Part shown: positions 1 to 52,721 of the stretch, piece after piece | Layout of the letters: each line of letters starts with the position of its first letter | Position numbering within the stretch: the stretch's first letter is position 1 | Assembly: GCF_003287285.1 (NCBI RefSeq) | Contig: NZ_QMIG01000028.1 | Span: 1 to 52,721, forward strand | Origin: Phytoactinopolyspora halophila | GTDB lineage: Bacteria > Actinomycetota > Actinomycetes > Jiangellales > Jiangellaceae | Reading direction: 5' to 3' | Length of the DNA stretch: 52,721 nt | Notes under the pieces: generated by a model | Database searches by the model: none | The model's input: the letters and a program-made list of their open reading frames with translations, nothing else | What the model was told of the DNA's origin: nothing | Position numbers and translations under genes: made by a program

Positions 1-619
1 GCCACTGAGGCCTTGACACGCCGTGTCGCCGATGACTTGAGAGATGTGTCGCCGATGTCCTGAGCCAGAACACCCTCAGCTCCACATAAGTTGAGAAAGT
101 CGAAACCTGCCCCGTCTGATGACGGGGCTGTTTCGTGTACGGACCCGGTCCGATCATCTCGCTGTTGTGGGCATGAGTGATGATGGTAGTTGCGGGTTCG
201 GCCGGGTCGAGTGTGACCTGTTCGTCCTCGTCGACGATGATCTGCTTGAACGGGGCGCGGTTGAGGATGCGGCGTTCGGTGGGTCCGCACTTGCTGTAGA
301 GCTCGCCGAGGTCGGTGAGGATGTCGACGATCTGGTCGAGGCCGGACCGGGCGTCGCTGTAGGCAGTGGCGAGGTTGTCGGGCCTGCTGGTGATGGCGTC
401 GAGGTTGGTCCGGATGCGGTCTTGCTCGGTTTTTAACAGGTCGAGGGGGATCGCGTCGGCGTAGTGTGCTTGGACGAGCTTGAGGCGTTCGGCCTCGAGC
501 TTGTCGCGCTGACTGGTGAGCATGGCACGTTCGTCGTCGCTGGAGGCTTCGAGCTGGTCGAACACCCGATGGAGCACTGCACGAACGGTCTCGGCTTCAT
601 CGACGGTGAGGTCGTTGGG
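1..619 (-). pseudogene. Serine recombinase, C-terminal fragment
   Basis: Read on the minus strand in the frame whose codons begin at 619, this stretch has no stop to the window edge and gives a Leu/Glu/Arg-rich coiled coil containing HYADAIPLDLLKTEQDRI and later RRILNRAPFKQIIVDED. That is the pattern of the C-terminal part of large serine recombinases of actinobacterial mobile elements. The catalytic resolvase domain, the recombinase domain and the zinc-ribbon cysteines, which should lie upstream at higher coordinates, are absent: from about 620 all frames turn to low-complexity Pro/Arg-rich text. There is no start codon in this frame. I read it as a decayed remnant of an integrated element; the recognisable part is about 150 to 619. 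Confidence 0.68.
23..64. repeat. Direct repeat at the left edge
   Basis: The unit GTGTCGCCGATG-NNN-TGAG occurs at 23-41 and again at 46-64, a 23-base period. It lies at the distal end of the recombinase remnant. Such short direct repeats often mark insertion-sequence ends or transposase binding sites, but no transposase gene is inside the window, so the link is inference. Confidence 0.4.
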
Positions 620-798
620 GTGCGACGCCTCCGATGGCTTGGCCGGTGGTGATCGGCATGCTCGAGCGGACCCGGCGCCGCTGGTAGGCCAAGGCCCGAG
701 AGGGCGGGCGAAGGGCCGTGCATGGCCTTCGGGCCTCTGGGCCACGCCGAACACGTGTTGGACATGGTCGCCGGAACCAGCCCAGCCCACTTGACTCT
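620..798. other. Degenerate stretch, no gene seen
   Basis: This stretch lies between the recombinase remnant and the SnoaL gene. Open frames here are Arg/Pro-rich on both strands and none resembles a protein family. It may be a decayed part of the recombinase gene. Confidence 0.35.
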
Positions 799-835
799 TT
801 GGTTACAAAGTACACATTGGTGACACTGTAACCAA
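799..835. promoter_or_regulatory. Palindromic operator upstream of the SnoaL-TetR operon
   Basis: A near-perfect 19-base palindrome, TTGGTGACACTGTAACCAA, occupies 817-835. A further half-site, TTGGTTACA, at 799-807 also forms an inverted repeat with 828-835. The block ends 13 bases before the start codon at 849, next to a possible -35 (TTGACT, 791-796). The size and symmetry fit a TetR dimer site. The TetR gene of the same operon is the natural candidate for binding it. Confidence 0.55.
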
Positions 836-848
836 CAGAGGTGGAGTC

Positions 849-1274
849 ATGAGTACCAGCACCACACAGCACCGCGCGAAGACCGTCGCCCATGCGTTCG
901 CGGACCTGATGAACGATCACGATCCCGACGCGGTCGACGGTTTCATCGCCGAGGACTACATCAACCACAACTTCCACGTCGGGAACGGCCGCGAAGCGAA
1001 CAGGGCGTTCTGGAAGGCGTGGTTCGCGGCGTTCCCCGACACCGAGGTGACCCTGGAGGACGTCCTGGTCGATGGCGATCGTGTCGCGGGCCGCTTCACC
1101 TACCGGGCAACATTCCAGGGCCCGTTCCTGGGCCTAGAGCCCACCGGCCGACCGGTGCGGATGCACTCCATCGACATCTGGCGGGTCGTCGACGGGATGG
1201 CGGTCGAGCACTGGGACCAGATCGACGGGCAGGCGTTCTTCGCACAACTGGCCGGCGAGAGCGGTGACCAGTGA
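849..1274 (+). CDS. SnoaL-like polyketide cyclase / ester cyclase family protein
   Basis: A 141-residue protein of the SnoaL-like branch of the NTF2 fold. Family signs are the N-terminal ADLMNDHDPDAVDGFIAEDYINHN, then GREANRAFWKAWFAAFPD, and the C-terminal IDIWRVVDGMAVEHWDQID, which line the pocket in ester cyclases and related isomerases. The length is typical. The ATG at 849 follows a GAGGTGG ribosome site. The stop overlaps the GTG start of the downstream tetR (GTGA), so it is the first gene of a three-gene operon. The substrate cannot be assigned: many members are stress or detoxification proteins rather than polyketide enzymes, and this gene lies more than 30 kb from the PKS. Confidence 0.8.
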   Translation: MSTSTTQHRAKTVAHAFADLMNDHDPDAVDGFIAEDYINHNFHVGNGREANRAFWKAWFAAFPDTEVTLEDVLVDGDRVAGRFTYRATFQGPFLGLEPTGRPVRMHSIDIWRVVDGMAVEHWDQIDGQAFFAQLAGESGDQ

Positions 1275-1995
1275 CTCACGATCCCCCAACGTTCGAAACG
1301 TCGCCACCGGACCCGTCCGGGCCGACACCGTCGCAGCGACGGAGGGACCGGGAGCGGGCCGCCGCGCGGGAGACGATTCTGTCGGCGGCCCTGGACGTGG
1401 CCCGCCGCGACGGGTGGGACGCGGTGACCATGCGCCGGCTCGCCGAGGAGATCGAGTACTCCGCGAACTTCGCCTACCGCTACTTCACCGGCCGTGACGA
1501 CATCCTCCGCACCCTGGTACGCGAGGCGTTCGCCCGACTCCGGGACGCCATGATCACCGCTGCCCGGCGTCCGGGGTCCGACGGCGACGGTGGCTGCGAC
1601 ACCGGTAACTCGAGGACGGACGCGTCGCGCACAGCTGCGGCAGTACGACGTGCGGGCCACGCCTATCTCGATTTCGCCCTGGCCAATCCCGACCTCTATC
1701 AACTCATGTATGGCCTGGGCGGTGTACGGGTGCCCGCTACCGACGCCTGGACCGAAGGGCAGGCCATCGGCGACGTCATGACCGACCTGCTCGCCGCCGC
1801 CGGAGACCCCCATCCCGAGCAGCACGTCCTGCAGCTGTGGGGAACCGCCCACGGGCTGATCGCGCTACTGATCGTCGGTCGCGTCGACGTCGACGCCGAC
1901 GGACTGCACGTCCTGTTCGAGGACACAATGACCGACTGCCTCACACGGGCCCTGCCCGGGCCCCCTCCGGCCCGACGGCGGGAACAACGCCGTGA
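1271..1995 (+). CDS. TetR family regulator, probable frameshift near the 3' end
   Basis: The N-terminal helix-turn-helix is clear: AALDVARRDGWDAVTMRRLAEEIEYSANFAYRYFTGRDDILRTL. An effector domain of the TetR C-terminal type follows (AYLDFALANPDLYQLMYGL). As written, the frame does not stop at the expected place. It runs on to 2353 in an Arg-rich tail through the whole next gene, giving 360 residues. A single missing base in the C/G run around 1950-1966 would shift reading to a TGA at 1993-1995, giving about 241 residues. That TGA would overlap the next GTG start exactly as the preceding gene pair does. I annotate this corrected end. The gene probably autoregulates through the palindrome at 799-835. 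Confidence 0.75.
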
Positions 1996-2456
1996 ACACC
2001 GTCGTCATCACGATCGCCGTCGTGGGCATCCTCGGCGCAGCCATCATCTACGGCACCGACCTGTTTTGCGCGCTCGTCGTGCGCCCGGCAGCGAGCGACG
2101 CCGCCGACGCCTCCGTCGCCGACCTGATCGGCAGGATCCACGAGTACGGCGACCGCCGACTCCCCGTGCCGGGCGTGGCCTCCGTGATCGCCGCCGTAGT
2201 TGCCGTCGCGCTTGGCGACAGCGCCCCGGCACGCATCGGCGCAGCCACCGCTCTGCTCGCACTACTGGCCTGGCTCGCCGTCTACCTTCGCATCAGCGCG
2301 CCCATCAACACGAGGCTCCGCGCGGCCGCGGCCGGCCACACGGTCCCGGTTGACACCAGGGAACTTCAACAACGCTGGGACCGGGTCATCTGGCTCCGAG
2401 CCGCGCTGCAGACCATCGCGTTGGGTGGTCTCCTCGCGGTCATCGTCGCCCACTGA
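1992..2456 (+). CDS. DUF1772-like small integral membrane protein
   Basis: A 154-residue hydrophobic protein with about four predicted membrane segments: residues 4-26, 60-80, 82-98, and 133-152 at the C-terminus. The motif YGTDLFCALVVRPA in the first segment and RISAPINTRLR before the last resemble DUF1772 (anthrone-oxygenase-like) membrane proteins often found with TetR genes. The GTG start at 1992 overlaps the likely corrected stop of tetR. It is the last gene of the SnoaL-TetR operon. Its biochemical role is unknown. Confidence 0.7.
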   Translation: MNTVVITIAVVGILGAAIIYGTDLFCALVVRPAASDAADASVADLIGRIHEYGDRRLPVPGVASVIAAVVAVALGDSAPARIGAATALLALLAWLAVYLRISAPINTRLRAAAAGHTVPVDTRELQQRWDRVIWLRAALQTIALGGLLAVIVAH

Positions 2457-2539
2457 AACCCCGCCCAGGATGAGCCAACGACCCCACCGGTGGACCTCCG
2501 GCAGAGCTCGCCACACTGGAGCAGCCCTGAAACAAGACA

Positions 2540-2563
2540 CGGCCCCCGCGAAGCGGGTGGCCG
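2540..2563 (+). terminator. Hairpin after the SnoaL-TetR-DUF1772 operon
   Basis: CGGCCCCCGC at 2540-2549 pairs with GCGGG plus GGCCG (2553-2563) around a GAA loop, with one bulged T. It lies 84 bases past the stop codon. There is no U-tract, as is common in actinobacteria. Confidence 0.4.
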
Positions 2564-2789
2564 TTCCGAGCTCTTCGGCGTTGAAATCCATTTCACCCAC
2601 GCGGGCACGCCCGCCGATGCCGCCACCGAGGCAGCGTACGACGGCGAGTACGGCCAACTGTGATCTGGTCCCCGAGCACGCCGTCCTCTGACACGCGGCC
2701 TGAGTTCCGGAGAAGCGAAACCGCGTCGGAGGCGAAACGGACCGTATGGCCAGGCAGTATCGCCTCATCCGGCGGGGCCCGTCGTGGAC

Positions 2790-2828
2790 CGCGCTTGCTC
2801 GACGGGCCCGCCCTGTCGAGCAAGCGCG
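2790..2828. terminator. Perfect 14-bp hairpin between convergent genes
   Basis: CGCGCTTGCTCGAC at 2790-2803 is the exact reverse complement of 2815-2828, with an 11-base loop. It lies between two converging genes, which suits a bidirectional terminator. Confidence 0.55.
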
Positions 2829-2929
2829 TTGGCGGCCGCGGGGGACTCGCTCGACGTAGCACCTGCAGCGGCCGGAGCGTTGGACCTCGTGCTGTCCGCA
2901 CGGCCCCTGTGACAGGAGGGCGGCGCGGG

Positions 2930-3655
2930 TCACCAGGGGACGGTGCCGTCGTCGTTGAAGAAGCTTCCTCGTGGTCCGTCGTCGGGCAGGGTGGCGAGTC
3001 GGACCGCGATCGCAGCTCCCTGTTCGGGTGTGCGGGGGGCGTTGTGGCCGGTGAAGTCGGTAGCGACGTAGCCGGGACAGGCGGCGTTGACTATGATCTT
3101 CGTCTCGACGAAGCGGCGTGCGTACTGGACGGTGATGGCGTTGAGCATGGTCTTCGATGGTGCATAGGCAGCCAGGATCGGACCGGTCCGCAGTGTCAGG
3201 GAGCCCATGTCGCTGGACATGTTGACGATCCGTGGTGACTCGGCCCGTTGCAGCAGCGGGAGCATCGCATTGGTGACGCGGACGACGCCGAGGACGTTGG
3301 TCTCCACAACGGTGCGGACGACCTCGAGGTCGAGCGTGGTTGGGTCCTGCGCGCCGTTATCGGTGGGCCCTGAGATGCCGGCGTTGTTGACGAGCACGTC
3401 CAGCCGGCCCGCCTCGGTCTCGATGGACCTCGCCGCGGCAGCCGCACTCTCCTCGAATGTGACGTCGAGGGCGACCCCGAACGCGTCGACACCGGCATCC
3501 TGCAGATGCTGGACCGCTGCGTCGCGCCGCGCGTCATCGCGAGCTCCCACGGCCACACGGAAGCCGGCTGCTCCGAGTCCCTGGGCGATAGCGAAACCGA
3601 TTCCCTTGTTCGCGCCGGTCACCAGCGCCGTCTTCGTCTCACTCACGCAATCCAT
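2930..3655 (-). CDS. Short-chain dehydrogenase/reductase
   Basis: A 241-residue classical SDR. The NADP(H)-binding motif TGANKGIGFAIA is near residue 12, NNAGISG follows, and the catalytic set is present: Ser in IVNMSSDMGS, and Tyr and Lys in YAPSKTMLN. The chosen ATG at 3655 puts a short MDCVSETK lead before the first strand; a GTG three codons later is an alternative. It is divergent from a LysR gene, with an 84-base gap carrying a palindrome, so LysR control is likely. The TGANKGIG motif and CPGYVATDF tail resemble carbonyl-reductase-like SDRs. The substrate is unknown. Confidence 0.85.
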   Translation of the reverse strand: MDCVSETKTALVTGANKGIGFAIAQGLGAAGFRVAVGARDDARRDAAVQHLQDAGVDAFGVALDVTFEESAAAAARSIETEAGRLDVLVNNAGISGPTDNGAQDPTTLDLEVVRTVVETNVLGVVRVTNAMLPLLQRAESPRIVNMSSDMGSLTLRTGPILAAYAPSKTMLNAITVQYARRFVETKIIVNAACPGYVATDFTGHNAPRTPEQGAAIAVRLATLPDDGPRGSFFNDDGTVPW

Positions 3656-3703
3656 GTTCAACCGCAGAGGGTTTGCGGGGCCAACACCGATCCGGTCCGC
3701 TGT

Positions 3704-3720
3704 GATACCTGCCAGGTATC
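3704..3720. promoter_or_regulatory. Perfect palindrome between divergent SDR and LysR genes
   Basis: GATACCTGCCAGGTATC is an exact 17-base inverted repeat in the only space between the two divergent starts (3655 and 3740). It contains a T-N11-A arrangement typical of LysR-type recognition sites. The likely ligand is the adjacent LysR protein. Confidence 0.65.
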
Positions 3721-3739
3721 TCCCGGGTAGGCTTGACCT

Positions 3740-4618
3740 GTGGATCAGTTGGAGACTCGCGAGCTGCGCTATTTCCTCGCGGTCGCGCAGGAACTGCACT
3801 TCGGACGTGCTGCAGAGCGGCTCGCGATCGCGCAACCGCCGCTGTCGCGGGCGATCCGCCAGTTGGAACGTCGGCTCGGGGTTCAGCTGTTCGTCCGGAA
3901 CCGTCGTGGCGTGGCGCTCACCGATGCGGGCGAGGTCCTGTTCCGGGAGGCCGGAGCGGCTCTGGACGCCGTGACGGCCGCCGCGCGTCGCGTCCGGCGT
4001 GCCGGGGACCCGAAGCGGTCGCTTGTGCTCGCGACGAAGGCCGGAGCGTCCCACGAACTCCTGAGAACTCTGATCGACGCACACGCCGACGAACGCGGTA
4101 CGGCTCCGGTCGAGGTGCTGCTGTGCGAGGTCGGTGAACAGGCAAGGCTGCTCCGCAGCGGAGAGGCGGACGTGGCGCTGATGCATCGCCCGTTCGACGA
4201 CCTTGCCGGGTTCGACACCGAGGACCTGCTCACAGAGGGACAGGTCGCCATCCTTCCGGCAGAGCATCCTCTGGCCTCGCGCGAGCAACTCACGCTTGCC
4301 GAGGTCGAGAACGTTCCGGACCTGCCGATCGCCCGCTGGCCCCGACTGGACGGCACGTATCCCGACGGTCCAGGGCCGGAGGTCCGCACCCAGTCACAGC
4401 TCGCACAGCTCGTCGCGCTCGGCAAGACCCTGCTCGTCATCCCCGCGTCCAGCCGCGCCTGGCAGTGGCCCGAGCACGTCGCCGTTCCAGTCCTCGACGC
4501 ACCACCAGTCACCACCGTGATCGCCTGGCCACCAAACAGCCGCTCGCGCGAGATCGCCGCACTCATCCGTACAGCAGCGCGGCTGAGTGGCGCCGATCAA
4601 CACCCCACCGTTCCCTAA
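3740..4618 (+). CDS. LysR family transcriptional regulator
   Basis: A 292-residue LysR-type regulator. The N-terminal winged helix is canonical: RELRYFLAVAQELHFGRAAERLAIAQPPLSRAIRQLERRLGVQLF, then GVALTDAGEVLFREA. The remaining 200 residues match the periplasmic-binding-like effector domain. The GTG start at 3740 is the first in-frame start and places the HTH at the usual position. It is divergent from the SDR gene and probably regulates it and itself through the palindrome at 3704-3720. Confidence 0.9.
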   Translation: MDQLETRELRYFLAVAQELHFGRAAERLAIAQPPLSRAIRQLERRLGVQLFVRNRRGVALTDAGEVLFREAGAALDAVTAAARRVRRAGDPKRSLVLATKAGASHELLRTLIDAHADERGTAPVEVLLCEVGEQARLLRSGEADVALMHRPFDDLAGFDTEDLLTEGQVAILPAEHPLASREQLTLAEVENVPDLPIARWPRLDGTYPDGPGPEVRTQSQLAQLVALGKTLLVIPASSRAWQWPEHVAVPVLDAPPVTTVIAWPPNSRSREIAALIRTAARLSGADQHPTVP

Positions 4619-4732
4619 CACCGTCGCGGCCTCTCAACGCCCCTCGCGGGAGCCTGAACCGCCCCGCGTGTGTGCCGGGCAGGGATTCTGTGTTGTTTGC
4701 GTTCTGTGCCCAAGCTAGTGCGTTGGCGTTGG

Positions 4733-4766
4733 TCTCGAACGGTCGAGCAGCATCTCGAACGGTCGA
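4733..4766. repeat. 14-base direct repeat
   Basis: TCTCGAACGGTCGA occurs at 4733-4746 and 4753-4766, spaced 20 bases apart, in the gap after the LysR gene. Its function is unknown; two-turn spacing would fit a protein-binding site. Confidence 0.4.
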
Positions 4767-4855
4767 ACGGGCATCGGCGTGGCCGAGGTCATAGCGCTGC
4801 TGGTCGGTGTCACCCGTGCTAGCGAGTACGCGGGTCTGGGTCCCAGACGTCCAGT

Positions 4856-4896
4856 CGCGGGTGCACGCCGTCCATGTACGACGGCGTGCACCCGCG
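4856..4896. terminator. Perfect 17-bp hairpin between convergent genes
   Basis: CGCGGGTGCACGCCGTC at 4856-4872 is exactly complementary to 4880-4896 around a 7-base loop. It lies 14 bases from the 3' end of the minus-strand MMPL gene and downstream of the LysR gene, so it likely terminates both. Confidence 0.7.
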
Positions 4897-4909
4897 GACG
4901 GGAGGCTGG

Positions 4910-7114
4910 CTACCGGCGCTCCAGCGTCGCATCCAGCGGCAGGCCGGCATCCGCGATATCCCCGGCGCTGGTCTCGGACAGCCCGATGCGGTCGTGCAGT
5001 CGCCGCAGCGGCCGGGGCGCCCACCAGTTGGCCGATCCGGCCAGGCGCATGAATGCCGGAGCCAGCACGCCGCGAATGAGGGTGGCGTCCACCGCGACGA
5101 CGAGCGCCATGCCGATACCGAGCTGCTGCAGGAAGGACACGCCGCTCGTGGCGTAGACGGCGAAGGAGGCGGCGAGGATCAGCGCAGCCGCCGTGACGAG
5201 TGGTGCCGAGCGGGCGATGCCGCGCGGCACCGAGCCGACCACGTCGCCGGTGCGTTCGTAATCCTCCTTGATCCGAGCGAGCAGGAACACCTCGTAGTCC
5301 ATGGACAGCCCGTACGCGACGCAAAACATCAGGATGGGGATGCTCGGCTCGATGCTTCCGGTGGGCGTGAACCCGAGCAGATCGGCCAGGCCGCCTTCCT
5401 GGAATCCCCACACCAGGACGCCGAACATGACCGACAACGAGAGCATGTTGAGCACCGATGCCTTCAGCGGCGCGACGACGCTGCCGGTCATCAAGAACAG
5501 CACGACGGCGGTGACCAGCAGGATCAATACGGCAACGAGGGGAAATCGGTCCACGACGGCGTCGCGGTAGTCGGCAAGCTCGGCCGGGTACCCGCCGACG
5601 ACGGTCTCGAATGGTGCCCCGACCGCACGAACGTCGTCGACCAGGCCGGTCGGATCGTCGGCAAGGCGCTCGCCGGTGGGCACCACGGCGAGCCAGGTCG
5701 CATTCCCCTCGACGAACCGCTCCGTACCGCCGAGACCGGGCTCACCGACGCGGGTGCCGTCCACGTAGCTTCCGGCCGCGGAATCGACGCGAAGGACACC
5801 GTCAATCAGCGACAGCGTCGTCGCGTAGGCCTCCACCTCCTGAACGTCGGCGTCGTCGGCGACGATGTTGAGCGCATCCACGTCCTCGGTGGTGAACTCG
5901 TCGCGGATGGTGTCATACATGCCGACGACCGGGTGATCGGGTGGCAGCACCCGGTCGTCCGGTGCGCCGAAGTTGATGCCGAGCGCTGGCGCGCCGAGGG
6001 CGACAAGCACAACCAGGCCGGCGCCGCCGGTAAACACCGGGCGACGCATTACCACGGTTGCGATGGCGAACCAACGCTGCCGTTGTGGCGCCGGCCCACG
6101 CCGCACAGCGCGCTGGCCTAGCAGCCGTAGCGCGGCGGGCAGCACGATGACCGCGCCGATCGTCGCCGTCGTCACCACCGCGACGCCCGCATAGGCGAAC
6201 GACGCCAGGAACGGGAACGGGATCGCGAGCAACACGGCCAGAGATGCGGCCACCGTCAAGGCGCTGAACACGACCGTCCGTCCCGCGCCGGCGACGGCGC
6301 GCTGAACGGCCTCAGGCACGGTACGGCCCGCGGCCAGTTCCTCACGGAAGCGGTAACTGACGAACAGCCCGTAGTCGACGCCGAGCGCGATGCCCATGAC
6401 CAGCGCGATGTTCGCGGCGAACGTCGAGATCTCCACGACGGCGGTGAGAGTGCGCAGGATCGCAAGGGTTCCGGCTACCGCGAACAGCCCGACGCCCAAT
6501 GTCACGAGCGCGAGCCGGAAGCGCCGGTAGACCACCCAGAGCAGCAGCGTGACCAGTGGAATAATGATCATCTCGGCGCGGAGGAAGTCGGATGCCGCCT
6601 GCTCGCCCACGACCCGGAACACCTCGTCGGATCCGCCGAGTTGCACGTCGACACCCGACACGTCGATGGGTTCGATCAGGTCGGCCTCTATTTCGGGCAG
6701 CACCTCTTCGCGCACCTGATTGACATCGCCTGGCACCCAGGCCACGACAAGCGCGTGACGGCCGTCCTCGCTGGCCAGCGTCTCGGGCGCGTTCGGCGAC
6801 CAGTATGACCAGGCATCGCCCACCCCCGGGTAGTCGGCCAGCTCGTCTGTCAACTCGCGGCCGACCGACGTCGCCGGTTCGTCGTCGACAGTGCCTTCGC
6901 GTGGAGAGATCAGGATCACGACGTTGGGACTGCCCGTGCCGAACGTGTCACCCAGCATCTCCCGGGCGTCGACCGCCTCCGAGTCCGGCGCCTCGAACCG
7001 GCTCAGCGACAGCGCATCCATCGCACCGGCAGCCACCGCGACAAAGAGCACGAACCCGCCTATCGCTGCAGCCAGCACCGATCGCGGGAACCGTGCCACC
7101 GTACGTCCGATCAC
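4910..7114 (-). CDS. MMPL/RND family membrane transporter
   Basis: A protein of about 734 residues with two MMPL repeats. Each has one N-terminal membrane helix, a large extracytoplasmic domain, and a bundle of about five helices. The first bundle includes IALVMGIALGVDYGLFVSYRFREEL and the second includes FCVAYGLSMDYEVFLLARIKEDY, the conserved GxxxDY motif of proton-coupled MMPL/RND pumps. I choose the GTG at 7114 over the longer 7267 frame because GGAGGAGAGG lies just upstream and the protein then begins with VIGRTVARFPRSV, normal for the family. The divergent TetR gene probably represses it. The substrate may be a lipid or a toxic hydrophobic compound. Confidence 0.9.
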   Translation of the reverse strand: MIGRTVARFPRSVLAAAIGGFVLFVAVAAGAMDALSLSRFEAPDSEAVDAREMLGDTFGTGSPNVVILISPREGTVDDEPATSVGRELTDELADYPGVGDAWSYWSPNAPETLASEDGRHALVVAWVPGDVNQVREEVLPEIEADLIEPIDVSGVDVQLGGSDEVFRVVGEQAASDFLRAEMIIIPLVTLLLWVVYRRFRLALVTLGVGLFAVAGTLAILRTLTAVVEISTFAANIALVMGIALGVDYGLFVSYRFREELAAGRTVPEAVQRAVAGAGRTVVFSALTVAASLAVLLAIPFPFLASFAYAGVAVVTTATIGAVIVLPAALRLLGQRAVRRGPAPQRQRWFAIATVVMRRPVFTGGAGLVVLVALGAPALGINFGAPDDRVLPPDHPVVGMYDTIRDEFTTEDVDALNIVADDADVQEVEAYATTLSLIDGVLRVDSAAGSYVDGTRVGEPGLGGTERFVEGNATWLAVVPTGERLADDPTGLVDDVRAVGAPFETVVGGYPAELADYRDAVVDRFPLVAVLILLVTAVVLFLMTGSVVAPLKASVLNMLSLSVMFGVLVWGFQEGGLADLLGFTPTGSIEPSIPILMFCVAYGLSMDYEVFLLARIKEDYERTGDVVGSVPRGIARSAPLVTAAALILAASFAVYATSGVSFLQQLGIGMALVVAVDATLIRGVLAPAFMRLAGSANWWAPRPLRRLHDRIGLSETSAGDIADAGLPLDATLERR

Positions 7115-7226
7115 TTCTACCTCTCCTCCATACACGTGCGTGATCGACCGGCGGCGATCACAGTGAGCACAAGGCCGGCGACGGGTCGCCCCGGCCAGTA
7201 CGGGCGCGGGACACCTGGCCACCGCG

Positions 7227-7314
7227 CTAACGCACCGCTGAGTTGCGTTAGTTCTGAACGCTAGCAAAAGCGTCGTAGCGTTGCAATAGTTATCGCTATA
7301 CTCTGTTGCGTTAG
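7227..7314. promoter_or_regulatory. Repeated TTGCGTTAG motif in the mmpL/tetR intergenic region
   Basis: CTAACGCA (7227-7234) and TGCGTTAG (7244-7251) form an inverted repeat. TTGCGTTAG recurs at 7306-7314, ten bases before the tetR start, and TAGCG/CGCTA arms flank 7276-7298. The only gene starts on either side are the MMPL gene and tetR, so these are probably TetR operators controlling both. Confidence 0.6.
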
Positions 7315-7323
7315 AATTCGGTC

Positions 7324-7929
7324 ATGGCATCGACGAGCGAGCGGGCTCTGACCCAGAAGAGACCGGGCGGACGAAGCGCTCGGGTGCGTGCAGCCGTCCT
7401 GAAGGCGACTCTCGAGGAGTTGGTGGCTGTCGGCTACGGGTTGCTCACCATCGAAGGCGTGGCCGAGCGCGCCGGCGTGCACAAGACCACCATCTATCGG
7501 CGCTGGGGGGACCGGGAAACCCTTGTACTGGAGGCGATGCTCGAACGGGGCAGCCGCGAAGTTCCGATCCCGGACACCGGCTCGCTCCGACAGGACCTGT
7601 TGGAGTACGGCAGAGCAGTCCTGGCAAGCAGCATGGAACCCGAGGTCGAAGCCGTGGTGAGAGCGGTCGCGGCGATCGGTGACAGCGATCCGCGGGTAGC
7701 CGAGGCTGCACGGACGTTCTGGAGAACGCGATTCGCATTGGCATCTCGGATGATCGAACGAGCGACCGAACGGGGCGAGATTCCACCGCCGCCGGATGCC
7801 GCGCTGATCGCGGAGATGGTGATCGCGCCGATCTACTTCCGCATGCTGGTCAGCCGGGAACGGATGGACAGCGAGTTCATGGAGCGGGTGGCTGACCTCG
7901 CAGCAGAGGTGGCGGGCGCGCAGCGCTGA
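7324..7929 (+). CDS. TetR family regulator, divergent to the MMPL exporter
   Basis: A 201-residue TetR protein. The DNA-binding domain is residues 18-65, with LKATLEELVAVGYGLLTIEGVAERAGVHKTTIYRRWGDRETLVLEAM; the KTTIYRRWG recognition helix is typical of a TetR subgroup with an all-helical C-terminal ligand domain. The ATG at 7324 has a weak ribosome site and may be near-leaderless. Its position, divergent from an efflux pump with shared repeated sites, points to ligand-relieved repression of the pump and of itself. Confidence 0.88.
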   Translation: MASTSERALTQKRPGGRSARVRAAVLKATLEELVAVGYGLLTIEGVAERAGVHKTTIYRRWGDRETLVLEAMLERGSREVPIPDTGSLRQDLLEYGRAVLASSMEPEVEAVVRAVAAIGDSDPRVAEAARTFWRTRFALASRMIERATERGEIPPPPDAALIAEMVIAPIYFRMLVSRERMDSEFMERVADLAAEVAGAQR

Positions 7930-7974
7930 TCTCCGTGCCGCCGCACGCGGTGGTGGCCGTCCTGGCGCGGCCGG

Positions 7975-8640
7975 TTAGTCCTCGCCGTCGAGGCGTCGTC
8001 GCAGGTCTTGCAGCAGGCGGGAGACGTGCGCACGCCCCGCCTGTTCCGCCTGCGAGGGGTCTCCGGACACGAGCGCGTCGACGATGGCGTGATGCTCGGC
8101 CAGCGCCTGAGGCATGCCGCCGGGAGAGCGGCGAGTCGTGTACATCGCGACCCGGATCTGTTCCTGCAATCGATCAAGCGACTCGATCAGACGATGATGC
8201 TGGGCGATCCGCCGTATCGTCGCGTGGAACTCCTGATCGAGCTCGTAGTGGCGTTCCAGATTCCCCGCGGAGATTGCCTGTTCGTGCTCGTCGAGGATCG
8301 TCCTGAGTTGCGTGACGTCCTCCTGCTGGAGGCGTTCGGCCGCCAGGCGACACGCCAGGCCCTCGAGGACCTCGCGCAGCGAGTAGATCTCGATGAGATC
8401 TTCGATGCGGATCTCGGAGACCACGGCGCTGCGATTGGACTCGATGTGAGCGAGACCTTCGTAGGTGATGCGGGCTATGGCCTCGCGGACGGGGCTCCGG
8501 CTGATGCCGAGCTGGCGCGCCATCTCGGGAACGGAGAGACGTGTGCCGGGCGGGAGCTCGTGCGTCACGATCGCGTCGCGCAAGGCGATATAGGCCTGGT
8601 CCGCCAGGGCTTCGCCGCGTGTCGGTAGTCGCAGGGCCAC
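7975..8640 (-). CDS. GntR family regulator (FadR subfamily)
   Basis: A 221-residue regulator with an N-terminal GntR winged helix (residues 10-75: QAYIALRDAIVTHELPPGTRLSVPEMARQLGISRSPVREAI) and an all-alpha FCD ligand domain. The FCD domain carries the Asp and His residues usual for metal-assisted acid binding (DQEFHATI, then EHHAIVDAL). It starts with GTG at 8640. It is divergent from a TctC-TctA-TctB-dehydratase operon. FCD-type GntR proteins commonly sense organic acids, so it probably controls uptake and breakdown of the acid imported by that operon. Confidence 0.88.
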   Translation of the reverse strand: MALRLPTRGEALADQAYIALRDAIVTHELPPGTRLSVPEMARQLGISRSPVREAIARITYEGLAHIESNRSAVVSEIRIEDLIEIYSLREVLEGLACRLAAERLQQEDVTQLRTILDEHEQAISAGNLERHYELDQEFHATIRRIAQHHRLIESLDRLQEQIRVAMYTTRRSPGGMPQALAEHHAIVDALVSGDPSQAEQAGRAHVSRLLQDLRRRLDGED

Positions 8641-8836
8641 GTTACGTTACCTTCCTGTGCAGCGCGCTGCATCGATGCGCTCTGAGTGTCCCCTCGCGCA
8701 CGGTGTCCTGCGCACAGCGCCTGTGCGGCGTCGGCTGTGCGGCATCGGCTCTCCCGTACGCAAGCGTGCGAGTTTGAGGTCTCGTGCTGGACACGGCCAC
8801 CAATACAACGTACATGCAGGACGGCTTCGAAGGGGA

Positions 8837-8867
8837 CATGCCACGGTCGATGCGGGACCGTGGCATG
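8837..8867. promoter_or_regulatory. Perfect 12-bp inverted repeat in the GntR/TctC intergenic region
   Basis: CATGCCACGGTC at 8837-8848 and GACCGTGGCATG at 8856-8867 are exact complements around a 7-base spacer. Related GACATGCC/GGCATGTC elements occur near 8880-8888, 9056-9063 and 9080-9086. The position between divergent genes suggests a regulator site or an mRNA hairpin. A second hairpin, CGCACAG/CTGTGCG, lies at 8711-8727. Confidence 0.5.
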
Positions 8868-8935
8868 CGTCGGTCCGTTGGGGCATGTCGCGCTCGTCGA
8901 GGACGGCGCGTCAGCGTCGGATGAGTGAAGATTGG

Positions 8936-8960
8936 TTGACAGTTACATGCAACATGTAAC
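8936..8960 (+). promoter_or_regulatory. -35 element and 19-base palindrome upstream of tctC
   Basis: TTGACA at 8936-8941 is a consensus -35. It abuts GTTACATGCAACATGTAAC (8942-8960), a perfect palindrome with a 3-base centre occupying the space to the -10 region. A site there would block polymerase. The adjacent GntR protein is the obvious candidate repressor. Confidence 0.6.
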
Positions 8961-9108
8961 ACGCTTCGTGCATGCTGCTTGTGTGCCGAGGGCCACACGT
9001 CCGGTCGTCGATGGAGCACACGTCAGCTCGGGCGGAACGAGTCCAGTGGATCAACGACATGCCGCGCCCACTCAGGTGAGGGCATGTGCTCGACGATGAG
9101 GAGGTCAG

Positions 9109-10086
9109 GTGGATCAGGCACGTCCGGTCATGGTCATTTCGGGTTTCTTGCTGTCCGCCTCGCTTGCCGCGTGCGGCGCCACGGGAGACGAGAGCAGCGA
9201 GGAATACCCGACGCAGGCAGTCGAGTATGTCATTCCTTTCGATCCCGGCGGTGAATCCGACATCACGGCACGGCTTCAGCAAGAACCTCTCGAAGATGTT
9301 CTCGACACGAACGTCAACATCACGTATCAGCCTGGTGCGGGCGGTGCCCTCGCGTGGTCGGAGCTGACGCGCGCCACTCCCGACGGCCACACGATTGCCG
9401 GATTCAACTTGCCGCACATCATTGCGCAGCCGATGGCCTCTGGAGACGTGGGGTACGAGACGGACGATTTTAAGATCGTCAACATATTCCAGAGCACGCC
9501 AAACCTGCTCGTGGTTCGCGAAGACAGCCCCATCGAGACGCTCGACGAGTACATCAGTGCCGCGAAAGAGGGCGCCGATGCGATGAGTATTGGCGGGACC
9601 GGCACGTACACGCCGAACCACCTCGGCACCCTGTTGTTGGAGCGGGAAGCCGGCATCGAGCTGGGATACACCGAATTTTCCGGCACCGGCGCTACTGTGC
9701 CGGCACTGCTCGGTGGCCACGTCGATTCCCTTTTCACGTTCCCCACGCAGCTGGAAACGCAAGAGGGTGAGATGCGGCCACTCGCCATTGCTACCGAGGA
9801 ACGGCTGCCGGGCTTGGAGGACGTTCCCACCTTCCAAGAGGAGGGCTACGACGTGGTTGGTGGAGCGTATCGCGGCACGATGGTTCCGAAGGACACTCCA
9901 GACGAGGTAGTCGAACAGTTGGCTGCCGCCTTCGACGAAATACATTCCATGCCCGAGGTCCAGGAAGACTTCGAGGAGAACAGCTTGAAGATGGAAGATT
10001 ACGGCCCGGAGGAAGCGGCCGAATTCATCGACCAACGCGAAGGGGAACTCGAAGAACTGTTCAACGAGATCGGAGTTCTCGAGTGA
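9109..10086 (+). CDS. tctC: Tripartite tricarboxylate transporter substrate-binding lipoprotein
   Basis: A 325-residue TctC/Bug-type extracytoplasmic binding protein. The N-terminus is a lipoprotein signal with lipobox SLAAC; the Cys is at about residue 22. The mature part has the family's pocket landmarks: IPFDPGGESDITAR, YQPGAGGALAW, IGGTGTYTPNH, and PTFQEEGYDVVGGAYRGTMVPKDTPDE. The GTG start follows GAGGAGG. It heads a tctC-tctA-tctB operon and should deliver a carboxylate to the TctAB membrane pair. The acid is unknown; the dehydratase encoded downstream points to a sugar acid. Confidence 0.92.
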   Translation: MDQARPVMVISGFLLSASLAACGATGDESSEEYPTQAVEYVIPFDPGGESDITARLQQEPLEDVLDTNVNITYQPGAGGALAWSELTRATPDGHTIAGFNLPHIIAQPMASGDVGYETDDFKIVNIFQSTPNLLVVREDSPIETLDEYISAAKEGADAMSIGGTGTYTPNHLGTLLLEREAGIELGYTEFSGTGATVPALLGGHVDSLFTFPTQLETQEGEMRPLAIATEERLPGLEDVPTFQEEGYDVVGGAYRGTMVPKDTPDEVVEQLAAAFDEIHSMPEVQEDFEENSLKMEDYGPEEAAEFIDQREGELEELFNEIGVLE

Positions 10087-10148
10087 CCGTGCCGCTGCGG
10101 TCTCGCGGTTGATCTGCTCGTCATTCGGATAGGAAGCGGTACAGGACC

Positions 10149-11681
10149 GTGTTTGAGTCGATTCTTGCGGGCATAACGCAGGCCCTGAGTCCCTCCATGC
10201 TGCTGCTGATCGTGATCGGGACGGTCAGCGGAGTGGCAGTGGGGGCGATGCCGGGACTGAGCGCCACCATGGGTCTCGCGCTACTCGTTCCGTTCTCTTT
10301 TGCGATGGACCCCACCGCGGGCCTCGTCCTGCTGGGCGGCTTCTACGTGGGAGCCATATACGGGGGTGCCTTCACGGCGATACTGGTGAACGCCCCGGGC
10401 ACGCCGTCCTCGATAGCGACGGCTCTCGAGGGCTATCCGATGACGAAACAGGGCCGGAGCGAGGAGGCGATCGTCGGCGCCACCATCGGATCGTTCGTCG
10501 GTGGTGTGCTCGGCGTCGTGGCGATGGTCGTCGTCGGGCCGCTGCTGGCCGGGTTCGCGCTGAACTTCGGGCCACAGGAGTACTTCTGGGTAGCCGTCTT
10601 CGGCCTCACCATCATCGTGACCCTGGCGGAGGATTCGCTACTGAAAGGAATCCTCGGCGTCGTGTTCGGCTTGGTGCTCGGCACCATCGGATTGGCTCCC
10701 GTCGGGGGTGACGTGCGGTTCACCTTCGGCATGTCGGAGTTGCAGGGTGGCGTCGAACTGATTCCGGCGATGATCGGCTTCTTCACGATCCCCGAGGTGA
10801 TCCGGTTGATCGCCAATCGTCACCGGGACGTCGAGGTTTATGAACAACGTGCTGAGAAACAGTCGCAGGTGAAGGCCACCGTGATCGCCGTCTTCTCCCG
10901 TCCTCTCAACCTGGTGCGCTCGTCCGCGATCGGTGCCGTTGTGGGCGCACTACCTGGCGCGGGCAGCAGCGTGTCGAACCTGGTGGCCTACAACGAGGCG
11001 AGGCGGGCGTCGCGGACACCGGAGCGTTTCGGCAAAGGTGAGGTGGATGGCGTGGTTGCCTCGGAGACGGCGAACAACGCCACGATCGGCGGTGGACTCG
11101 TTCCCACATTGAGCCTGGGCGTGCCGGGTTCGCCGCCGCACGCCATCATTCTCGGCGCCCTGCTGTTACACGGTCTCCGCCCGGGTCCTGGCCTGTTCGA
11201 GAGCTCCGGCGACCTCGTGTACACGTTCGTCACGGCCCTTGCCATCTGCGCTGTCGTCATGGTGCCGGTCGGGTTGATCGCAGGCCGGGGCTTGCAGCGC
11301 GCGGTGGTGGTCATGCCGACGCGCTATCTCGCACCCGGAATCGTGGTGCTCAGCATGGTGGGCGCGTACGCGATCCGGAACTCGATCATCGACGTGCTGT
11401 TGATGGGGCTGTTGGGCGTTGTCGGTTACCTGCTGCGCACGATCGGTATCGGGCCGGCCACGGTGGTCCTCGGTCTCATCCTCGGCCCGATCGCGGAAGA
11501 GGGGTTGGTCCAGGGGCTGCAGTCTTCGGTCGGCATGGACATGCCGTGGACGTCGTTCTTCAGCCGTCCGATCAGCATCGTCTTGATTCTGGCATGTGTG
11601 TTGTCCGTGGGCTGGTCGTTGCGTCGGGCGCGCCGGGGGCCGAAGCGCGACGAGGTGACCTCAGGCGAGGACGGAACGTGA
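10149..11681 (+). CDS. tctA: Tripartite tricarboxylate transporter large permease
   Basis: A 510-residue TctA permease with about 11-12 membrane segments. Family signatures include VGAMPGLSATMGLALLVPFSFAMDP near residue 28, FYVGAIYGGAFTAILVNAPGTPSSIAT, and the second-repeat equivalents GALPGAGSSVSNLVAYNEARR and LSLGVPGSPPHAIILGALLLHGLRPGP. The two glycine/proline-rich motifs form the inverted-repeat transport core. It starts at GTG 10149 after AGGA. Its stop overlaps the tctB ATG by one base. Confidence 0.93.
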   Translation: MFESILAGITQALSPSMLLLIVIGTVSGVAVGAMPGLSATMGLALLVPFSFAMDPTAGLVLLGGFYVGAIYGGAFTAILVNAPGTPSSIATALEGYPMTKQGRSEEAIVGATIGSFVGGVLGVVAMVVVGPLLAGFALNFGPQEYFWVAVFGLTIIVTLAEDSLLKGILGVVFGLVLGTIGLAPVGGDVRFTFGMSELQGGVELIPAMIGFFTIPEVIRLIANRHRDVEVYEQRAEKQSQVKATVIAVFSRPLNLVRSSAIGAVVGALPGAGSSVSNLVAYNEARRASRTPERFGKGEVDGVVASETANNATIGGGLVPTLSLGVPGSPPHAIILGALLLHGLRPGPGLFESSGDLVYTFVTALAICAVVMVPVGLIAGRGLQRAVVVMPTRYLAPGIVVLSMVGAYAIRNSIIDVLLMGLLGVVGYLLRTIGIGPATVVLGLILGPIAEEGLVQGLQSSVGMDMPWTSFFSRPISIVLILACVLSVGWSLRRARRGPKRDEVTSGEDGT

Positions 11682-12154
11682 TGGGCACTGCGTGGGAGAG
11701 CACGATGGAAGCGAACAGGCGGCGCATCGGTAGTTATCTCGATCTGGTGGGCGGCCTGCTCTTTGCCGCGTTTGCGGCTGCGATGTGGGTGCAGCGTGAT
11801 TACACGAGTGAGTACAGCGGGTACTTCCCGGACTTCCTGTTGATCGCGATGGCCGTGCTCGGTGTCGGACTCGGGATCAGCGCCTGGTTCGGGCGTACGG
11901 TCCGCGCGGACGAGCACGGTGATCCGCTATCCGGACTCCTGCGAGCCGTGGTCTTGTTGTTGCTGTGCTTTGCCGCGTTGCCGGTTCTGGGCTACGTGAT
12001 CACCAGCATCGTGTTCTTCGCCGTGACGGCAACGCTGATGCGGGGCAAGAGCTGGTCTTTGAAGGGTCTGGTCGTCGACGTCGCGGTGTCGATCGTGTTC
12101 GTCGGCGCGATCTACCTGCTGTTCTCGGAGGTGCTACTGGTTCAACTTCCCTGA
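11681..12154 (+). CDS. tctB: Tripartite tricarboxylate transporter small subunit
   Basis: A 157-residue TctB-type protein with about four membrane helices (residues 18-38, 50-70, 88-125, 130-152). The ATG at 11681 overlaps the tctA stop (TGATG), giving tight translational coupling. It stabilises or assists the TctA permease. It is assigned mainly from size, topology and position, because TctB sequences are poorly conserved. Confidence 0.85.
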   Translation: MGTAWESTMEANRRRIGSYLDLVGGLLFAAFAAAMWVQRDYTSEYSGYFPDFLLIAMAVLGVGLGISAWFGRTVRADEHGDPLSGLLRAVVLLLLCFAALPVLGYVITSIVFFAVTATLMRGKSWSLKGLVVDVAVSIVFVGAIYLLFSEVLLVQLP

Positions 12155-12230
12155 CCTCGGGCCGGCTCTGCGGCTCGGTGCGGCGGTGCGGTCAGTAGAC
12201 AACAAGCGGGTGTGAAACAGGTCGGAGGGT

Positions 12231-13379
12231 ATGCGCGTAGAGAGGCTTGGCGTCACGGTGTTGTCCGCTCCGCTCGGGGCGACCGACACGGTGGCGATGT
12301 CGTTCGGGAAGCTGACAGATCGTCGGATGTGCGTGGTGGAGGTCGAAGCCGACGGCGCGGTCGGTATCGGGGAGAGCTGGATCAACTATCCGGCATGGGC
12401 ACCCCGCGAGCGGTTGGGCACGCTGTGTGATGGAGTGGCGTCGCTGCTGGTGGGAATGGAGGTATCCGATCCGCGAGAGATCCACGGTGAATTGACGCGG
12501 CAGTTGCTGCCTCTTGGCCGGCAATGGGGCGCGTTGGGCCCGATCTGGCAATCGTTGAGCGGAGTCGACATGGCCCTGTGGGATTTGCATGGCAAGTTAC
12601 ACGGGCAGTCGGTGGCGGCGCTTCTGGGTGGCGACGGCGGCCGGGGGCACGTGCCCGCATACGGAAGCGGTGTGGGGCCGACGCGGGTGGCGGAGCTGTG
12701 CGAGCGCGCCATGCAGGCGGGACTGCCGGCGGTAAAGACCAAGGTCGGGTTCGGCGCCGAGCGTGACGCCGCCATCCTCGGCGAGGCGCGGAGCACCCTG
12801 GGCGAGAAGCGGCGGCTGTTCGCGGACGCGAATCAAGCGTGGAACCTGGCAGAAGCCAAAGCGATGTGCGAGCTCCTGGAGCGCCATGACGTGGAATGGC
12901 TCGAGGAGCCGTTGACTCACGACGACCTCGACGAACTGGAGGAGCTGGGCGCCGACACGACCATCCCGCTGGCGACGGGGGAGAACGTCTACGGCATTAC
13001 CGAGTTCGAGCGGTACGTCGAATCGCCGGCGATCCATCTGATCCAACCGGACCTGGCGAAATGTGGCGGAATCACGATGGGTGCCGCGGTTGCCGAGCAT
13101 GCCGGGCGATGCGGTACGGGCGTGGCGCCGCACTGTTACGGAGGTGCGATCGGAATCGTTGCCAGCCTCCACGTGGGTGCCGCCTTTCCGTCCGTTCGCT
13201 GGATCGAGCTGGATGTGCGGGACAATCCGTTGCGCACCGATGTGCTGACGACGCCGTTGCGGCTCGACGACGGGGAGTTGGCGGTGCCGAACGGCCCGGG
13301 GCTGGGGATCGAGCTGGCGGACACGGTGATCCAGCATTATGAACAGTACGTGGAGGAGCGCACGCGGCGCGATCTGTGA
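12231..13379 (+). CDS. Mandelate racemase/muconate lactonizing enzyme family dehydratase
   Basis: A 382-residue enolase-superfamily enzyme of the mandelate-racemase subgroup. The visible catalytic set is complete. The KTK motif has Lys169 and Lys171. Metal ligands are Asp199 (FADANQAW), a Glu in EEPL (225/226) and Glu251 (TGEN). The general-base dyad is Asp274 (QPDLAK) with His301 (PHCYGG). Such enzymes usually dehydrate acid sugars or racemise 2-hydroxy acids in the cytoplasm. It follows tctCAB with a 76-base gap and is probably in the same GntR-controlled catabolic unit. The exact acid cannot be read from sequence. Confidence 0.9.
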   Translation: MRVERLGVTVLSAPLGATDTVAMSFGKLTDRRMCVVEVEADGAVGIGESWINYPAWAPRERLGTLCDGVASLLVGMEVSDPREIHGELTRQLLPLGRQWGALGPIWQSLSGVDMALWDLHGKLHGQSVAALLGGDGGRGHVPAYGSGVGPTRVAELCERAMQAGLPAVKTKVGFGAERDAAILGEARSTLGEKRRLFADANQAWNLAEAKAMCELLERHDVEWLEEPLTHDDLDELEELGADTTIPLATGENVYGITEFERYVESPAIHLIQPDLAKCGGITMGAAVAEHAGRCGTGVAPHCYGGAIGIVASLHVGAAFPSVRWIELDVRDNPLRTDVLTTPLRLDDGELAVPNGPGLGIELADTVIQHYEQYVEERTRRDL

Positions 13380-13404
13380 GCGGAACTGGCAGCGCCGCCG
13401 TACT

Positions 13405-13425
13405 TGCCGTCGGCACGTGACGGCA
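13405..13425. terminator. Hairpin between the convergent dehydratase and tetR genes
   Basis: TGCCGTC and GACGGCA (13405-13411 and 13419-13425) form a 7-bp stem with a 7-base loop in the 65-base gap between convergent genes. No U-tract is seen. Confidence 0.35.
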
Positions 13426-13444
13426 CGGACGGAGCGGCGCGTCG

Positions 13445-14071
13445 TCAACTCGGAGTGCCAGTAGTCTCCGCAGCGCCAGCTGCGGCCCCTGGGTGCGAGC
13501 CCGTGTCGGTCTGGGGCGCGGTGAGCGTCTGCATCGCGACGTTCACCGCTTTGGCTCGCAACTCGTCGTGCGGGATGTCCGTGAACAAGGTGGCACACCG
13601 GCTGAGGCCGTTCGCAACGATGACGGCGCGGATACGGTCCTCGTTCGTTGCGTCGGGTCCGAACAGCAGTCGCTGGAACGTGGCGGCCAAGCGAGGTATC
13701 CAGTTCTCGACTTCCAGTTCGGCCATGCCCGATGGATCGAGACTGAGCGCGAGGAACGCGGTGCGGTGGGCGTAGTTGAGGTCGAAGAAGCGTTCGAGGA
13801 TCTCGCGCCGGGACAAGGTCTCGCGCTCGGTGTCGCTGAGAAAGGCCTCGACGTCGTCGATGCCCGGCTGGAGGATGCTGCGGATCAGGTCCCGCTTGGT
13901 AGGGAAGTGATAGTACAGCGCCGCCTTCGTCAGGCCGAGCCGGTCGGCGATGTCCTGCATCGTCGTGTTCGCGAACCCCTGGGTGACGAACAACTCCAGC
14001 GCAATGCCGTGGATGCGCTCCCTCGTGTCTCTGGTCCGCCCGTCCCGGCGCTGAGGCTGTTCTGCCTCCAT
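13445..14071 (-). CDS. TetR family regulator of the adjacent ABC exporter
   Basis: A 208-residue TetR protein. The HTH region is strongly conserved: IHGIALELFVTQGFANTTMQDIADRLGLTKAALYYHFPTKRDLI. The C-terminal half is the variable ligand domain. The ATG at 14071 follows AGGAGG. It is divergent from an ABC exporter pair, with two inverted repeats between them, so it most likely represses the exporter and itself until an exported compound binds. Confidence 0.88.
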   Translation of the reverse strand: MEAEQPQRRDGRTRDTRERIHGIALELFVTQGFANTTMQDIADRLGLTKAALYYHFPTKRDLIRSILQPGIDDVEAFLSDTERETLSRREILERFFDLNYAHRTAFLALSLDPSGMAELEVENWIPRLAATFQRLLFGPDATNEDRIRAVIVANGLSRCATLFTDIPHDELRAKAVNVAMQTLTAPQTDTGSHPGAAAGAAETTGTPS

Positions 14072-14144
14072 GGACCCTCCTGCTGGCGCTCTCTCGCGTG
14101 CTCGTTCGTGTTCCCGATTGTCGCGGTACCAGCCTATATGGTTG

Positions 14145-14191
14145 GTAACTTACCATCCCGATGGTAGACAACTGACTAGACGGTAAGTTAC
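14145..14191. promoter_or_regulatory. TetR-type inverted repeats between tetR and the ABC exporter
   Basis: GTAACTTACC (14145-14154) is the exact complement of GGTAAGTTAC (14182-14191). Nested in the left part is TACCATCCCGATGGTA (14151-14166), a palindrome with a 4-base centre. They lie between the tetR start (14071) and the exporter start (14258). Confidence 0.6.
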
Positions 14192-14257
14192 TTTATGGTC
14201 AGCAGAATCTGGAGGCGCGCACGGCCGCCGCATGAATCAGATCGGAGTGACAGCGGC

Positions 14258-15178
14258 ATGAGACCCGTCATCTCGGTGGAAGGCCTAGTCAAGAATTTCG
14301 GCACGACACGGGCGCTGGATGGAGTCAACCTCGTCGTCGAGGGTGGCGAGGTGCACGGCTTCCTCGGACCGAACGGGGCCGGGAAATCCACGACCATTCG
14401 GATCCTGCTTGGCCTGTTGCGAGCCGACCACGGTACGGCGACCGTGCTCGGCGGCGACGCCTGGGACGACGCGGTGGAGTTGCATCGACGGCTCGCGTAC
14501 GTGCCCGGCGACGTCGAGTTGTGGCCGAACCTGACCGGTGGCGAGGCTATCGATCTGCAGGCTCGGTTGCGCGATGGATTCGATCCCCGCCACCGGGACG
14601 AGTTGTGCGAACGATTCGATCTGGATCCGAGCAAGAAGGGCCGCACCTACTCCAAGGGCAACCGGCAGAAAGTCGCCATCGTCGCGGCGCTGGCCAGTGA
14701 CGCGGAATTGCTGATTCTTGACGAGCCCACAGCCGGTCTCGACCCCCTGATGGAAGCGGTATTCCAGGAGTGCATCCGCGAGGCCAAGGCGTCCGGGCGG
14801 ACGGTGTTGCTGTCCAGCCACATCCTCGCCCAGGTCGAGGCGCTGGCCGATCATGTCTCGATCATCCGCCTCGGCCGGGTCGTCGAGGCCGGAACGCTCG
14901 CGGAACTCCGGCATCTGACCCGAACCACGATCGACGTCATGACCAGCCGTCCAGCCGACTCGGTGAGCCAGTTCACCGGCGTGCACGACCTGCGGCTGGA
15001 GGACGGGCGGGCACGGTTCGACGTGGACACCGAACATCTCGACGCCGTTGTCGGACATCTTCACGAGCTGGGCATACGCGCCCTGGTCAGCCAGCCTCCC
15101 ACGCTCGAGCAGCTGTTCATGCGGCATTACGGCGCTGAACTTCCTGGCGCCACCACCCAGGACGGGGTGTCGCGATGA
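14258..15178 (+). CDS. ABC transporter ATP-binding protein (drug-exporter type)
   Basis: A 306-residue ABC ATPase. Walker A is GPNGAGKST at 37-45, the signature region reads [12 protein letters not shown] (a variant of LSGGQ common in this exporter family), Walker B is [12 protein letters not shown], and the H-loop is LLSSHIL. A C-terminal extension of about 90 residues is usual for DrrA-like subunits. I prefer the ATG at 14258 to the longer 14195 frame because the family begins near [14 protein letters not shown]. It overlaps the permease gene by ATGA and works with it. Regulation is probably by the divergent TetR. Confidence 0.9.
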
Positions 15179-16830
15179 ACGCCGGGATCTCCACCACGGC
15201 GGCTCGCGATGCCGACATCGCCCGGAGTGGCAACGGCGCATTGGCAGGTACCGGGACGCTGATCCGGTTCATCCTGCGCCGCGACCGGATACGGATTCCG
15301 GTCTGGATCGTCGCGATCGTCGTATCCCTGGTGGGCGTGGCCCAGAGCTATGCCGACACCTTTCCGACGCAGTCCGACCTCGACAGCCGTGCGAAGCTGG
15401 TCGACAGCCCGATCTTCGTCGCGTTCAACGGCCCCGGCTACGGACTCGACAACTACACCCTCGGCGCGATGGTTGCGAACGAAGGGCTCTACCTCGGAGT
15501 CATCCTGGTCGCGCTCATGAGCGTGTTCCTCGTGATCCGGCACACCCGAGCCGAAGAAGAGAGTGGGCGGGCCGAACTGATCAGATCGGCAGCGGTCGGG
15601 CGGCACGCTGGCACGGTGTCGAGCATCGTCGTGGTCGCCGCCGCGAACGTCGTCGTCGGCCTGCTCGCTGCGGCCGGCCTGTCCAGCTTGGAGGAGCTCG
15701 ATGGGACCGGATCGTTGACGTTCGGTCTCTCGATGACCGCGGCCGGGTTGGTCTTCACCGCGGCAGCGGCGATCGCGGCCCAGGTCGCTGAGTACGCCCG
15801 GGGCGCCATCGGCGTCGGCGTGGCGGCGCTGGGCGTCACCTACGTACTCCGGGCCATCGGCGACATCAGCGAGACGGGCCTGTCGTGGGTGTCTCCGTTC
15901 GCCTGGTCGCTGGAAACTCGCGCGTTCGTCGACGAGCGGTGGTGGCCGTTGCTGCTGTCGCTGTCGCTGGCCGTCGTCGTGACGTACGGCGCCATGGTAG
16001 TGAGCGCCCGCCGTGACGTCGGGGGAGCGCTCGTGCCTCCGCGTCCGGGTCGTTCGCGTGCCACGAGCCAGCTCGTTCGACCGGTCGGGCTGGCGTTGCG
16101 GTTACAGCGTGGTGGGCTGATCGCCTGGGCCATCGGACTGGCCCTCCTGGGCGCCAGCTTCGGGCCACTCGTCGGCGATGTGGGGGAGTTCGCCGCCGAG
16201 AACGAGCAGCTTCAGGACATCATCGCCGCCGCGGAAGGAGCTACGGTGACCGAGTCATTTCTCGGCACCGTGACCCGGATGCTGGCCTTGATCACCACTG
16301 GCTTTGCGATCCAGTCCGCGCTGCGGATGCGCGGCGAAGAAATCAGCGGGCGGGTTGAGCCGATGCTTGCCACGGCGCTGTCCCGGCAGCGGTGGGTCTC
16401 CGGCTATCTGGCGGTGGCGACGGGCGGCAGTGCACTCGTCATGCTGGCCGGCTCGATGCTGCTCGGTGTCACGGCTGCCGCCGGCCAGCAAGACGCGTCG
16501 TTGCTGTTCGAGTTGCTCGCTGGTGGTGTGGCGTACCTTCCGGCCATCTGGGTGGCGGCGGGAGTCGTGGTTGCCCTGTTCGGCGTGCTACCGGGTGTCG
16601 TGAAGGCGGCCTGGCTCGTGCTCGTCTACGACGTGCTCGTCGGCCTGCTCGGGGCACCCTTGGGGCTGGACGATTCCCCGGCCCGTAACCTCTCGCCGTT
16701 CGGTCACGTGCCGCAGCTGCCCGGAGTGGATTTCGACGCGCTTCCGATCGTGGTCCTCGTCGCGGTGGCTGGCGGGTTGATCGGTGTCGGCGTGGCTGGA
16801 TTCCGCCGCCGGGATGTGCAGAGCTCCTGA
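15175..16830 (+). CDS. ABC-2 type exporter permease
   Basis: A 551-residue membrane protein with about 12 hydrophobic helices, a double-length permease of the kind annotated as a polyketide or multidrug exporter subunit. The segment [26 protein letters not shown] opens the first half, and the second half repeats the pattern from [22 protein letters not shown]. The motif [19 protein letters not shown] (matched later by [19 protein letters not shown]) is characteristic. It starts at ATG 15175 inside the stop of the ATPase gene. The exported substrate is unknown. Confidence 0.88.
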
Positions 16831-16955
16831 ACCCGTGATCCGAGCGTGCTTCGGTCCTGCCCGGGTCCATGGCCGAGCTGCCGGCCAATGTGAAGCGGCA
16901 CTGGCCGAAACAAGCCCCTGGCTGATGCTCTGTCACGCCGATATAGCACACAGTT

Positions 16956-16977
16956 ATCGTTGATCTCAATCAACGAT
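16956..16977 (+). terminator. 9-bp hairpin downstream of the ABC exporter
   Basis: ATCGTTGAT and ATCAACGAT pair around a 4-base loop, followed by a pyrimidine-rich CTTCTTCGTT. It lies 126 bases after the permease stop and 118 before the O-methyltransferase start, so it could be a terminator or an operator of the next gene. Confidence 0.45.
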
Positions 16978-17001
16978 CTTCTTCGTTCGATGTTCGGCCC
17001 A

Positions 17002-17044
17002 GATCGCCCGTTCGCTGCCGACCCGTTTCCCCGATCGCCCGTTC
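17002..17044. repeat. 12-base direct repeat upstream of the O-methyltransferase
   Basis: GATCGCCCGTTC occurs at 17002-17013 and 17033-17044, 31 bases apart, in the promoter region of the O-methyltransferase gene. It is a possible regulator site; no partner is identified. Confidence 0.4.
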
Positions 17045-17094
17045 CCTAGTTTCGGGTCCGCGACGGCGCTCTGCCGCTGAGGAGGTGCGCAGTG

Positions 17095-18129
17095 ATGACT
17101 CACGAACCCGCTCATGCAGCAGGTCCAAGCACGATCATGGAGATGACGTCCGGGCTGTGGGTGTCCAAGACACTTGCGGCGGCACTCGAGGTGGACGTCT
17201 TCGGAGCGCTCGCCGAGCGACCGGGCAGCACTGTGGAGGAGCTCGCGTCACAACTGAACCTGCGACGACGGCCGACGCGTTCGCTCGTGTTGGCCTGCGC
17301 TGCGCTGGGACTCCTCATCCGGAGCGGCGACGGGTACAGCAACTCCGCGTTGGCCGATCGGTATCTGGTGCGCGGCAGGCCCGACTACTTCGGTGGCTGG
17401 GTAGAGTTCATCGACCGGCACAACTACCCCGGGTGGATGCGGCTTGCCGAGTCGCTGCGCGCCAACCGCCCCACGACATGGGAGCCGGACCAGCAGCAGA
17501 CGCTCTTCGAGGATGCGGATCCCGTCCTCCTCGAAACCTTCTGGGAGGCGATGGCGGCGGTTTCGTCGGTGACCGCGCGCGAAGTCGGCAAGCACGTGGA
17601 CCTGACGGAGGCGCGCAGCCTGCTGGACGTCGGAGGCGGTGGCGCGGCCTGGGACATCGAGCTGTGCCGGATGTATCCACAGCTGCGAGCGGCGGTCTAC
17701 GACCTGCCTCATGTCTGCGAACTCACCCAGGCGAAGATCGATGCCGCCGGGCTTGAGGATCGCATCTCGACGATCCCCGGCGATTTCTTCGCTGACGACA
17801 AGCTTCCGGATGGCTACGACCTGATGGTGCTCTCGTCGATCCTGCACAACTGGAACGACGGTGATGATCGGGTGCTGCTGGACAAGTGTTTCGCCGCCTT
17901 GCCGCCGGGTGGTCGGCTGATCATTGGCGAGCTCTTGATCGATGACACCGAGGACGGCCCGTTGAACGCGGCCCTCATGGGCTTGGCCATGCAGGTGGAG
18001 ATGTGGGGGCGCAGCTTCACCGAGGGGGAACTGCGGACATGGCTGCTGGAGGCCGGGTTCGCCACGGTCGACGTCGTTCGCTTCACCGCACCGGTGGCGA
18101 ACGGTGCCGTCATCGCCCGCAAGTCGTGA
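17095..18129 (+). CDS. SAM-dependent O-methyltransferase (acetylserotonin/polyketide type)
   Basis: A protein of about 344 residues of the dimeric plant-type O-methyltransferase family. Residues 12-95 form the winged dimerisation domain (LWVSKTLAAALEVDVFGALAER). The Rossmann domain begins with LLDVGGGGAAWDIEL, the SAM loop. The family's later blocks follow: VYDLPHVCE, PGDFFADDKLP, DLMVLSSILHNWND with the catalytic His, and LPPGGRLIIGELLID. GAGGAGG precedes adjacent GTG (17092) and ATG (17095) codons; I use ATG. It probably methylates a phenol or hydroxyl of a small aromatic molecule. It is 12 kb from the PKS and need not belong to it. Confidence 0.85.
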   Translation: MTHEPAHAAGPSTIMEMTSGLWVSKTLAAALEVDVFGALAERPGSTVEELASQLNLRRRPTRSLVLACAALGLLIRSGDGYSNSALADRYLVRGRPDYFGGWVEFIDRHNYPGWMRLAESLRANRPTTWEPDQQQTLFEDADPVLLETFWEAMAAVSSVTAREVGKHVDLTEARSLLDVGGGGAAWDIELCRMYPQLRAAVYDLPHVCELTQAKIDAAGLEDRISTIPGDFFADDKLPDGYDLMVLSSILHNWNDGDDRVLLDKCFAALPPGGRLIIGELLIDDTEDGPLNAALMGLAMQVEMWGRSFTEGELRTWLLEAGFATVDVVRFTAPVANGAVIARKS

Positions 18130-18135
18130 TGGCTC

Positions 18136-18726
18136 CTACCCGGCCGATGGCGTGTCGGGCGCGTCGTCGGGGTGGATCATCAACAGCAGGGCATGGTTGT
18201 CGTCCTCGACGCCCTCGTAGCTGTGCTCGGATGATGCGACGAAGCGGATCGAGTCGCCGGCCTGGAGATCGGCGGGATCCTCCGCCGGGCCGGTTGCGAT
18301 GCGTCCCCGCGTGACGACGAGGCATTCCTGTACACCCGGGGCGTGTGATTGTGAGACCTGCCGGCGCGGGTCGATGCGTAGGTCGAAGACGTCGACGCTG
18401 CCGCGTACCGGGATGCGGTGCAGCAACCGGGCGTGTACGGCGTCGCCGCTCACGTAGGGTCCCTCGTTGGCCCTGACCACGTTCACCGTGGATTGCCGCT
18501 GCTCCAGCAACTCGCCGAGCGATACCCGTAGCGCGGTGGCGAGTGCCCACAGCGTGCCGAGGGTGGGGTTGGCTTCGCCTTGTTCGATGCCGTGCAGGGT
18601 CGTCTTGCTGATGTCGGCGGCGCTGGCCAGCTCGGCCAGCGAGCTTCCAGCGGCGCGGCGGATACACCGGATGTTGCGTCCGACATCGCTCGCGATGCTG
18701 CTGGCGCTGTTGCTGGACATGGTCAT
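18136..18726 (-). CDS. XRE family regulator with C-terminal cupin domain
   Basis: A 196-residue protein: an HTH of the XRE type at residues 12-70 (GRNIRCIRRAAGSSLAELASAADISKTTLHGIEQGEANPTLGTL) joined to a small cupin barrel (about 95-190, with SQSHAPGVQECLVVTRGRI and LQAGDSIRFVASSEHSYEG). Members sense small ligands through the cupin. It is divergent from a PLP aminotransferase gene, with a palindrome directly before its start codon, so it probably autoregulates and controls the aminotransferase. TATACT lies seven bases before the ATG, which would suit a leaderless transcript. Confidence 0.87.
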   Translation of the reverse strand: MTMSSNSASSIASDVGRNIRCIRRAAGSSLAELASAADISKTTLHGIEQGEANPTLGTLWALATALRVSLGELLEQRQSTVNVVRANEGPYVSGDAVHARLLHRIPVRGSVDVFDLRIDPRRQVSQSHAPGVQECLVVTRGRIATGPAEDPADLQAGDSIRFVASSEHSYEGVEDDNHALLLMIHPDDAPDTPSAG

Positions 18727-18727
18727 G

Positions 18728-18757
18728 TGTATCAGTATACTGGTACATCTTTATACT
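18728..18757. promoter_or_regulatory. Palindrome and -10 boxes between the XRE-cupin and aminotransferase genes
   Basis: TGTATCAGTATACTGGTACA (18728-18747) is a 20-base inverted repeat with a single mismatched pair. It includes TATACT for the minus-strand gene. A second TATACT at 18752-18757 faces the aminotransferase. A regulator bound here would cover both promoters. Confidence 0.6.
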
Positions 18758-18780
18758 CCAGTGGTATGGGAGTGAGTGCG

Positions 18781-19941
18781 ATGACGGTGACCCGGCTGCG
18801 TGAGATCCCCGGCATCGGCGTCGACGCGGTGGGCGACGCCGCCGACGCCCTGGGCGATCCGGAGTTCCTGCGTCTGGAAAATCTCGACACCGATCTCCGT
18901 CCGCCCGAGGTGGCGATGGCGGCGACCCGGAACGCCCTCGATGACGACGATGCCAACAGCTACCTGCCGTTTCAGGGTCACACCGCCCTGCGGAGGGCCG
19001 CCGCGGCACACGTCGGGCGGATCGCCGGGCACGCCTACGACGCCGATACGCAGTGCGTCTCCGTCGCCGGTGGTCTCAACGGCATCCTCAACACGCTGCT
19101 GGCGACCGTCGAACCCGGCCAGGACGTCGTGGTGTGCGATCCCATCTACGCCGGCCTGATCAACCGGATCCTGCTTGTCGGTGGGGTTCCCCGGTTCGTG
19201 CGCGCAACGGCCACCCCGCAGGGGTGGCGTACCGACGCGGAAGCGCTCGCCGAGGCCGTCGGCCCGAACACGGCCGCGGTGCTGATGATGGGGCCGGCGA
19301 TGCCGACAGGCGCGGTGCTCGACGACGAGCATTGGCGCGCGTTGCGCGAGCCGCTGGAACGATACGGGGCGTGGCTCATCTACGACGCAGCGATGGAACG
19401 TATCCGATTCGACGGGCGGGGGCCGAGCCATCCTGCAAGCCATCCAGGGCTGGCCGAGCGCACCATCACGGTCGGCTCGGCATCCAAGGAGCTGCGGATG
19501 ATCGGCTGGCGGGTCGGTTGGGTGGTCGGCCCGGCTTCGATCATCTCCGACATCGGGCTGGTCGGTCTCACCAATGTGATCTGCCAGGTCGGCATCGCGC
19601 AGCAGGCGGTCGCGGATGCGCTCGACGCCACAAGCGCGGATGACGACGTGGCCGCGGCGAGCCGCATCTGGCAGCAGCGCTGCGAGACGATTCTCGACCA
19701 GCTCGCCGATTACCCGTGCGTGCGTCCGCACGGTGGCTGGTCGCTGCTCGTCGATACCACGGCGCTGGATCTCACCCCGGCCGAAACATCGACGCGGCTG
19801 TTCGAGCGCGCGAAGGTCGCCGCCACACCCATGTACGGCTGGGGTCCGAGCGGCGACGCGTACCTGCGGCTGGTCTTCACCAACGAACCGGTCGAGCGCC
19901 TCGGTGACCTGCGTGAACGGTTCCGCTCTGCCTTCGGGTGA
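18781..19941 (+). CDS. Class I/II PLP-dependent aminotransferase
   Basis: A 386-residue fold-type I aminotransferase. Landmarks are YLPFQGHTALRRAAAAHV, the substrate-domain AGGLNGILNTLLA, NPxY-like CDPIYAGL, Asp in LIYDAAMERIRF, and the PLP lysine in TVGSASKELRMIGWRVGW. The ATG at 18781 has GGGAG eight bases upstream. An in-frame ATG at 18766 lies eight bases after TATACT and could be a leaderless start. It is divergent from the XRE-cupin gene, its likely regulator. The amino donor and acceptor are unknown. Confidence 0.9.
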   Translation: MTVTRLREIPGIGVDAVGDAADALGDPEFLRLENLDTDLRPPEVAMAATRNALDDDDANSYLPFQGHTALRRAAAAHVGRIAGHAYDADTQCVSVAGGLNGILNTLLATVEPGQDVVVCDPIYAGLINRILLVGGVPRFVRATATPQGWRTDAEALAEAVGPNTAAVLMMGPAMPTGAVLDDEHWRALREPLERYGAWLIYDAAMERIRFDGRGPSHPASHPGLAERTITVGSASKELRMIGWRVGWVVGPASIISDIGLVGLTNVICQVGIAQQAVADALDATSADDDVAAASRIWQQRCETILDQLADYPCVRPHGGWSLLVDTTALDLTPAETSTRLFERAKVAATPMYGWGPSGDAYLRLVFTNEPVERLGDLRERFRSAFG

Positions 19942-19967
19942 GCATCTCGTGGTGCCGTACGAAACGA

Positions 19968-20759
19968 TCAGTCTCCGGGGTCCTGCTCCTCCGGAGGGTG
20001 TGGTTCGCGCGCCAACGCAGACCGGCCTCCGTCGACCGGCAGCACCGCGCCGCTGATGAAACTCGCCTGTTCGGACAGCAGGTGCACGATGGCCGCGGCG
20101 GCCTCGTCGGGGCGGCCGACCCGTTCGAGCGCGTGCAGGAGCTCGGTGTCACGTGCCCAGCTCTGGCCTTCTGCGGGACCGAAGCGCTCGACGTCGTGCA
20201 CATATCGTTCGACGGCAATGGTTCCCAGGGCGACCGCGTTGGCCCGGATGCCGTGCTGGCCATAGTCGACAGCGACGGACCGCGTCAATCCCTCGATGGC
20301 GGCCTTGGCGGTGGCGTACGGCAGGCACCCGGGTACTGGTCGCTGTGCTTGATGAGATGAAACGTTCACGATCGCGCCGGCGGTCCCGCTCGACAGGAAG
20401 GCTCGCACGGCTGCTCCGCATCCCGCGAGCGTGGCTTCGAGGTTCGCGTTCACCAGCTGGAGTACGGTGGCGGCGCCATCCGTGTGCAGCGTGGCATCCC
20501 GGAAGATGGCCGCGTTGTTGACCCAGCCGGACAGCTGCCCACGAGACTGCTCGCGCTCGACAGCGTGATGCAACACGGTCTCGTCGGCGGCGTCGCCGAT
20601 CACCTTTTCGATTCGATCACTGGCCGGGTGCTCGTCGGCCCATTCGAGGGACCCTTGGTCGAGTTCGATCGCGACGGCGACGTGTCCGGCGTCCAGAAGC
20701 CGTTCGATGACCGCCCGGCCGACGCCGCGTCCTCCACCGGTCACAACATACGAAAACAT
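19968..20759 (-). CDS. Short-chain dehydrogenase/reductase
   Basis: A 263-residue SDR. The nucleotide-binding motif TGGGRGVGRAV is at residues 7-17, the structural NNAAIF follows, and the catalytic residues are Ser in VNVSSHQAQ and Tyr/Lys in YATAKAAIEG. The tail HLLSEQASFISGAVLPVDGG is the standard cofactor-end motif. It is a lone gene convergent with the aminotransferase (26-base gap), and its start faces the end of an ArsR-like gene. The substrate is unknown. Confidence 0.88.
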   Translation of the reverse strand: MFSYVVTGGGRGVGRAVIERLLDAGHVAVAIELDQGSLEWADEHPASDRIEKVIGDAADETVLHHAVEREQSRGQLSGWVNNAAIFRDATLHTDGAATVLQLVNANLEATLAGCGAAVRAFLSSGTAGAIVNVSSHQAQRPVPGCLPYATAKAAIEGLTRSVAVDYGQHGIRANAVALGTIAVERYVHDVERFGPAEGQSWARDTELLHALERVGRPDEAAAAIVHLLSEQASFISGAVLPVDGGRSALAREPHPPEEQDPGD

Positions 20760-20834
20760 GAGGGTCGAAAGTCTACAGCCAGGAAATTCTACTCCGAGTC
20801 AGTAGTCCCGCTCGCCCATTCGGTTTCACGCCGA

Positions 20835-21587
20835 TCAGGCGAGAGACGCGGGCTCGAGGTCGAGGGCTGCCGGATCGATCCCGAGCAGGCCAGACAGCGC
20901 GGCCTGTCCGGCGGACGTGAGCCGTACAGCCCGGTCGGTACCGATGCGCCGAATCCACTCGCGCTCCTGGAACTGCTGGCACAGGTGAGCACCAGCGGCG
21001 CCGGCCAGGTGAGTGCGCCGTTCGGTCCAGTCGAGGCAGGAGCGCACCAACGGCCGACGGCCGGCATGCAACCGTTCCATATCGATGCCGATCGTGTCCG
21101 CCAGCCACGAATGCCCGGCATCGGTCAGTGCAATGCCACTGCTCAGATCGAGGAATCCCCGCTGCGCCATGGCGTCCGTGACCGCTACTCCGAGCCGGCC
21201 GGCGAGGTGGTCATAGCAGGTGCGCGCGCGTGCCAGCGCGGTCGACGTGGTGGCGGCTCGCAAGGTGCGTCCACGCTCACGTACTGGTCGCGCCGCTGCG
21301 GCGAGATCCTCGATCAGCTCGGCCACCCGATGATCGGTCAGCTGGATGTAGCGGTGGCGCCCCTGCCGTCGCTCGGCGAGCAGCCCGCGTGCGACCAGCC
21401 GGTCCAGATGTTCGCTGGCTGTCGAGCGCGCCACCCCGACATGGCGTGCGAGCTCGCCAGCGGTCCACGCACGTCCGTCTAGAAGCGCGAGGCAGAACGC
21501 CGCCCGGGTGTGATCAGCGAGCAAGGCGGCCAGTTCTGCGAGCGCCGTGCCGCGCGTGTTCGGAGTCGGCTCCAGCTGCTGCGACAT
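20835..21587 (-). CDS. ArsR-type winged-helix regulator
   Basis: A 250-residue protein whose first 90 residues form an ArsR/SmtB winged helix (LAALLADHTRAAFCLALLDGRAWTAGELARHVGVARSTASEHLDRLVARGLLAERRQGRHRYIQL). The metal-site cysteines of ArsR itself are absent. The remaining 150 residues have no named domain, but this longer form is common in actinobacteria. The ATG at 21587 (GGAG close upstream) is preferred to the 377-residue frame, whose extra part reads through the P450 gene. It is divergent from that gene, with a palindrome between. Confidence 0.82.
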   Translation of the reverse strand: MSQQLEPTPNTRGTALAELAALLADHTRAAFCLALLDGRAWTAGELARHVGVARSTASEHLDRLVARGLLAERRQGRHRYIQLTDHRVAELIEDLAAAARPVRERGRTLRAATTSTALARARTCYDHLAGRLGVAVTDAMAQRGFLDLSSGIALTDAGHSWLADTIGIDMERLHAGRRPLVRSCLDWTERRTHLAGAAGAHLCQQFQEREWIRRIGTDRAVRLTSAGQAALSGLLGIDPAALDLEPASLA

Positions 21588-21608
21588 ATCTCCATTCTGG
21601 CCGACGAG

Positions 21609-21628
21609 TGTTCGGCAGGCGCCGAACA
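21609..21628. promoter_or_regulatory. 20-base palindrome between ArsR-like and P450-like genes
   Basis: TGTTCGGCAGGCGCCGAACA has perfect 8-base arms around AGGC. It lies 22 bases before the ArsR-like start and 24 before the P450-like start, so one dimer could control both. Confidence 0.65.
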
Positions 21629-21651
21629 ATGTGCCCCCTAGCCTGGCGGTC

Positions 21652-22464
21652 ATGCGAATCACCACCCACTCGGGTATCTGGGCGGTATTGACCGACCCGC
21701 GGTTCGTCGTGCCACCGGTGCCAGACGATGGGCCGCCGGCTACCATGCGCTGGCTACGGGCACACGTTGCGCGGTTCAGCTCGGGGGAGGACCACCGGCG
21801 TCGGCGTGCCCAGGCGGCTGGAGCACTGGCGAGCCTGGACGGTATCGCCTTGCGCCGTGATGCTGCTCGCCGGACGGCGACGCGGTGGGAGGGGGAAGAC
21901 GATACCGAAGCGGTAGTAGCCGGAACGCTTGCGGCAGCCTTCGGGTTGACTGTCGACGTCGCGGACATCGTCGCGGCGGCGCGGGCGTATCACCCGCAGG
22001 TCGAGGCGAGCCCGGAGGTAGATCAGGCGGTTGCCCGGCTCGTCGATGCTTTCGGTGGCCGCGCGGATGAGGCCGCTGCCGCGCGCGTGGGACTGCTCAT
22101 GCAGGGCACACTCCCTACTGCCGGGCTCGTCGAGAATGCGATGCGAGAGTTGCGTGGCCGCCCGTGCTCGGCCGAGTCGACCGACGCGACTCTGGCGGAG
22201 ACGCTGCACCACGACCCACCCGTGCGTGTGACCAGGCGGCTTGCGACCGCACCAGCTCGCATCGGCGGCGCGGATGTTCCGCCCGGTGTCGTTGTGGAGC
22301 TGGATCTCGCGACGGGAAACCAAGACCCGGCGGTGCTCGTTGACCGGTTCGCATTCGGTGCTGGCGAGCATGCGTGCCCTGGTGCGGCGTATGCGCAGGC
22401 GATCGCAGCGGGGATCATCGACGAGCTGGCCGCCCGCGCGGGCGGCCGCAGTAGTGACCCGTGA
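21652..22464 (+). CDS. Short cytochrome P450-like protein
   Basis: A 270-residue protein with the heme-ligand loop FAFGAGEHACPGAAYA (Cys242), a C-helix-like SGEDHRRRR (about residue 44) and the beta-region RVTRRLATAPARIGGADVPPGVVVELDLATGNQDP of bacterial P450s. It is about 130 residues shorter than normal. The K-helix ExxR motif reads ETLH (183-186), with the Arg replaced by His, and the I-helix acid-Thr pair is not seen (LLMQGTLPTAG). The heme Cys suggests it still binds heme. Whether it is a working monooxygenase is doubtful. It is divergent from, and probably regulated by, the ArsR-like gene. Confidence 0.75.
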   Translation: MRITTHSGIWAVLTDPRFVVPPVPDDGPPATMRWLRAHVARFSSGEDHRRRRAQAAGALASLDGIALRRDAARRTATRWEGEDDTEAVVAGTLAAAFGLTVDVADIVAAARAYHPQVEASPEVDQAVARLVDAFGGRADEAAAARVGLLMQGTLPTAGLVENAMRELRGRPCSAESTDATLAETLHHDPPVRVTRRLATAPARIGGADVPPGVVVELDLATGNQDPAVLVDRFAFGAGEHACPGAAYAQAIAAGIIDELAARAGGRSSDP

Positions 22465-22501
22465 GTCAACCGCGGTGATGCCGAACTCGGCCGGTCGCGT
22501 A

Positions 22502-22804
22502 TCAGAAGTTCGGCTCGGCGCCGCTGCGACGTCGGAGGCGTGGCGAGCTGCGATAGACATCGGCCGGCTTGACCCAGATGCCGTCGAGATCGGTGCGGTG
22601 ATCATCGATCGCGACGTAGACATGGCTCGCGTTCCACTTGGTGGCCCAGCCGGGAACGAACGTCTCGCCGTCGTGTTCCCACACGAGCCGTACCCGGACC
22701 GGGATGCTCGGCTCGCGCACCTTGAAGGCGAGCGGGTCGGTGGGCCAATGGCTGTTGAGGACTTCTTGCTTGTCATGATCTATCGCGCCTGGCACAGGAG
22801 GCAC
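22502..22804 (-). CDS. Hypothetical protein, about 100 residues
   Basis: A minus-strand frame with a globular-looking middle: KVREPSIPVRVRLVWEHDGE, then HVYVAIDDHRTDLDGIWVKPADVYR. It looks like a small beta-rich protein of unknown function common in actinobacteria. The start is uncertain (GTG at 22804 or a later one), and no strong ribosome site is visible. The C-terminal SSPRLRRRSGAEPNF looks unstructured. It fills an otherwise empty space between the P450-like gene and the VOC operon, which supports it being real. Confidence 0.5.
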   Translation of the reverse strand: MPPVPGAIDHDKQEVLNSHWPTDPLAFKVREPSIPVRVRLVWEHDGETFVPGWATKWNASHVYVAIDDHRTDLDGIWVKPADVYRSSPRLRRRSGAEPNF

Positions 22805-22876
22805 AATAGAACGTGTGTTCGCGAGATCGCCAGATTGGCCCCTGGCGGCGGGCGTGTCGCCGCGGTGGACCTCGTA

Positions 22877-22904
22877 TTGACAGGCAAGTATTTACTTGCA
22901 TAAT
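22877..22904 (+). promoter_or_regulatory. Promoter with embedded ArsR-type palindrome
   Basis: TTGACA (22877-22882) and CATAAT (22899-22904) are spaced by 16 bases and form a good sigma-70-type promoter. The spacer holds GCAAGTATTTACTTGC (22884-22899), a perfect palindrome with a 2-base centre. The operon it drives contains an ArsR gene, so autorepression by promoter occlusion is likely. Confidence 0.72.
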
Positions 22905-22943
22905 TGAGGCCGTCACCACGGATGCTCGAAAGGAACGGGACCG

Positions 22944-23351
22944 ATGTCGCCGACGACACCACAGAAGATCACAACAATGCTGATGTTCGAAGGCCAGGCC
23001 GAAGAAGCGATGACGCTCTACATGTCGCTGTTCGACGACGCCGAGGTCATCGCGATCAGCAGGTACGGCCCTGACGGGGCCGGCGCCGAGGGAAGCGTGG
23101 AACATGCCACGGTCTCGCTGGCCGGGCAGCAGTTGATGTGCATTGACAGCGTCATGCAGCACGATTTCAGCTTCACCCCCTCGACCTCCCTGTTCGTCAA
23201 CTGCACAACGGAGGACGAGATCGACCGCCTTCACGCAGCGCTCAGCGATGGCGGCGAGCAGTTGATGCCGCTGGGGTCGTATGGATTCAGTACCAAGTTC
23301 GCATGGCTGAACGACCGGTTCGGCGTCTCGTGGCAGCTGAACCTGGCGTGA
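22944..23351 (+). CDS. VOC superfamily PhnB-like protein
   Basis: A 135-residue protein of the PhnB-like branch of the vicinal-oxygen-chelate fold. Evidence is the opening KITTMLMFEGQAEEAMTLYMSLFDDAEVIAISRYGPDGAG, the middle VSLAGQQLMCIDSVMQHDFSFTPSTSLFVNC, and the ending STKFAWLNDRFGVSWQLNL. The function of this branch is not established. It is first in a three-gene operon with an ArsR regulator and a second VOC protein, downstream of the promoter/operator at 22877-22904. Confidence 0.85.
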   Translation: MSPTTPQKITTMLMFEGQAEEAMTLYMSLFDDAEVIAISRYGPDGAGAEGSVEHATVSLAGQQLMCIDSVMQHDFSFTPSTSLFVNCTTEDEIDRLHAALSDGGEQLMPLGSYGFSTKFAWLNDRFGVSWQLNLA

Positions 23352-23400
23352 GCGGGCCGAAGTCCAGTGTGGTCGTGGCGCATGGCCGAAGAGGTCAGTG

Positions 23401-23673
23401 ATGGGTGACGTGTTCAAGGCGCTCGCCGATCCGACCAGACGTGCCATCCTCGACGAGCTCACCGACCGCGACGGTCAGACGCTGTTCGAGATCTGTACCC
23501 GGCTCACCATGAAGCACGGCTCGGGTTCGTCGCGCCAGGCGATATCGCAGCACCTCGAGGTACTCGAATCGGCCGGGCTCGTGCGTACGAGACGTGAGGG
23601 CCGCTACAAGTATCACTTCATCGACACATCGCCACTCCGGAACATCGCGACGCGGTGGCCCGGGAACCAGTAA
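23401..23673 (+). CDS. ArsR family regulator
   Basis: A small winged-helix protein (90 residues from ATG 23401; GTG at 23398 is possible) almost entirely made of the DNA-binding domain: FKALADPTRRAILDELTDRDGQTLFEICTRL, then RQAISQHLEVLESAGLVRTRREGRYKYHFID. It lacks the CVC metal motif of arsenic sensors. Members of this type sit beside VOC or SRPBCC genes in actinobacteria. It is in operon between two VOC genes and probably binds the palindrome in the operon promoter. Confidence 0.9.
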   Translation: MGDVFKALADPTRRAILDELTDRDGQTLFEICTRLTMKHGSGSSRQAISQHLEVLESAGLVRTRREGRYKYHFIDTSPLRNIATRWPGNQ

Positions 23674-23686
23674 GGGAGCATGACCG

Positions 23687-24070
23687 ATGAGAATTGTCGT
23701 GACGAGCGTGTTCGTGGACGATCAAGAAAAGGCGCTGAGGTTCTACACCGAGACGCTCGGCTTCGTGAAGAAGGCCGATGTCCCGCTCGGTGACGCGCGC
23801 TGGCTAACCGTCGTGTCCCCGGAGGACCCCGACGGCACGGAACTGTTGCTCGAGCCCGACGGTCATCCTGCCGTCCGCCCGTTCAAGCAGGCGCTGGTGG
23901 AGGACGGGATCCCGCTCACGTCCTTCGCCGTCGACGACGTGCAATCCGAGTTCGAACGGCTGCGAACGCTCGGCGTTGCATTCACGCAAGAACCCGTGGC
24001 TGCGGGTGACGTGACGACCGCCGTCTTCGACGACACCTGTGGCAACCTCATCCAGATCGCCAACACGTAG
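23687..24070 (+). CDS. VOC family (glyoxalase-like) protein
   Basis: A 127-residue glyoxalase/bleomycin-resistance fold protein with two beta-alpha-beta-beta-beta modules: IVVTSVFVDDQEKALRFYTETLGF and later TSFAVDDVQSEFERLRTLGVAFTQEPV, then TAVFDDTCGNLIQIANT. It starts at ATG 23687, 13 bases after the ArsR stop, with GGGAG upstream. It may act on, or sequester, an electrophile or drug. It ends the operon, just before a strong terminator. Confidence 0.88.
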   Translation: MRIVVTSVFVDDQEKALRFYTETLGFVKKADVPLGDARWLTVVSPEDPDGTELLLEPDGHPAVRPFKQALVEDGIPLTSFAVDDVQSEFERLRTLGVAFTQEPVAAGDVTTAVFDDTCGNLIQIANT

Positions 24071-24104
24071 ATGGTTGCCCCTCTGGCGCGCGAAGGGTGA
24101 AAAG

Positions 24105-24142
24105 ACCGACATTATCAAGGTGATGACCTCGATAATGTCGGT
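24105..24142. terminator. Strong terminator after the VOC-ArsR-VOC operon
   Basis: ACCGACATTATC (24105-24116) pairs perfectly with GATAATGTCGGT (24131-24142). An A-rich flank precedes it and TCTTTCC follows, extending the stem with one bulge. It is an unusually AT-rich hairpin for this genome and a convincing intrinsic terminator. Confidence 0.8.
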
Positions 24143-24302
24143 TCTTTCCGGGCTGCGCGAGCTGAGCTCCACACCGTAGCCCGAGGTTGTCACCGTCGGC
24201 GCGTCCAGAGTTCCCCGAGATGTCGCTCGTTGAGATGTCACGAGACCGACCGGCCACCTCGTCTCCCTCTAGAGGGATGAGCGAAGGATCCGGGAGGTCG
24301 GT

Positions 24303-25375
24303 ATGGGTGGCAAACACCGGGTGGTCGTTCTCGGCGCAGGATATGCGGGGCTGGCGGCAGCGACCCGCCTGGCCAAGCAGGTCCACCCGGACATGGTGTC
24401 CGTGGATCTCGTCAATGCACGCGACCACTTCGTCCAGCGACCACGGTTACATCAGGTCTCGACGGGACAGGTCGTATCCCACCCGTCTCTAGCGGAGGTC
24501 ATCCGCGGAACGCGGATCGATCTCACCGTGGGCTGGGTCCACGGCATCGACCTGGCCGGCCGCCGGGTGGAGATCACCACCCGTGACGGCGAGACGTCGC
24601 TGTACTACGACACGCTGGTCTACGCGCTGGGCAGCGCGACCGACACGCGTGCCGTTCCGGGGATCGACGCCCACGCGCACACGCTCGACCCCGCCGAGGC
24701 GCCGCGAATCGCCGAGCGGCTGGGGGGCATGGCGACCGGGACCGTAGCCGTGTGCGGGGGTGGGCTGACGGGTATCGAGACGGCCGCCGAAGTAGCCGAG
24801 CGATACCCGGACACGACCGTCCAGCTGATCACGCGTGGTGAGCCCGGGGACTGGCTGTCACCCAGGGCACGCGCATACCTGGGGAAGGCGTTCGGACGGC
24901 TCGGAATCCGGGTGCGTTCGCACAGCGAGATTACCGAGGTCGACGACGGCGCGGTCCGGCTCTCCCGTGGTGCAGACGTGCCGTTCGACCTGTGCCTGTG
25001 GGCAGGCGGATTCCGGGTACCGGCGCTGGCGGCGAACGCCGGACTGGCCGTCGACGAGCGCGGCCGTGCCCTGGTGGATCCCTATCTTCGCTCCGTGTCC
25101 CACCCGGACGTCTACGTCGTCGGCGACGCGGCAGCAGCCCGCGGCGAGTGGGGCGATGCCATCGCGACGCCGTGGTGCAGTTCGTCGGCAAGGTCGATGA
25201 ACGCGCGCGCAGCGGACCCCTGGCAGTGCTGACGGGGCGAAAGGCCGTCTGGTACAAGGACATGGTCCTCAACAGCGGGATCTGGATCTTCCGATGGCCG
25301 GGGCCGTACCTGCCGCGCCGGCGCGCCACGGTGCCGGACGAGCTCGTGCGACACCATCACGATTTCCAGCGGTGA
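24303..25375 (+). pseudogene. FAD-dependent NAD(P)H oxidoreductase, internal deletion and frameshift
   Basis: The first frame (24303-25232) encodes an NDH-2-like pyridine nucleotide-disulfide oxidoreductase: FAD motif VVLGAGYAGLAAATRL, second nucleotide motif VAVCGGGLTGIETAAEVAERYPD, and VYVVGDAAAARGEWGDAIA. At about 25161-25170 it loses register. The normal continuation is found in another frame from RRDAVVQFVGKVDERA through TGRKAVWYKDMVLNSGIWIFRWPGPYLPRRR to a stop at 25375. Roughly 40-45 family residues, including the usual CISLG segment, are missing at the junction. An out-of-frame deletion, not one base, is therefore needed. The start ATG has GGGAGGT upstream. Confidence 0.78.
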
Positions 25376-25408
25376 CCTGTCTCGGCTGAGCTGCCCCGGC
25401 TGACCTGT

Positions 25409-26659
25409 CTACGCCTGATGTGACAGCGTTCGGCGAGCGCGGTCGAGGAATCGGACCTGGGCAGCGTTCTCGGTCCGGGCGATTGCCGCCTCGTAGGCCC
25501 GTGCTGCATCACCGGTGCGGCCCAGGCGCCGGAGCAGATCGGCCCGGATGGCGTGGAACAGGTAGTAGTGATCGAGGCCGAGTTCGTCGACGACGGCGAG
25601 CGCCGCTTGCGCCCCCTCGACCTCGGCGACCGCCACGGCCCGGTTGAGGGCCACGACCGGACTGGGATCGATCGCCCGGAGGTGGTCGTAGAGCTGCAGG
25701 ATCTGCCGCCAGTCGGTGGCGGCGGCGGTGGGAGCATCGCTGTGGACGGCGTTGATGGCTGCCTGGATCTGGTACGGGCCGGGCCGGTCACGCCGCAGGC
25801 ACGCGCGTACGAGAGCCTGGCCCTCGACAACGAGCTCGCGGTTCCAGAGTTTCCGGTCCTGGTCGGCCAGCAGGATCGGCTCACCGTCCGGGCCGGTGCG
25901 GGCCTCCCGGCGCGACTCGGTGAGCAGCATGAGCGCGAGCAATCCCACGGCTTCGGGTTCGTCCGGCATGAGCTCGACCAGTAGCCGTCCGAGGCGGATC
26001 GCCTCCTTGCAGAGATCCGGACGGAGCAGCTGGTCGCCCGAGCTCGCCGTGTGACCCTCGTTGAAGATGAGGTAGACGACGGCGAGCACCGACCGGCAGC
26101 GTTCGGGAAGGTCGGAGTCGTCCGGAACCCGGTACGGAATCCCGGCATCGCGGATCTTGGCCTTGGCCCGCACCAGCCGCTGCGCCATCGTCGGCTCCTG
26201 CACCAGGAAGGCGTGCGCGATCTCCGCAGTCGTGAGTCCGCCGAGGAGCCGAAGCGTCAGGGCCACCTGCGCACTCGTGGCAAGCGCCGGATGGCAGCAG
26301 GTGAAGATCAGGCGCAGCCGGTCGTCGCGCACGGCGCCCTCCTCACCAGATTCGTCGTCGGGGTCGAGCTGGGAATGCAGCAGGGCCGCTTGAGCGTGCC
26401 GGTCCTCCCGCGACGCCTCGCGGCGAAGGCGGTCGATCGCCCGGTTGCGAGCGGTGGTGATGATCCATCCGATCGGGCTGGGTGGCAGCCCGTCCGACGG
26501 CCAGCGCTGCACGGCGGTGGCGAACGCGTCCTGGATCGCTTCCTCGGCGAGATCGATGTCGCCGATGCGGCGGACAAGTGCGGCCACCGCGCGGCCGTAC
26601 TCCTCACGGAACACCCGCTCGATCTCCGAGGTCGGCAGGACCGGCACGCTACGGGTCAC
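25409..26659 (-). CDS. ECF sigma factor with C-terminal TPR-like extension (ECF42 type)
   Basis: A 416-residue sigma factor. Residues 12-80 are region 2 ([56 protein letters not shown]). Region 4 follows ([34 protein letters not shown]). The remaining 200 residues are helical repeats with NEGHTASSG, a mark of the ECF42 group. The GTG start overlaps the stop of the upstream DGPF/YCII gene, the standard partner of this sigma group. Known ECF42 factors use the extension rather than an anti-sigma factor for control; that is family knowledge, not shown here. Confidence 0.9.
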
Positions 26660-27012
26660 CCTTCGTCTTCGTCGTAGAACGGGCGCACCTCGACCGGCAG
26701 GTGCACGAGGGCTTCGGCGAGCTTGCGCCCCCAGGCGAGCGCGGAGTCGAGGTTATCCGTCTTGATGACGGTGAAACCGCCGATGTGCTCCTTGCCCTCG
26801 ATGTACGGACCGTCGGTGGTGAGGACGTCGTTCTGGTGGGCGCGCACGACGGTGGCGGTGTCCGGGGGATACAGTCCGCCACTGAAGACCCACACGCCGG
26901 CGGCCTTCATCTCGTCCTTCACGGCGTTGACGTCCCGCATGATCGGTTCCAGGAACTCGGCGGATGGCGGCGGGCCGTCGGGCTGGTAGATGCTCAGCAA
27001 GTACTGCTTCAT
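26656..27012 (-). CDS. YCII-related DGPF-domain protein
   Basis: A 118-residue protein of the YCII/DGPF family: [16 protein letters not shown] at the start, the hallmark [19 protein letters not shown] in the middle, and [22 protein letters not shown] at the end. The ATG at 27012 is chosen because GAGGAGG lies eight bases upstream. It is translationally coupled to the ECF42 sigma gene. Its activity is unknown; family members are usual targets of the linked sigma factor. Confidence 0.88.
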
Positions 27013-27145
27013 GGGATGTTCCTCCTCGAAGGTTCGACGTTGCTCCGGCACCGTGCCGGCGTCTCACCTCCTACACGAACGGCATACACCCAATTCGACA
27101 TGTGGCGAGCATCGAATGGCGACGATTCCGGAAACGATCTCGATT

Positions 27146-28045
27146 TCACCCGTCCGACGGGGCACGGTATCCGAGGTAGACGCTGCGTGCGCTGAGCGAA
27201 TACACGTCGTCGCGGTGTCCGAGCCACTCGGGATCGTCCGGGTCGAGTAGCCGGGACCAGGCGCGGGCATCGTCGTCGGCCATCTCACCGTCATCGGTGA
27301 CTCGCCTGACCCGATGGGCGAGGCTGTCGAGCACCCTGGCCCGGGCGGACTCGTCGAGCGGAGCGGGAGTGTGGAACGTCCATGTGCGAGTGGCGACATC
27401 GACGAGTCCGGCGCGCCGCAGTGCCGTGGGCCATCCGTACGGCATGCGCACGCTGCCGGGCAGGGACGCGCGCATCCGGGCGAACCACCGGTCCTCGGCG
27501 GCGTGCAGGCGGGCTTCGAGGCCGGGCTTCCCGAGACCGAGATCCCACGGGAGGTGGCGGCGAGGTAGCCCGCCTTCGGCCAGCGCGAGCCGGCCGCCCG
27601 GAGCGAGGAGGCCGGCCAGAGTGTCCAGCGCGGCCTGCTGGTCGCCGAGGTGGTGGATCGAAGCCGCCGCCCAGATGACGTCGGCGCCCCGGGCGGCGTC
27701 CAGGCCGGTGCCGCCACTGGTTTGGAGCTCCTCGTGCAGATCGGCACGCACCAGCCGGACGCGCTCCTCGTCGAGCCCGGCGTGGACGACATTGCGCCGG
27801 GCACCAGCGAACACGTCGTCGTCGCCGTCCACACCGATGACGAGTGTGTCCGGCGGGAGCGCTGCGGCCAGGGCGATGGCCATGCCGGCACCGCCGCAGC
27901 CGATGTCGGCGGCCAGCCGGTCGGTGGGCCGCACGAGTGCACGCGCCATCGCCGCGTACCAGTCCGCGTCCTCGGTGACGGCCGCACTGAGCCGGCTAGC
28001 CTCGGTGGACCAGTCCACGGCGACGGCCCGCTGGGGCGTGCTCAT
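27146..28045 (-). CDS. Class I SAM-dependent methyltransferase
   Basis: A 299-residue methyltransferase with the SAM loop LAADIGCGGAGMAIALAAAL (about residue 44), the acidic VIGVDGDDDVF strand end, VRADLHEEL, and IWAAASIHHLGDQQAALDTLAGLLAPGGRLALAEGG. The C-terminal 120 residues are specific to this subgroup. The start ATG lies next to the stop of the upstream nitroreductase-family gene, so the two form an operon. The acceptor is unknown. Confidence 0.82.
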   Translation of the reverse strand: MSTPQRAVAVDWSTEASRLSAAVTEDADWYAAMARALVRPTDRLAADIGCGGAGMAIALAAALPPDTLVIGVDGDDDVFAGARRNVVHAGLDEERVRLVRADLHEELQTSGGTGLDAARGADVIWAAASIHHLGDQQAALDTLAGLLAPGGRLALAEGGLPRRHLPWDLGLGKPGLEARLHAAEDRWFARMRASLPGSVRMPYGWPTALRRAGLVDVATRTWTFHTPAPLDESARARVLDSLAHRVRRVTDDGEMADDDARAWSRLLDPDDPEWLGHRDDVYSLSARSVYLGYRAPSDG

Positions 28046-28046
28046 C

Positions 28047-28484
28047 TCAATCGATCGGAGTGAGCACGAAGACTGGAATCACCCGGTCGGTCTTCTTCTG
28101 GTATTCGTCATAGTCCGGCCACACCTCGGCTGCCCGGCGCCACCAGATCTCGCGTTCCTCCCCGGTGACCTCCCGGGCCACGTAGTCCCGCTTGACCGCT
28201 CCATCCTGGAGCTCGACCTGTGGATGGGCGACGAGATTGTAGTACCACGCCGGGTGGTGCGGCGCGCCGCCGAGCGACGCGACGACGGCGTACTCACCGT
28301 CGTGCTCTACTCGCATCAGCGGCGTCTTGCGAAGTTTCCCGCTCTTGGCGCCGATCGATGTCATGACGACGACGGGGCGGTCGCGCAGCGTCGCTCCCTC
28401 GGCACCATCGGTGCGTTCGTAGAGTTCTGCTTGCTCGCGTGCCCATCCCATGGTGCTCGGTTCGTATTCTCCGGTAAGAGGCAT
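28047..28484 (-). CDS. Deazaflavin (F420)-dependent nitroreductase family protein
   Basis: A 145-residue protein of the Ddn/F420-dependent split-barrel family. Signatures are [62 protein letters not shown] and [32 protein letters not shown]. The conserved KSGK and PAWYYNL segments bind the deazaflavin. It probably carries out F420H2-dependent reduction of quinones or enones. It is first in a two-gene operon with the methyltransferase. Confidence 0.92.
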
Positions 28485-28648
28485 GTTCGCGAGAACGCGG
28501 ACGCATCATAGGGTTATTCCGCCGGGTCCCACCCGCTCGCCGTGTGGAGTGCTCGTGGCGAACCGCGCCGGGCGGAGCCGGCGTGCGGGCGGCTGGTCGG
28601 CGGACGACATGTGAACGGTGACGGTATTCGAGGGGTGAGACGGTAGCG

Positions 28649-29476
28649 GTGAGAGTGGCGACGTGGAATGTGAACTCGGTGACGGCACGCCTGCCCCGGC
28701 TGATCGAGTGGCTCGACCTCAACGAACCCGATGTGCTGTGCCTGCAGGAGACGAAGTGCTCTGCGGATGCGTTCCCGGAAGAGGACATCCGGAAACGCGG
28801 GTACGAGGTCGTCGCGCACGGGGAGGGGCGCTGGAACGGGGTGGCGATTCTCTCCCGCCTGACCCTTGACGACGTCTCGCTCGGCTTCGACGGTCAGCCG
28901 GGTTTCACACCCGCAGCGGACGATGGCGAGGCCGCGCTGGTGGAGGTTCCCCGTCCGGCCGTCGTCGAAGCGCGCGCTGCTGGTGCCACGTGCGGCCCGC
29001 TGCGGCTCTGGACGGTCTACGTGCCCAACGGGCGCTCGCCGGACAGCCCGCACTATGCCTACAAGCTGGAATGGCTGGCGGCGTTGCGCGAGGCGTTGCG
29101 GTCGGAGATTGCGGAGAAGCGGCCGTTCATCGTCACGGGAGACTTCAATGTCGCACCCACCGACGACGACGTCTGGGATCCCGCCGTGTTCGTGGATTCG
29201 ACGCATGTCACCGAGGCCGAGCGCGCAGCGCTCGCCGAACTTCGTGATCTCGGATTGGACGACGTGTACCCGCGTCCCCTGAAATACGACGCCCCGTTCA
29301 CCTACTGGGACTACCGTGCGGGAATGTTTCCCAAGAACCAGGGGATGCGCATCGATCTCGTATACGCCAACCGGGTGGCCGCGGCGGCGGTGACGGATGC
29401 GTACGTGGACCGGGAAGCCCGCAAGGGCAAAGGCCCGTCGGACCATGCCCCCGTGGTGGTCGATCTCGAATTGTGA
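28649..29476 (+). CDS. xth: Exodeoxyribonuclease III
   Basis: A 275-residue AP endonuclease/exonuclease of the ExoIII family. Metal and catalytic motifs are all visible: ATWNVNSVTARLPRL, LCLQETKCSADAFP, VYVPNGRSPDS, TGDFNVAPTDDDVWDP, RIDLVYAN and the terminal GPSDHAPVVVDLEL with the catalytic Asp-His pair. It repairs abasic sites by incising the phosphate backbone. It starts with GTG at 28649. It is a housekeeping gene, so it marks the likely left limit of the PKS cluster. Confidence 0.95.
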   Translation: MRVATWNVNSVTARLPRLIEWLDLNEPDVLCLQETKCSADAFPEEDIRKRGYEVVAHGEGRWNGVAILSRLTLDDVSLGFDGQPGFTPAADDGEAALVEVPRPAVVEARAAGATCGPLRLWTVYVPNGRSPDSPHYAYKLEWLAALREALRSEIAEKRPFIVTGDFNVAPTDDDVWDPAVFVDSTHVTEAERAALAELRDLGLDDVYPRPLKYDAPFTYWDYRAGMFPKNQGMRIDLVYANRVAAAAVTDAYVDREARKGKGPSDHAPVVVDLEL

Positions 29477-29485
29477 TCCTGTCAG

Positions 29486-30010
29486 TCACGTATTGTCATT
29501 GTCCATGAAATCCTCTCGGACGAGGATGGCAGGTTTGTCGTGCAACATGATTCGATAGAGCCGTGAGAAGGCGAACTCTGACCCAGTCCGAACCCAGATC
29601 AGCTCACGCCTGTTGGAAATGCGTGACTGCAATAGCTGGGTGCCCAGGCTGGCCCCGGCGCGAGACAATTCTGCCAAGAAATAGTCTGGAATTCGGGGTG
29701 GGTATAGATACGACAGTGCGCGCACGTATGTCTTTCCCGACGATGCTCCTGTCAATTCAACTCGTCGCCGAATGCACGGCTCGCCGTCGATTTCCAGCCA
29801 CTTGCAGTCCTCGGGTTCGGGAAAACCGTGGCCGTTCTCGACGCACTTCGTGTCGATGTCTTCCAAGTGCATGGCTGACAGCATCTGCGTGAGTGTTCCG
29901 TCGCTGACCATGACAGCGCGGTAAGCGGGATAGAGTCCTTCCAGACTCGATAACGATCGATCTGTTTCGTCCTGAGACACGAAGAACTTGGCGAGATCAG
30001 AGAAATTCAA
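29486..30010 (-). CDS. Chorismate pyruvate-lyase-like protein (UbiC/DUF98 family)
   Basis: A 174-residue protein that fits the chorismate-lyase fold: YRAVMVSDGTLTQMLSAM (the SDGT turn), EPCIRRRVELTGASSGKTYVRALSYLYPPRIPDYFL, the GASLGTQLLQSRISNRREL segment, and PAILVREDFM with the terminal Glu-Asp. Characterised members cleave chorismate to 4-hydroxybenzoate and pyruvate. The frame opens at TTG 30010 with no better start nearby. Base composition is visibly less GC-rich than the neighbours. It is the first gene on the PKS side of exonuclease III and could supply an aromatic starter to the acyl-ligase domain of the PKS; that role is inference. Confidence 0.65.
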   Translation of the reverse strand: MNFSDLAKFFVSQDETDRSLSSLEGLYPAYRAVMVSDGTLTQMLSAMHLEDIDTKCVENGHGFPEPEDCKWLEIDGEPCIRRRVELTGASSGKTYVRALSYLYPPRIPDYFLAELSRAGASLGTQLLQSRISNRRELIWVRTGSEFAFSRLYRIMLHDKPAILVREDFMDNDNT

Positions 30011-30567
30011 CGTCAGAACCGTTTCATCGTGGTGCTCACTCCGTCCTTGACCCGACGCGACAGCCGCGTCGTGCGGACGGCAGCGTACTCGATCGGCGGG
30101 CCGCCGCCTAGACCGCGATGGTGGTCGCCTGTCGTCGCCGTGGCGCGGGTGACGCGCAGGTGACGGCGGTGTCGCTCTGCGTTCACCTCGCAGATCGACG
30201 CGCCAAATGGGGTGTTTATCCTGCTCAAAGGCTTATGCGAGGAGTGCGTAGGAATGATCCGGCCCCCGGGCGTGGTTGGCCCGGGATCGGTCATGCTTGG
30301 TCATTCTGAATGATCATGATACGGTCCATAACCGCATGATCTTCGCGTTTGTCGCACGGGGTGAACAGCATGTGAAGATCGTGTGCCGCCGTTCCCGGGC
30401 AGCGTGCGAGCAAGGTCCCGGTGGGCAGGCTGGGGAGTAGAGCGGGTGTTTCGTCGCTCTTGGCCAGATGGGGCAGTATCCGGCGAGAAATCTCGTGGTT
30501 GGCTGTCTTGGTACGAGAGCCCCGGGCGTCTTCGGGTCGAATGCCAGGGAAAACCGTGGTGCGCCGG
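30011..30567. other. Intergenic region upstream of the chorismate-lyase-like gene
   Basis: No protein family is recognisable in this 557-base gap. An open frame at 30013-30294 (minus) is basic and featureless. The gap probably carries the promoter of the chorismate-lyase-like gene at its left side and the 3' untranslated region of the response regulator at its right. AT-rich patches occur around 30301-30335. Confidence 0.4.
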
Positions 30568-31245
30568 TCAGCGGTGCAGCTTATAGCCGATTCCCCAGAC
30601 CGTCTCGATGTATGACGTTTCCGGGTTCACGGATTTGAGTTTCTTGCGGAGATTGCTCATGTGAGTATTGATGAGCTTGTCGTCGTACGCGTAATAGTCG
30701 CCCCACAATGCTTCGAAGAGGCTCTTCTTCGAGTGGACGAGGTTGGGCCTGCGCATGAGGATCGCCAGGAGCCGGAATTCGGTGGCCGTGAGCGTGACCA
30801 AGTTCCCGGAGACCGTCACCGACCAGCTGCTCTCGTCTAAGGAGATGTCCTTGTAGCTCAGCGTTGCCCGTGGCTCGATAGCCTTTCCGGCCCGCCGAAG
30901 CGTGGATTCGGCCCGGGCGAGGACCTCGTCGACGTCGAAGGGTTTCGTGACGTAATCGTCGGCACCGAGACGCAGAAGATCGACCTTGACCTGACCGGTG
31001 TCTTTCGCGGAGATGACGATGACGGGGACGTCCGAGCGGCGCCGCAGTTCTTGGAGGATGCGGTCGCCACTCTTGTAGGGGAGCATCAGATCCAGCAGCA
31101 CCAGATCGAAGTCGTCCCGGGCGGCGAGATCCAGTCCATCGAACCCGGTATAGGCTGAGGTCGTCGCGTAGCCACTGCGCGCGAATATCTCGGACAAGAG
31201 CTGGTTGGCTTCGTAGTCGTCCTCGATGATCAGCACGTGTGACAC
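30568..31245 (-). CDS. OmpR/PhoB family response regulator, orphan
   Basis: A 225-residue response regulator. Its receiver domain has the acidic pocket IIEDD, the phospho-acceptor in LVLLDLMLPYKSGD, and Lys in VTKPFD. The C-terminal winged helix is of the OmpR type (VTLTATEFRLLAILMRRPNLVHSKKSLFEALWGDYYAYDDKLINTHMSNLRKKLKS). The GTG at 31245, eight bases after GGAGG, is chosen over the 258-residue frame. No histidine kinase gene is next to it, so the input is unknown. Its position beside the PKS operon makes it a candidate pathway regulator. Confidence 0.9.
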   Translation of the reverse strand: MSHVLIIEDDYEANQLLSEIFARSGYATTSAYTGFDGLDLAARDDFDLVLLDLMLPYKSGDRILQELRRRSDVPVIVISAKDTGQVKVDLLRLGADDYVTKPFDVDEVLARAESTLRRAGKAIEPRATLSYKDISLDESSWSVTVSGNLVTLTATEFRLLAILMRRPNLVHSKKSLFEALWGDYYAYDDKLINTHMSNLRKKLKSVNPETSYIETVWGIGYKLHR

Positions 31246-31472
31246 TCTGGCCGACCTCCGGAAATTCCCGCGATTCTCGGGCACGTGACAGAATCCGCGA
31301 CCAGTGACGCTAGCACCCCGTGATGGCCGAGTCCAGGTAGCCACGTTGACACGAGCGTCGTCCCCTCGGTATCAACATCCGACGGTGTGCCAAGATCGGT
31401 CCGGATGGATACGATTTGGTGGGTTTGTATGGTGATGACGGGTGCGCCGCGCCCGCGACCGTGGAGGCCGTC

Positions 31473-32297
31473 GTGACGAGTCTGTATGCGGTGAGTGACT
31501 TGCACGTCGGCCATACCGACAATCGAGCGCTCATCGACGACATGCTCCCCTCCTCGCCGGATGATTGGCTCATCGTCGCGGGGGACGTGGCCGAGCGGAT
31601 CGCGCAGATCCGGGACACCCTGGCCCGGCTGCGGGAGTCGTGGTCCCGGGTGATCTGGGTGCCCGGGAATCACGAATTGTGGTGTATGAAGAACGATCGT
31701 GCCGATCTGCGTGGCGAAGAGCGATACCGTCACCTGGTCGACATGTGCCGGGGAATCGACGTGACCACGCCCGAGGACGAGATGCCCGTGTGGCCGGATG
31801 ATTCCGGGCCGGTGGTGATCGTTCCACTGTTCGTGCTCTACGACTACAGCTTCCGGGATGCGGGCATGTCGGCCGAGGAAGCGCTGCAAGATGCTTATGA
31901 CAAGGGAATCGTGTGCACGGACGAGTTCCTTCTGGATCCTGAGCCGTACCCGACGCGACAAGCATGGTGTGCGCAGCGGGTTCGCGAGTCCCAGCGACGG
32001 CTCGACCTGATTCCCCGGGAGAGCAAGACCATCCTGGTCAATCACTATCCCCTCAAGAGAATTCACACCCGGCGCCTCTTTCACCAGACGTTTGCGCAGT
32101 GGTGCGGAACGACCGCAACCGAGGACTGGCACACCCGGTACCGCGCGACGGACGTCATCTTCGGCCACTTGCACATTCCGGGGTCGAGCGTTGTCGACGG
32201 GGTCCGGTTTCACGAGGTCTCGATCGGCTATCCCCGAGAGCGGCGCTACCGGGGAAACAGTCCCTTGGCTCCTCGCCTGATCCGGACGCTGTCATGA
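31473..32297 (+). CDS. Metallophosphoesterase, PptH-like
   Basis: A protein of about 274 residues with the full binuclear-metal motif set: SDLHVGH, IVAGDVAE, VPGNHELW, VNHYPL and FGHLHIPG. The GTG at 31473 has GTGGAGG six bases upstream and places SDLHVGH near the N-terminus. It ends in an ATGA overlap with a phosphopantetheinyl transferase gene. That pairing matches mycobacterial PptH (Rv2795c) and PptT (Rv2794c), where PptH removes phosphopantetheine from carrier proteins. By analogy this enzyme may reverse the transferase; the general fold alone would allow other phosphoester substrates. Confidence 0.85.
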   Translation: MTSLYAVSDLHVGHTDNRALIDDMLPSSPDDWLIVAGDVAERIAQIRDTLARLRESWSRVIWVPGNHELWCMKNDRADLRGEERYRHLVDMCRGIDVTTPEDEMPVWPDDSGPVVIVPLFVLYDYSFRDAGMSAEEALQDAYDKGIVCTDEFLLDPEPYPTRQAWCAQRVRESQRRLDLIPRESKTILVNHYPLKRIHTRRLFHQTFAQWCGTTATEDWHTRYRATDVIFGHLHIPGSSVVDGVRFHEVSIGYPRERRYRGNSPLAPRLIRTLS

Positions 32298-33082
32298 TGC
32301 CGATCGGCGAGGGGCTGCGCACCCAGGTCGTGCAGCTGCAAGGCTCCGAGTCCCTGTACCGGTGTCAGCTGACCGTCTTCGCCTACGACACGCCGCAGGT
32401 CGATGCCGCCTACGATGCCGCCTACGGCTGCTTGAGCTCCGCCGAGCGGGCGTATTGCGATCGGCTCAAGGTACGCAAACGAGCCCTCGAGTTCACGTTC
32501 GGGCGATACGTCGCCAAGGAAGCGGCGCGTGCCGCCGCCGACGGTGCGCTCGCGCGCGAGTCGTTCGAGATCCGGCAAGGCTTGTTCAACCAGCCGATAC
32601 TCGTGTGTCCGGACGGGAGAGACCTCGAGGTCAGCATCGCCCACAGCAACGGTGTGGCGATGGCTCTCGTCCATCCGCGAGCGTGCCCGCTGGGGATCGA
32701 TCTGGAGGTCCTGGACGGCAGGACACTTTCGACCATGACCGAGCACCTGACAGAACACGAGTCCGCGCTGATGGACCGGCATCCCGTCGCGTCGGACCGT
32801 TCCTACCTTCCTGCCGTGATCTGGACGGCGAAGGAATCGTTGTCCAAGGTCTTCAAGAGCGGTCTGCTCGTCCCCTTCGATCTGTTCGAAGTCCAGAGCA
32901 TCTCGACCCGAAGCGAGGTGATGACGTCGGCGTTCCGGAGCTTCTCGCACTACGTCGCCGCCTCCGCGCGGGTGGGTGATTTCGTCGCGAGCATCGCGTA
33001 TCCGAAGATGACTGACCTTCGCACGGAGTCCGGTGCCCCGTTTCCGTCCCTGGCGTTGCCGGGTAGCTCACAGGCCGGGTAG
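32294..33082 (+). CDS. Sfp-type 4'-phosphopantetheinyl transferase
   Basis: A 262-residue transferase that attaches phosphopantetheine from CoA to a carrier-protein serine. The signature pair is present: PLGIDLEVLDGR and WTAKESLSKVFKSGL, with the magnesium-binding Asp and Glu. FGRYVAKEAARAAA and SIAHSNGVAMALV also match the Sfp/PptT group. The ATG at 32294 overlaps the phosphoesterase stop. The five or more carrier domains of the adjacent PKS need such an enzyme, so it probably serves this cluster. Confidence 0.92.
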   Translation: MMPIGEGLRTQVVQLQGSESLYRCQLTVFAYDTPQVDAAYDAAYGCLSSAERAYCDRLKVRKRALEFTFGRYVAKEAARAAADGALARESFEIRQGLFNQPILVCPDGRDLEVSIAHSNGVAMALVHPRACPLGIDLEVLDGRTLSTMTEHLTEHESALMDRHPVASDRSYLPAVIWTAKESLSKVFKSGLLVPFDLFEVQSISTRSEVMTSAFRSFSHYVAASARVGDFVASIAYPKMTDLRTESGAPFPSLALPGSSQAG

Positions 33083-33131
33083 GCAGCACGCTTTCCCCAA
33101 AAGGCCGATGCTTCCGATAGTCAAGCACGCA

Positions 33132-33150
33132 GCACGCGTGATGCGCGTGC
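33132..33150 (+). terminator. Hairpin after the phosphopantetheinyl transferase gene
   Basis: GCACGCG and CGCGTGC form a 7-bp stem with a 5-base loop, 50 bases past the stop codon, followed by a run of C. It is a possible terminator separating the PptH/PptT pair from the PKS operon. Confidence 0.4.
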
Positions 33151-33278
33151 CCCCCGAGCGCCCCTGTTCGAAGGCAGCTAGGCGGGACAGTGGGCCGGAA
33201 GTTACCTGATCAGCGTGGGTGAGCGTCGGTATCGACACCTGATGGCTGCATGCCGGTCAGGGCGATATCTCCGAAATG

Positions 33279-33455
33279 TTAGTCATCGTTCACTATACCC
33301 GTCATGCCGTCCGTCATGCCGGGAGTGTAATGCGCTGACCTGCGGATGTATTCGGGCAGATGATGCGCGGTGGCGCCCGACTGCCCCGAATTGCCGCTGT
33401 GTCGCCTACGTCCCCGAAGGTGAGGGGTTGCCCCATTAGTCATGGTCAGTATAGT
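33279..33455 (+). promoter_or_regulatory. Putative control region of the PKS operon
   Basis: The 572-base gap 33083-33654 has no convincing gene. It contains an imperfect direct repeat: TTAGTCATCGTTCACTATA at 33279-33297 and TTAGTCATGGTCAGTATA at 33436-33453. The second copy overlaps a candidate promoter, TTGCCC (33428-33433), 16 bases, TATAGT (33450-33455). A small tandem repeat of GTCATGCCG lies at about 33301-33321. OmpR-type regulators bind direct repeats, so the response regulator at 30568-31245 could act here. Confidence 0.42.
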
Positions 33456-33654
33456 GTCACGACCGATGTCGACCACCGGATGTGATTGGCGGTGCTCAGC
33501 CCATGCGTGACCAGGGGTTTCGAGCCGTCGTGACGACGTGCTGGCCTGGTCGGTCAGGGGCGTCCCGGCGCTTCGTGACGTCGTTGGCCACGTCCGCGTC
33601 AGCCCTCCAGGGCACTTGCCGGGGCACCGTGCCGGATAGCCTCAGGAGCGGTGC

Positions 33655-34659
33655 GTGACGGACGTCTTGAGTGGAAACATGCGCTCGATGACGCAGATAT
33701 CCGAAGAATCGATTTTCTTGTTCGGTGGGCAGGGATCGCAATACTTTGGTATGGCCCTCTCGCTTTATCGAGAGAATGCTGAATTCCGGCGCAGCATGGA
33801 CTGGTTGAATTCAGTGTGCCAGAGCCGCCACGGAATTTCGGTGATCGATTATATTTACGACGAACGCCGGGGTATGTCCGAGCCGTGCGACGATCTCGCG
33901 CTGTCCAATGCCGCGATCTTCATGATCGAATACGCGCTGAGTGACGTGCTGCGCAAGGATGGCGTGATACCGAGCCGGCTGATCGGATGCAGCTTGGGTG
34001 AGTTCGTCGCCATGGCTGTGGCCGGTCACATCTCGGCCGAGCGCGTCCTGGACTTTGTTGTCGAGCTGGCTCGCTCCGCGGAACGGTATCTGCCGCCCGG
34101 CGGCATGCTGGCCGTGCTCGGCGATCCCGGGCTCTACAACTCGCTCCCGGAACTGCGGGAGAACACCGAGATAGCGTCGGTAAGCCACGACCGCCACTTC
34201 ATCGTCGCTGGTGGTAGCGGTGGGCTGCGGCGTGCCGCGCAGGCGCTCGATGATCGCGACGTGATCGCCGTCATGTTGCCCGTGCGTTTCGCCTTCCATT
34301 CCTCGGCCATGGATTCGCTGCGTGATGTGGTGTCTGAAGTGGCCGATTCGATGGCATACGACGAGCCGGCGTCGACGGTCGTATCGGCGAGCACGGGCGG
34401 GGCGATCACGCGGTTCGAGCCCGTGGATTGCTGGAGAACGTTGCGGAATCCCATCGCGTTCACCGACGCGATCTCGTCCATTCCTGCGGCGGAGAGCTAT
34501 ACGTACATCGATCTGACGCCTTCGTCGACGCTGGCCACCATGATGAAGAGCAGCCATCCAGAATATGTCGCATATCCGATAATCACACCGTTCGGGAACG
34601 AGCTAGCGAACCTGGAATCCATCCGGTCGAGCTTGCCCCGAGTTTCGATGAATAATTAG
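33655..34659 (+). CDS. Trans-AT PKS acyl hydrolase (PedC-type acyltransferase homologue)
   Basis: A 334-residue acyltransferase-fold protein with FLFGGQGSQYFGM, the nucleophile Ser113 in GCSLGEF, and the base His215 in FAFHSSAMD. The Arg that holds the malonyl carboxylate in true malonyltransferases should come 25 residues after the Ser; here that position is Leu138 (VVELARSAE). The residue before the nucleophile is Cys rather than His. Both changes point to the PedC-type hydrolases that remove stalled acyl chains from carrier proteins. The GTG at 33655 follows AGGAG. It opens the PKS operon, 13 bases before the malonyl AT. Confidence 0.82.
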   Translation: MTDVLSGNMRSMTQISEESIFLFGGQGSQYFGMALSLYRENAEFRRSMDWLNSVCQSRHGISVIDYIYDERRGMSEPCDDLALSNAAIFMIEYALSDVLRKDGVIPSRLIGCSLGEFVAMAVAGHISAERVLDFVVELARSAERYLPPGGMLAVLGDPGLYNSLPELRENTEIASVSHDRHFIVAGGSGGLRRAAQALDDRDVIAVMLPVRFAFHSSAMDSLRDVVSEVADSMAYDEPASTVVSASTGGAITRFEPVDCWRTLRNPIAFTDAISSIPAAESYTYIDLTPSSTLATMMKSSHPEYVAYPIITPFGNELANLESIRSSLPRVSMNN

Positions 34660-34672
34660 GAGGTAAATAGCC

Positions 34673-35536
34673 GTGATCGGAGTACTGTTTCCCGGGCAAG
34701 GGGCGCAATTCAAGGGAATGGGAGCGGAGGAATTCGCCCGCCATCCCGAGCTGGTTGAACAGGCCAACGAGATCCTGGGCTACTCGATCGAAGAGCTGTG
34801 CACGAACGACCCGGATGGAAAGCTGGGACAGACCCAGTACACGCAGGTCGCGTTGTACGTGGTCAACGCCCTACAGTACCTGACGTGGCACGCTGACGGT
34901 AACCGGGCGGATTACCTTGCCGGGCACAGCGTGGGTGAATACGATGCGCTCTTCGCTGCCGGAGCGTTCGACTTTTCGACCGGACTGGAACTGGTCAAGC
35001 GCCGGGGCGAGCTGATGAGCAGCGTCGGCGGCGGGGGAATGGCCGCCGTGATGAGCCTGAGCGAAGACCAGGTCAGGAACGTCTTGACGAAGAACGGTCT
35101 CGAGGCGGTCGACGTCGCGAACCTGAACACCCCGCAGCAGACCGTGATCTCCGGTCGCCGCGAGGACATTGACGCCGCCGAAGAGCACTTCACGCAGGAA
35201 GGCGCGTGGTACGTGAAGTTGAACGTGAGCGGACCCTTCCACTCACGCTACATGTCCGATGCCGCCAAGGAATTCGGGGAATACATCACACAGTATTCTT
35301 TCAAGCCCCTGCAGGTGCCGGTGATCTCCAACCTGAAAGCGCGTCCGTACTCGGACGAGGAGATCGCACAGACACTGATCGACCAGATCTGCTCTCCGGT
35401 GAAGTGGTCCGAGAGTGTCCGGTACATGATGGGCAAGGGCGTCGAGACCTTCACGCAAGTCGGGCCCGGAAGGGTCGCCAAGGACATGGCGAATCAGATC
35501 ACGCGTCTTGCCGAGCCATTGGTCGTCGGAGACTGA
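34673..35536 (+). CDS. Discrete malonyl-CoA acyltransferase (trans-AT)
   Basis: A 287-residue acyltransferase with the complete malonyl set: LFPGQGAQFKGMG, nucleophile Ser86 in GHSVGEY, Arg111 in LELVKRRGELM, and catalytic His190 in SGPFHSRYM. This is the enzyme that loads malonyl units onto the AT-less modules of the downstream megasynthase in trans. The GTG at 34673 lies eight bases after AGGAGG. Together with the preceding hydrolase it forms the usual two-AT pair of trans-AT clusters. Confidence 0.93.
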   Translation: MIGVLFPGQGAQFKGMGAEEFARHPELVEQANEILGYSIEELCTNDPDGKLGQTQYTQVALYVVNALQYLTWHADGNRADYLAGHSVGEYDALFAAGAFDFSTGLELVKRRGELMSSVGGGGMAAVMSLSEDQVRNVLTKNGLEAVDVANLNTPQQTVISGRREDIDAAEEHFTQEGAWYVKLNVSGPFHSRYMSDAAKEFGEYITQYSFKPLQVPVISNLKARPYSDEEIAQTLIDQICSPVKWSESVRYMMGKGVETFTQVGPGRVAKDMANQITRLAEPLVVGD

Positions 35537-35634
35537 ATCAGCCGACGTCCGTCGACGTGACGTCGATACGACGTCGATACCAGGGGAAATGCTCATCCAC
35601 CGCCTGATGGGCTCCGTGCAGAGGAATTGAAGAG

Positions 35635-35889
35635 ATGGAAAACTTGGGGGTATTCGAGACGCTTCGGGAAGCGATCGTGGAGACGCTTCCCGAGCTCGAG
35701 CCCGCGGATATCCGCGCTGATGACACACTTCGAGATCTCGGTGCCAACTCGGTGGACCGGATGAACATCATCTCCGAGACGCTCGAGGCGCAGGACTTGA
35801 AAGTTTCGATGGTCGAGTTCGGTGAGCTGAGGACTCTGCAAGAGATCGTCGATCTGATCGAGAAGAAGCGTGCTGCGGCAGCGCAATGA
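35635..35889 (+). CDS. Donor acyl carrier protein of the beta-branching cassette
   Basis: An 84-residue stand-alone ACP. The attachment Ser39 lies in DLGANSVDRMNI. The GANS-x-DR form, in place of the common GxDS, is characteristic of AcpK-type donor ACPs that carry acetyl groups for HMG synthase. It has GAGGAATTGAAG upstream and overlaps the next gene by ATGA. It should be malonylated by the AT and decarboxylated by the following KS. Confidence 0.9.
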   Translation: MENLGVFETLREAIVETLPELEPADIRADDTLRDLGANSVDRMNIISETLEAQDLKVSMVEFGELRTLQEIVDLIEKKRAAAAQ

Positions 35890-37190
35890 GCGGTGAGGAC
35901 GATTTCCCGGACGGAAGCGGCGTCGCGATCACCGGGCTGGGAGTGCAGTGTGCCATCGGTAACGACATCGACGAGTTCACGGATGCGCTACGACGGGGAG
36001 CGTCGGGTATCTCGTACGAGCCGTCGGGGTCCCCGGAGGATGAGCTGCCGGCGGCATTGGGCGTCCGGGGCCGGATTCGACGGGCACCGGCAGCGGTCCT
36101 GGAGCGGCTGACCGAGGTAGACGCGGACGTGCTTGACCGGCTGCGTCGGCTCGTGCGCCGGGCCAGCCGGTCGAAGCAGTACTCCCTGCTCGCGGCGGTC
36201 GAGGCGTGGTCTCAGGCGGGTATACAGGCAGGGCACGACGGTTCCGAGGTGGGCGTCCTGGTCGCCGGAAGTAACCACGGGCACCAGCTGTCGTTCGAGA
36301 TGAGCCAGAAGTACCAGAAGTCGCCGTCGTTCGTCAGGCCGAGCTATGCCCACGAGTTCTGGGATACCGACGTGCTGGGCGCGGCGAGCGAGATGCTGGG
36401 CATCGTCGGCGAGGGCTCAAGCGTCGGTGGTGCGTCCGCTGCCGGGAACGTCGGACTGGTGAAGGCGTTCCAGCTCATCCGCAGCGGTGCTGCGGATGCC
36501 TGCCTGGTCATCGCGCCGATCACCGAACTGTCGATCGTCGAGATGATGGCGATGTGGAACCTCGGAGCTCTCGGCGGTAAGAGCCGTCAAGAACCGGCCG
36601 AGGAACTCAGCCGGCCGTTCGACCGGCAGCACGAGGGCTTCATTTACGGCGAAGGAGCGGCGGCGCTGGTCCTGGAGTCGTATCACCACGCGGCCACGCG
36701 GGGTGCGCGAGCGCTGGCTCGGGTGCGCGGTGGGGTGATCACGCTCGATGGCAACCATCTGACCACGCCCTCGGTGGACGGCGAGGTGCGAGTCATGAAC
36801 CGGGCCTTGCGTTCCGCCGGGATTTCGGCGGCGCAGGTCGACTACGTGAATGCGCACGCCACGTCGACACCGCTGGGAGATCAGGCGGAGGCCGAAGGCT
36901 TGGGACGAGTGTTCGGCGAGTACGGCGACCAGCCGTGGGTGAACTCGACGAAGTCGATGCTCGGCCACTGCCTGGGCTCCGCGTCGGCGCTCGAAGCGGT
37001 GGCCACGGTCCAGCAGCTCCGATACGGATTCGTGCACCCGAATGTCAACCTCAAGGAACCCATCGTCGATACGCTGCGGCTCGCTCCGGCGCACGCAGTG
37101 GACGAACCGTTGAGCTGTGCCATCAACAACGGCTTCGGGTTCGGCGGGATCAACACGTGCGTCGTGCTGGGAACTGGAGACGAAGATTGA
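35886..37190 (+). CDS. Decarboxylating ketosynthase of the beta-branching cassette (Cys to Ser)
   Basis: A 434-residue KS fold in which the nucleophile position is Ser184 (GGASAAGN) instead of Cys, while both catalytic His residues remain (His324 in NAHATSTPLGD, His361 in SMLGHCLGSAS). Such KS proteins cannot condense but decarboxylate malonyl-ACP to acetyl-ACP in beta-branching. The gene overlaps the donor ACP before it and the HMG synthase after it, which fixes the assignment. Confidence 0.92.
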   Translation: MSGEDDFPDGSGVAITGLGVQCAIGNDIDEFTDALRRGASGISYEPSGSPEDELPAALGVRGRIRRAPAAVLERLTEVDADVLDRLRRLVRRASRSKQYSLLAAVEAWSQAGIQAGHDGSEVGVLVAGSNHGHQLSFEMSQKYQKSPSFVRPSYAHEFWDTDVLGAASEMLGIVGEGSSVGGASAAGNVGLVKAFQLIRSGAADACLVIAPITELSIVEMMAMWNLGALGGKSRQEPAEELSRPFDRQHEGFIYGEGAAALVLESYHHAATRGARALARVRGGVITLDGNHLTTPSVDGEVRVMNRALRSAGISAAQVDYVNAHATSTPLGDQAEAEGLGRVFGEYGDQPWVNSTKSMLGHCLGSASALEAVATVQQLRYGFVHPNVNLKEPIVDTLRLAPAHAVDEPLSCAINNGFGFGGINTCVVLGTGDED

Positions 37191-38446
37191 GCGCGGTCGG
37201 AATAGAAGCCATGAACTTCTACGGTGGTACGGCCTATCTGGATGTCGCGGAGCTGGCCGAGCACCGCAACTTGGAGACGCAGCGCTTCGAGAACCTGTTG
37301 ATGCACGCGAAGACCGTGGCGCTGCCCTACGAGGACCCGATCTCGCTCGGAGTCAATGCGGCAAAACCGATCGTCGATTCCCTGTCCGACGCCGACCGGG
37401 ACCGGATCGAACTGCTCGTGACGTGCACTGAGTCAGGCATAGATTTCGGGAAATCCATCAGTACCTATGTTCACGACTATCTCGGGCTGAACAGGAATTG
37501 CCGGCTCTTCGAGGTCAAGAACGCGTGCTACTCGGGGACGGCCGGGTTCCAGATGGCGGTGAACTTCATCCTGGCCCAGGTCTCACCTGGCGCCAAGGCG
37601 CTCGTCGTGGCGACCGACGTGTCCCGGTTCCACGTGGCCGATGCGGGCGAAGCGCTGTCCGAGGACTGGTCGTTCGCCGAGCCGAGCGGCGGTGCCGGAG
37701 CGGCGGCCCTGCTGGTCAGCGACAAGCCGGAGGTCTACCAGGTCGATGTCGGAGCCAATGGCTACTACGGCTACGAGGTCATGGACACCTGCCGGCCCAT
37801 TCCCGACAGCGAGGCGGGCAACGCGGACCTGTCCTTGATGTCCTACCTCGACTGCTGCTACGAGACCTTCGCCGAATACCAGCGACGCGTTCCCGCGGCG
37901 GACTACCGCGAGTCGTTCGACTACCTCGCCTTTCACGTTCCCTTCGGGGGAATGGTGAAGGGTGCGCACCGAAAGATGATGCGCAGGCTCTACCGTGCGG
38001 CGCCACAGGAGATCGAGGACGACTTCGAGCGCCGGGTGGGACCGGGCCTGGCCCATTGCCAGAACGTCGGCAACGTCATGGGTGCCACGGTGCTGCTCGC
38101 GCTTCTCAGCACGATCGACAACGGAGTCTTCGAGAAGCCGAAGCGTATCGGTTGCTTCTCCTACGGATCCGGGTGTTGCTCCGAGTTCCACAGCGGGGTC
38201 GTCACCCCGGGCGGACACGAGAAGCTGCGGCAGATGGACGTCCCGGGGCATCTGAAGCGGCGCCGGAAGATGAGCCTCGAACAGTACGACGCCCTTCTCG
38301 TGCATAACGAGGCCGTTCGTTTCGGTACCCGGAAGGTCGATCTGGACCTCGACCCGTTCGCCGATTTCGTCCACGACATCCAAGGGGCGGGTGTCTTGAT
38401 TCTGCGCAGGATCGACGAGTTCCACCGGGAGTACGAGTGGCTGTAA
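37187..38446 (+). CDS. HMG-CoA synthase-like enzyme of the beta-branching cassette
   Basis: A 419-residue HMGS homologue that adds the acetyl carbanion to the beta-keto group of an ACP-bound chain. Catalytic residues are visible: Glu82 (CTESGIDFGKS), nucleophile Cys114 (NACYSGTAGFQ) and His250 (FHVPFGGMVKGAH). I start it at TTG 37187, overlapping the KS stop, because the family N-terminus reads VGIEAMNFYGGTAYLDV. The much longer open frame upstream is only a shadow of the KS gene. Confidence 0.93.
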   Translation: MSAVGIEAMNFYGGTAYLDVAELAEHRNLETQRFENLLMHAKTVALPYEDPISLGVNAAKPIVDSLSDADRDRIELLVTCTESGIDFGKSISTYVHDYLGLNRNCRLFEVKNACYSGTAGFQMAVNFILAQVSPGAKALVVATDVSRFHVADAGEALSEDWSFAEPSGGAGAAALLVSDKPEVYQVDVGANGYYGYEVMDTCRPIPDSEAGNADLSLMSYLDCCYETFAEYQRRVPAADYRESFDYLAFHVPFGGMVKGAHRKMMRRLYRAAPQEIEDDFERRVGPGLAHCQNVGNVMGATVLLALLSTIDNGVFEKPKRIGCFSYGSGCCSEFHSGVVTPGGHEKLRQMDVPGHLKRRRKMSLEQYDALLVHNEAVRFGTRKVDLDLDPFADFVHDIQGAGVLILRRIDEFHREYEWL

Positions 38447-39222
38447 GCACCGAAACCATCCGCGTCACGTTCGAGGGTGGCGTGTGCTGGATACGGTTCG
38501 ACCGTCCGGAGGCCAAGAACACGATCACGCCGGAACTCATCGCCGAGCTGACGCACGCTCTCGCGTCGTGCGAGGGCTCGGCAAGCATCGTCGTGCTCGA
38601 AGGAAGCCCCGAGGTGTTCTGCTTCGGTGCCGATTTCGAGAGTGTCAGCAGTGGAGCCCGCGCGCACCAGGCGCACGATCAGAATCAGGTCAGCGATCTC
38701 TACGACCTGTGGCTTCGCATGGCGAACGGTCCGTACGTCGTGGTGTCGCACGTACGCGGACAGGCCAACGCGGGCGGGGTGGGATTCGTCGCGGCCAGCG
38801 ACGTGGTCGTCGCGGACGAGTCCGCCGTGTTCAGCCTGTCGGAGCTGCTGTTCGGGCTGTTCCCCGCCATGGTGCTCCCGTTCCTGTCGCGCAAGATCGG
38901 GCGGCAGAAGGCGCACTACATGACCTTGATGACCAAGCCCGTCCCAGTCGCGCAGGCGGCGGAGTGGGGACTGGTCGATGCGTACGGGAAGAACAGCGAC
39001 AACGTGCTGCGCCGGCATCTGTCGCGGCTCACCAAGATCCCCGCCGAGGCGATTCACCGATACAAGCGGTACATGGCCGAACTCGACACCCTCGTGCACG
39101 ACAGCAGGGACGCAGCGATAGCGGCCAATCTCGAGATCTTTTCCGACAGCGCCAACCTGGCGCGTGTCTCCCGGTTCGTCGAGGACGGCATCTATCCATG
39201 GGAGGCATTGCCGAATGACTGA
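38437..39222 (+). CDS. Enoyl-CoA hydratase homologue ECH1 (dehydratase)
   Basis: A 261-residue crotonase-fold protein. The oxyanion-hole segments are VFCFGADFES and VRGQANAGGVGFVAASDVVVADESAVFSLSELLFGLFPAMVLPFL, matching the PksH-like ECH1 group that dehydrates the HMG-type intermediate. It begins with GTG inside the end of the HMGS gene and overlaps the next ECH gene. Assignment as ECH1 rather than ECH2 rests on order and on the SELLFGLFP segment. Confidence 0.88.
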   Translation: MAVSTETIRVTFEGGVCWIRFDRPEAKNTITPELIAELTHALASCEGSASIVVLEGSPEVFCFGADFESVSSGARAHQAHDQNQVSDLYDLWLRMANGPYVVVSHVRGQANAGGVGFVAASDVVVADESAVFSLSELLFGLFPAMVLPFLSRKIGRQKAHYMTLMTKPVPVAQAAEWGLVDAYGKNSDNVLRRHLSRLTKIPAEAIHRYKRYMAELDTLVHDSRDAAIAANLEIFSDSANLARVSRFVEDGIYPWEALPND

Positions 39223-39979
39223 GCCGGTGGTGCAGCTGGAATCCCCGGCGCCCGGAGTGGCGCTGATCGTGATGCAGGACAAGGACAACAAGAACACGTT
39301 CACTCCCGAGCTGGTGTCGGGCCTCGCCCAGGCTTTCCAGGAGGTTTCCGACGACGAGAGCTACCGCGCGGTGGTGCTGACCGGGTTCGGGAACTACTTC
39401 GCGTCGGGCGGGACCCAGCAGGATCTGATCGCGATCCAGGAGGGTCACGCGGCCTTCACATCGGACGACGGCGGCAGCGGAGCAGGCACGTACAGCATCC
39501 CGCTGGACTGCAGGATTCCGGTGGTGGCGGCGATGCAGGGACACGGCATCGGCGGCGGGCTGTGCCTGGGCCTCTTCTGCGATTTCGTCATCATGTCCGA
39601 GGAGAGCGTGTACACGGCGAGTTTCATGAAGTACGGCTTCACACCGGGTTTCGGCGCGACGCTCGTGCTGCCGGCCAAGCTCGGAACGGTCCTCGCCGAA
39701 GAGTTCTTGATTACCGCCCGCACGTTCCGGGGATCGGAGCTGGCCAAACGGGGTTGTCCGTACGAGGTGATGCCGCGGCGCGACGTGCTGGACCGCGCCG
39801 TGGAGCTGGCGACACTCATCGCGGAGAAACCTCGCCTGTCGTTGGTCACCCTGAAAGATCATCTGGTGGCGGACCTGAGGAATCGGTTGCCAGGCGTCAT
39901 CGAAGAGGAGCTTCGCATGCACGATGTGACATTTCATCAGCCAGAAGTGCGTGAGCGAATTCTCTCCCTCTACGAGTGA
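39215..39979 (+). CDS. Enoyl-CoA hydratase homologue ECH2 (decarboxylase)
   Basis: A 254-residue crotonase-fold protein of the PksI-like ECH2 type, which decarboxylates the glutaconyl intermediate to leave a beta-methyl or exomethylene branch. Key segments are FGNYFASGGTQQDL, QGHGIGGGLCLGLFCDFVIMSEES and TASFMKYGFTPGFGATLVLPAKLG. The ATG at 39215 overlaps the end of ECH1. It completes the five-protein cassette and is followed after 96 bases by the megasynthase. Confidence 0.9.
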   Translation: MTEPVVQLESPAPGVALIVMQDKDNKNTFTPELVSGLAQAFQEVSDDESYRAVVLTGFGNYFASGGTQQDLIAIQEGHAAFTSDDGGSGAGTYSIPLDCRIPVVAAMQGHGIGGGLCLGLFCDFVIMSEESVYTASFMKYGFTPGFGATLVLPAKLGTVLAEEFLITARTFRGSELAKRGCPYEVMPRRDVLDRAVELATLIAEKPRLSLVTLKDHLVADLRNRLPGVIEEELRMHDVTFHQPEVRERILSLYE

Positions 39980-40075
39980 GAGCTGATCGGAACAAGGGAC
40001 TCGAGGTCGGGGCGAGACATGCGCCGAGGTGGACGACGGCCAGGCCGGATAGGACGACGGACGAGGGGACGAGAC

Positions 40076-43000
40076 ATGGACGACGCGCCCGCGCCGGAGC
40101 CATCGGTGCGCACTCTTGCTGATCTGCCCGAACGCTATCCGGCAGACCGGCATCTCGTCTTCCGCGAGGACGTCGGCACGCAGGCATCGCTGTCCGGCGA
40201 CCAGCTGCGTCGCCGGGCGCGCCAGCTCGGCGCGGCACTGCAGGACCGGCTCGAGCCGCACGCGAAGGTGCTGCTCTTCCTGCCGGATGCGCTGGACTAC
40301 ATCTGCGGGCTCGCCGGATGTTTCTACGCGAACGAGGTGGCCGTACCGATGATGGCGGACGTCACCGACGACCCGGATGACGTCGTGAAGCGACTGCGCA
40401 CCCTGGCCGGATCGGCCGATGCCCGGTGCGTCGTCACCACCGCCGAGGTAGCTGATCGCCTCCAGGACGAGCCCGAGTTGGCGACGCTGACCGTGCTCGA
40501 CATCCACGACATCGCCGGTGTCGCCGGTGCCGACGGGTCATCCTCGGGTACGGCCGATGCCGAGGCCGAGGAGGCTAATTCCGCGTCGACGTTGCGGTTC
40601 CCTGCGGCAGACGACCCGGCGATGTTCCTGTTCACCTCGGGATCGACCGCTGAGCCCAAGGGCGTGATGATGACGCATCACGCCTTCGTGGAGCAGTTGC
40701 GGTTGACGGTGGATCTCTGGCAGGCACGTCAGGACAGCGTGGTGGTCTCCTGGTTGCCGCTTTCTCACAACTTCGGCCTGTCCGTGGGTGCGTTGGTGCC
40801 ACTGTTGGTCGGCCTGGATAGCGTCATCTTGCCGGCCAGCAGTTTCGTGAAGCGTCCAGAACTCTGGCTACGGACGATAGACGAGTATGGCGCCACCCAT
40901 ACGGGCGCGCCGAACTTCGCGTTCGACTACCTGTGTGATCACGTCTCTGTCGACGAGCTGGCCTCGGACGGCGTCTCCCTGGCGTCACTCACGGAGGTCC
41001 TGTGCGCGGGCGAGCTGATCCGCGAAGAGACCTATCGGCGCTTCGTGACCACGTTCGGCGCGATCGGGATGTCGCCTTCCGCTTTCTGTCCCAACTACGG
41101 CATGACCGAGGCTGGTGCGTTCGTCACGGACCCGCCCACGGCCGAGCCGGTGTTTCGCACTGTCGATCTGGCGGAACTGGAGCAGGGACGGGCCGTGCCA
41201 CCGGGCGATGGCGGGGAGGGCAAGGTCGTGGCCTCCGTAGGTGAGCCGAGCCCGGGTGTGGACCTGCGAATCGTCGATCCGCAGCGGCACGTGGAGTGCG
41301 CTCCCGGCGAGGTGGGAGAGCTCTGGGTCAAGACGCCCGGAGCCTTCAGCGGGTACTACAAGAACGAGTCGGCGACACGTGAGGTGCTCTCGGCGGCCCT
41401 GGAACACGGTGCCGGAGGCTACCTTCGCACTGGCGATCTCGGATTCGTCGAGGATGGCCGGGTCTTCATCGTCGGGCGCGAGAAGGAACTCATCATCGTC
41501 CGCGGGGAAAACCACTATCCCGTGGACATCGAAGCCACCATCACGGCGACGATGTCCGGTGAATCCCGGCCGGTGACCGTGTTCGGCTGCGAGATCGACG
41601 ACGAGGAGCAGGTCGTCGCCATCCAGGAGGCCGACCCTTCGACCAGCGAGGAGGAATGTCGCCGGCTGCTGGAGTCGGCAGTCGTGGCGATCTCGGAGAA
41701 ACATCGGGTGCGATGCTTCGAGATCGCGCTCGTGGCGCCCGGCAGCATCGCGCGCTCGCCGATCGGGAAGATCTTGCGGAAACGGACCAGAACGGCCTAT
41801 GTGGATGGCGAGCTGCCCATCTTCTACTCGTATCGGGACGGCGAGTTCGCTTCGCGTGGCGCAAGCCAGGGTTCGGCTGCGGCGGCCGGCTCGTCGCAGG
41901 GCAGGCACGGTTCCGATGAGCCGGAATCCGGTGCGCGGGAATCCGATGAACCGGAACCCGATGAGTTGGAAGCGGTGCCCGCGGCACCGAGAGGCGTGGT
42001 GGACACCCTCGTGTCCGAGGTGTTCGGTCCGGTCCTCGGGCGTTCATCGGAATCGCTGGCCGCCTCCCGGCGCTTCGCAGAGCTCGGGCTGGACTCGGTC
42101 GACTATGTCCAGCTGGCGCGTCGCATCGAGGACGTCTTCGGTATCTCCTTCGGCCCGTCCATGCTGTTCAAGCACAAGACCATCGAGGAGCTGGCGGCAT
42201 TCCTCGCGTCCACGGCCCCGGCTGGCCAGGTGCGCGCTCCCACCGTGTCGAGCAGCGTTCCGGCCCATGCGGAAGTCCCCGAAGCCCCGCAAGGGATCGC
42301 CGTCGTCGGTGTGAGCTGCCGGTTTCCCGAGGCAACGGACGTGGAAAGCTTCTGGCAGAACCTCGTCGCCGAGAAGGACTGCATCACCTCGATCGAGAAC
42401 GAACGACCGGAGATCATCGAGGCGTACCGTCGCCACTACGGCGACGGTATGGATTCCTTTCCCCGGTACAGCGGATTCGTCGACGACGTCGCCGATTTCG
42501 ACGCCGACTTCTTCGGTATCTCGCCGCTCGAAGCGCAGAGTATGGACCCGCAGCAGCGCAAGGTACTGGAGATGTCGTGGCGGGCCATCGAGGACGCCGG
42601 CTACGGGCCGTCGCAACTCGGTGGCCAGAACGTGGGCGTGTTCGTCGGCGTGCACAACGTCGACTACTCCGAGCTGGTGTCGCTGGAGCCCGGGGTCGTC
42701 GACGTTTACGGTGCGTACCTCGACTCGGGGCTGCACACGAGCTTGGTCGCGAATCGGGTCTCGCGATGGTTCGACTTCCATGGCCCCAGCGAGATCATCA
42801 ACACGGCCTGTTCCAGCTCGCTGATCGCGATACATCACGCCATCCAGTCCATCCGTGCGGGCGCCAGCTCCACCGCGCTCGTGGCTGGTGTGAACGTGCT
42901 GCTGTCGCCACGTCCGTATCGCGTGAGCATGCGCGCGGGCATGCTCTCCGGCGGCGGGCGGTGCCGCACCTTCGACGCTGCCGCCGACGGCTTCGTCCGC

Positions 43001-46000
43001 TCGGAAGGCTACGCCGCCGTCCTGTTGAAGCCGCTCGAGCAGGCGAAGGCGGACGGGGACACGATTTACGGCGTCATCAAGTCGTCCGCGGTCAATCACG
43101 ACGGCAGATCCAACTCGCTGCGGGCCCCCAACCTCACGGCGCAAAAGGAACTGATCAAGTCCGCCTACCTCGATTCCGGGCTGCCTCTGGAGACGGTCGG
43201 ATACATCGAGGCCCACGGCACCGGCACGGCCCTGGGCGATCCGATCGAGGTGCAGGCGTTGCAGGAGGCATTCGCCGAGATCGAGCCGAACCTGCCCGAG
43301 AGATTCTGTGGACTCGGTTCGGTCAAAGCCAACATCGGTCACCTCGAATCCGCGGCGGGACTTGCCGGTCTCATCAAGGTTCTGCTCGGGCTGCGCCACG
43401 GGACGCTACCGGGGCTGGCGCATTTCCAGAACCTGAACCCGCACATCTCCCTGCAGGGCAGTCCGTTCTACGTCGTCGAGCGGACCCGGGAGTGGAACCG
43501 CCACGTGGACGAGAACGGCAACGAATCTCCCCGACGGGCCGGGATCAGCTCGTTCGGATTCGGCGGCGCGAACGGGCACGTCGTCGTCGAAGAACACATC
43601 GACCCGCGCGAGCGGCGCGCTGTTCGGCATTCCGCTCGGCGTTCCACGCGGCCGGTCCCCATCCTGCTCTCCGCGAAGACCGCGGACGCGCTGACCGGCC
43701 GGGCACGGGAGCTGTCGGCGTTCGTGCGTGAACGCTCCGTCTCGCTGGACGACGTCGCCTACACGCTGCAGGTCGGGCGGGACGAGATGGCACGACGGGT
43801 CGCGTTCCTGGTCGGCAGCACCGAGGAACTGTGCGAGAGCCTCGACCGCTTTGTGCGTGGCGACGACCCGGCCGAGGGAACGTTCCAGCCCAGGCCGTGG
43901 CAGAACAGCGAGCTGCTGTCCATGTTCTCGGACGCCGAGATGCAAGAGGCCATCGAGAAATGGATCGCGAGGGGGAGATACGAGCGCCTCCTCGAGCTGT
44001 GGGTCAACGGATTGGACCTCGATGGCAGGGTGCTGGGCGGCGAGGGGAACCCGTGTCGCATCCCGCTGCCCACGTACCCGTTCGCTCGTGAACGGCACTG
44101 GTTGTCGCCGGCTCCCGCGTCCGACGCGGCACCGGTGGCGCCGGCGGCACCTGCTGCCGTGCCGGACACCGGGGGTCAGCGGAACGCCGGGCACGAGCCG
44201 GGTGAGCTGATGCTGTTCGAAGAGGTCTGGGAGGACGAGCCCCTCGCAGACGCCACGGCAGACGTTCGTACCGTGATCTGCCTGCTCTCCTCTCCCGAGC
44301 ATCAGGCGGCGTTCACCGAGCAGCTGCGCGCCGCCGATCCCCGGGCGATGCCGGTGTTCGTGTCGAAGAACGGCCGGGGCATGGACCAGGGCGAAGGCAA
44401 CGACGGTAAGGACCGCAATGACGGGAAGGACGGAACCGGTCCCGTCATTGCCGTCGACCCGGATGACGTCGAGTCCTTCGTGACGGCGTTGCAGACCATC
44501 GCCGATCGGTACGGCAGGCCCGATGCCGTCGTCTATCTGTGGGCTTTCGAGGATCCCGCCGAACTCCACAACTACACGAACATCGTCCACTTGCTGCATG
44601 CCATGGCGCGCACATCCCTCGGTGCGCAGCGGCTCGTCCTGTCCGCGCAGCCAGCCAGCGAGCTTGACCGTTGCTACGTGGAGTCCTGGATCGGGTTCGA
44701 GCGGTCGTTGCGGCAGGCCATCCCCGACCTCCGCGCTGCGGCGATCTGCCCGATGGACGTTGGCACGAACCCGGCCGAGGACCTGCGGGCCTGGCTGCCC
44801 ACGCTGACGAGCGAGCTGCGGGCCGATCGGGCCGGGAGCGTCCTGTACCGGGACGGCAGGCGTCAGGTGAGCGCGCTGCGTGAGGTGAGCGCACCGGCCG
44901 CCGGAGACACCATTCGGCGTGGTGGGACCTACCTGATCACCGGAGGATGCGGTGGCCTGGGATTCCTGTTCGCACGGCACCTCGCGTCAACGGCGAACGT
45001 CAATCTGATCCTTACCGGGCGCTCCGCGCTGGACGAGCGGCAACGCGAGCAGCTGTCGGAACTGGAGGCGCTGGGTAGTCGCGTGCTGCACATCCAGGCC
45101 GACGTGAGTGACGAGACAGCGATGCGCTCCGGACTGGAACGGGCGCGCGCGACGTTCGGTCCCGTCCACGGTGTCGTTCATGCTGCCGGTGTCGATGCCC
45201 GCGGAACTGTCGTCGACCGCACCGCGCAGGCCTTCGACGAGCTGTTACATCCCAAGATCTCGGGCACGCTCGTGCTCGATGAGCTGCTGAAGGACGATCC
45301 GCTGGACTTCAGCTGCTACTTCTCCTCCGTAGCGGCGGTCGTGGGTGACTTCGGCTCCTGCGCGTACGCTGCGGGGAACCGTTTCCAGAACGCGTACGCG
45401 CGTTACCGGGAGGAGCGGGGCTACCCGGGACGTTCCATCGCGATCAACTGGCCGTTGTGGGCGTCCGGCGGCATGAACCTCGCCAGCGAGGACAGCACCA
45501 AGCTGTACCTGAAGTCCAGCGGTCAGCGGGCACTGGAGAGCACCGAAGGTGTCGACGTCTTCGACCGTCTCCTGCCTGGTGGCCCGCGCCAGTGTCTGGT
45601 GATGAGCGGTGATCCGGAGCGTATCCGCCGGTTCTTGCGAACGGGTCCCGCCGGCGACGCGACGCGGCACCCGGTGCACTCGCCGGGCTCGGCCCCGGAG
45701 CGGATAGGGCCCACGGCTGAGCCGGTGCGGGCCGTCCAGCCGGGGCGGGCTGTCGAGCCGGAGCTGGACACCGGGAGCCTTCAGGCGCGCGTGCGCGCCG
45801 ACCTGAAGGAGAAGGTCAGTGCCTTGCTGCGGATCCCACGCGAGCGCATCGACCCCGGCGAGAACCTGGCCGACTTCGGGTTCGACTCCGTCAGCCTTAC
45901 GGACCTGGCGGGCGAACTGTCGTCGCACTTCGGCATTGCGATCACCCCGGCACTGTTCTTCGACTGCCCGACCCTGGAGACGCTGAGCCGGCACTACGCG

Positions 46001-49000
46001 ACGGAGCACGCGGACGTGCTCGCCACCTTCTACGTGGGCGGGCCGGATCCGGGCATCGACGACGAGCAGCGTGCGGTGGCCGTATCTCCACACGAGGCGG
46101 CAGATCCCGCTCCTGTGGTGGGAGATCCCGCTCCCGTGGCGGCAGATCCCGCTCCCGTGGCGGCACGCTCGCCCGTCCGTGCTGCGGGCCGGTCCGATGA
46201 CGTGCCAGAACCCATCGCCATCATCGGTATGAGCGGGCGGTTTCCGGACGCGCGCACCGTCGACGAGCTGTGGGCCATCCTGCGCGACGGGCGCGAGGCC
46301 GTCCGGGACATCCCCGAGGATCGCTTCCCCGGCTACGGCGGCGCCTGGCGCTGCGGCCTGGTGCCCGGCGTGAGCGAGTTCGATCCGCTCTTCTTCGAGA
46401 TCACCCCGGCCGACGCGCGCGCGATGGATCCCCGGCAGCGATTACTCCTGCAGGAATCGTGGAACGCGCTGGAAGACGCCGGATATGGCGCGGACAAGAT
46501 CGAAAGCCAGACCGTCGGAATGTTCGTCGGTGTCGAATCCGGGAACTACGCGACCTTGCTGGACGAGCCCGGGAAGGTTACCTCGAATCACGAAGGTGTC
46601 CTGGCTGCGCGCCTGGCGTACTTCCTGAATCTCGGCGGGCCGGCCATGGCGATCAACACGGCCTGCTCGTCGGGCCTGGTAGCCGCGCACGAGGCATGCT
46701 GGAGCTTGCGCAACGGCGAATGCGACACCGCACTCGCCGCGGGCGTCAACCTGATGACCACCTCGGACAGCTTCGTCGCGGCCGACGAGGCGGGGATGCT
46801 CTCGCCGGACGGCCGGTGCTACGCCTTCGACCAGCGGGCCAACGGGATGGTGCCCGGTGAGGCCGTCGCCGTCGTCGCGCTCAAACGCCTCTCCGACGCC
46901 GAAGCGGACCGGGACCGGATCCTGGGGGTGATCCGGGGAAGCGGCCTGAATTACGACGGCAAGACCAACGGCATCACCGCGCCGAGCAGCCAGTCACAGA
47001 CCGACCTGATACGCGGTATCCACGATCGGTATCGTATCGATCCCGCCGCGATCGACTGCGTGTTCACCCACGGCACGGGCACGCGGCTCGGCGACCCGAT
47101 CGAGATCAACGCACTCTGGCGGGCCTTCGACGGGCGCACCGCAGAGAGGGGAAGCTGCGCGCTCGTCACCACCAAACCGAACGTGGGACACGCGCTGGCC
47201 GCCTCGGGCCTCGTGAGTTTGATCGGCCTCGTTCAGGCGCTGCGCCACCAGACCATTCCGGCCAGCCTCTACTGCGAGCATCCCAGCGACTACGTCGACT
47301 GGGATACCAGCCCGTTCTACGTGAACACCTCCAGGAACACCTGGCCACGGACGTCGTCGCGGGGCCGGATCGGTGCGGTGAGCGCGTTCGGCATCAGCGG
47401 CACCAACGCCCACATGATCGTCGAGGAGTACGCGGCAGAACCCGCGGCGCCACCCGTCGGGCACCCGGCATCTCACCTGCTGGTGCTGTCGGCCCGTACG
47501 CCCGAAGAGCTGGACCAGCTGAGAACGCAGATAAGTGATCATCTGCGTTCCGAAGCGAGCGCTGGCGTGGACTTGACGCGGGTCAGCTACACCCTGCTCA
47601 CTGGCCGGCACCATCACCGGCACCGCTGTGCCATCGTCGTCCGGGACGTGGACGAAGCGCTGGACGTGTGGTCCCAGTCTGGACGGGCAGCTCGTCCGGA
47701 CCAGATGTTCACCGGGACCGTGCCGCGCGAGTTCCAGCCGCAGGAGATGTTGCAGGACTATGCCGTCGGCCTCCTGTCTCGGGCTCGCGAGCGGCATGGT
47801 GACGGTGCCCAGCAGGTCTTGCTGGCGCTGGCCGACCTGTACTGCCAGGGCTACGACCTTCCCTGGGCGTCCCTGTTCGGCGAGCCATCACCCGTCCCGG
47901 TCAGCCTGCCAACCTATCCCTTTGCCCGGGAACACCACTGGGCATCGGGTCCGGCCAGCCGTGGCGGCGCGGACGGCGAGCCGGCCGCACGTGCCGGAAT
48001 CGTGCACCCGCTGCTGCACGAGAACACCTCGGATCTGACCGAGCAGCGGTTCACCTCGACGTTCTCCCCCGAGACGGCCTTCGTTCAGGATCACGACGCG
48101 TGGGGCGCTGGCGTGGTGCCCTGGGCAGTGCAGCTGGAAATGGCCCGGGCCGCCGTGACGCTCTCGGCCGCGGGCGATGAACGGACCGGCCGGCGGTTGC
48201 GTGACGTGGTGTGGAGCGGCCCGGTCCGGGTGGGCGAGCCACCCACACCGGTGAACATCGCCCTGTACCCGGCTTCGAACGAGGCGATCGAGTTCGAGAT
48301 CTACCGCGAATCCGGGGATGCCGAGGCCGGACGAGACGTGCTTGGCCAGGGCGTTGCCGAGACTCACGCCAGCCGGCACGGCACGGTCGATCTGGAGCAG
48401 GTTCGGGCGGCGTGTGGGGTGCGGAGCATCGGTGCGGATCGCCCGGACGGTCGCGAGCTTGGCCCGTGGGGGATCGGCGAGGTGCACGTCGGCGAAGCGC
48501 AGCTGCTCGCCGAGGTGCGGCTTGCGGACGAGGCAGAGCCGGGGCCGGCATGCGTGATCTCGCCGCTGCACGCGGAGGCGGGACTGCGCGCCGCGGCGCT
48601 GCTCGTGACGGAGGACCCCGCCGCGGCCGCCCGGCTGGTGCCGGCCGGCGTACGCGAGGTGGTGATCCCGCCGGCATCCGAGCCGTCTGGTTCCTCCGAG
48701 CCGTCTCATTCCCCCGATCCGGCCGGGCCGTCCGAGCCACCGCAGCCATCTCGACCATTCGGGCGGCCGGCGTGGGCCGTGGCGCGTGATGCCGGGCAGG
48801 GATGCGCGGACGTGGATCTGGTGGACGCCCAGGGGCGAGCCTGCCTGCAGCTGCGGGGTATCACCTGGCGGGAGGCCGAACCCGGCGTGGATGGCGCCTC
48901 CGACGATACCGGCCTCCTCATGGCCCGGCCGGTGTTCGTGGAGCAGCCGGTGAACGAGCCGGGCTCGGCGGCGACGAACGGAGCCTTCGAGCGCGGCGAC

Positions 49001-51976
49001 CGCCTGGTGTTGCTGGGTGGGCTGGATGAGGCGCTGACCGAAGCCGTCCGGAGCGAGCTTCCGGCGCGGAGCATCGTCCTCGCCGGCGGGGACGGGTCCA
49101 TCGGTGATCGTTTCGAACGTGCGGCGCTGGGCGTGTTCGGCACCGTACAGGAAATACTTCGCGACAGCCCGCGGACGGACGTGCTGATACAGCTGGTCGT
49201 TCCGAGTGGCGGCGAGAATCGGGTGCTTTCCGGACTGGCTGCCATGCTCGAATCGGTCCGGTTGGAGAATCCGAAGGTCCGGGCCCAGCTCATCGAGGTC
49301 GATCCGCGCGAGGCCGCCTCCCGAACCGTCGACATCCTGGAGCGTGAGGCCACGCAGGCGCACGAGCGCCGGGTCCGATACGTGGAAGGGCGGCGCTACG
49401 CCGGCCGGTGGGAGACGGTTCCCGAGCTGGACGATCCGGCCGGCACACCGTGGAAGGACGGCGGTATCTACCTCTTGACGGGCGGGGTCGGGATCGCCCC
49501 GGCCGTCGGCGCGGAGATCGCGGAGCGAGCCGGGCGGGTGACACTGGTCTTCGCCGGGCGTTCCCCGGCCGACGACGAGCGCCTGGCCGTGTATCGGAAC
49601 GTGGGCGGCCCGGACACGAAGGTGGAATACCGGCAGGCCGACATCACCCGTGCTGACGACGTCCGCGCTCTCGTCGACGGAATCCTTCGAGACTTCGGGA
49701 CGCTGGACGGCATCGTGCACACCGCTGGTGTGATCCGGGACGGCTTCGCGATCCGCAAGTCGGCGGAGTCGGTCGGGGAGGTGCTGGCGCCCAAGGTCAC
49801 CGGCCTCACGCTGCTCGACGAAGCCACCAGCGAGCTCGAGCTGGATCTGTTCGTCTTGTGCTCGTCGATCGCGGGGGCGTTCGGGAACGTCGGCCAGCTC
49901 GACTATGCGGCGGCGAACGCATTCCTGGACGCGTACGCCTCGTACCGCGACGAGCTGGTTCGGGCGGGTCGCCGGCACGGGCGAACGCTGTCCGTCAACT
50001 GGCCGTTGTGGCGAGCCGGAGGGATGCGGATCGATTCCGCGTCCGAGCAGAGCATGAGGGACGACACCGGCATGATCCCGATGCGGACGTCGACAGCGAT
50101 CCGCGCGCTGCGCCAGGCGCTGGCTTCGGGCCGGGCACAGGTCATGGTGATGGAAGGCGACGTGGCGCGGATGCGGGCCTACCTGTCCGGGCGGGAGGCC
50201 GGGACAGGTAGGCCCGCATCCGCGGACGGTGCACGCCGGCAGCCGGCGAATTCGCCCGGGCTGGAGGACGCGCTGCGGCAGCGCCTGGTGGGGTTGTTCG
50301 CCGAGGCCACCGGGATGAGCGAGGGCCAGATCGACCCGGACGAACCGCTGGAGAGCTACGGCATCGACTCGTACCTGATCGCCAAGCTCAATCACATGCT
50401 GTCCGGCCCGTTCAGCTCGCTACCGAAAACGGTCTTCTTCGAGCACCGCACCCTGGCGTCGTTGTCGGCATATGTGGCCGAGGAGTTCCCCGAGGAGAGT
50501 CAGCGCTGGGTGGAACCCGAACGGCCTGCCGTGCCGGAGACTGCGGACGATTCGCCCGTGGCTGCGCGCGGGGCACCGGCGCTCACGTCCCTGCGCCGCA
50601 CGATCGATCGCCGGTCCGGTGATGTGGCGCGGGATCGCCAGGTCGACGAGCCCATCGCGATCATCGGCATGAGCGGACGGTTCCCGCGAGCGCGCACCGT
50701 CGACGAGTTCTGGGACAACCTCAGAGCAGGAAATGACTGCGTCACCGAGATTCCCGGTGATCGCTGGCCGCTGGATGATTTCTACACCGAAGACGTGGAG
50801 GAAGCCATCGAGTCGCGCCGGAGCTATTCGAAGTGGGGCGGCTTCCTGGACGACTTCGCCGACTTCGACCCGTTCTTCTTCAAGATGTCGCCGCGCGAGG
50901 CGCTCGAGATGGACCCGCAGGAACGGCTCTTCCTCGAGGAGTGCTGGAAGACGTTCGAGGACGCGGCCTACACCAGAACGCGCATCGCGCGTCAGCACCA
51001 GGGCAAGGTGGGCGTCTTCGCCGGGATCACGCGGACGGGCTTCGAGCTTTACGGCCCCGACCTGTGGCGCCAGGGACGTGCGAGTCATCTCAGTACGAAC
51101 TTCAGTTCGGTCGCCAACCGCCTGTCCTACGTGTTCGACCTGAACGGGCCGAGCCTGCCTATCGACACCATGTGCTCCTCGTCACTGTCTGCCGTCCACG
51201 AGGCGTGTGAGCACCTGCGCAGGGGCGACTGTGAGATGGCGCTGGCGGGTGGCGTCAACATCTACACCCATCCCGCGACCTACGTCGATTTCTGCAAGAT
51301 GCGGATGCTGTCGCCCGACGGGGAATGCCGGAGTTTCGGCGCGAACGCGAACGGAATCGTGCCCGGCGAGGGCGTGGTCGGCCTCCTGTTGAAGCCCCTG
51401 TCGAGGGCCGTGGCCGACGGCGACCACATCTACGCGACCATCCGGGGCAGCAGCATCAACCACGACGGAAAGACGAACGGGTACACGGTCCCCAACCCGA
51501 CGGCGCAACGTGACGTGATCCGGCAGGCCCTCGATCGGGCCGGTGTCGAGGCGCGGACGGTGAGCTACATCGAGGCGCACGGCACCGGGACCGAGCTGGG
51601 CGACCCGATAGAGATCGCCGGTCTCACGCACGCGTTCCGGCACGACACCACCGACCGGCAATTCTGCGCCATCGGTTCGGCGAAGTCGAACATCGGCCAT
51701 CTCGAGGGAGCGGCCGGTATCGCGGGAGTAGTGAAGATCATCTTGCAGCTCAGGCACGGGCAACTGGCGCCATCCCTGCACGCGAAGGAACTCAACCCGA
51801 ATATCGACTTCGACAACAGCCCGTTCTATGTCCAGCGGCAACTGGCCGACTGGTCCCGGCCGGTGATGAGACGTCATGCAAGCGTGTCGACGCTTCCCAG
51901 GATCGCCGGCGTTTCGTCGTTCGGAGCAGGTGGGGCGAACGCCCACGTCGTGATCGAGGAGTACGACCCCGCATGA
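40076..51976 (+). CDS. Trans-AT polyketide synthase: AL-ACP-KS-KR-ACP-KS-DH-KR-ACP-KS
   Basis: A 3966-residue megasynthase with no AT domain. Approximate domains by residue follow. Acyl-ligase 18-578: TSGST at 187, Lys565 in SPIGKILRK, FAAL-like GAPNFAFDYLC. ACP1: Ser674. KS1 741-1175: Cys912, His1047, His1089. Post-KS linker to about 1345. KR1: GGCGGLG at 1623, Tyr1764. ACP2: Ser1938. KS2 2047-2455: Cys2197, THGTGT. Linker, then DH 2642-2940: HxxxGxxxxP intact from His2673, but the usual Asp is Glu2834. KR2: unusual GGVGIAP at 3136, Tyr3277. ACP3: Ser3432. KS3 3527-3966: Cys3700. The ATG at 40076 is preferred to 40019, whose extra 19 residues are Arg-rich. The AL loads a starter acid. Chain extension relies on the discrete AT. 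Confidence 0.93.
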   Translation: MDDAPAPEPSVRTLADLPERYPADRHLVFREDVGTQASLSGDQLRRRARQLGAALQDRLEPHAKVLLFLPDALDYICGLAGCFYANEVAVPMMADVTDDPDDVVKRLRTLAGSADARCVVTTAEVADRLQDEPELATLTVLDIHDIAGVAGADGSSSGTADAEAEEANSASTLRFPAADDPAMFLFTSGSTAEPKGVMMTHHAFVEQLRLTVDLWQARQDSVVVSWLPLSHNFGLSVGALVPLLVGLDSVILPASSFVKRPELWLRTIDEYGATHTGAPNFAFDYLCDHVSVDELASDGVSLASLTEVLCAGELIREETYRRFVTTFGAIGMSPSAFCPNYGMTEAGAFVTDPPTAEPVFRTVDLAELEQGRAVPPGDGGEGKVVASVGEPSPGVDLRIVDPQRHVECAPGEVGELWVKTPGAFSGYYKNESATREVLSAALEHGAGGYLRTGDLGFVEDGRVFIVGREKELIIVRGENHYPVDIEATITATMSGESRPVTVFGCEIDDEEQVVAIQEADPSTSEEECRRLLESAVVAISEKHRVRCFEIALVAPGSIARSPIGKILRKRTRTAYVDGELPIFYSYRDGEFASRGASQGSAAAAGSSQGRHGSDEPESGARESDEPEPDELEAVPAAPRGVVDTLVSEVFGPVLGRSSESLAASRRFAELGLDSVDYVQLARRIEDVFGISFGPSMLFKHKTIEELAAFLASTAPAGQVRAPTVSSSVPAHAEVPEAPQGIAVVGVSCRFPEATDVESFWQNLVAEKDCITSIENERPEIIEAYRRHYGDGMDSFPRYSGFVDDVADFDADFFGISPLEAQSMDPQQRKVLEMSWRAIEDAGYGPSQLGGQNVGVFVGVHNVDYSELVSLEPGVVDVYGAYLDSGLHTSLVANRVSRWFDFHGPSEIINTACSSSLIAIHHAIQSIRAGASSTALVAGVNVLLSPRPYRVSMRAGMLSGGGRCRTFDAAADGFVRSEGYAAVLLKPLEQAKADGDTIYGVIKSSAVNHDGRSNSLRAPNLTAQKELIKSAYLDSGLPLETVGYIEAHGTGTALGDPIEVQALQEAFAEIEPNLPERFCGLGSVKANIGHLESAAGLAGLIKVLLGLRHGTLPGLAHFQNLNPHISLQGSPFYVVERTREWNRHVDENGNESPRRAGISSFGFGGANGHVVVEEHIDPRERRAVRHSARRSTRPVPILLSAKTADALTGRARELSAFVRERSVSLDDVAYTLQVGRDEMARRVAFLVGSTEELCESLDRFVRGDDPAEGTFQPRPWQNSELLSMFSDAEMQEAIEKWIARGRYERLLELWVNGLDLDGRVLGGEGNPCRIPLPTYPFARERHWLSPAPASDAAPVAPAAPAAVPDTGGQRNAGHEPGELMLFEEVWEDEPLADATADVRTVICLLSSPEHQAAFTEQLRAADPRAMPVFVSKNGRGMDQGEGNDGKDRNDGKDGTGPVIAVDPDDVESFVTALQTIADRYGRPDAVVYLWAFEDPAELHNYTNIVHLLHAMARTSLGAQRLVLSAQPASELDRCYVESWIGFERSLRQAIPDLRAAAICPMDVGTNPAEDLRAWLPTLTSELRADRAGSVLYRDGRRQVSALREVSAPAAGDTIRRGGTYLITGGCGGLGFLFARHLASTANVNLILTGRSALDERQREQLSELEALGSRVLHIQADVSDETAMRSGLERARATFGPVHGVVHAAGVDARGTVVDRTAQAFDELLHPKISGTLVLDELLKDDPLDFSCYFSSVAAVVGDFGSCAYAAGNRFQNAYARYREERGYPGRSIAINWPLWASGGMNLASEDSTKLYLKSSGQRALESTEGVDVFDRLLPGGPRQCLVMSGDPERIRRFLRTGPAGDATRHPVHSPGSAPERIGPTAEPVRAVQPGRAVEPELDTGSLQARVRADLKEKVSALLRIPRERIDPGENLADFGFDSVSLTDLAGELSSHFGIAITPALFFDCPTLETLSRHYATEHADVLATFYVGGPDPGIDDEQRAVAVSPHEAADPAPVVGDPAPVAADPAPVAARSPVRAAGRSDDVPEPIAIIGMSGRFPDARTVDELWAILRDGREAVRDIPEDRFPGYGGAWRCGLVPGVSEFDPLFFEITPADARAMDPRQRLLLQESWNALEDAGYGADKIESQTVGMFVGVESGNYATLLDEPGKVTSNHEGVLAARLAYFLNLGGPAMAINTACSSGLVAAHEACWSLRNGECDTALAAGVNLMTTSDSFVAADEAGMLSPDGRCYAFDQRANGMVPGEAVAVVALKRLSDAEADRDRILGVIRGSGLNYDGKTNGITAPSSQSQTDLIRGIHDRYRIDPAAIDCVFTHGTGTRLGDPIEINALWRAFDGRTAERGSCALVTTKPNVGHALAASGLVSLIGLVQALRHQTIPASLYCEHPSDYVDWDTSPFYVNTSRNTWPRTSSRGRIGAVSAFGISGTNAHMIVEEYAAEPAAPPVGHPASHLLVLSARTPEELDQLRTQISDHLRSEASAGVDLTRVSYTLLTGRHHHRHRCAIVVRDVDEALDVWSQSGRAARPDQMFTGTVPREFQPQEMLQDYAVGLLSRARERHGDGAQQVLLALADLYCQGYDLPWASLFGEPSPVPVSLPTYPFAREHHWASGPASRGGADGEPAARAGIVHPLLHENTSDLTEQRFTSTFSPETAFVQDHDAWGAGVVPWAVQLEMARAAVTLSAAGDERTGRRLRDVVWSGPVRVGEPPTPVNIALYPASNEAIEFEIYRESGDAEAGRDVLGQGVAETHASRHGTVDLEQVRAACGVRSIGADRPDGRELGPWGIGEVHVGEAQLLAEVRLADEAEPGPACVISPLHAEAGLRAAALLVTEDPAAAARLVPAGVREVVIPPASEPSGSSEPSHSPDPAGPSEPPQPSRPFGRPAWAVARDAGQGCADVDLVDAQGRACLQLRGITWREAEPGVDGASDDTGLLMARPVFVEQPVNEPGSAATNGAFERGDRLVLLGGLDEALTEAVRSELPARSIVLAGGDGSIGDRFERAALGVFGTVQEILRDSPRTDVLIQLVVPSGGENRVLSGLAAMLESVRLENPKVRAQLIEVDPREAASRTVDILEREATQAHERRVRYVEGRRYAGRWETVPELDDPAGTPWKDGGIYLLTGGVGIAPAVGAEIAERAGRVTLVFAGRSPADDERLAVYRNVGGPDTKVEYRQADITRADDVRALVDGILRDFGTLDGIVHTAGVIRDGFAIRKSAESVGEVLAPKVTGLTLLDEATSELELDLFVLCSSIAGAFGNVGQLDYAAANAFLDAYASYRDELVRAGRRHGRTLSVNWPLWRAGGMRIDSASEQSMRDDTGMIPMRTSTAIRALRQALASGRAQVMVMEGDVARMRAYLSGREAGTGRPASADGARRQPANSPGLEDALRQRLVGLFAEATGMSEGQIDPDEPLESYGIDSYLIAKLNHMLSGPFSSLPKTVFFEHRTLASLSAYVAEEFPEESQRWVEPERPAVPETADDSPVAARGAPALTSLRRTIDRRSGDVARDRQVDEPIAIIGMSGRFPRARTVDEFWDNLRAGNDCVTEIPGDRWPLDDFYTEDVEEAIESRRSYSKWGGFLDDFADFDPFFFKMSPREALEMDPQERLFLEECWKTFEDAAYTRTRIARQHQGKVGVFAGITRTGFELYGPDLWRQGRASHLSTNFSSVANRLSYVFDLNGPSLPIDTMCSSSLSAVHEACEHLRRGDCEMALAGGVNIYTHPATYVDFCKMRMLSPDGECRSFGANANGIVPGEGVVGLLLKPLSRAVADGDHIYATIRGSSINHDGKTNGYTVPNPTAQRDVIRQALDRAGVEARTVSYIEAHGTGTELGDPIEIAGLTHAFRHDTTDRQFCAIGSAKSNIGHLEGAAGIAGVVKIILQLRHGQLAPSLHAKELNPNIDFDNSPFYVQRQLADWSRPVMRRHASVSTLPRIAGVSSFGAGGANAHVVIEEYDPA
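44411..44455. repeat. Inverted repeat inside the PKS gene (KS1-KR1 region)
   Basis: GCAATGACGGGA (44415-44426) is the exact complement of 44440-44451, and three further pairs (44411-44413 with 44453-44455) extend it past one mismatch. It encodes part of a hydrophilic NDGKDRNDGKDG stretch in the non-catalytic half of KR1. Confidence 0.6.
46103..46165 (+). repeat. Tandem 21-base repeat in the ACP2-KS2 linker
   Basis: Three in-frame copies encode DPAPVVG, DPAPVAA and DPAPVAA, a Pro/Ala-rich flexible linker just before KS2. The copies differ by a few bases, mostly at third positions. Confidence 0.75.
50166..50224. repeat. Perfect 23-bp inverted repeat inside the PKS gene (KR2-ACP3 linker)
   Basis: Bases 50166-50188 are the exact reverse complement of 50202-50224, with a 13-base loop. 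The arms begin CGCGGATGCGGG on one side and end CCCGCATCCGCG on the other. It encodes the end of KR2 (ARMRAYLSG) and then linker residues TGRPASADG, in frame. Confidence 0.85.
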
Positions 51977-52104
51977 ACACGGTCCCGGAGCCGGCGCCGA
52001 GCCGGCAGCACGCCATACGGGTCGCCCGCCCTTACGGACGGGTGATCGTCCCGGTGGACGCTCCGGATGTTTGTCTCTGCACGTTTCGTCAAGCAAGGAA
52101 ATAG
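51973..52104 (+). CDS. Small 43-residue ORF between two PKS genes
   Basis: The ATG overlaps the stop of the megasynthase (ATGA), and the frame runs 43 codons to TAG at 52102. The next PKS gene starts seven bases later in the same frame. The sequence (MNTVPEPAPSRQHAIRVARP at the start) has no family resemblance. It may be a coupled leader peptide, the former N-terminus of the next PKS cut off by an amber codon, or chance. No independent ribosome site is obvious. Confidence 0.35.
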   Translation: MNTVPEPAPSRQHAIRVARPYGRVIVPVDAPDVCLCTFRQARK

Positions 52105-52110
52105 ACAGAT

Positions 52111-52721
52111 ATGACACGGCACCAGCACGACGGATACCCGGCCAGCATCCACGCCGACGATCGTCCGGTCATGATCGTCTTGTCCGCGCACGATCACGAC
52201 CGGCTCGAGGCCCAGGCACGTGAGCTGCGCGAAGCGCTTGACAGGCGCGGCGTCACGGACGAACACCTGGCCGACATCGCCTACACCCTGCAAATCGGCC
52301 GGGAGGAGATGGAATACCGGCTGGGTGTACTCGCCGGCTCCGTCGACGAGCTGAAAGACAAGCTCGCGCACGCCTTCGACGACGGCGCTCGGGCACCGGA
52401 GGTGTATCTGGGGCATGGCCGTGGAGTCGAGGCCGAGCTCGACGGCACGAGTGTGTCCGACCAGATGGGACTGGTGACCCAGCTCGTCGCGTCGCGCGAC
52501 TACGGCCGGGTGCTGGAGCTGTGGACGAAGGGCATGCGGATCGACTGGCACGCCCTGTACAGCAGCCCGAAGCCGGGCACCGTCAGCCTGCCCGCGTATC
52601 CGTTCTCGGGCGAGCGGTACTGGGCACCGGACGAGGCCGGATTGGTTTCCGGCGGGGATGGTGTGTCGGTGTCTGGTGGTGTGGGGGTTTCTGAGGGGGT
52701 TTCTGGTGTGGGTGTTTCTGG
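52111..52721 (+). CDS. Trans-AT PKS, second megasynthase, N-terminal part (cut by window end)
   Basis: Starts at ATG 52111 after AAGGAAA and stays open to the window edge (203 codons). It opens with the linker that normally follows a trans-AT KS: VMIVLSAHDHDRLEAQARELREAL, LADIAYTLQIGREEMEYRLGVLAGS, VLELWTKGMRIDWHALY and LPAYPFSGERYW. The matching KS is the last domain of the preceding protein, so the module is split right after the KS. After the linker a Gly/Val/Ser-rich low-complexity segment begins (about 52650 on). The next catalytic domain lies beyond the window. Confidence 0.88.
   Translation, partial: MTRHQHDGYPASIHADDRPVMIVLSAHDHDRLEAQARELREALDRRGVTDEHLADIAYTLQIGREEMEYRLGVLAGSVDELKDKLAHAFDDGARAPEVYLGHGRGVEAELDGTSVSDQMGLVTQLVASRDYGRVLELWTKGMRIDWHALYSSPKPGTVSLPAYPFSGERYWAPDEAGLVSGGDGVSVSGGVGVSEGVSGVGVS

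Follow-up and report, generated by a model that had tools for sequence, protein, structure and literature searches.

A trans-AT polyketide synthase cluster of Phytoactinopolyspora halophila with a probable marinomycin-type back half and a ligase-loaded start

Genes of the cassette and the first megasynthase

The window analysed in the present study, 52,721 nt from P. halophila, is the entire contig NZ_QMIG01000028.1 (hereafter C19), which ends in the middle of a polyketide synthase (PKS) cluster (Table 1). An acyl hydrolase (AH), a malonyl acyltransferase (AT), an ACP, a KS with Cys replaced by Ser, an HMGS, two ECH enzymes and a megasynthase starting with an acyl ligase (AL) had been described in the first-pass annotation as one tightly overlapping operon, and every one of these parts was recovered at its position by profile or structure matches. 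Neighbouring genes in the stretch from the ACP to ECH2 overlap by between 4 and about 34 bases, and the alignment places a Ser at the active-site Cys of KS0. The HMGS beta-branching cassette is complete, with the donor ACP, the Cys-replaced KS0, HMGS, ECH1 and ECH2 all found. The AH, assigned by the criterion of PMC11775670, carries a GCSL motif and a Leu in place of the malonate Arg. The domain order AL-ACP-KS-KR-ACP-KS-DH-KR-ACP-KS, read earlier from the translation, was reproduced by the domain scan of megasynthase 1; the top NCBIfam matches of its AL were fatty acyl-AMP ligases (FAALs), all under their cut-offs, and the substitutions in the DH of module 2 suggest that this domain may be inactive.

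Table 1. Features of the cluster on contig C19
Feature	Position	Strand	Evidence or remark
Chorismate pyruvate-lyase-like gene, Rv2949c-like	29486..30010	-	Pfam PF01947 33.1 bits, cut-off 22; PDB 2nwi (hypothetical protein) E 7e-8
Response regulator, possible regulator; true start may be internal	30568..31344	-	Pfam Response_reg and Trans_reg_C
Metallophosphoesterase, overlaps PPTase gene	31416..32297	+	Pfam PF00149
Phosphopantetheinyl transferase (PPTase)	32294..33082	+	Pfam ACPS 51 bits
Trans AH, PksD-like	33655..34659	+	Closest solved structure PksD 8avz, 220 bits
Trans malonyl AT	34673..35536	+	NCBIfam TIGR00128 (fabD) 315 bits, cut-off 261
Donor ACP, LGANSVDR	35635..35889	+	Pfam PF00550; NCBIfam PRK07117 68.8 bits, under cut-off 79
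KS0, decarboxylative, Cys to Ser	35886..37190	+	Alignment
HMG synthase (HMGS) of beta-branching	37157..38446	+	Pfam HMG_CoA_synt N and C; other cassettes match at up to 70%
ECH1 dehydratase	38437..39222	+	NCBIfam PRK07112 371 bits, cut-off 250
ECH2 decarboxylase	39218..39979	+	NCBIfam PRK07110 348 bits, cut-off 215
Megasynthase 1, 3985 aa: AL-ACP / KS1-KR-ACP / KS2-DH(degenerate)-KR-ACP / KS3	40019..51976	+	Domain scan
AL starter domain, acyl-AMP ligase, FAAL-like	40079..41878	+	PDB 7r7g 280 bits
Loading ACP	41990..42199	+	
KS1	42239..43591	+	
KR, module 1	44927..45472	+	
ACP, module 1	45779..45991	+	
KS2	46154..47425	+	Clade with five S. buecherae KS (SH-aLRT 100)
DH, module 2, degenerate	47957..48697	+	Asp to Glu, Gln to Arg, YGP motif lost
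KR, module 2	49466..50023	+	
ACP, module 2	50261..50470	+	
KS3, KS of the presumed beta-branch module	50600..51958	+	
Next PKS protein, start: post-KS linker, into contig end within low-complexity stretch	52111..52719	+	PF22336 72.5 bits

The remainder of the line very probably lies on a second contig of the same genome, C31. A genome scan placed nine modular KS on the two contigs (three on C19, six on C31), and the RhiE-like post-KS linker of trans-AT type (PF22336) was found at nine sites distributed in the same way. Pfam AT domains are absent from megasynthases 1 and 2 (the part of the next protein that falls in the gap lies outside view), and the FabD-like AT at 34673 is free-standing. The order within each contig was read directly, and we infer that the two contigs adjoin, so that the protein starting at 52111 would end in the ACP tail at the end of C31; the gap between them could conceal additional modules. 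As read in the first-pass annotation, this is an actinomycete trans-AT PKS with a complete cassette, and such a line is rare in the genomes examined, HMGS being carried by 1 of 22 Jiangellaceae genomes and 4 of 393 genomes of the class, the host genome included. Three more distant HMGS copies (44-48%) lie in two of the class genomes. No Jiangellaceae trans-AT cluster is named among the matches listed from the open-access literature (titles and starts of abstracts, with subscription journals and preprints outside this scope), and a line of such kind seems rare in this family.

Upstream of the cassette, the start of the PPTase ORF at 31964 is probably too early. The exoIII gene (28649-29476) is a common flank gene, and an ORF antisense to it (28514-29446, minus strand) was discarded. 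When about 8 kb on each side was compared in five relatives (one piece holding 9.8 kb in total), the matches beyond exoIII were an ABC pair in one relative and, in another, an SDR gene matching weakly (33%).

Collinearity of the back half with the Streptomyces buecherae cluster

The comparison partner was S. buecherae AC541, and the link to marinomycin runs through this strain and the paper on its sister strain, in which the counterpart cluster (region 29a) was tentatively assigned to marinomycin (PMC10127220). From the beta-branch ACP through the thioesterase (TE), the present line is collinear with the S. buecherae cluster. First, KS4, KS5, KS6, KS8 and KS9 pair in order with S. buecherae KS at 62-68% identity, and all five are sister pairs in a quick tree supported by SH-aLRT only (KS4/sb08, 96; KS5/sb09, 80; KS6/sb10, 98; KS8/sb12, 100; KS9/sb13, 97); six KS pairs are reciprocal best and collinear. 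Each of the 14 control clusters in this KS-pair test is a fragment carrying three or four KS, and a longer match in another cluster is therefore possible. Second, the terminal architecture is common to both lines. The KS-ACP-KR end is 47% identical over 95% and the DH-ACP-TE part 42% over 99%, a KS followed by ACP-KR was seen once among 125 other KS contexts, in S. buecherae, and the terminal DH signature (FPELxDNSGVxHxGYYLEM) is the same. Third, the ACP tail on C31 matches the triple beta-branch ACPs of S. buecherae, docking end included. This tail holds 31 residues, its Trp site falling in the gap, and of the 20 ACPs that match it best in a set of 214, 19 are Trp-flagged, compared with 74 of the 214 overall, near-duplicate loci included; the nine module ACPs of the same line rank 66-190. 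Moreover, KS of the KS4 clade come after tandem-ACP proteins in each of the five clusters that let the arrangement be read (S. buecherae and four loci). The cassette proteins are 53-68% identical to those of S. buecherae (ACP, 38%). Against plasmids, the terminal protein gave 156 records, none covering 80% and all below 60% identity.

An ordered block from the beta-branch module to the AjuH-like terminal module described in PMC10127220 is present in both genomes, KS7 excepted as a sister. The full marinomycin/SIA7248 pattern of 13 modules and an acetate or lactate start was not found on the two contigs, which, with the gap open, hold nine modular KS and an AL-ACP start. In our scan of AC541, five KS were accompanied by both DH and KR, and one KR followed the ACP of KS12; this does not reproduce the six KS-DH-KR-ACP and six KS-ACP modules counted in the sister strain (PMC10127220). 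The terminal AT is likewise counted there as a domain; in the present analysis no catalytic Ser was seen.

It is unlikely that the line makes a wholly unrelated new trans-AT product and resembles S. buecherae through general KS homology. The front half has no match, KS1, KS3 and KS7 have no orthologue in the S. buecherae cluster by the quick tree (KS1 reaches 46% and KS3 at best 55% to any of its KS, and KS7 is not sister of its KS11), and the HMGS, in a quick-method tree, is an unplaced branch with no supported sister and does not group with Streptomyces. These points are set against five sister pairs in order and the shared unusual terminal architecture, docking end and ACP tail. The first-pass annotation had recognised no named pathway in the domain order, and this holds for the AL-started front half, for which no named match was found, and not for modules 4-9 and the beta-branch ACP. 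It had named as refutation a known cluster that agrees in domain order and in flanking genes, and such a cluster exists for the back half only, in S. buecherae; the first-pass annotation covered the first three KS, and not C31.

A line of bacillaene type derived from Bacillota is very improbable, even though Bacillus and Paenibacillus, too, have the cassette directly before a PKS that opens with an AL. Loci such as one of B. atrophaeus hold, by position, AT, AH, ACP, KS0, HMGS, ECH1, ECH2 and then AL; the AL is 36-39% identical to four Paenibacillus loci, and the best HMGS matches are Bacillota (70%). However, counted from the AL start, the best KS match is reached after about 5 kb in the Bacillota loci and after 2.2 kb here, directly after the loading ACP, modules 4-9 match Streptomyces, and the gene order may be common while the product differs. 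This reading is weakened by the C31 half.

Equally, it is improbable that the cluster is decayed or silent, as the degenerate DH of module 2 and the vestigial terminal AT (26.6 bits, cut-off 32.7; large deletion) might be taken to indicate. The Ser-to-Arg change in this AT is also present in S. buecherae, an inactive DH would just leave a hydroxyl, the reading frames examined are open, and all nine modular KS retain Cys and the HGTGT His.

Proposed assembly line and its starter

Herein, we propose that the cluster encodes a split trans-AT type I PKS on C19 and C31 with a marinomycin-type back half, and we consider this reading probable. Because of the collinearity and the shared ends, the most likely product of modules 3-9 is the methyl-tetraenyl salicylate half of marinomycin/SIA7248. 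All chemical steps given below are predicted, as are the module in the gap, the starter and the mode of release. First, the AL would adenylate a carboxylic acid and load it onto the first ACP, and modules 1 and 2 would extend the chain with reduction by KR. Module 3 (KS3, linker and ACP, partly in the assembly gap) would retain a beta-keto group, which would become a methyl branch through decarboxylation of malonyl-ACP by KS0, aldol addition by HMGS, dehydration by ECH1 and decarboxylation by ECH2. Modules 4-6 (KS-DH-KR-ACP) would add three double bonds to give a methyl-tetraene. A keto group from module 7 (KS-ACP), a hydroxyl from module 8 (KS-ACP-KR) and a keto group from module 9 (KS-vestigial AT-DH-like-ACP-TE) would set the pattern of a 6-substituted salicylate, and the DH-like domain and the TE would close the ring and release the product as an ester or lactone. 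The front differs, in that a starter loaded by a ligase and two KR modules stand in place of the long polyol, and the line looks shorter than that of marinomycin. As predicted from the genes, the product looks like a new antibiotic-type polyketide, and identities of 55-68% leave room for altered chemistry.

The nearby chorismate-lyase-like gene hints at a possible 4-hydroxybenzoate starter. As a tentative refinement of the same line, this gene would make the primer and the AL would load it, so that one end of the product would be an aryl group and the other the salicylate. The gene is a possible source of 4-hydroxybenzoate: it exceeds the Pfam cut-off, Arg and Glu positions are common to its protein and two distant homologues, and position and rarity place it presumptively in the cluster, since it was found (E 0.001) solely in the host among 22 genomes of the family and the five relatives compared lack it in the roughly 8 kb around exoIII. 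A precedent is offered by Rv2949c, which makes p-hydroxybenzoate that FadD22 activates and Pks15/1 extends (PMC7205293). However, the AL resembles a fatty acyl-AMP ligase, scoring 280 bits to a PKS ligase against at most 62 bits to natural benzoate-CoA ligases and 96 bits to a malonyl-CoA synthetase/benzoate ligase chimera. The lyase-like gene is divergent and 3.6 kb from the operon, the S. buecherae genome gave no counterpart at E 0.001, and its protein has no NCBIfam match. The single-sequence structure prediction of the protein (pLDDT 33) was unusable and was dropped for fold search. The complete hybrid, in which a marinomycin-type back and an AL front with a chorismate-derived 4-hydroxybenzoate primer give a short polyene with an aromatic ring at both ends in Jiangellaceae, is rather unlikely.

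Relation to known systems

The operon resembles by position that of bacillaene-type Bacillus loci, named pks/bae, in the series AH, AT, ACP, KS0, HMGS, ECH1, ECH2 and AL-starting megasynthase. In bacillaene-type PKSs, AL-ACP is followed by an NRPS module, whereas KS1 directly follows the loading ACP here, and the later modules differ. Elansolid is a 4-hydroxybenzoate-primed trans-AT product; it is not named among the matches listed in the open-access literature. With the Rv2949c-FadD22-Pks15/1 system (PMC7205293), the cluster may share a chorismate-derived 4-hydroxybenzoate that is ligase-activated and PKS-extended, although the AL here is FAAL-like. The terminal module resembles, by description, the KS-AT-DH-TE module of ajudazol AjuH, which is tied to an aromatic ring (PMC10127220).

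The closest likeness is to the S. buecherae relative, with the beta-branch module (Trp-flagged ACPs in S. buecherae), three KS-DH-KR-ACP modules, a KS module without KR, KS-ACP-KR and KS-AT(no Ser)-DH-ACP-TE in the same order. The marinomycin/SIA7248 PKS (Marinispora CNQ-140) builds a macrodiolide from two polyenyl salicylate chains and, like the present line, has an HMGS cassette; the marinomycin cluster has been expressed in Streptomyces lividans. Loss of the HMGS gene marJ abolishes marinomycin, whose C15 methyl is the beta-branch, and marinomycin A acts on MRSA and VREF (PMC10813093). The marinomycins absorb near 359 nm (PMC10127220). A shorter compound that kept the polyene-salicylate half but began differently would reveal which portion is responsible for the activity, and would be a natural case of front exchange close to the beta-branch module of a trans-AT line. 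The cluster also supplies a second, divergent version of the end that forms the salicylate (KS-ACP, KS-ACP-KR, KS-dead AT-DH-ACP-TE), on which PMC10127220 gives only a proposal, and places a polyene-salicylate-type line in a family where HMGS was found in 1 of 22 genomes. The differences lie in 9 KS found here compared with 13 in marinomycin/SIA7248 and S. buecherae; in an AL-ACP starter and two KR modules where marinomycin/SIA7248 has an acetate or lactate start and polyol modules; in a cassette held in one operon upstream of the PKS rather than on both sides and both strands as in S. buecherae; and in a chorismate-lyase-like gene with adjacent ABC transporter genes, unlike either.

Beta-branching cassette and its distribution

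The genes that the first-pass annotation had placed in one operon, for an acyl hydrolase (AH), malonyl AT, ACP, KS, HMGS, two ECH enzymes and megasynthase 1 (3985 residues), were all observed there, and Pfam, NCBIfam and alignments bear out its claim of a complete cassette, every part of which is real. First, the nearest solved structure to the AH is PksD (8avz, 220 bits; runner-up CurL, 93 bits), its motif reads GCSL where GHSL is expected, and in the alignment the malonate-binding Arg is Leu (Met in the S. buecherae AC541 AH), a loss described as diagnostic for acyl hydrolases (PMC11775670). Second, the cassette KS (KS0) carries Ser at the catalytic Cys position when aligned with FabF and with KS4 of the same line. 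Third, ECH1, ECH2 and AT score above their respective NCBIfam cut-offs, whereas KS0 (435 against 445 bits), the donor ACP (69 against 79) and HMGS (226 against 360) fall below the nearest NCBIfam cut-off and pass Pfam.

P. halophila belongs to Jiangellaceae, class Actinomycetes. Against a plasmid collection, the eight top-ranked matches of its 16S gene are actinomycete entries with 85-86% identity; two entries with pieces of 90-95% rank outside these eight. HMGS was present in one of the 22 genomes of the family sample (six genera; the order sample is the same 22). Across the class sample of 393 genomes (E 1e-80) it occurs in four: P. halophila itself, another with 64% identity and a further two with 44-48%. 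The scan of named genomes, from the best 80 of 194 relatives, gave 79 HMGS loci, including three from Streptomyces, and the window HMGS has no supported sister in a quick-method tree with 84 HMGS rows. The HMGS-like genes of the class genomes G244 and G249 (L097, L098 and L099; 44-48% identity) form long, deep branches in the HMGS tree.

Extent of the line and the gap module

The P. halophila genome (5.04 Mb, 77 contigs) breaks within the cluster: the window, contig C19, ends in a low-complexity stretch within a further PKS protein, which begins with a post-KS linker. Of the 15 places in the genome that match the KS family, nine are modular KS (three on C19 and six on C31) and one is KS0; C33 has two, and C59, C69 and C12 have one each. 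The active-site Cys and the HGTGT His are kept in all nine modular KS. Because the ACP protein is broken and other contigs hold no modular KS, we infer that C19 and C31 adjoin; near-identical tandem ACPs would also explain the assembly break. The two KS genes on C33, which are neighbours, are possibly a type II PKS KSalpha/KSbeta pair.

Features of the P. halophila line and its surroundings (domains by scripted domain search; exceptions noted)
Feature	Contig	Position	Strand	Content
ABC transporter pair	C19	14195-16830		
Chorismate pyruvate-lyase-like gene	C19	29486-30010	minus	
Metallophosphoesterase gene overlapping PPTase gene	C19	31416-33082		
Cassette operon	C19	from 33655	plus	
Megasynthase 1	C19		plus	AL-ACP / KS1-KR-ACP / KS2-DH-KR-ACP / KS3 (AL from Pfam)
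Further PKS protein	C19	from 52111		
Gap				linker ... ACP
Contig C31 (28,707 bp)	C31		read on minus	
ACP-protein tail	C31	start, as read		
Megasynthase 2 (6998 residues)	C31	28432-7436	minus	KS4-DH-KR-ACP / KS5-DH-KR-ACP / KS6-DH-KR-ACP / KS7-ACP / KS8-ACP-KR
Terminal protein	C31	about 7406-2622	minus	KS9 ... DH-ACP (a weak AT and a TE added by Pfam)
ABC ATPase and permease	C31	after terminal protein		
KS gene pair	C33	7153-9134		

In S. buecherae, the module ahead of KS08 ends in three ACPs, all with Trp six residues past the Ser, and such a tryptophan flag is described as the mark of beta-branching acceptor ACPs (PMC12560621), the six-residue spacing being taken from the sequences rather than from that source. 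The C31 ACP tail and the C-terminal docking stretch align with these triple ACPs, the Trp position itself falling in the gap. When 214 ACPs (near-duplicate loci included) are ranked by match to the 31-residue tail, 19 of the top 20 bear the flag, compared with 74 in the whole set, and the nine P. halophila module ACPs rank 66 to 190. Moreover, KS of the KS4 clade start proteins downstream of a tandem-ACP protein in all five clusters with a visible upstream protein (S. buecherae, L049, L058, L068 and L079; this protein is out of view in L013, L071 and L089).

Left flank, starter and proposed chemistry

The exoIII gene occurs in 22 of 22 family genomes and the lyase-like gene in one. Since the genes for the lyase, regulator, phosphoesterase and PPTase are absent within about 8 kb of exoIII in the five relatives examined, they may have arrived with the cluster. 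The metallophosphoesterase/PPTase pair resembles the mycobacterial pptH-pptT pair. The ABC transporter pair of C19, also found about 5 kb from exoIII in one relative, is a remnant of older synteny to the left of the cluster. The mycobacterial protein Rv2949c yields p-hydroxybenzoate, which FadD22 activates for Pks15/1 (PMC7205293); because of this route and the lyase-like gene nearby, a 4-hydroxybenzoate starter is possible, if somewhat improbable, as the AL belongs with the fatty acyl-AMP ligases, which argues against it.

Herein, we propose a scheme for the probable marinomycin-like polyenyl-salicylate line, in our own count of the marinomycin numbering (back from the carboxyl). Modules 9, 8 and 7 would leave a keto group at C3, a hydroxyl at C5 and a keto group at C7, and attack of C2 on C7 with loss of water would give a 6-substituted salicylate. 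This keto/hydroxyl/keto pattern is that of 6-methylsalicylate synthase. A C2-C7 closure has been proposed for marinomycin (PMC10127220). Modules 6, 5 and 4 would form C8=C9, C10=C11 and C12=C13, module 3 the C15 methyl, and modules 2 and 1 the functions at C17 and C19, with the starter side chain attached to C19. The degenerate module-2 DH (Asp to Glu, Gln to Arg, YGP motif absent) argues for a C17 hydroxyl; the KS3 motif DTMCSSS, as in KS5, KS6 and KS7, all behind DH-KR modules, argues for a double bond.

At the end of the line, the DH of both P. halophila and S. buecherae misses the usual His and bears the common signature FPELxDNSGVxHxGYYLEM, and might close or aromatise the ring; the terminal AT has Ser replaced by Arg in both, and the product of the TE may be a lactone or a macrodiolide. 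At E 1e-40, P. halophila is the only one of 396 sampled genomes of the phylum with a match to the DH-ACP-TE stretch. A KS-DH-ACP protein of Gammaproteobacteria bacterium HyVt-540 (L074) shares 27% over 99% with the DH-to-TE stretch; its locus also holds HMGS, AH and AT matches, and the terminal DH signature, searched for in this protein, is absent. L074 may be a third relative of the end that forms the salicylate.

Comparison with S. buecherae AC541 and marinomycin

Among the 125 KS from HMGS loci, the best matches of KS8 (67%, next 55%) and KS9 (62%, next 52%) are from S. buecherae AC541, where the order KS then ACP-KR occurs its only time in this set. The 94-kb region compared contains 13 KS, against nine modular KS in P. 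halophila, and a cassette with identities of 56% (AH), 53% (AT), 38% (ACP), 61% (KS0), 68% (HMGS), 55% (ECH1) and 63% (ECH2). In a quick KS tree of 82 rows (9 own, 13 from S. buecherae, 60 of the 125; SH-aLRT only), sister pairs were KS4/KS08 (support 96*), KS5/KS09 (80), KS6/KS10 (98*), KS8/KS12 (100*) and KS9/KS13 (97*), and KS2 fell in a clade with KS02, 03, 04, 06 and 07 (100*); in the same tree, KS7 was not sister to KS11, and KS1 and KS3 had no S. buecherae partner. Six reciprocal-best pairs are collinear (KS2, 4, 5, 6, 8 and 9), against at most three in each of 14 other clusters, a weak control, since these 14 are partial and contain three or four KS each. The best KS3 match (68%) lies in the trans-AT beta-branching clusters of Paenibacillus tianmuensis and P. 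tyrfis (L050, L055).

Vind et al. (PMC10127220) describe Streptomyces ID71268, its genome end-to-end similar to AC541, with compounds that match marinomycins and are tentatively assigned to region 29a, which has 13 modules, mainly trans-AT, beta-branching enzymes and an AjuH-related terminal KS-AT-DH-TE module. As the genomes are near-identical and the make-up matches, the AC541 cluster is probably the counterpart of 29a. That source counts six KS-DH-KR-ACP and six KS-ACP modules; our AC541 scan differs, with DH plus KR for KS01 (across two proteins), 04, 08, 09 and 10, and KR behind the KS12 ACP. HMGS knockout, its complementation and the production of marinomycin B in S. lividans proved the marinomycin cluster of Marinispora, which was also compared with SIA7248 (Abraham et al., PMC10813093); the C15 methyl, at the same position as that predicted here, is attributed to HMGS in that report.

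The first-pass suggestion of an unrecognised pathway holds for the front, which matched no named line among those compared; the AL has no match within the 94-kb region, and the lyase-like protein none in the S. buecherae genome. It is not supported for the back half, which, compared by sequence through AC541, appears to be of the marinomycin kind. The marinomycin cluster has 13 modules and an acetate or lactate start, whereas the P. halophila line has neither of these defining features and is therefore a variant, rather than a member, of the marinomycin clusters.
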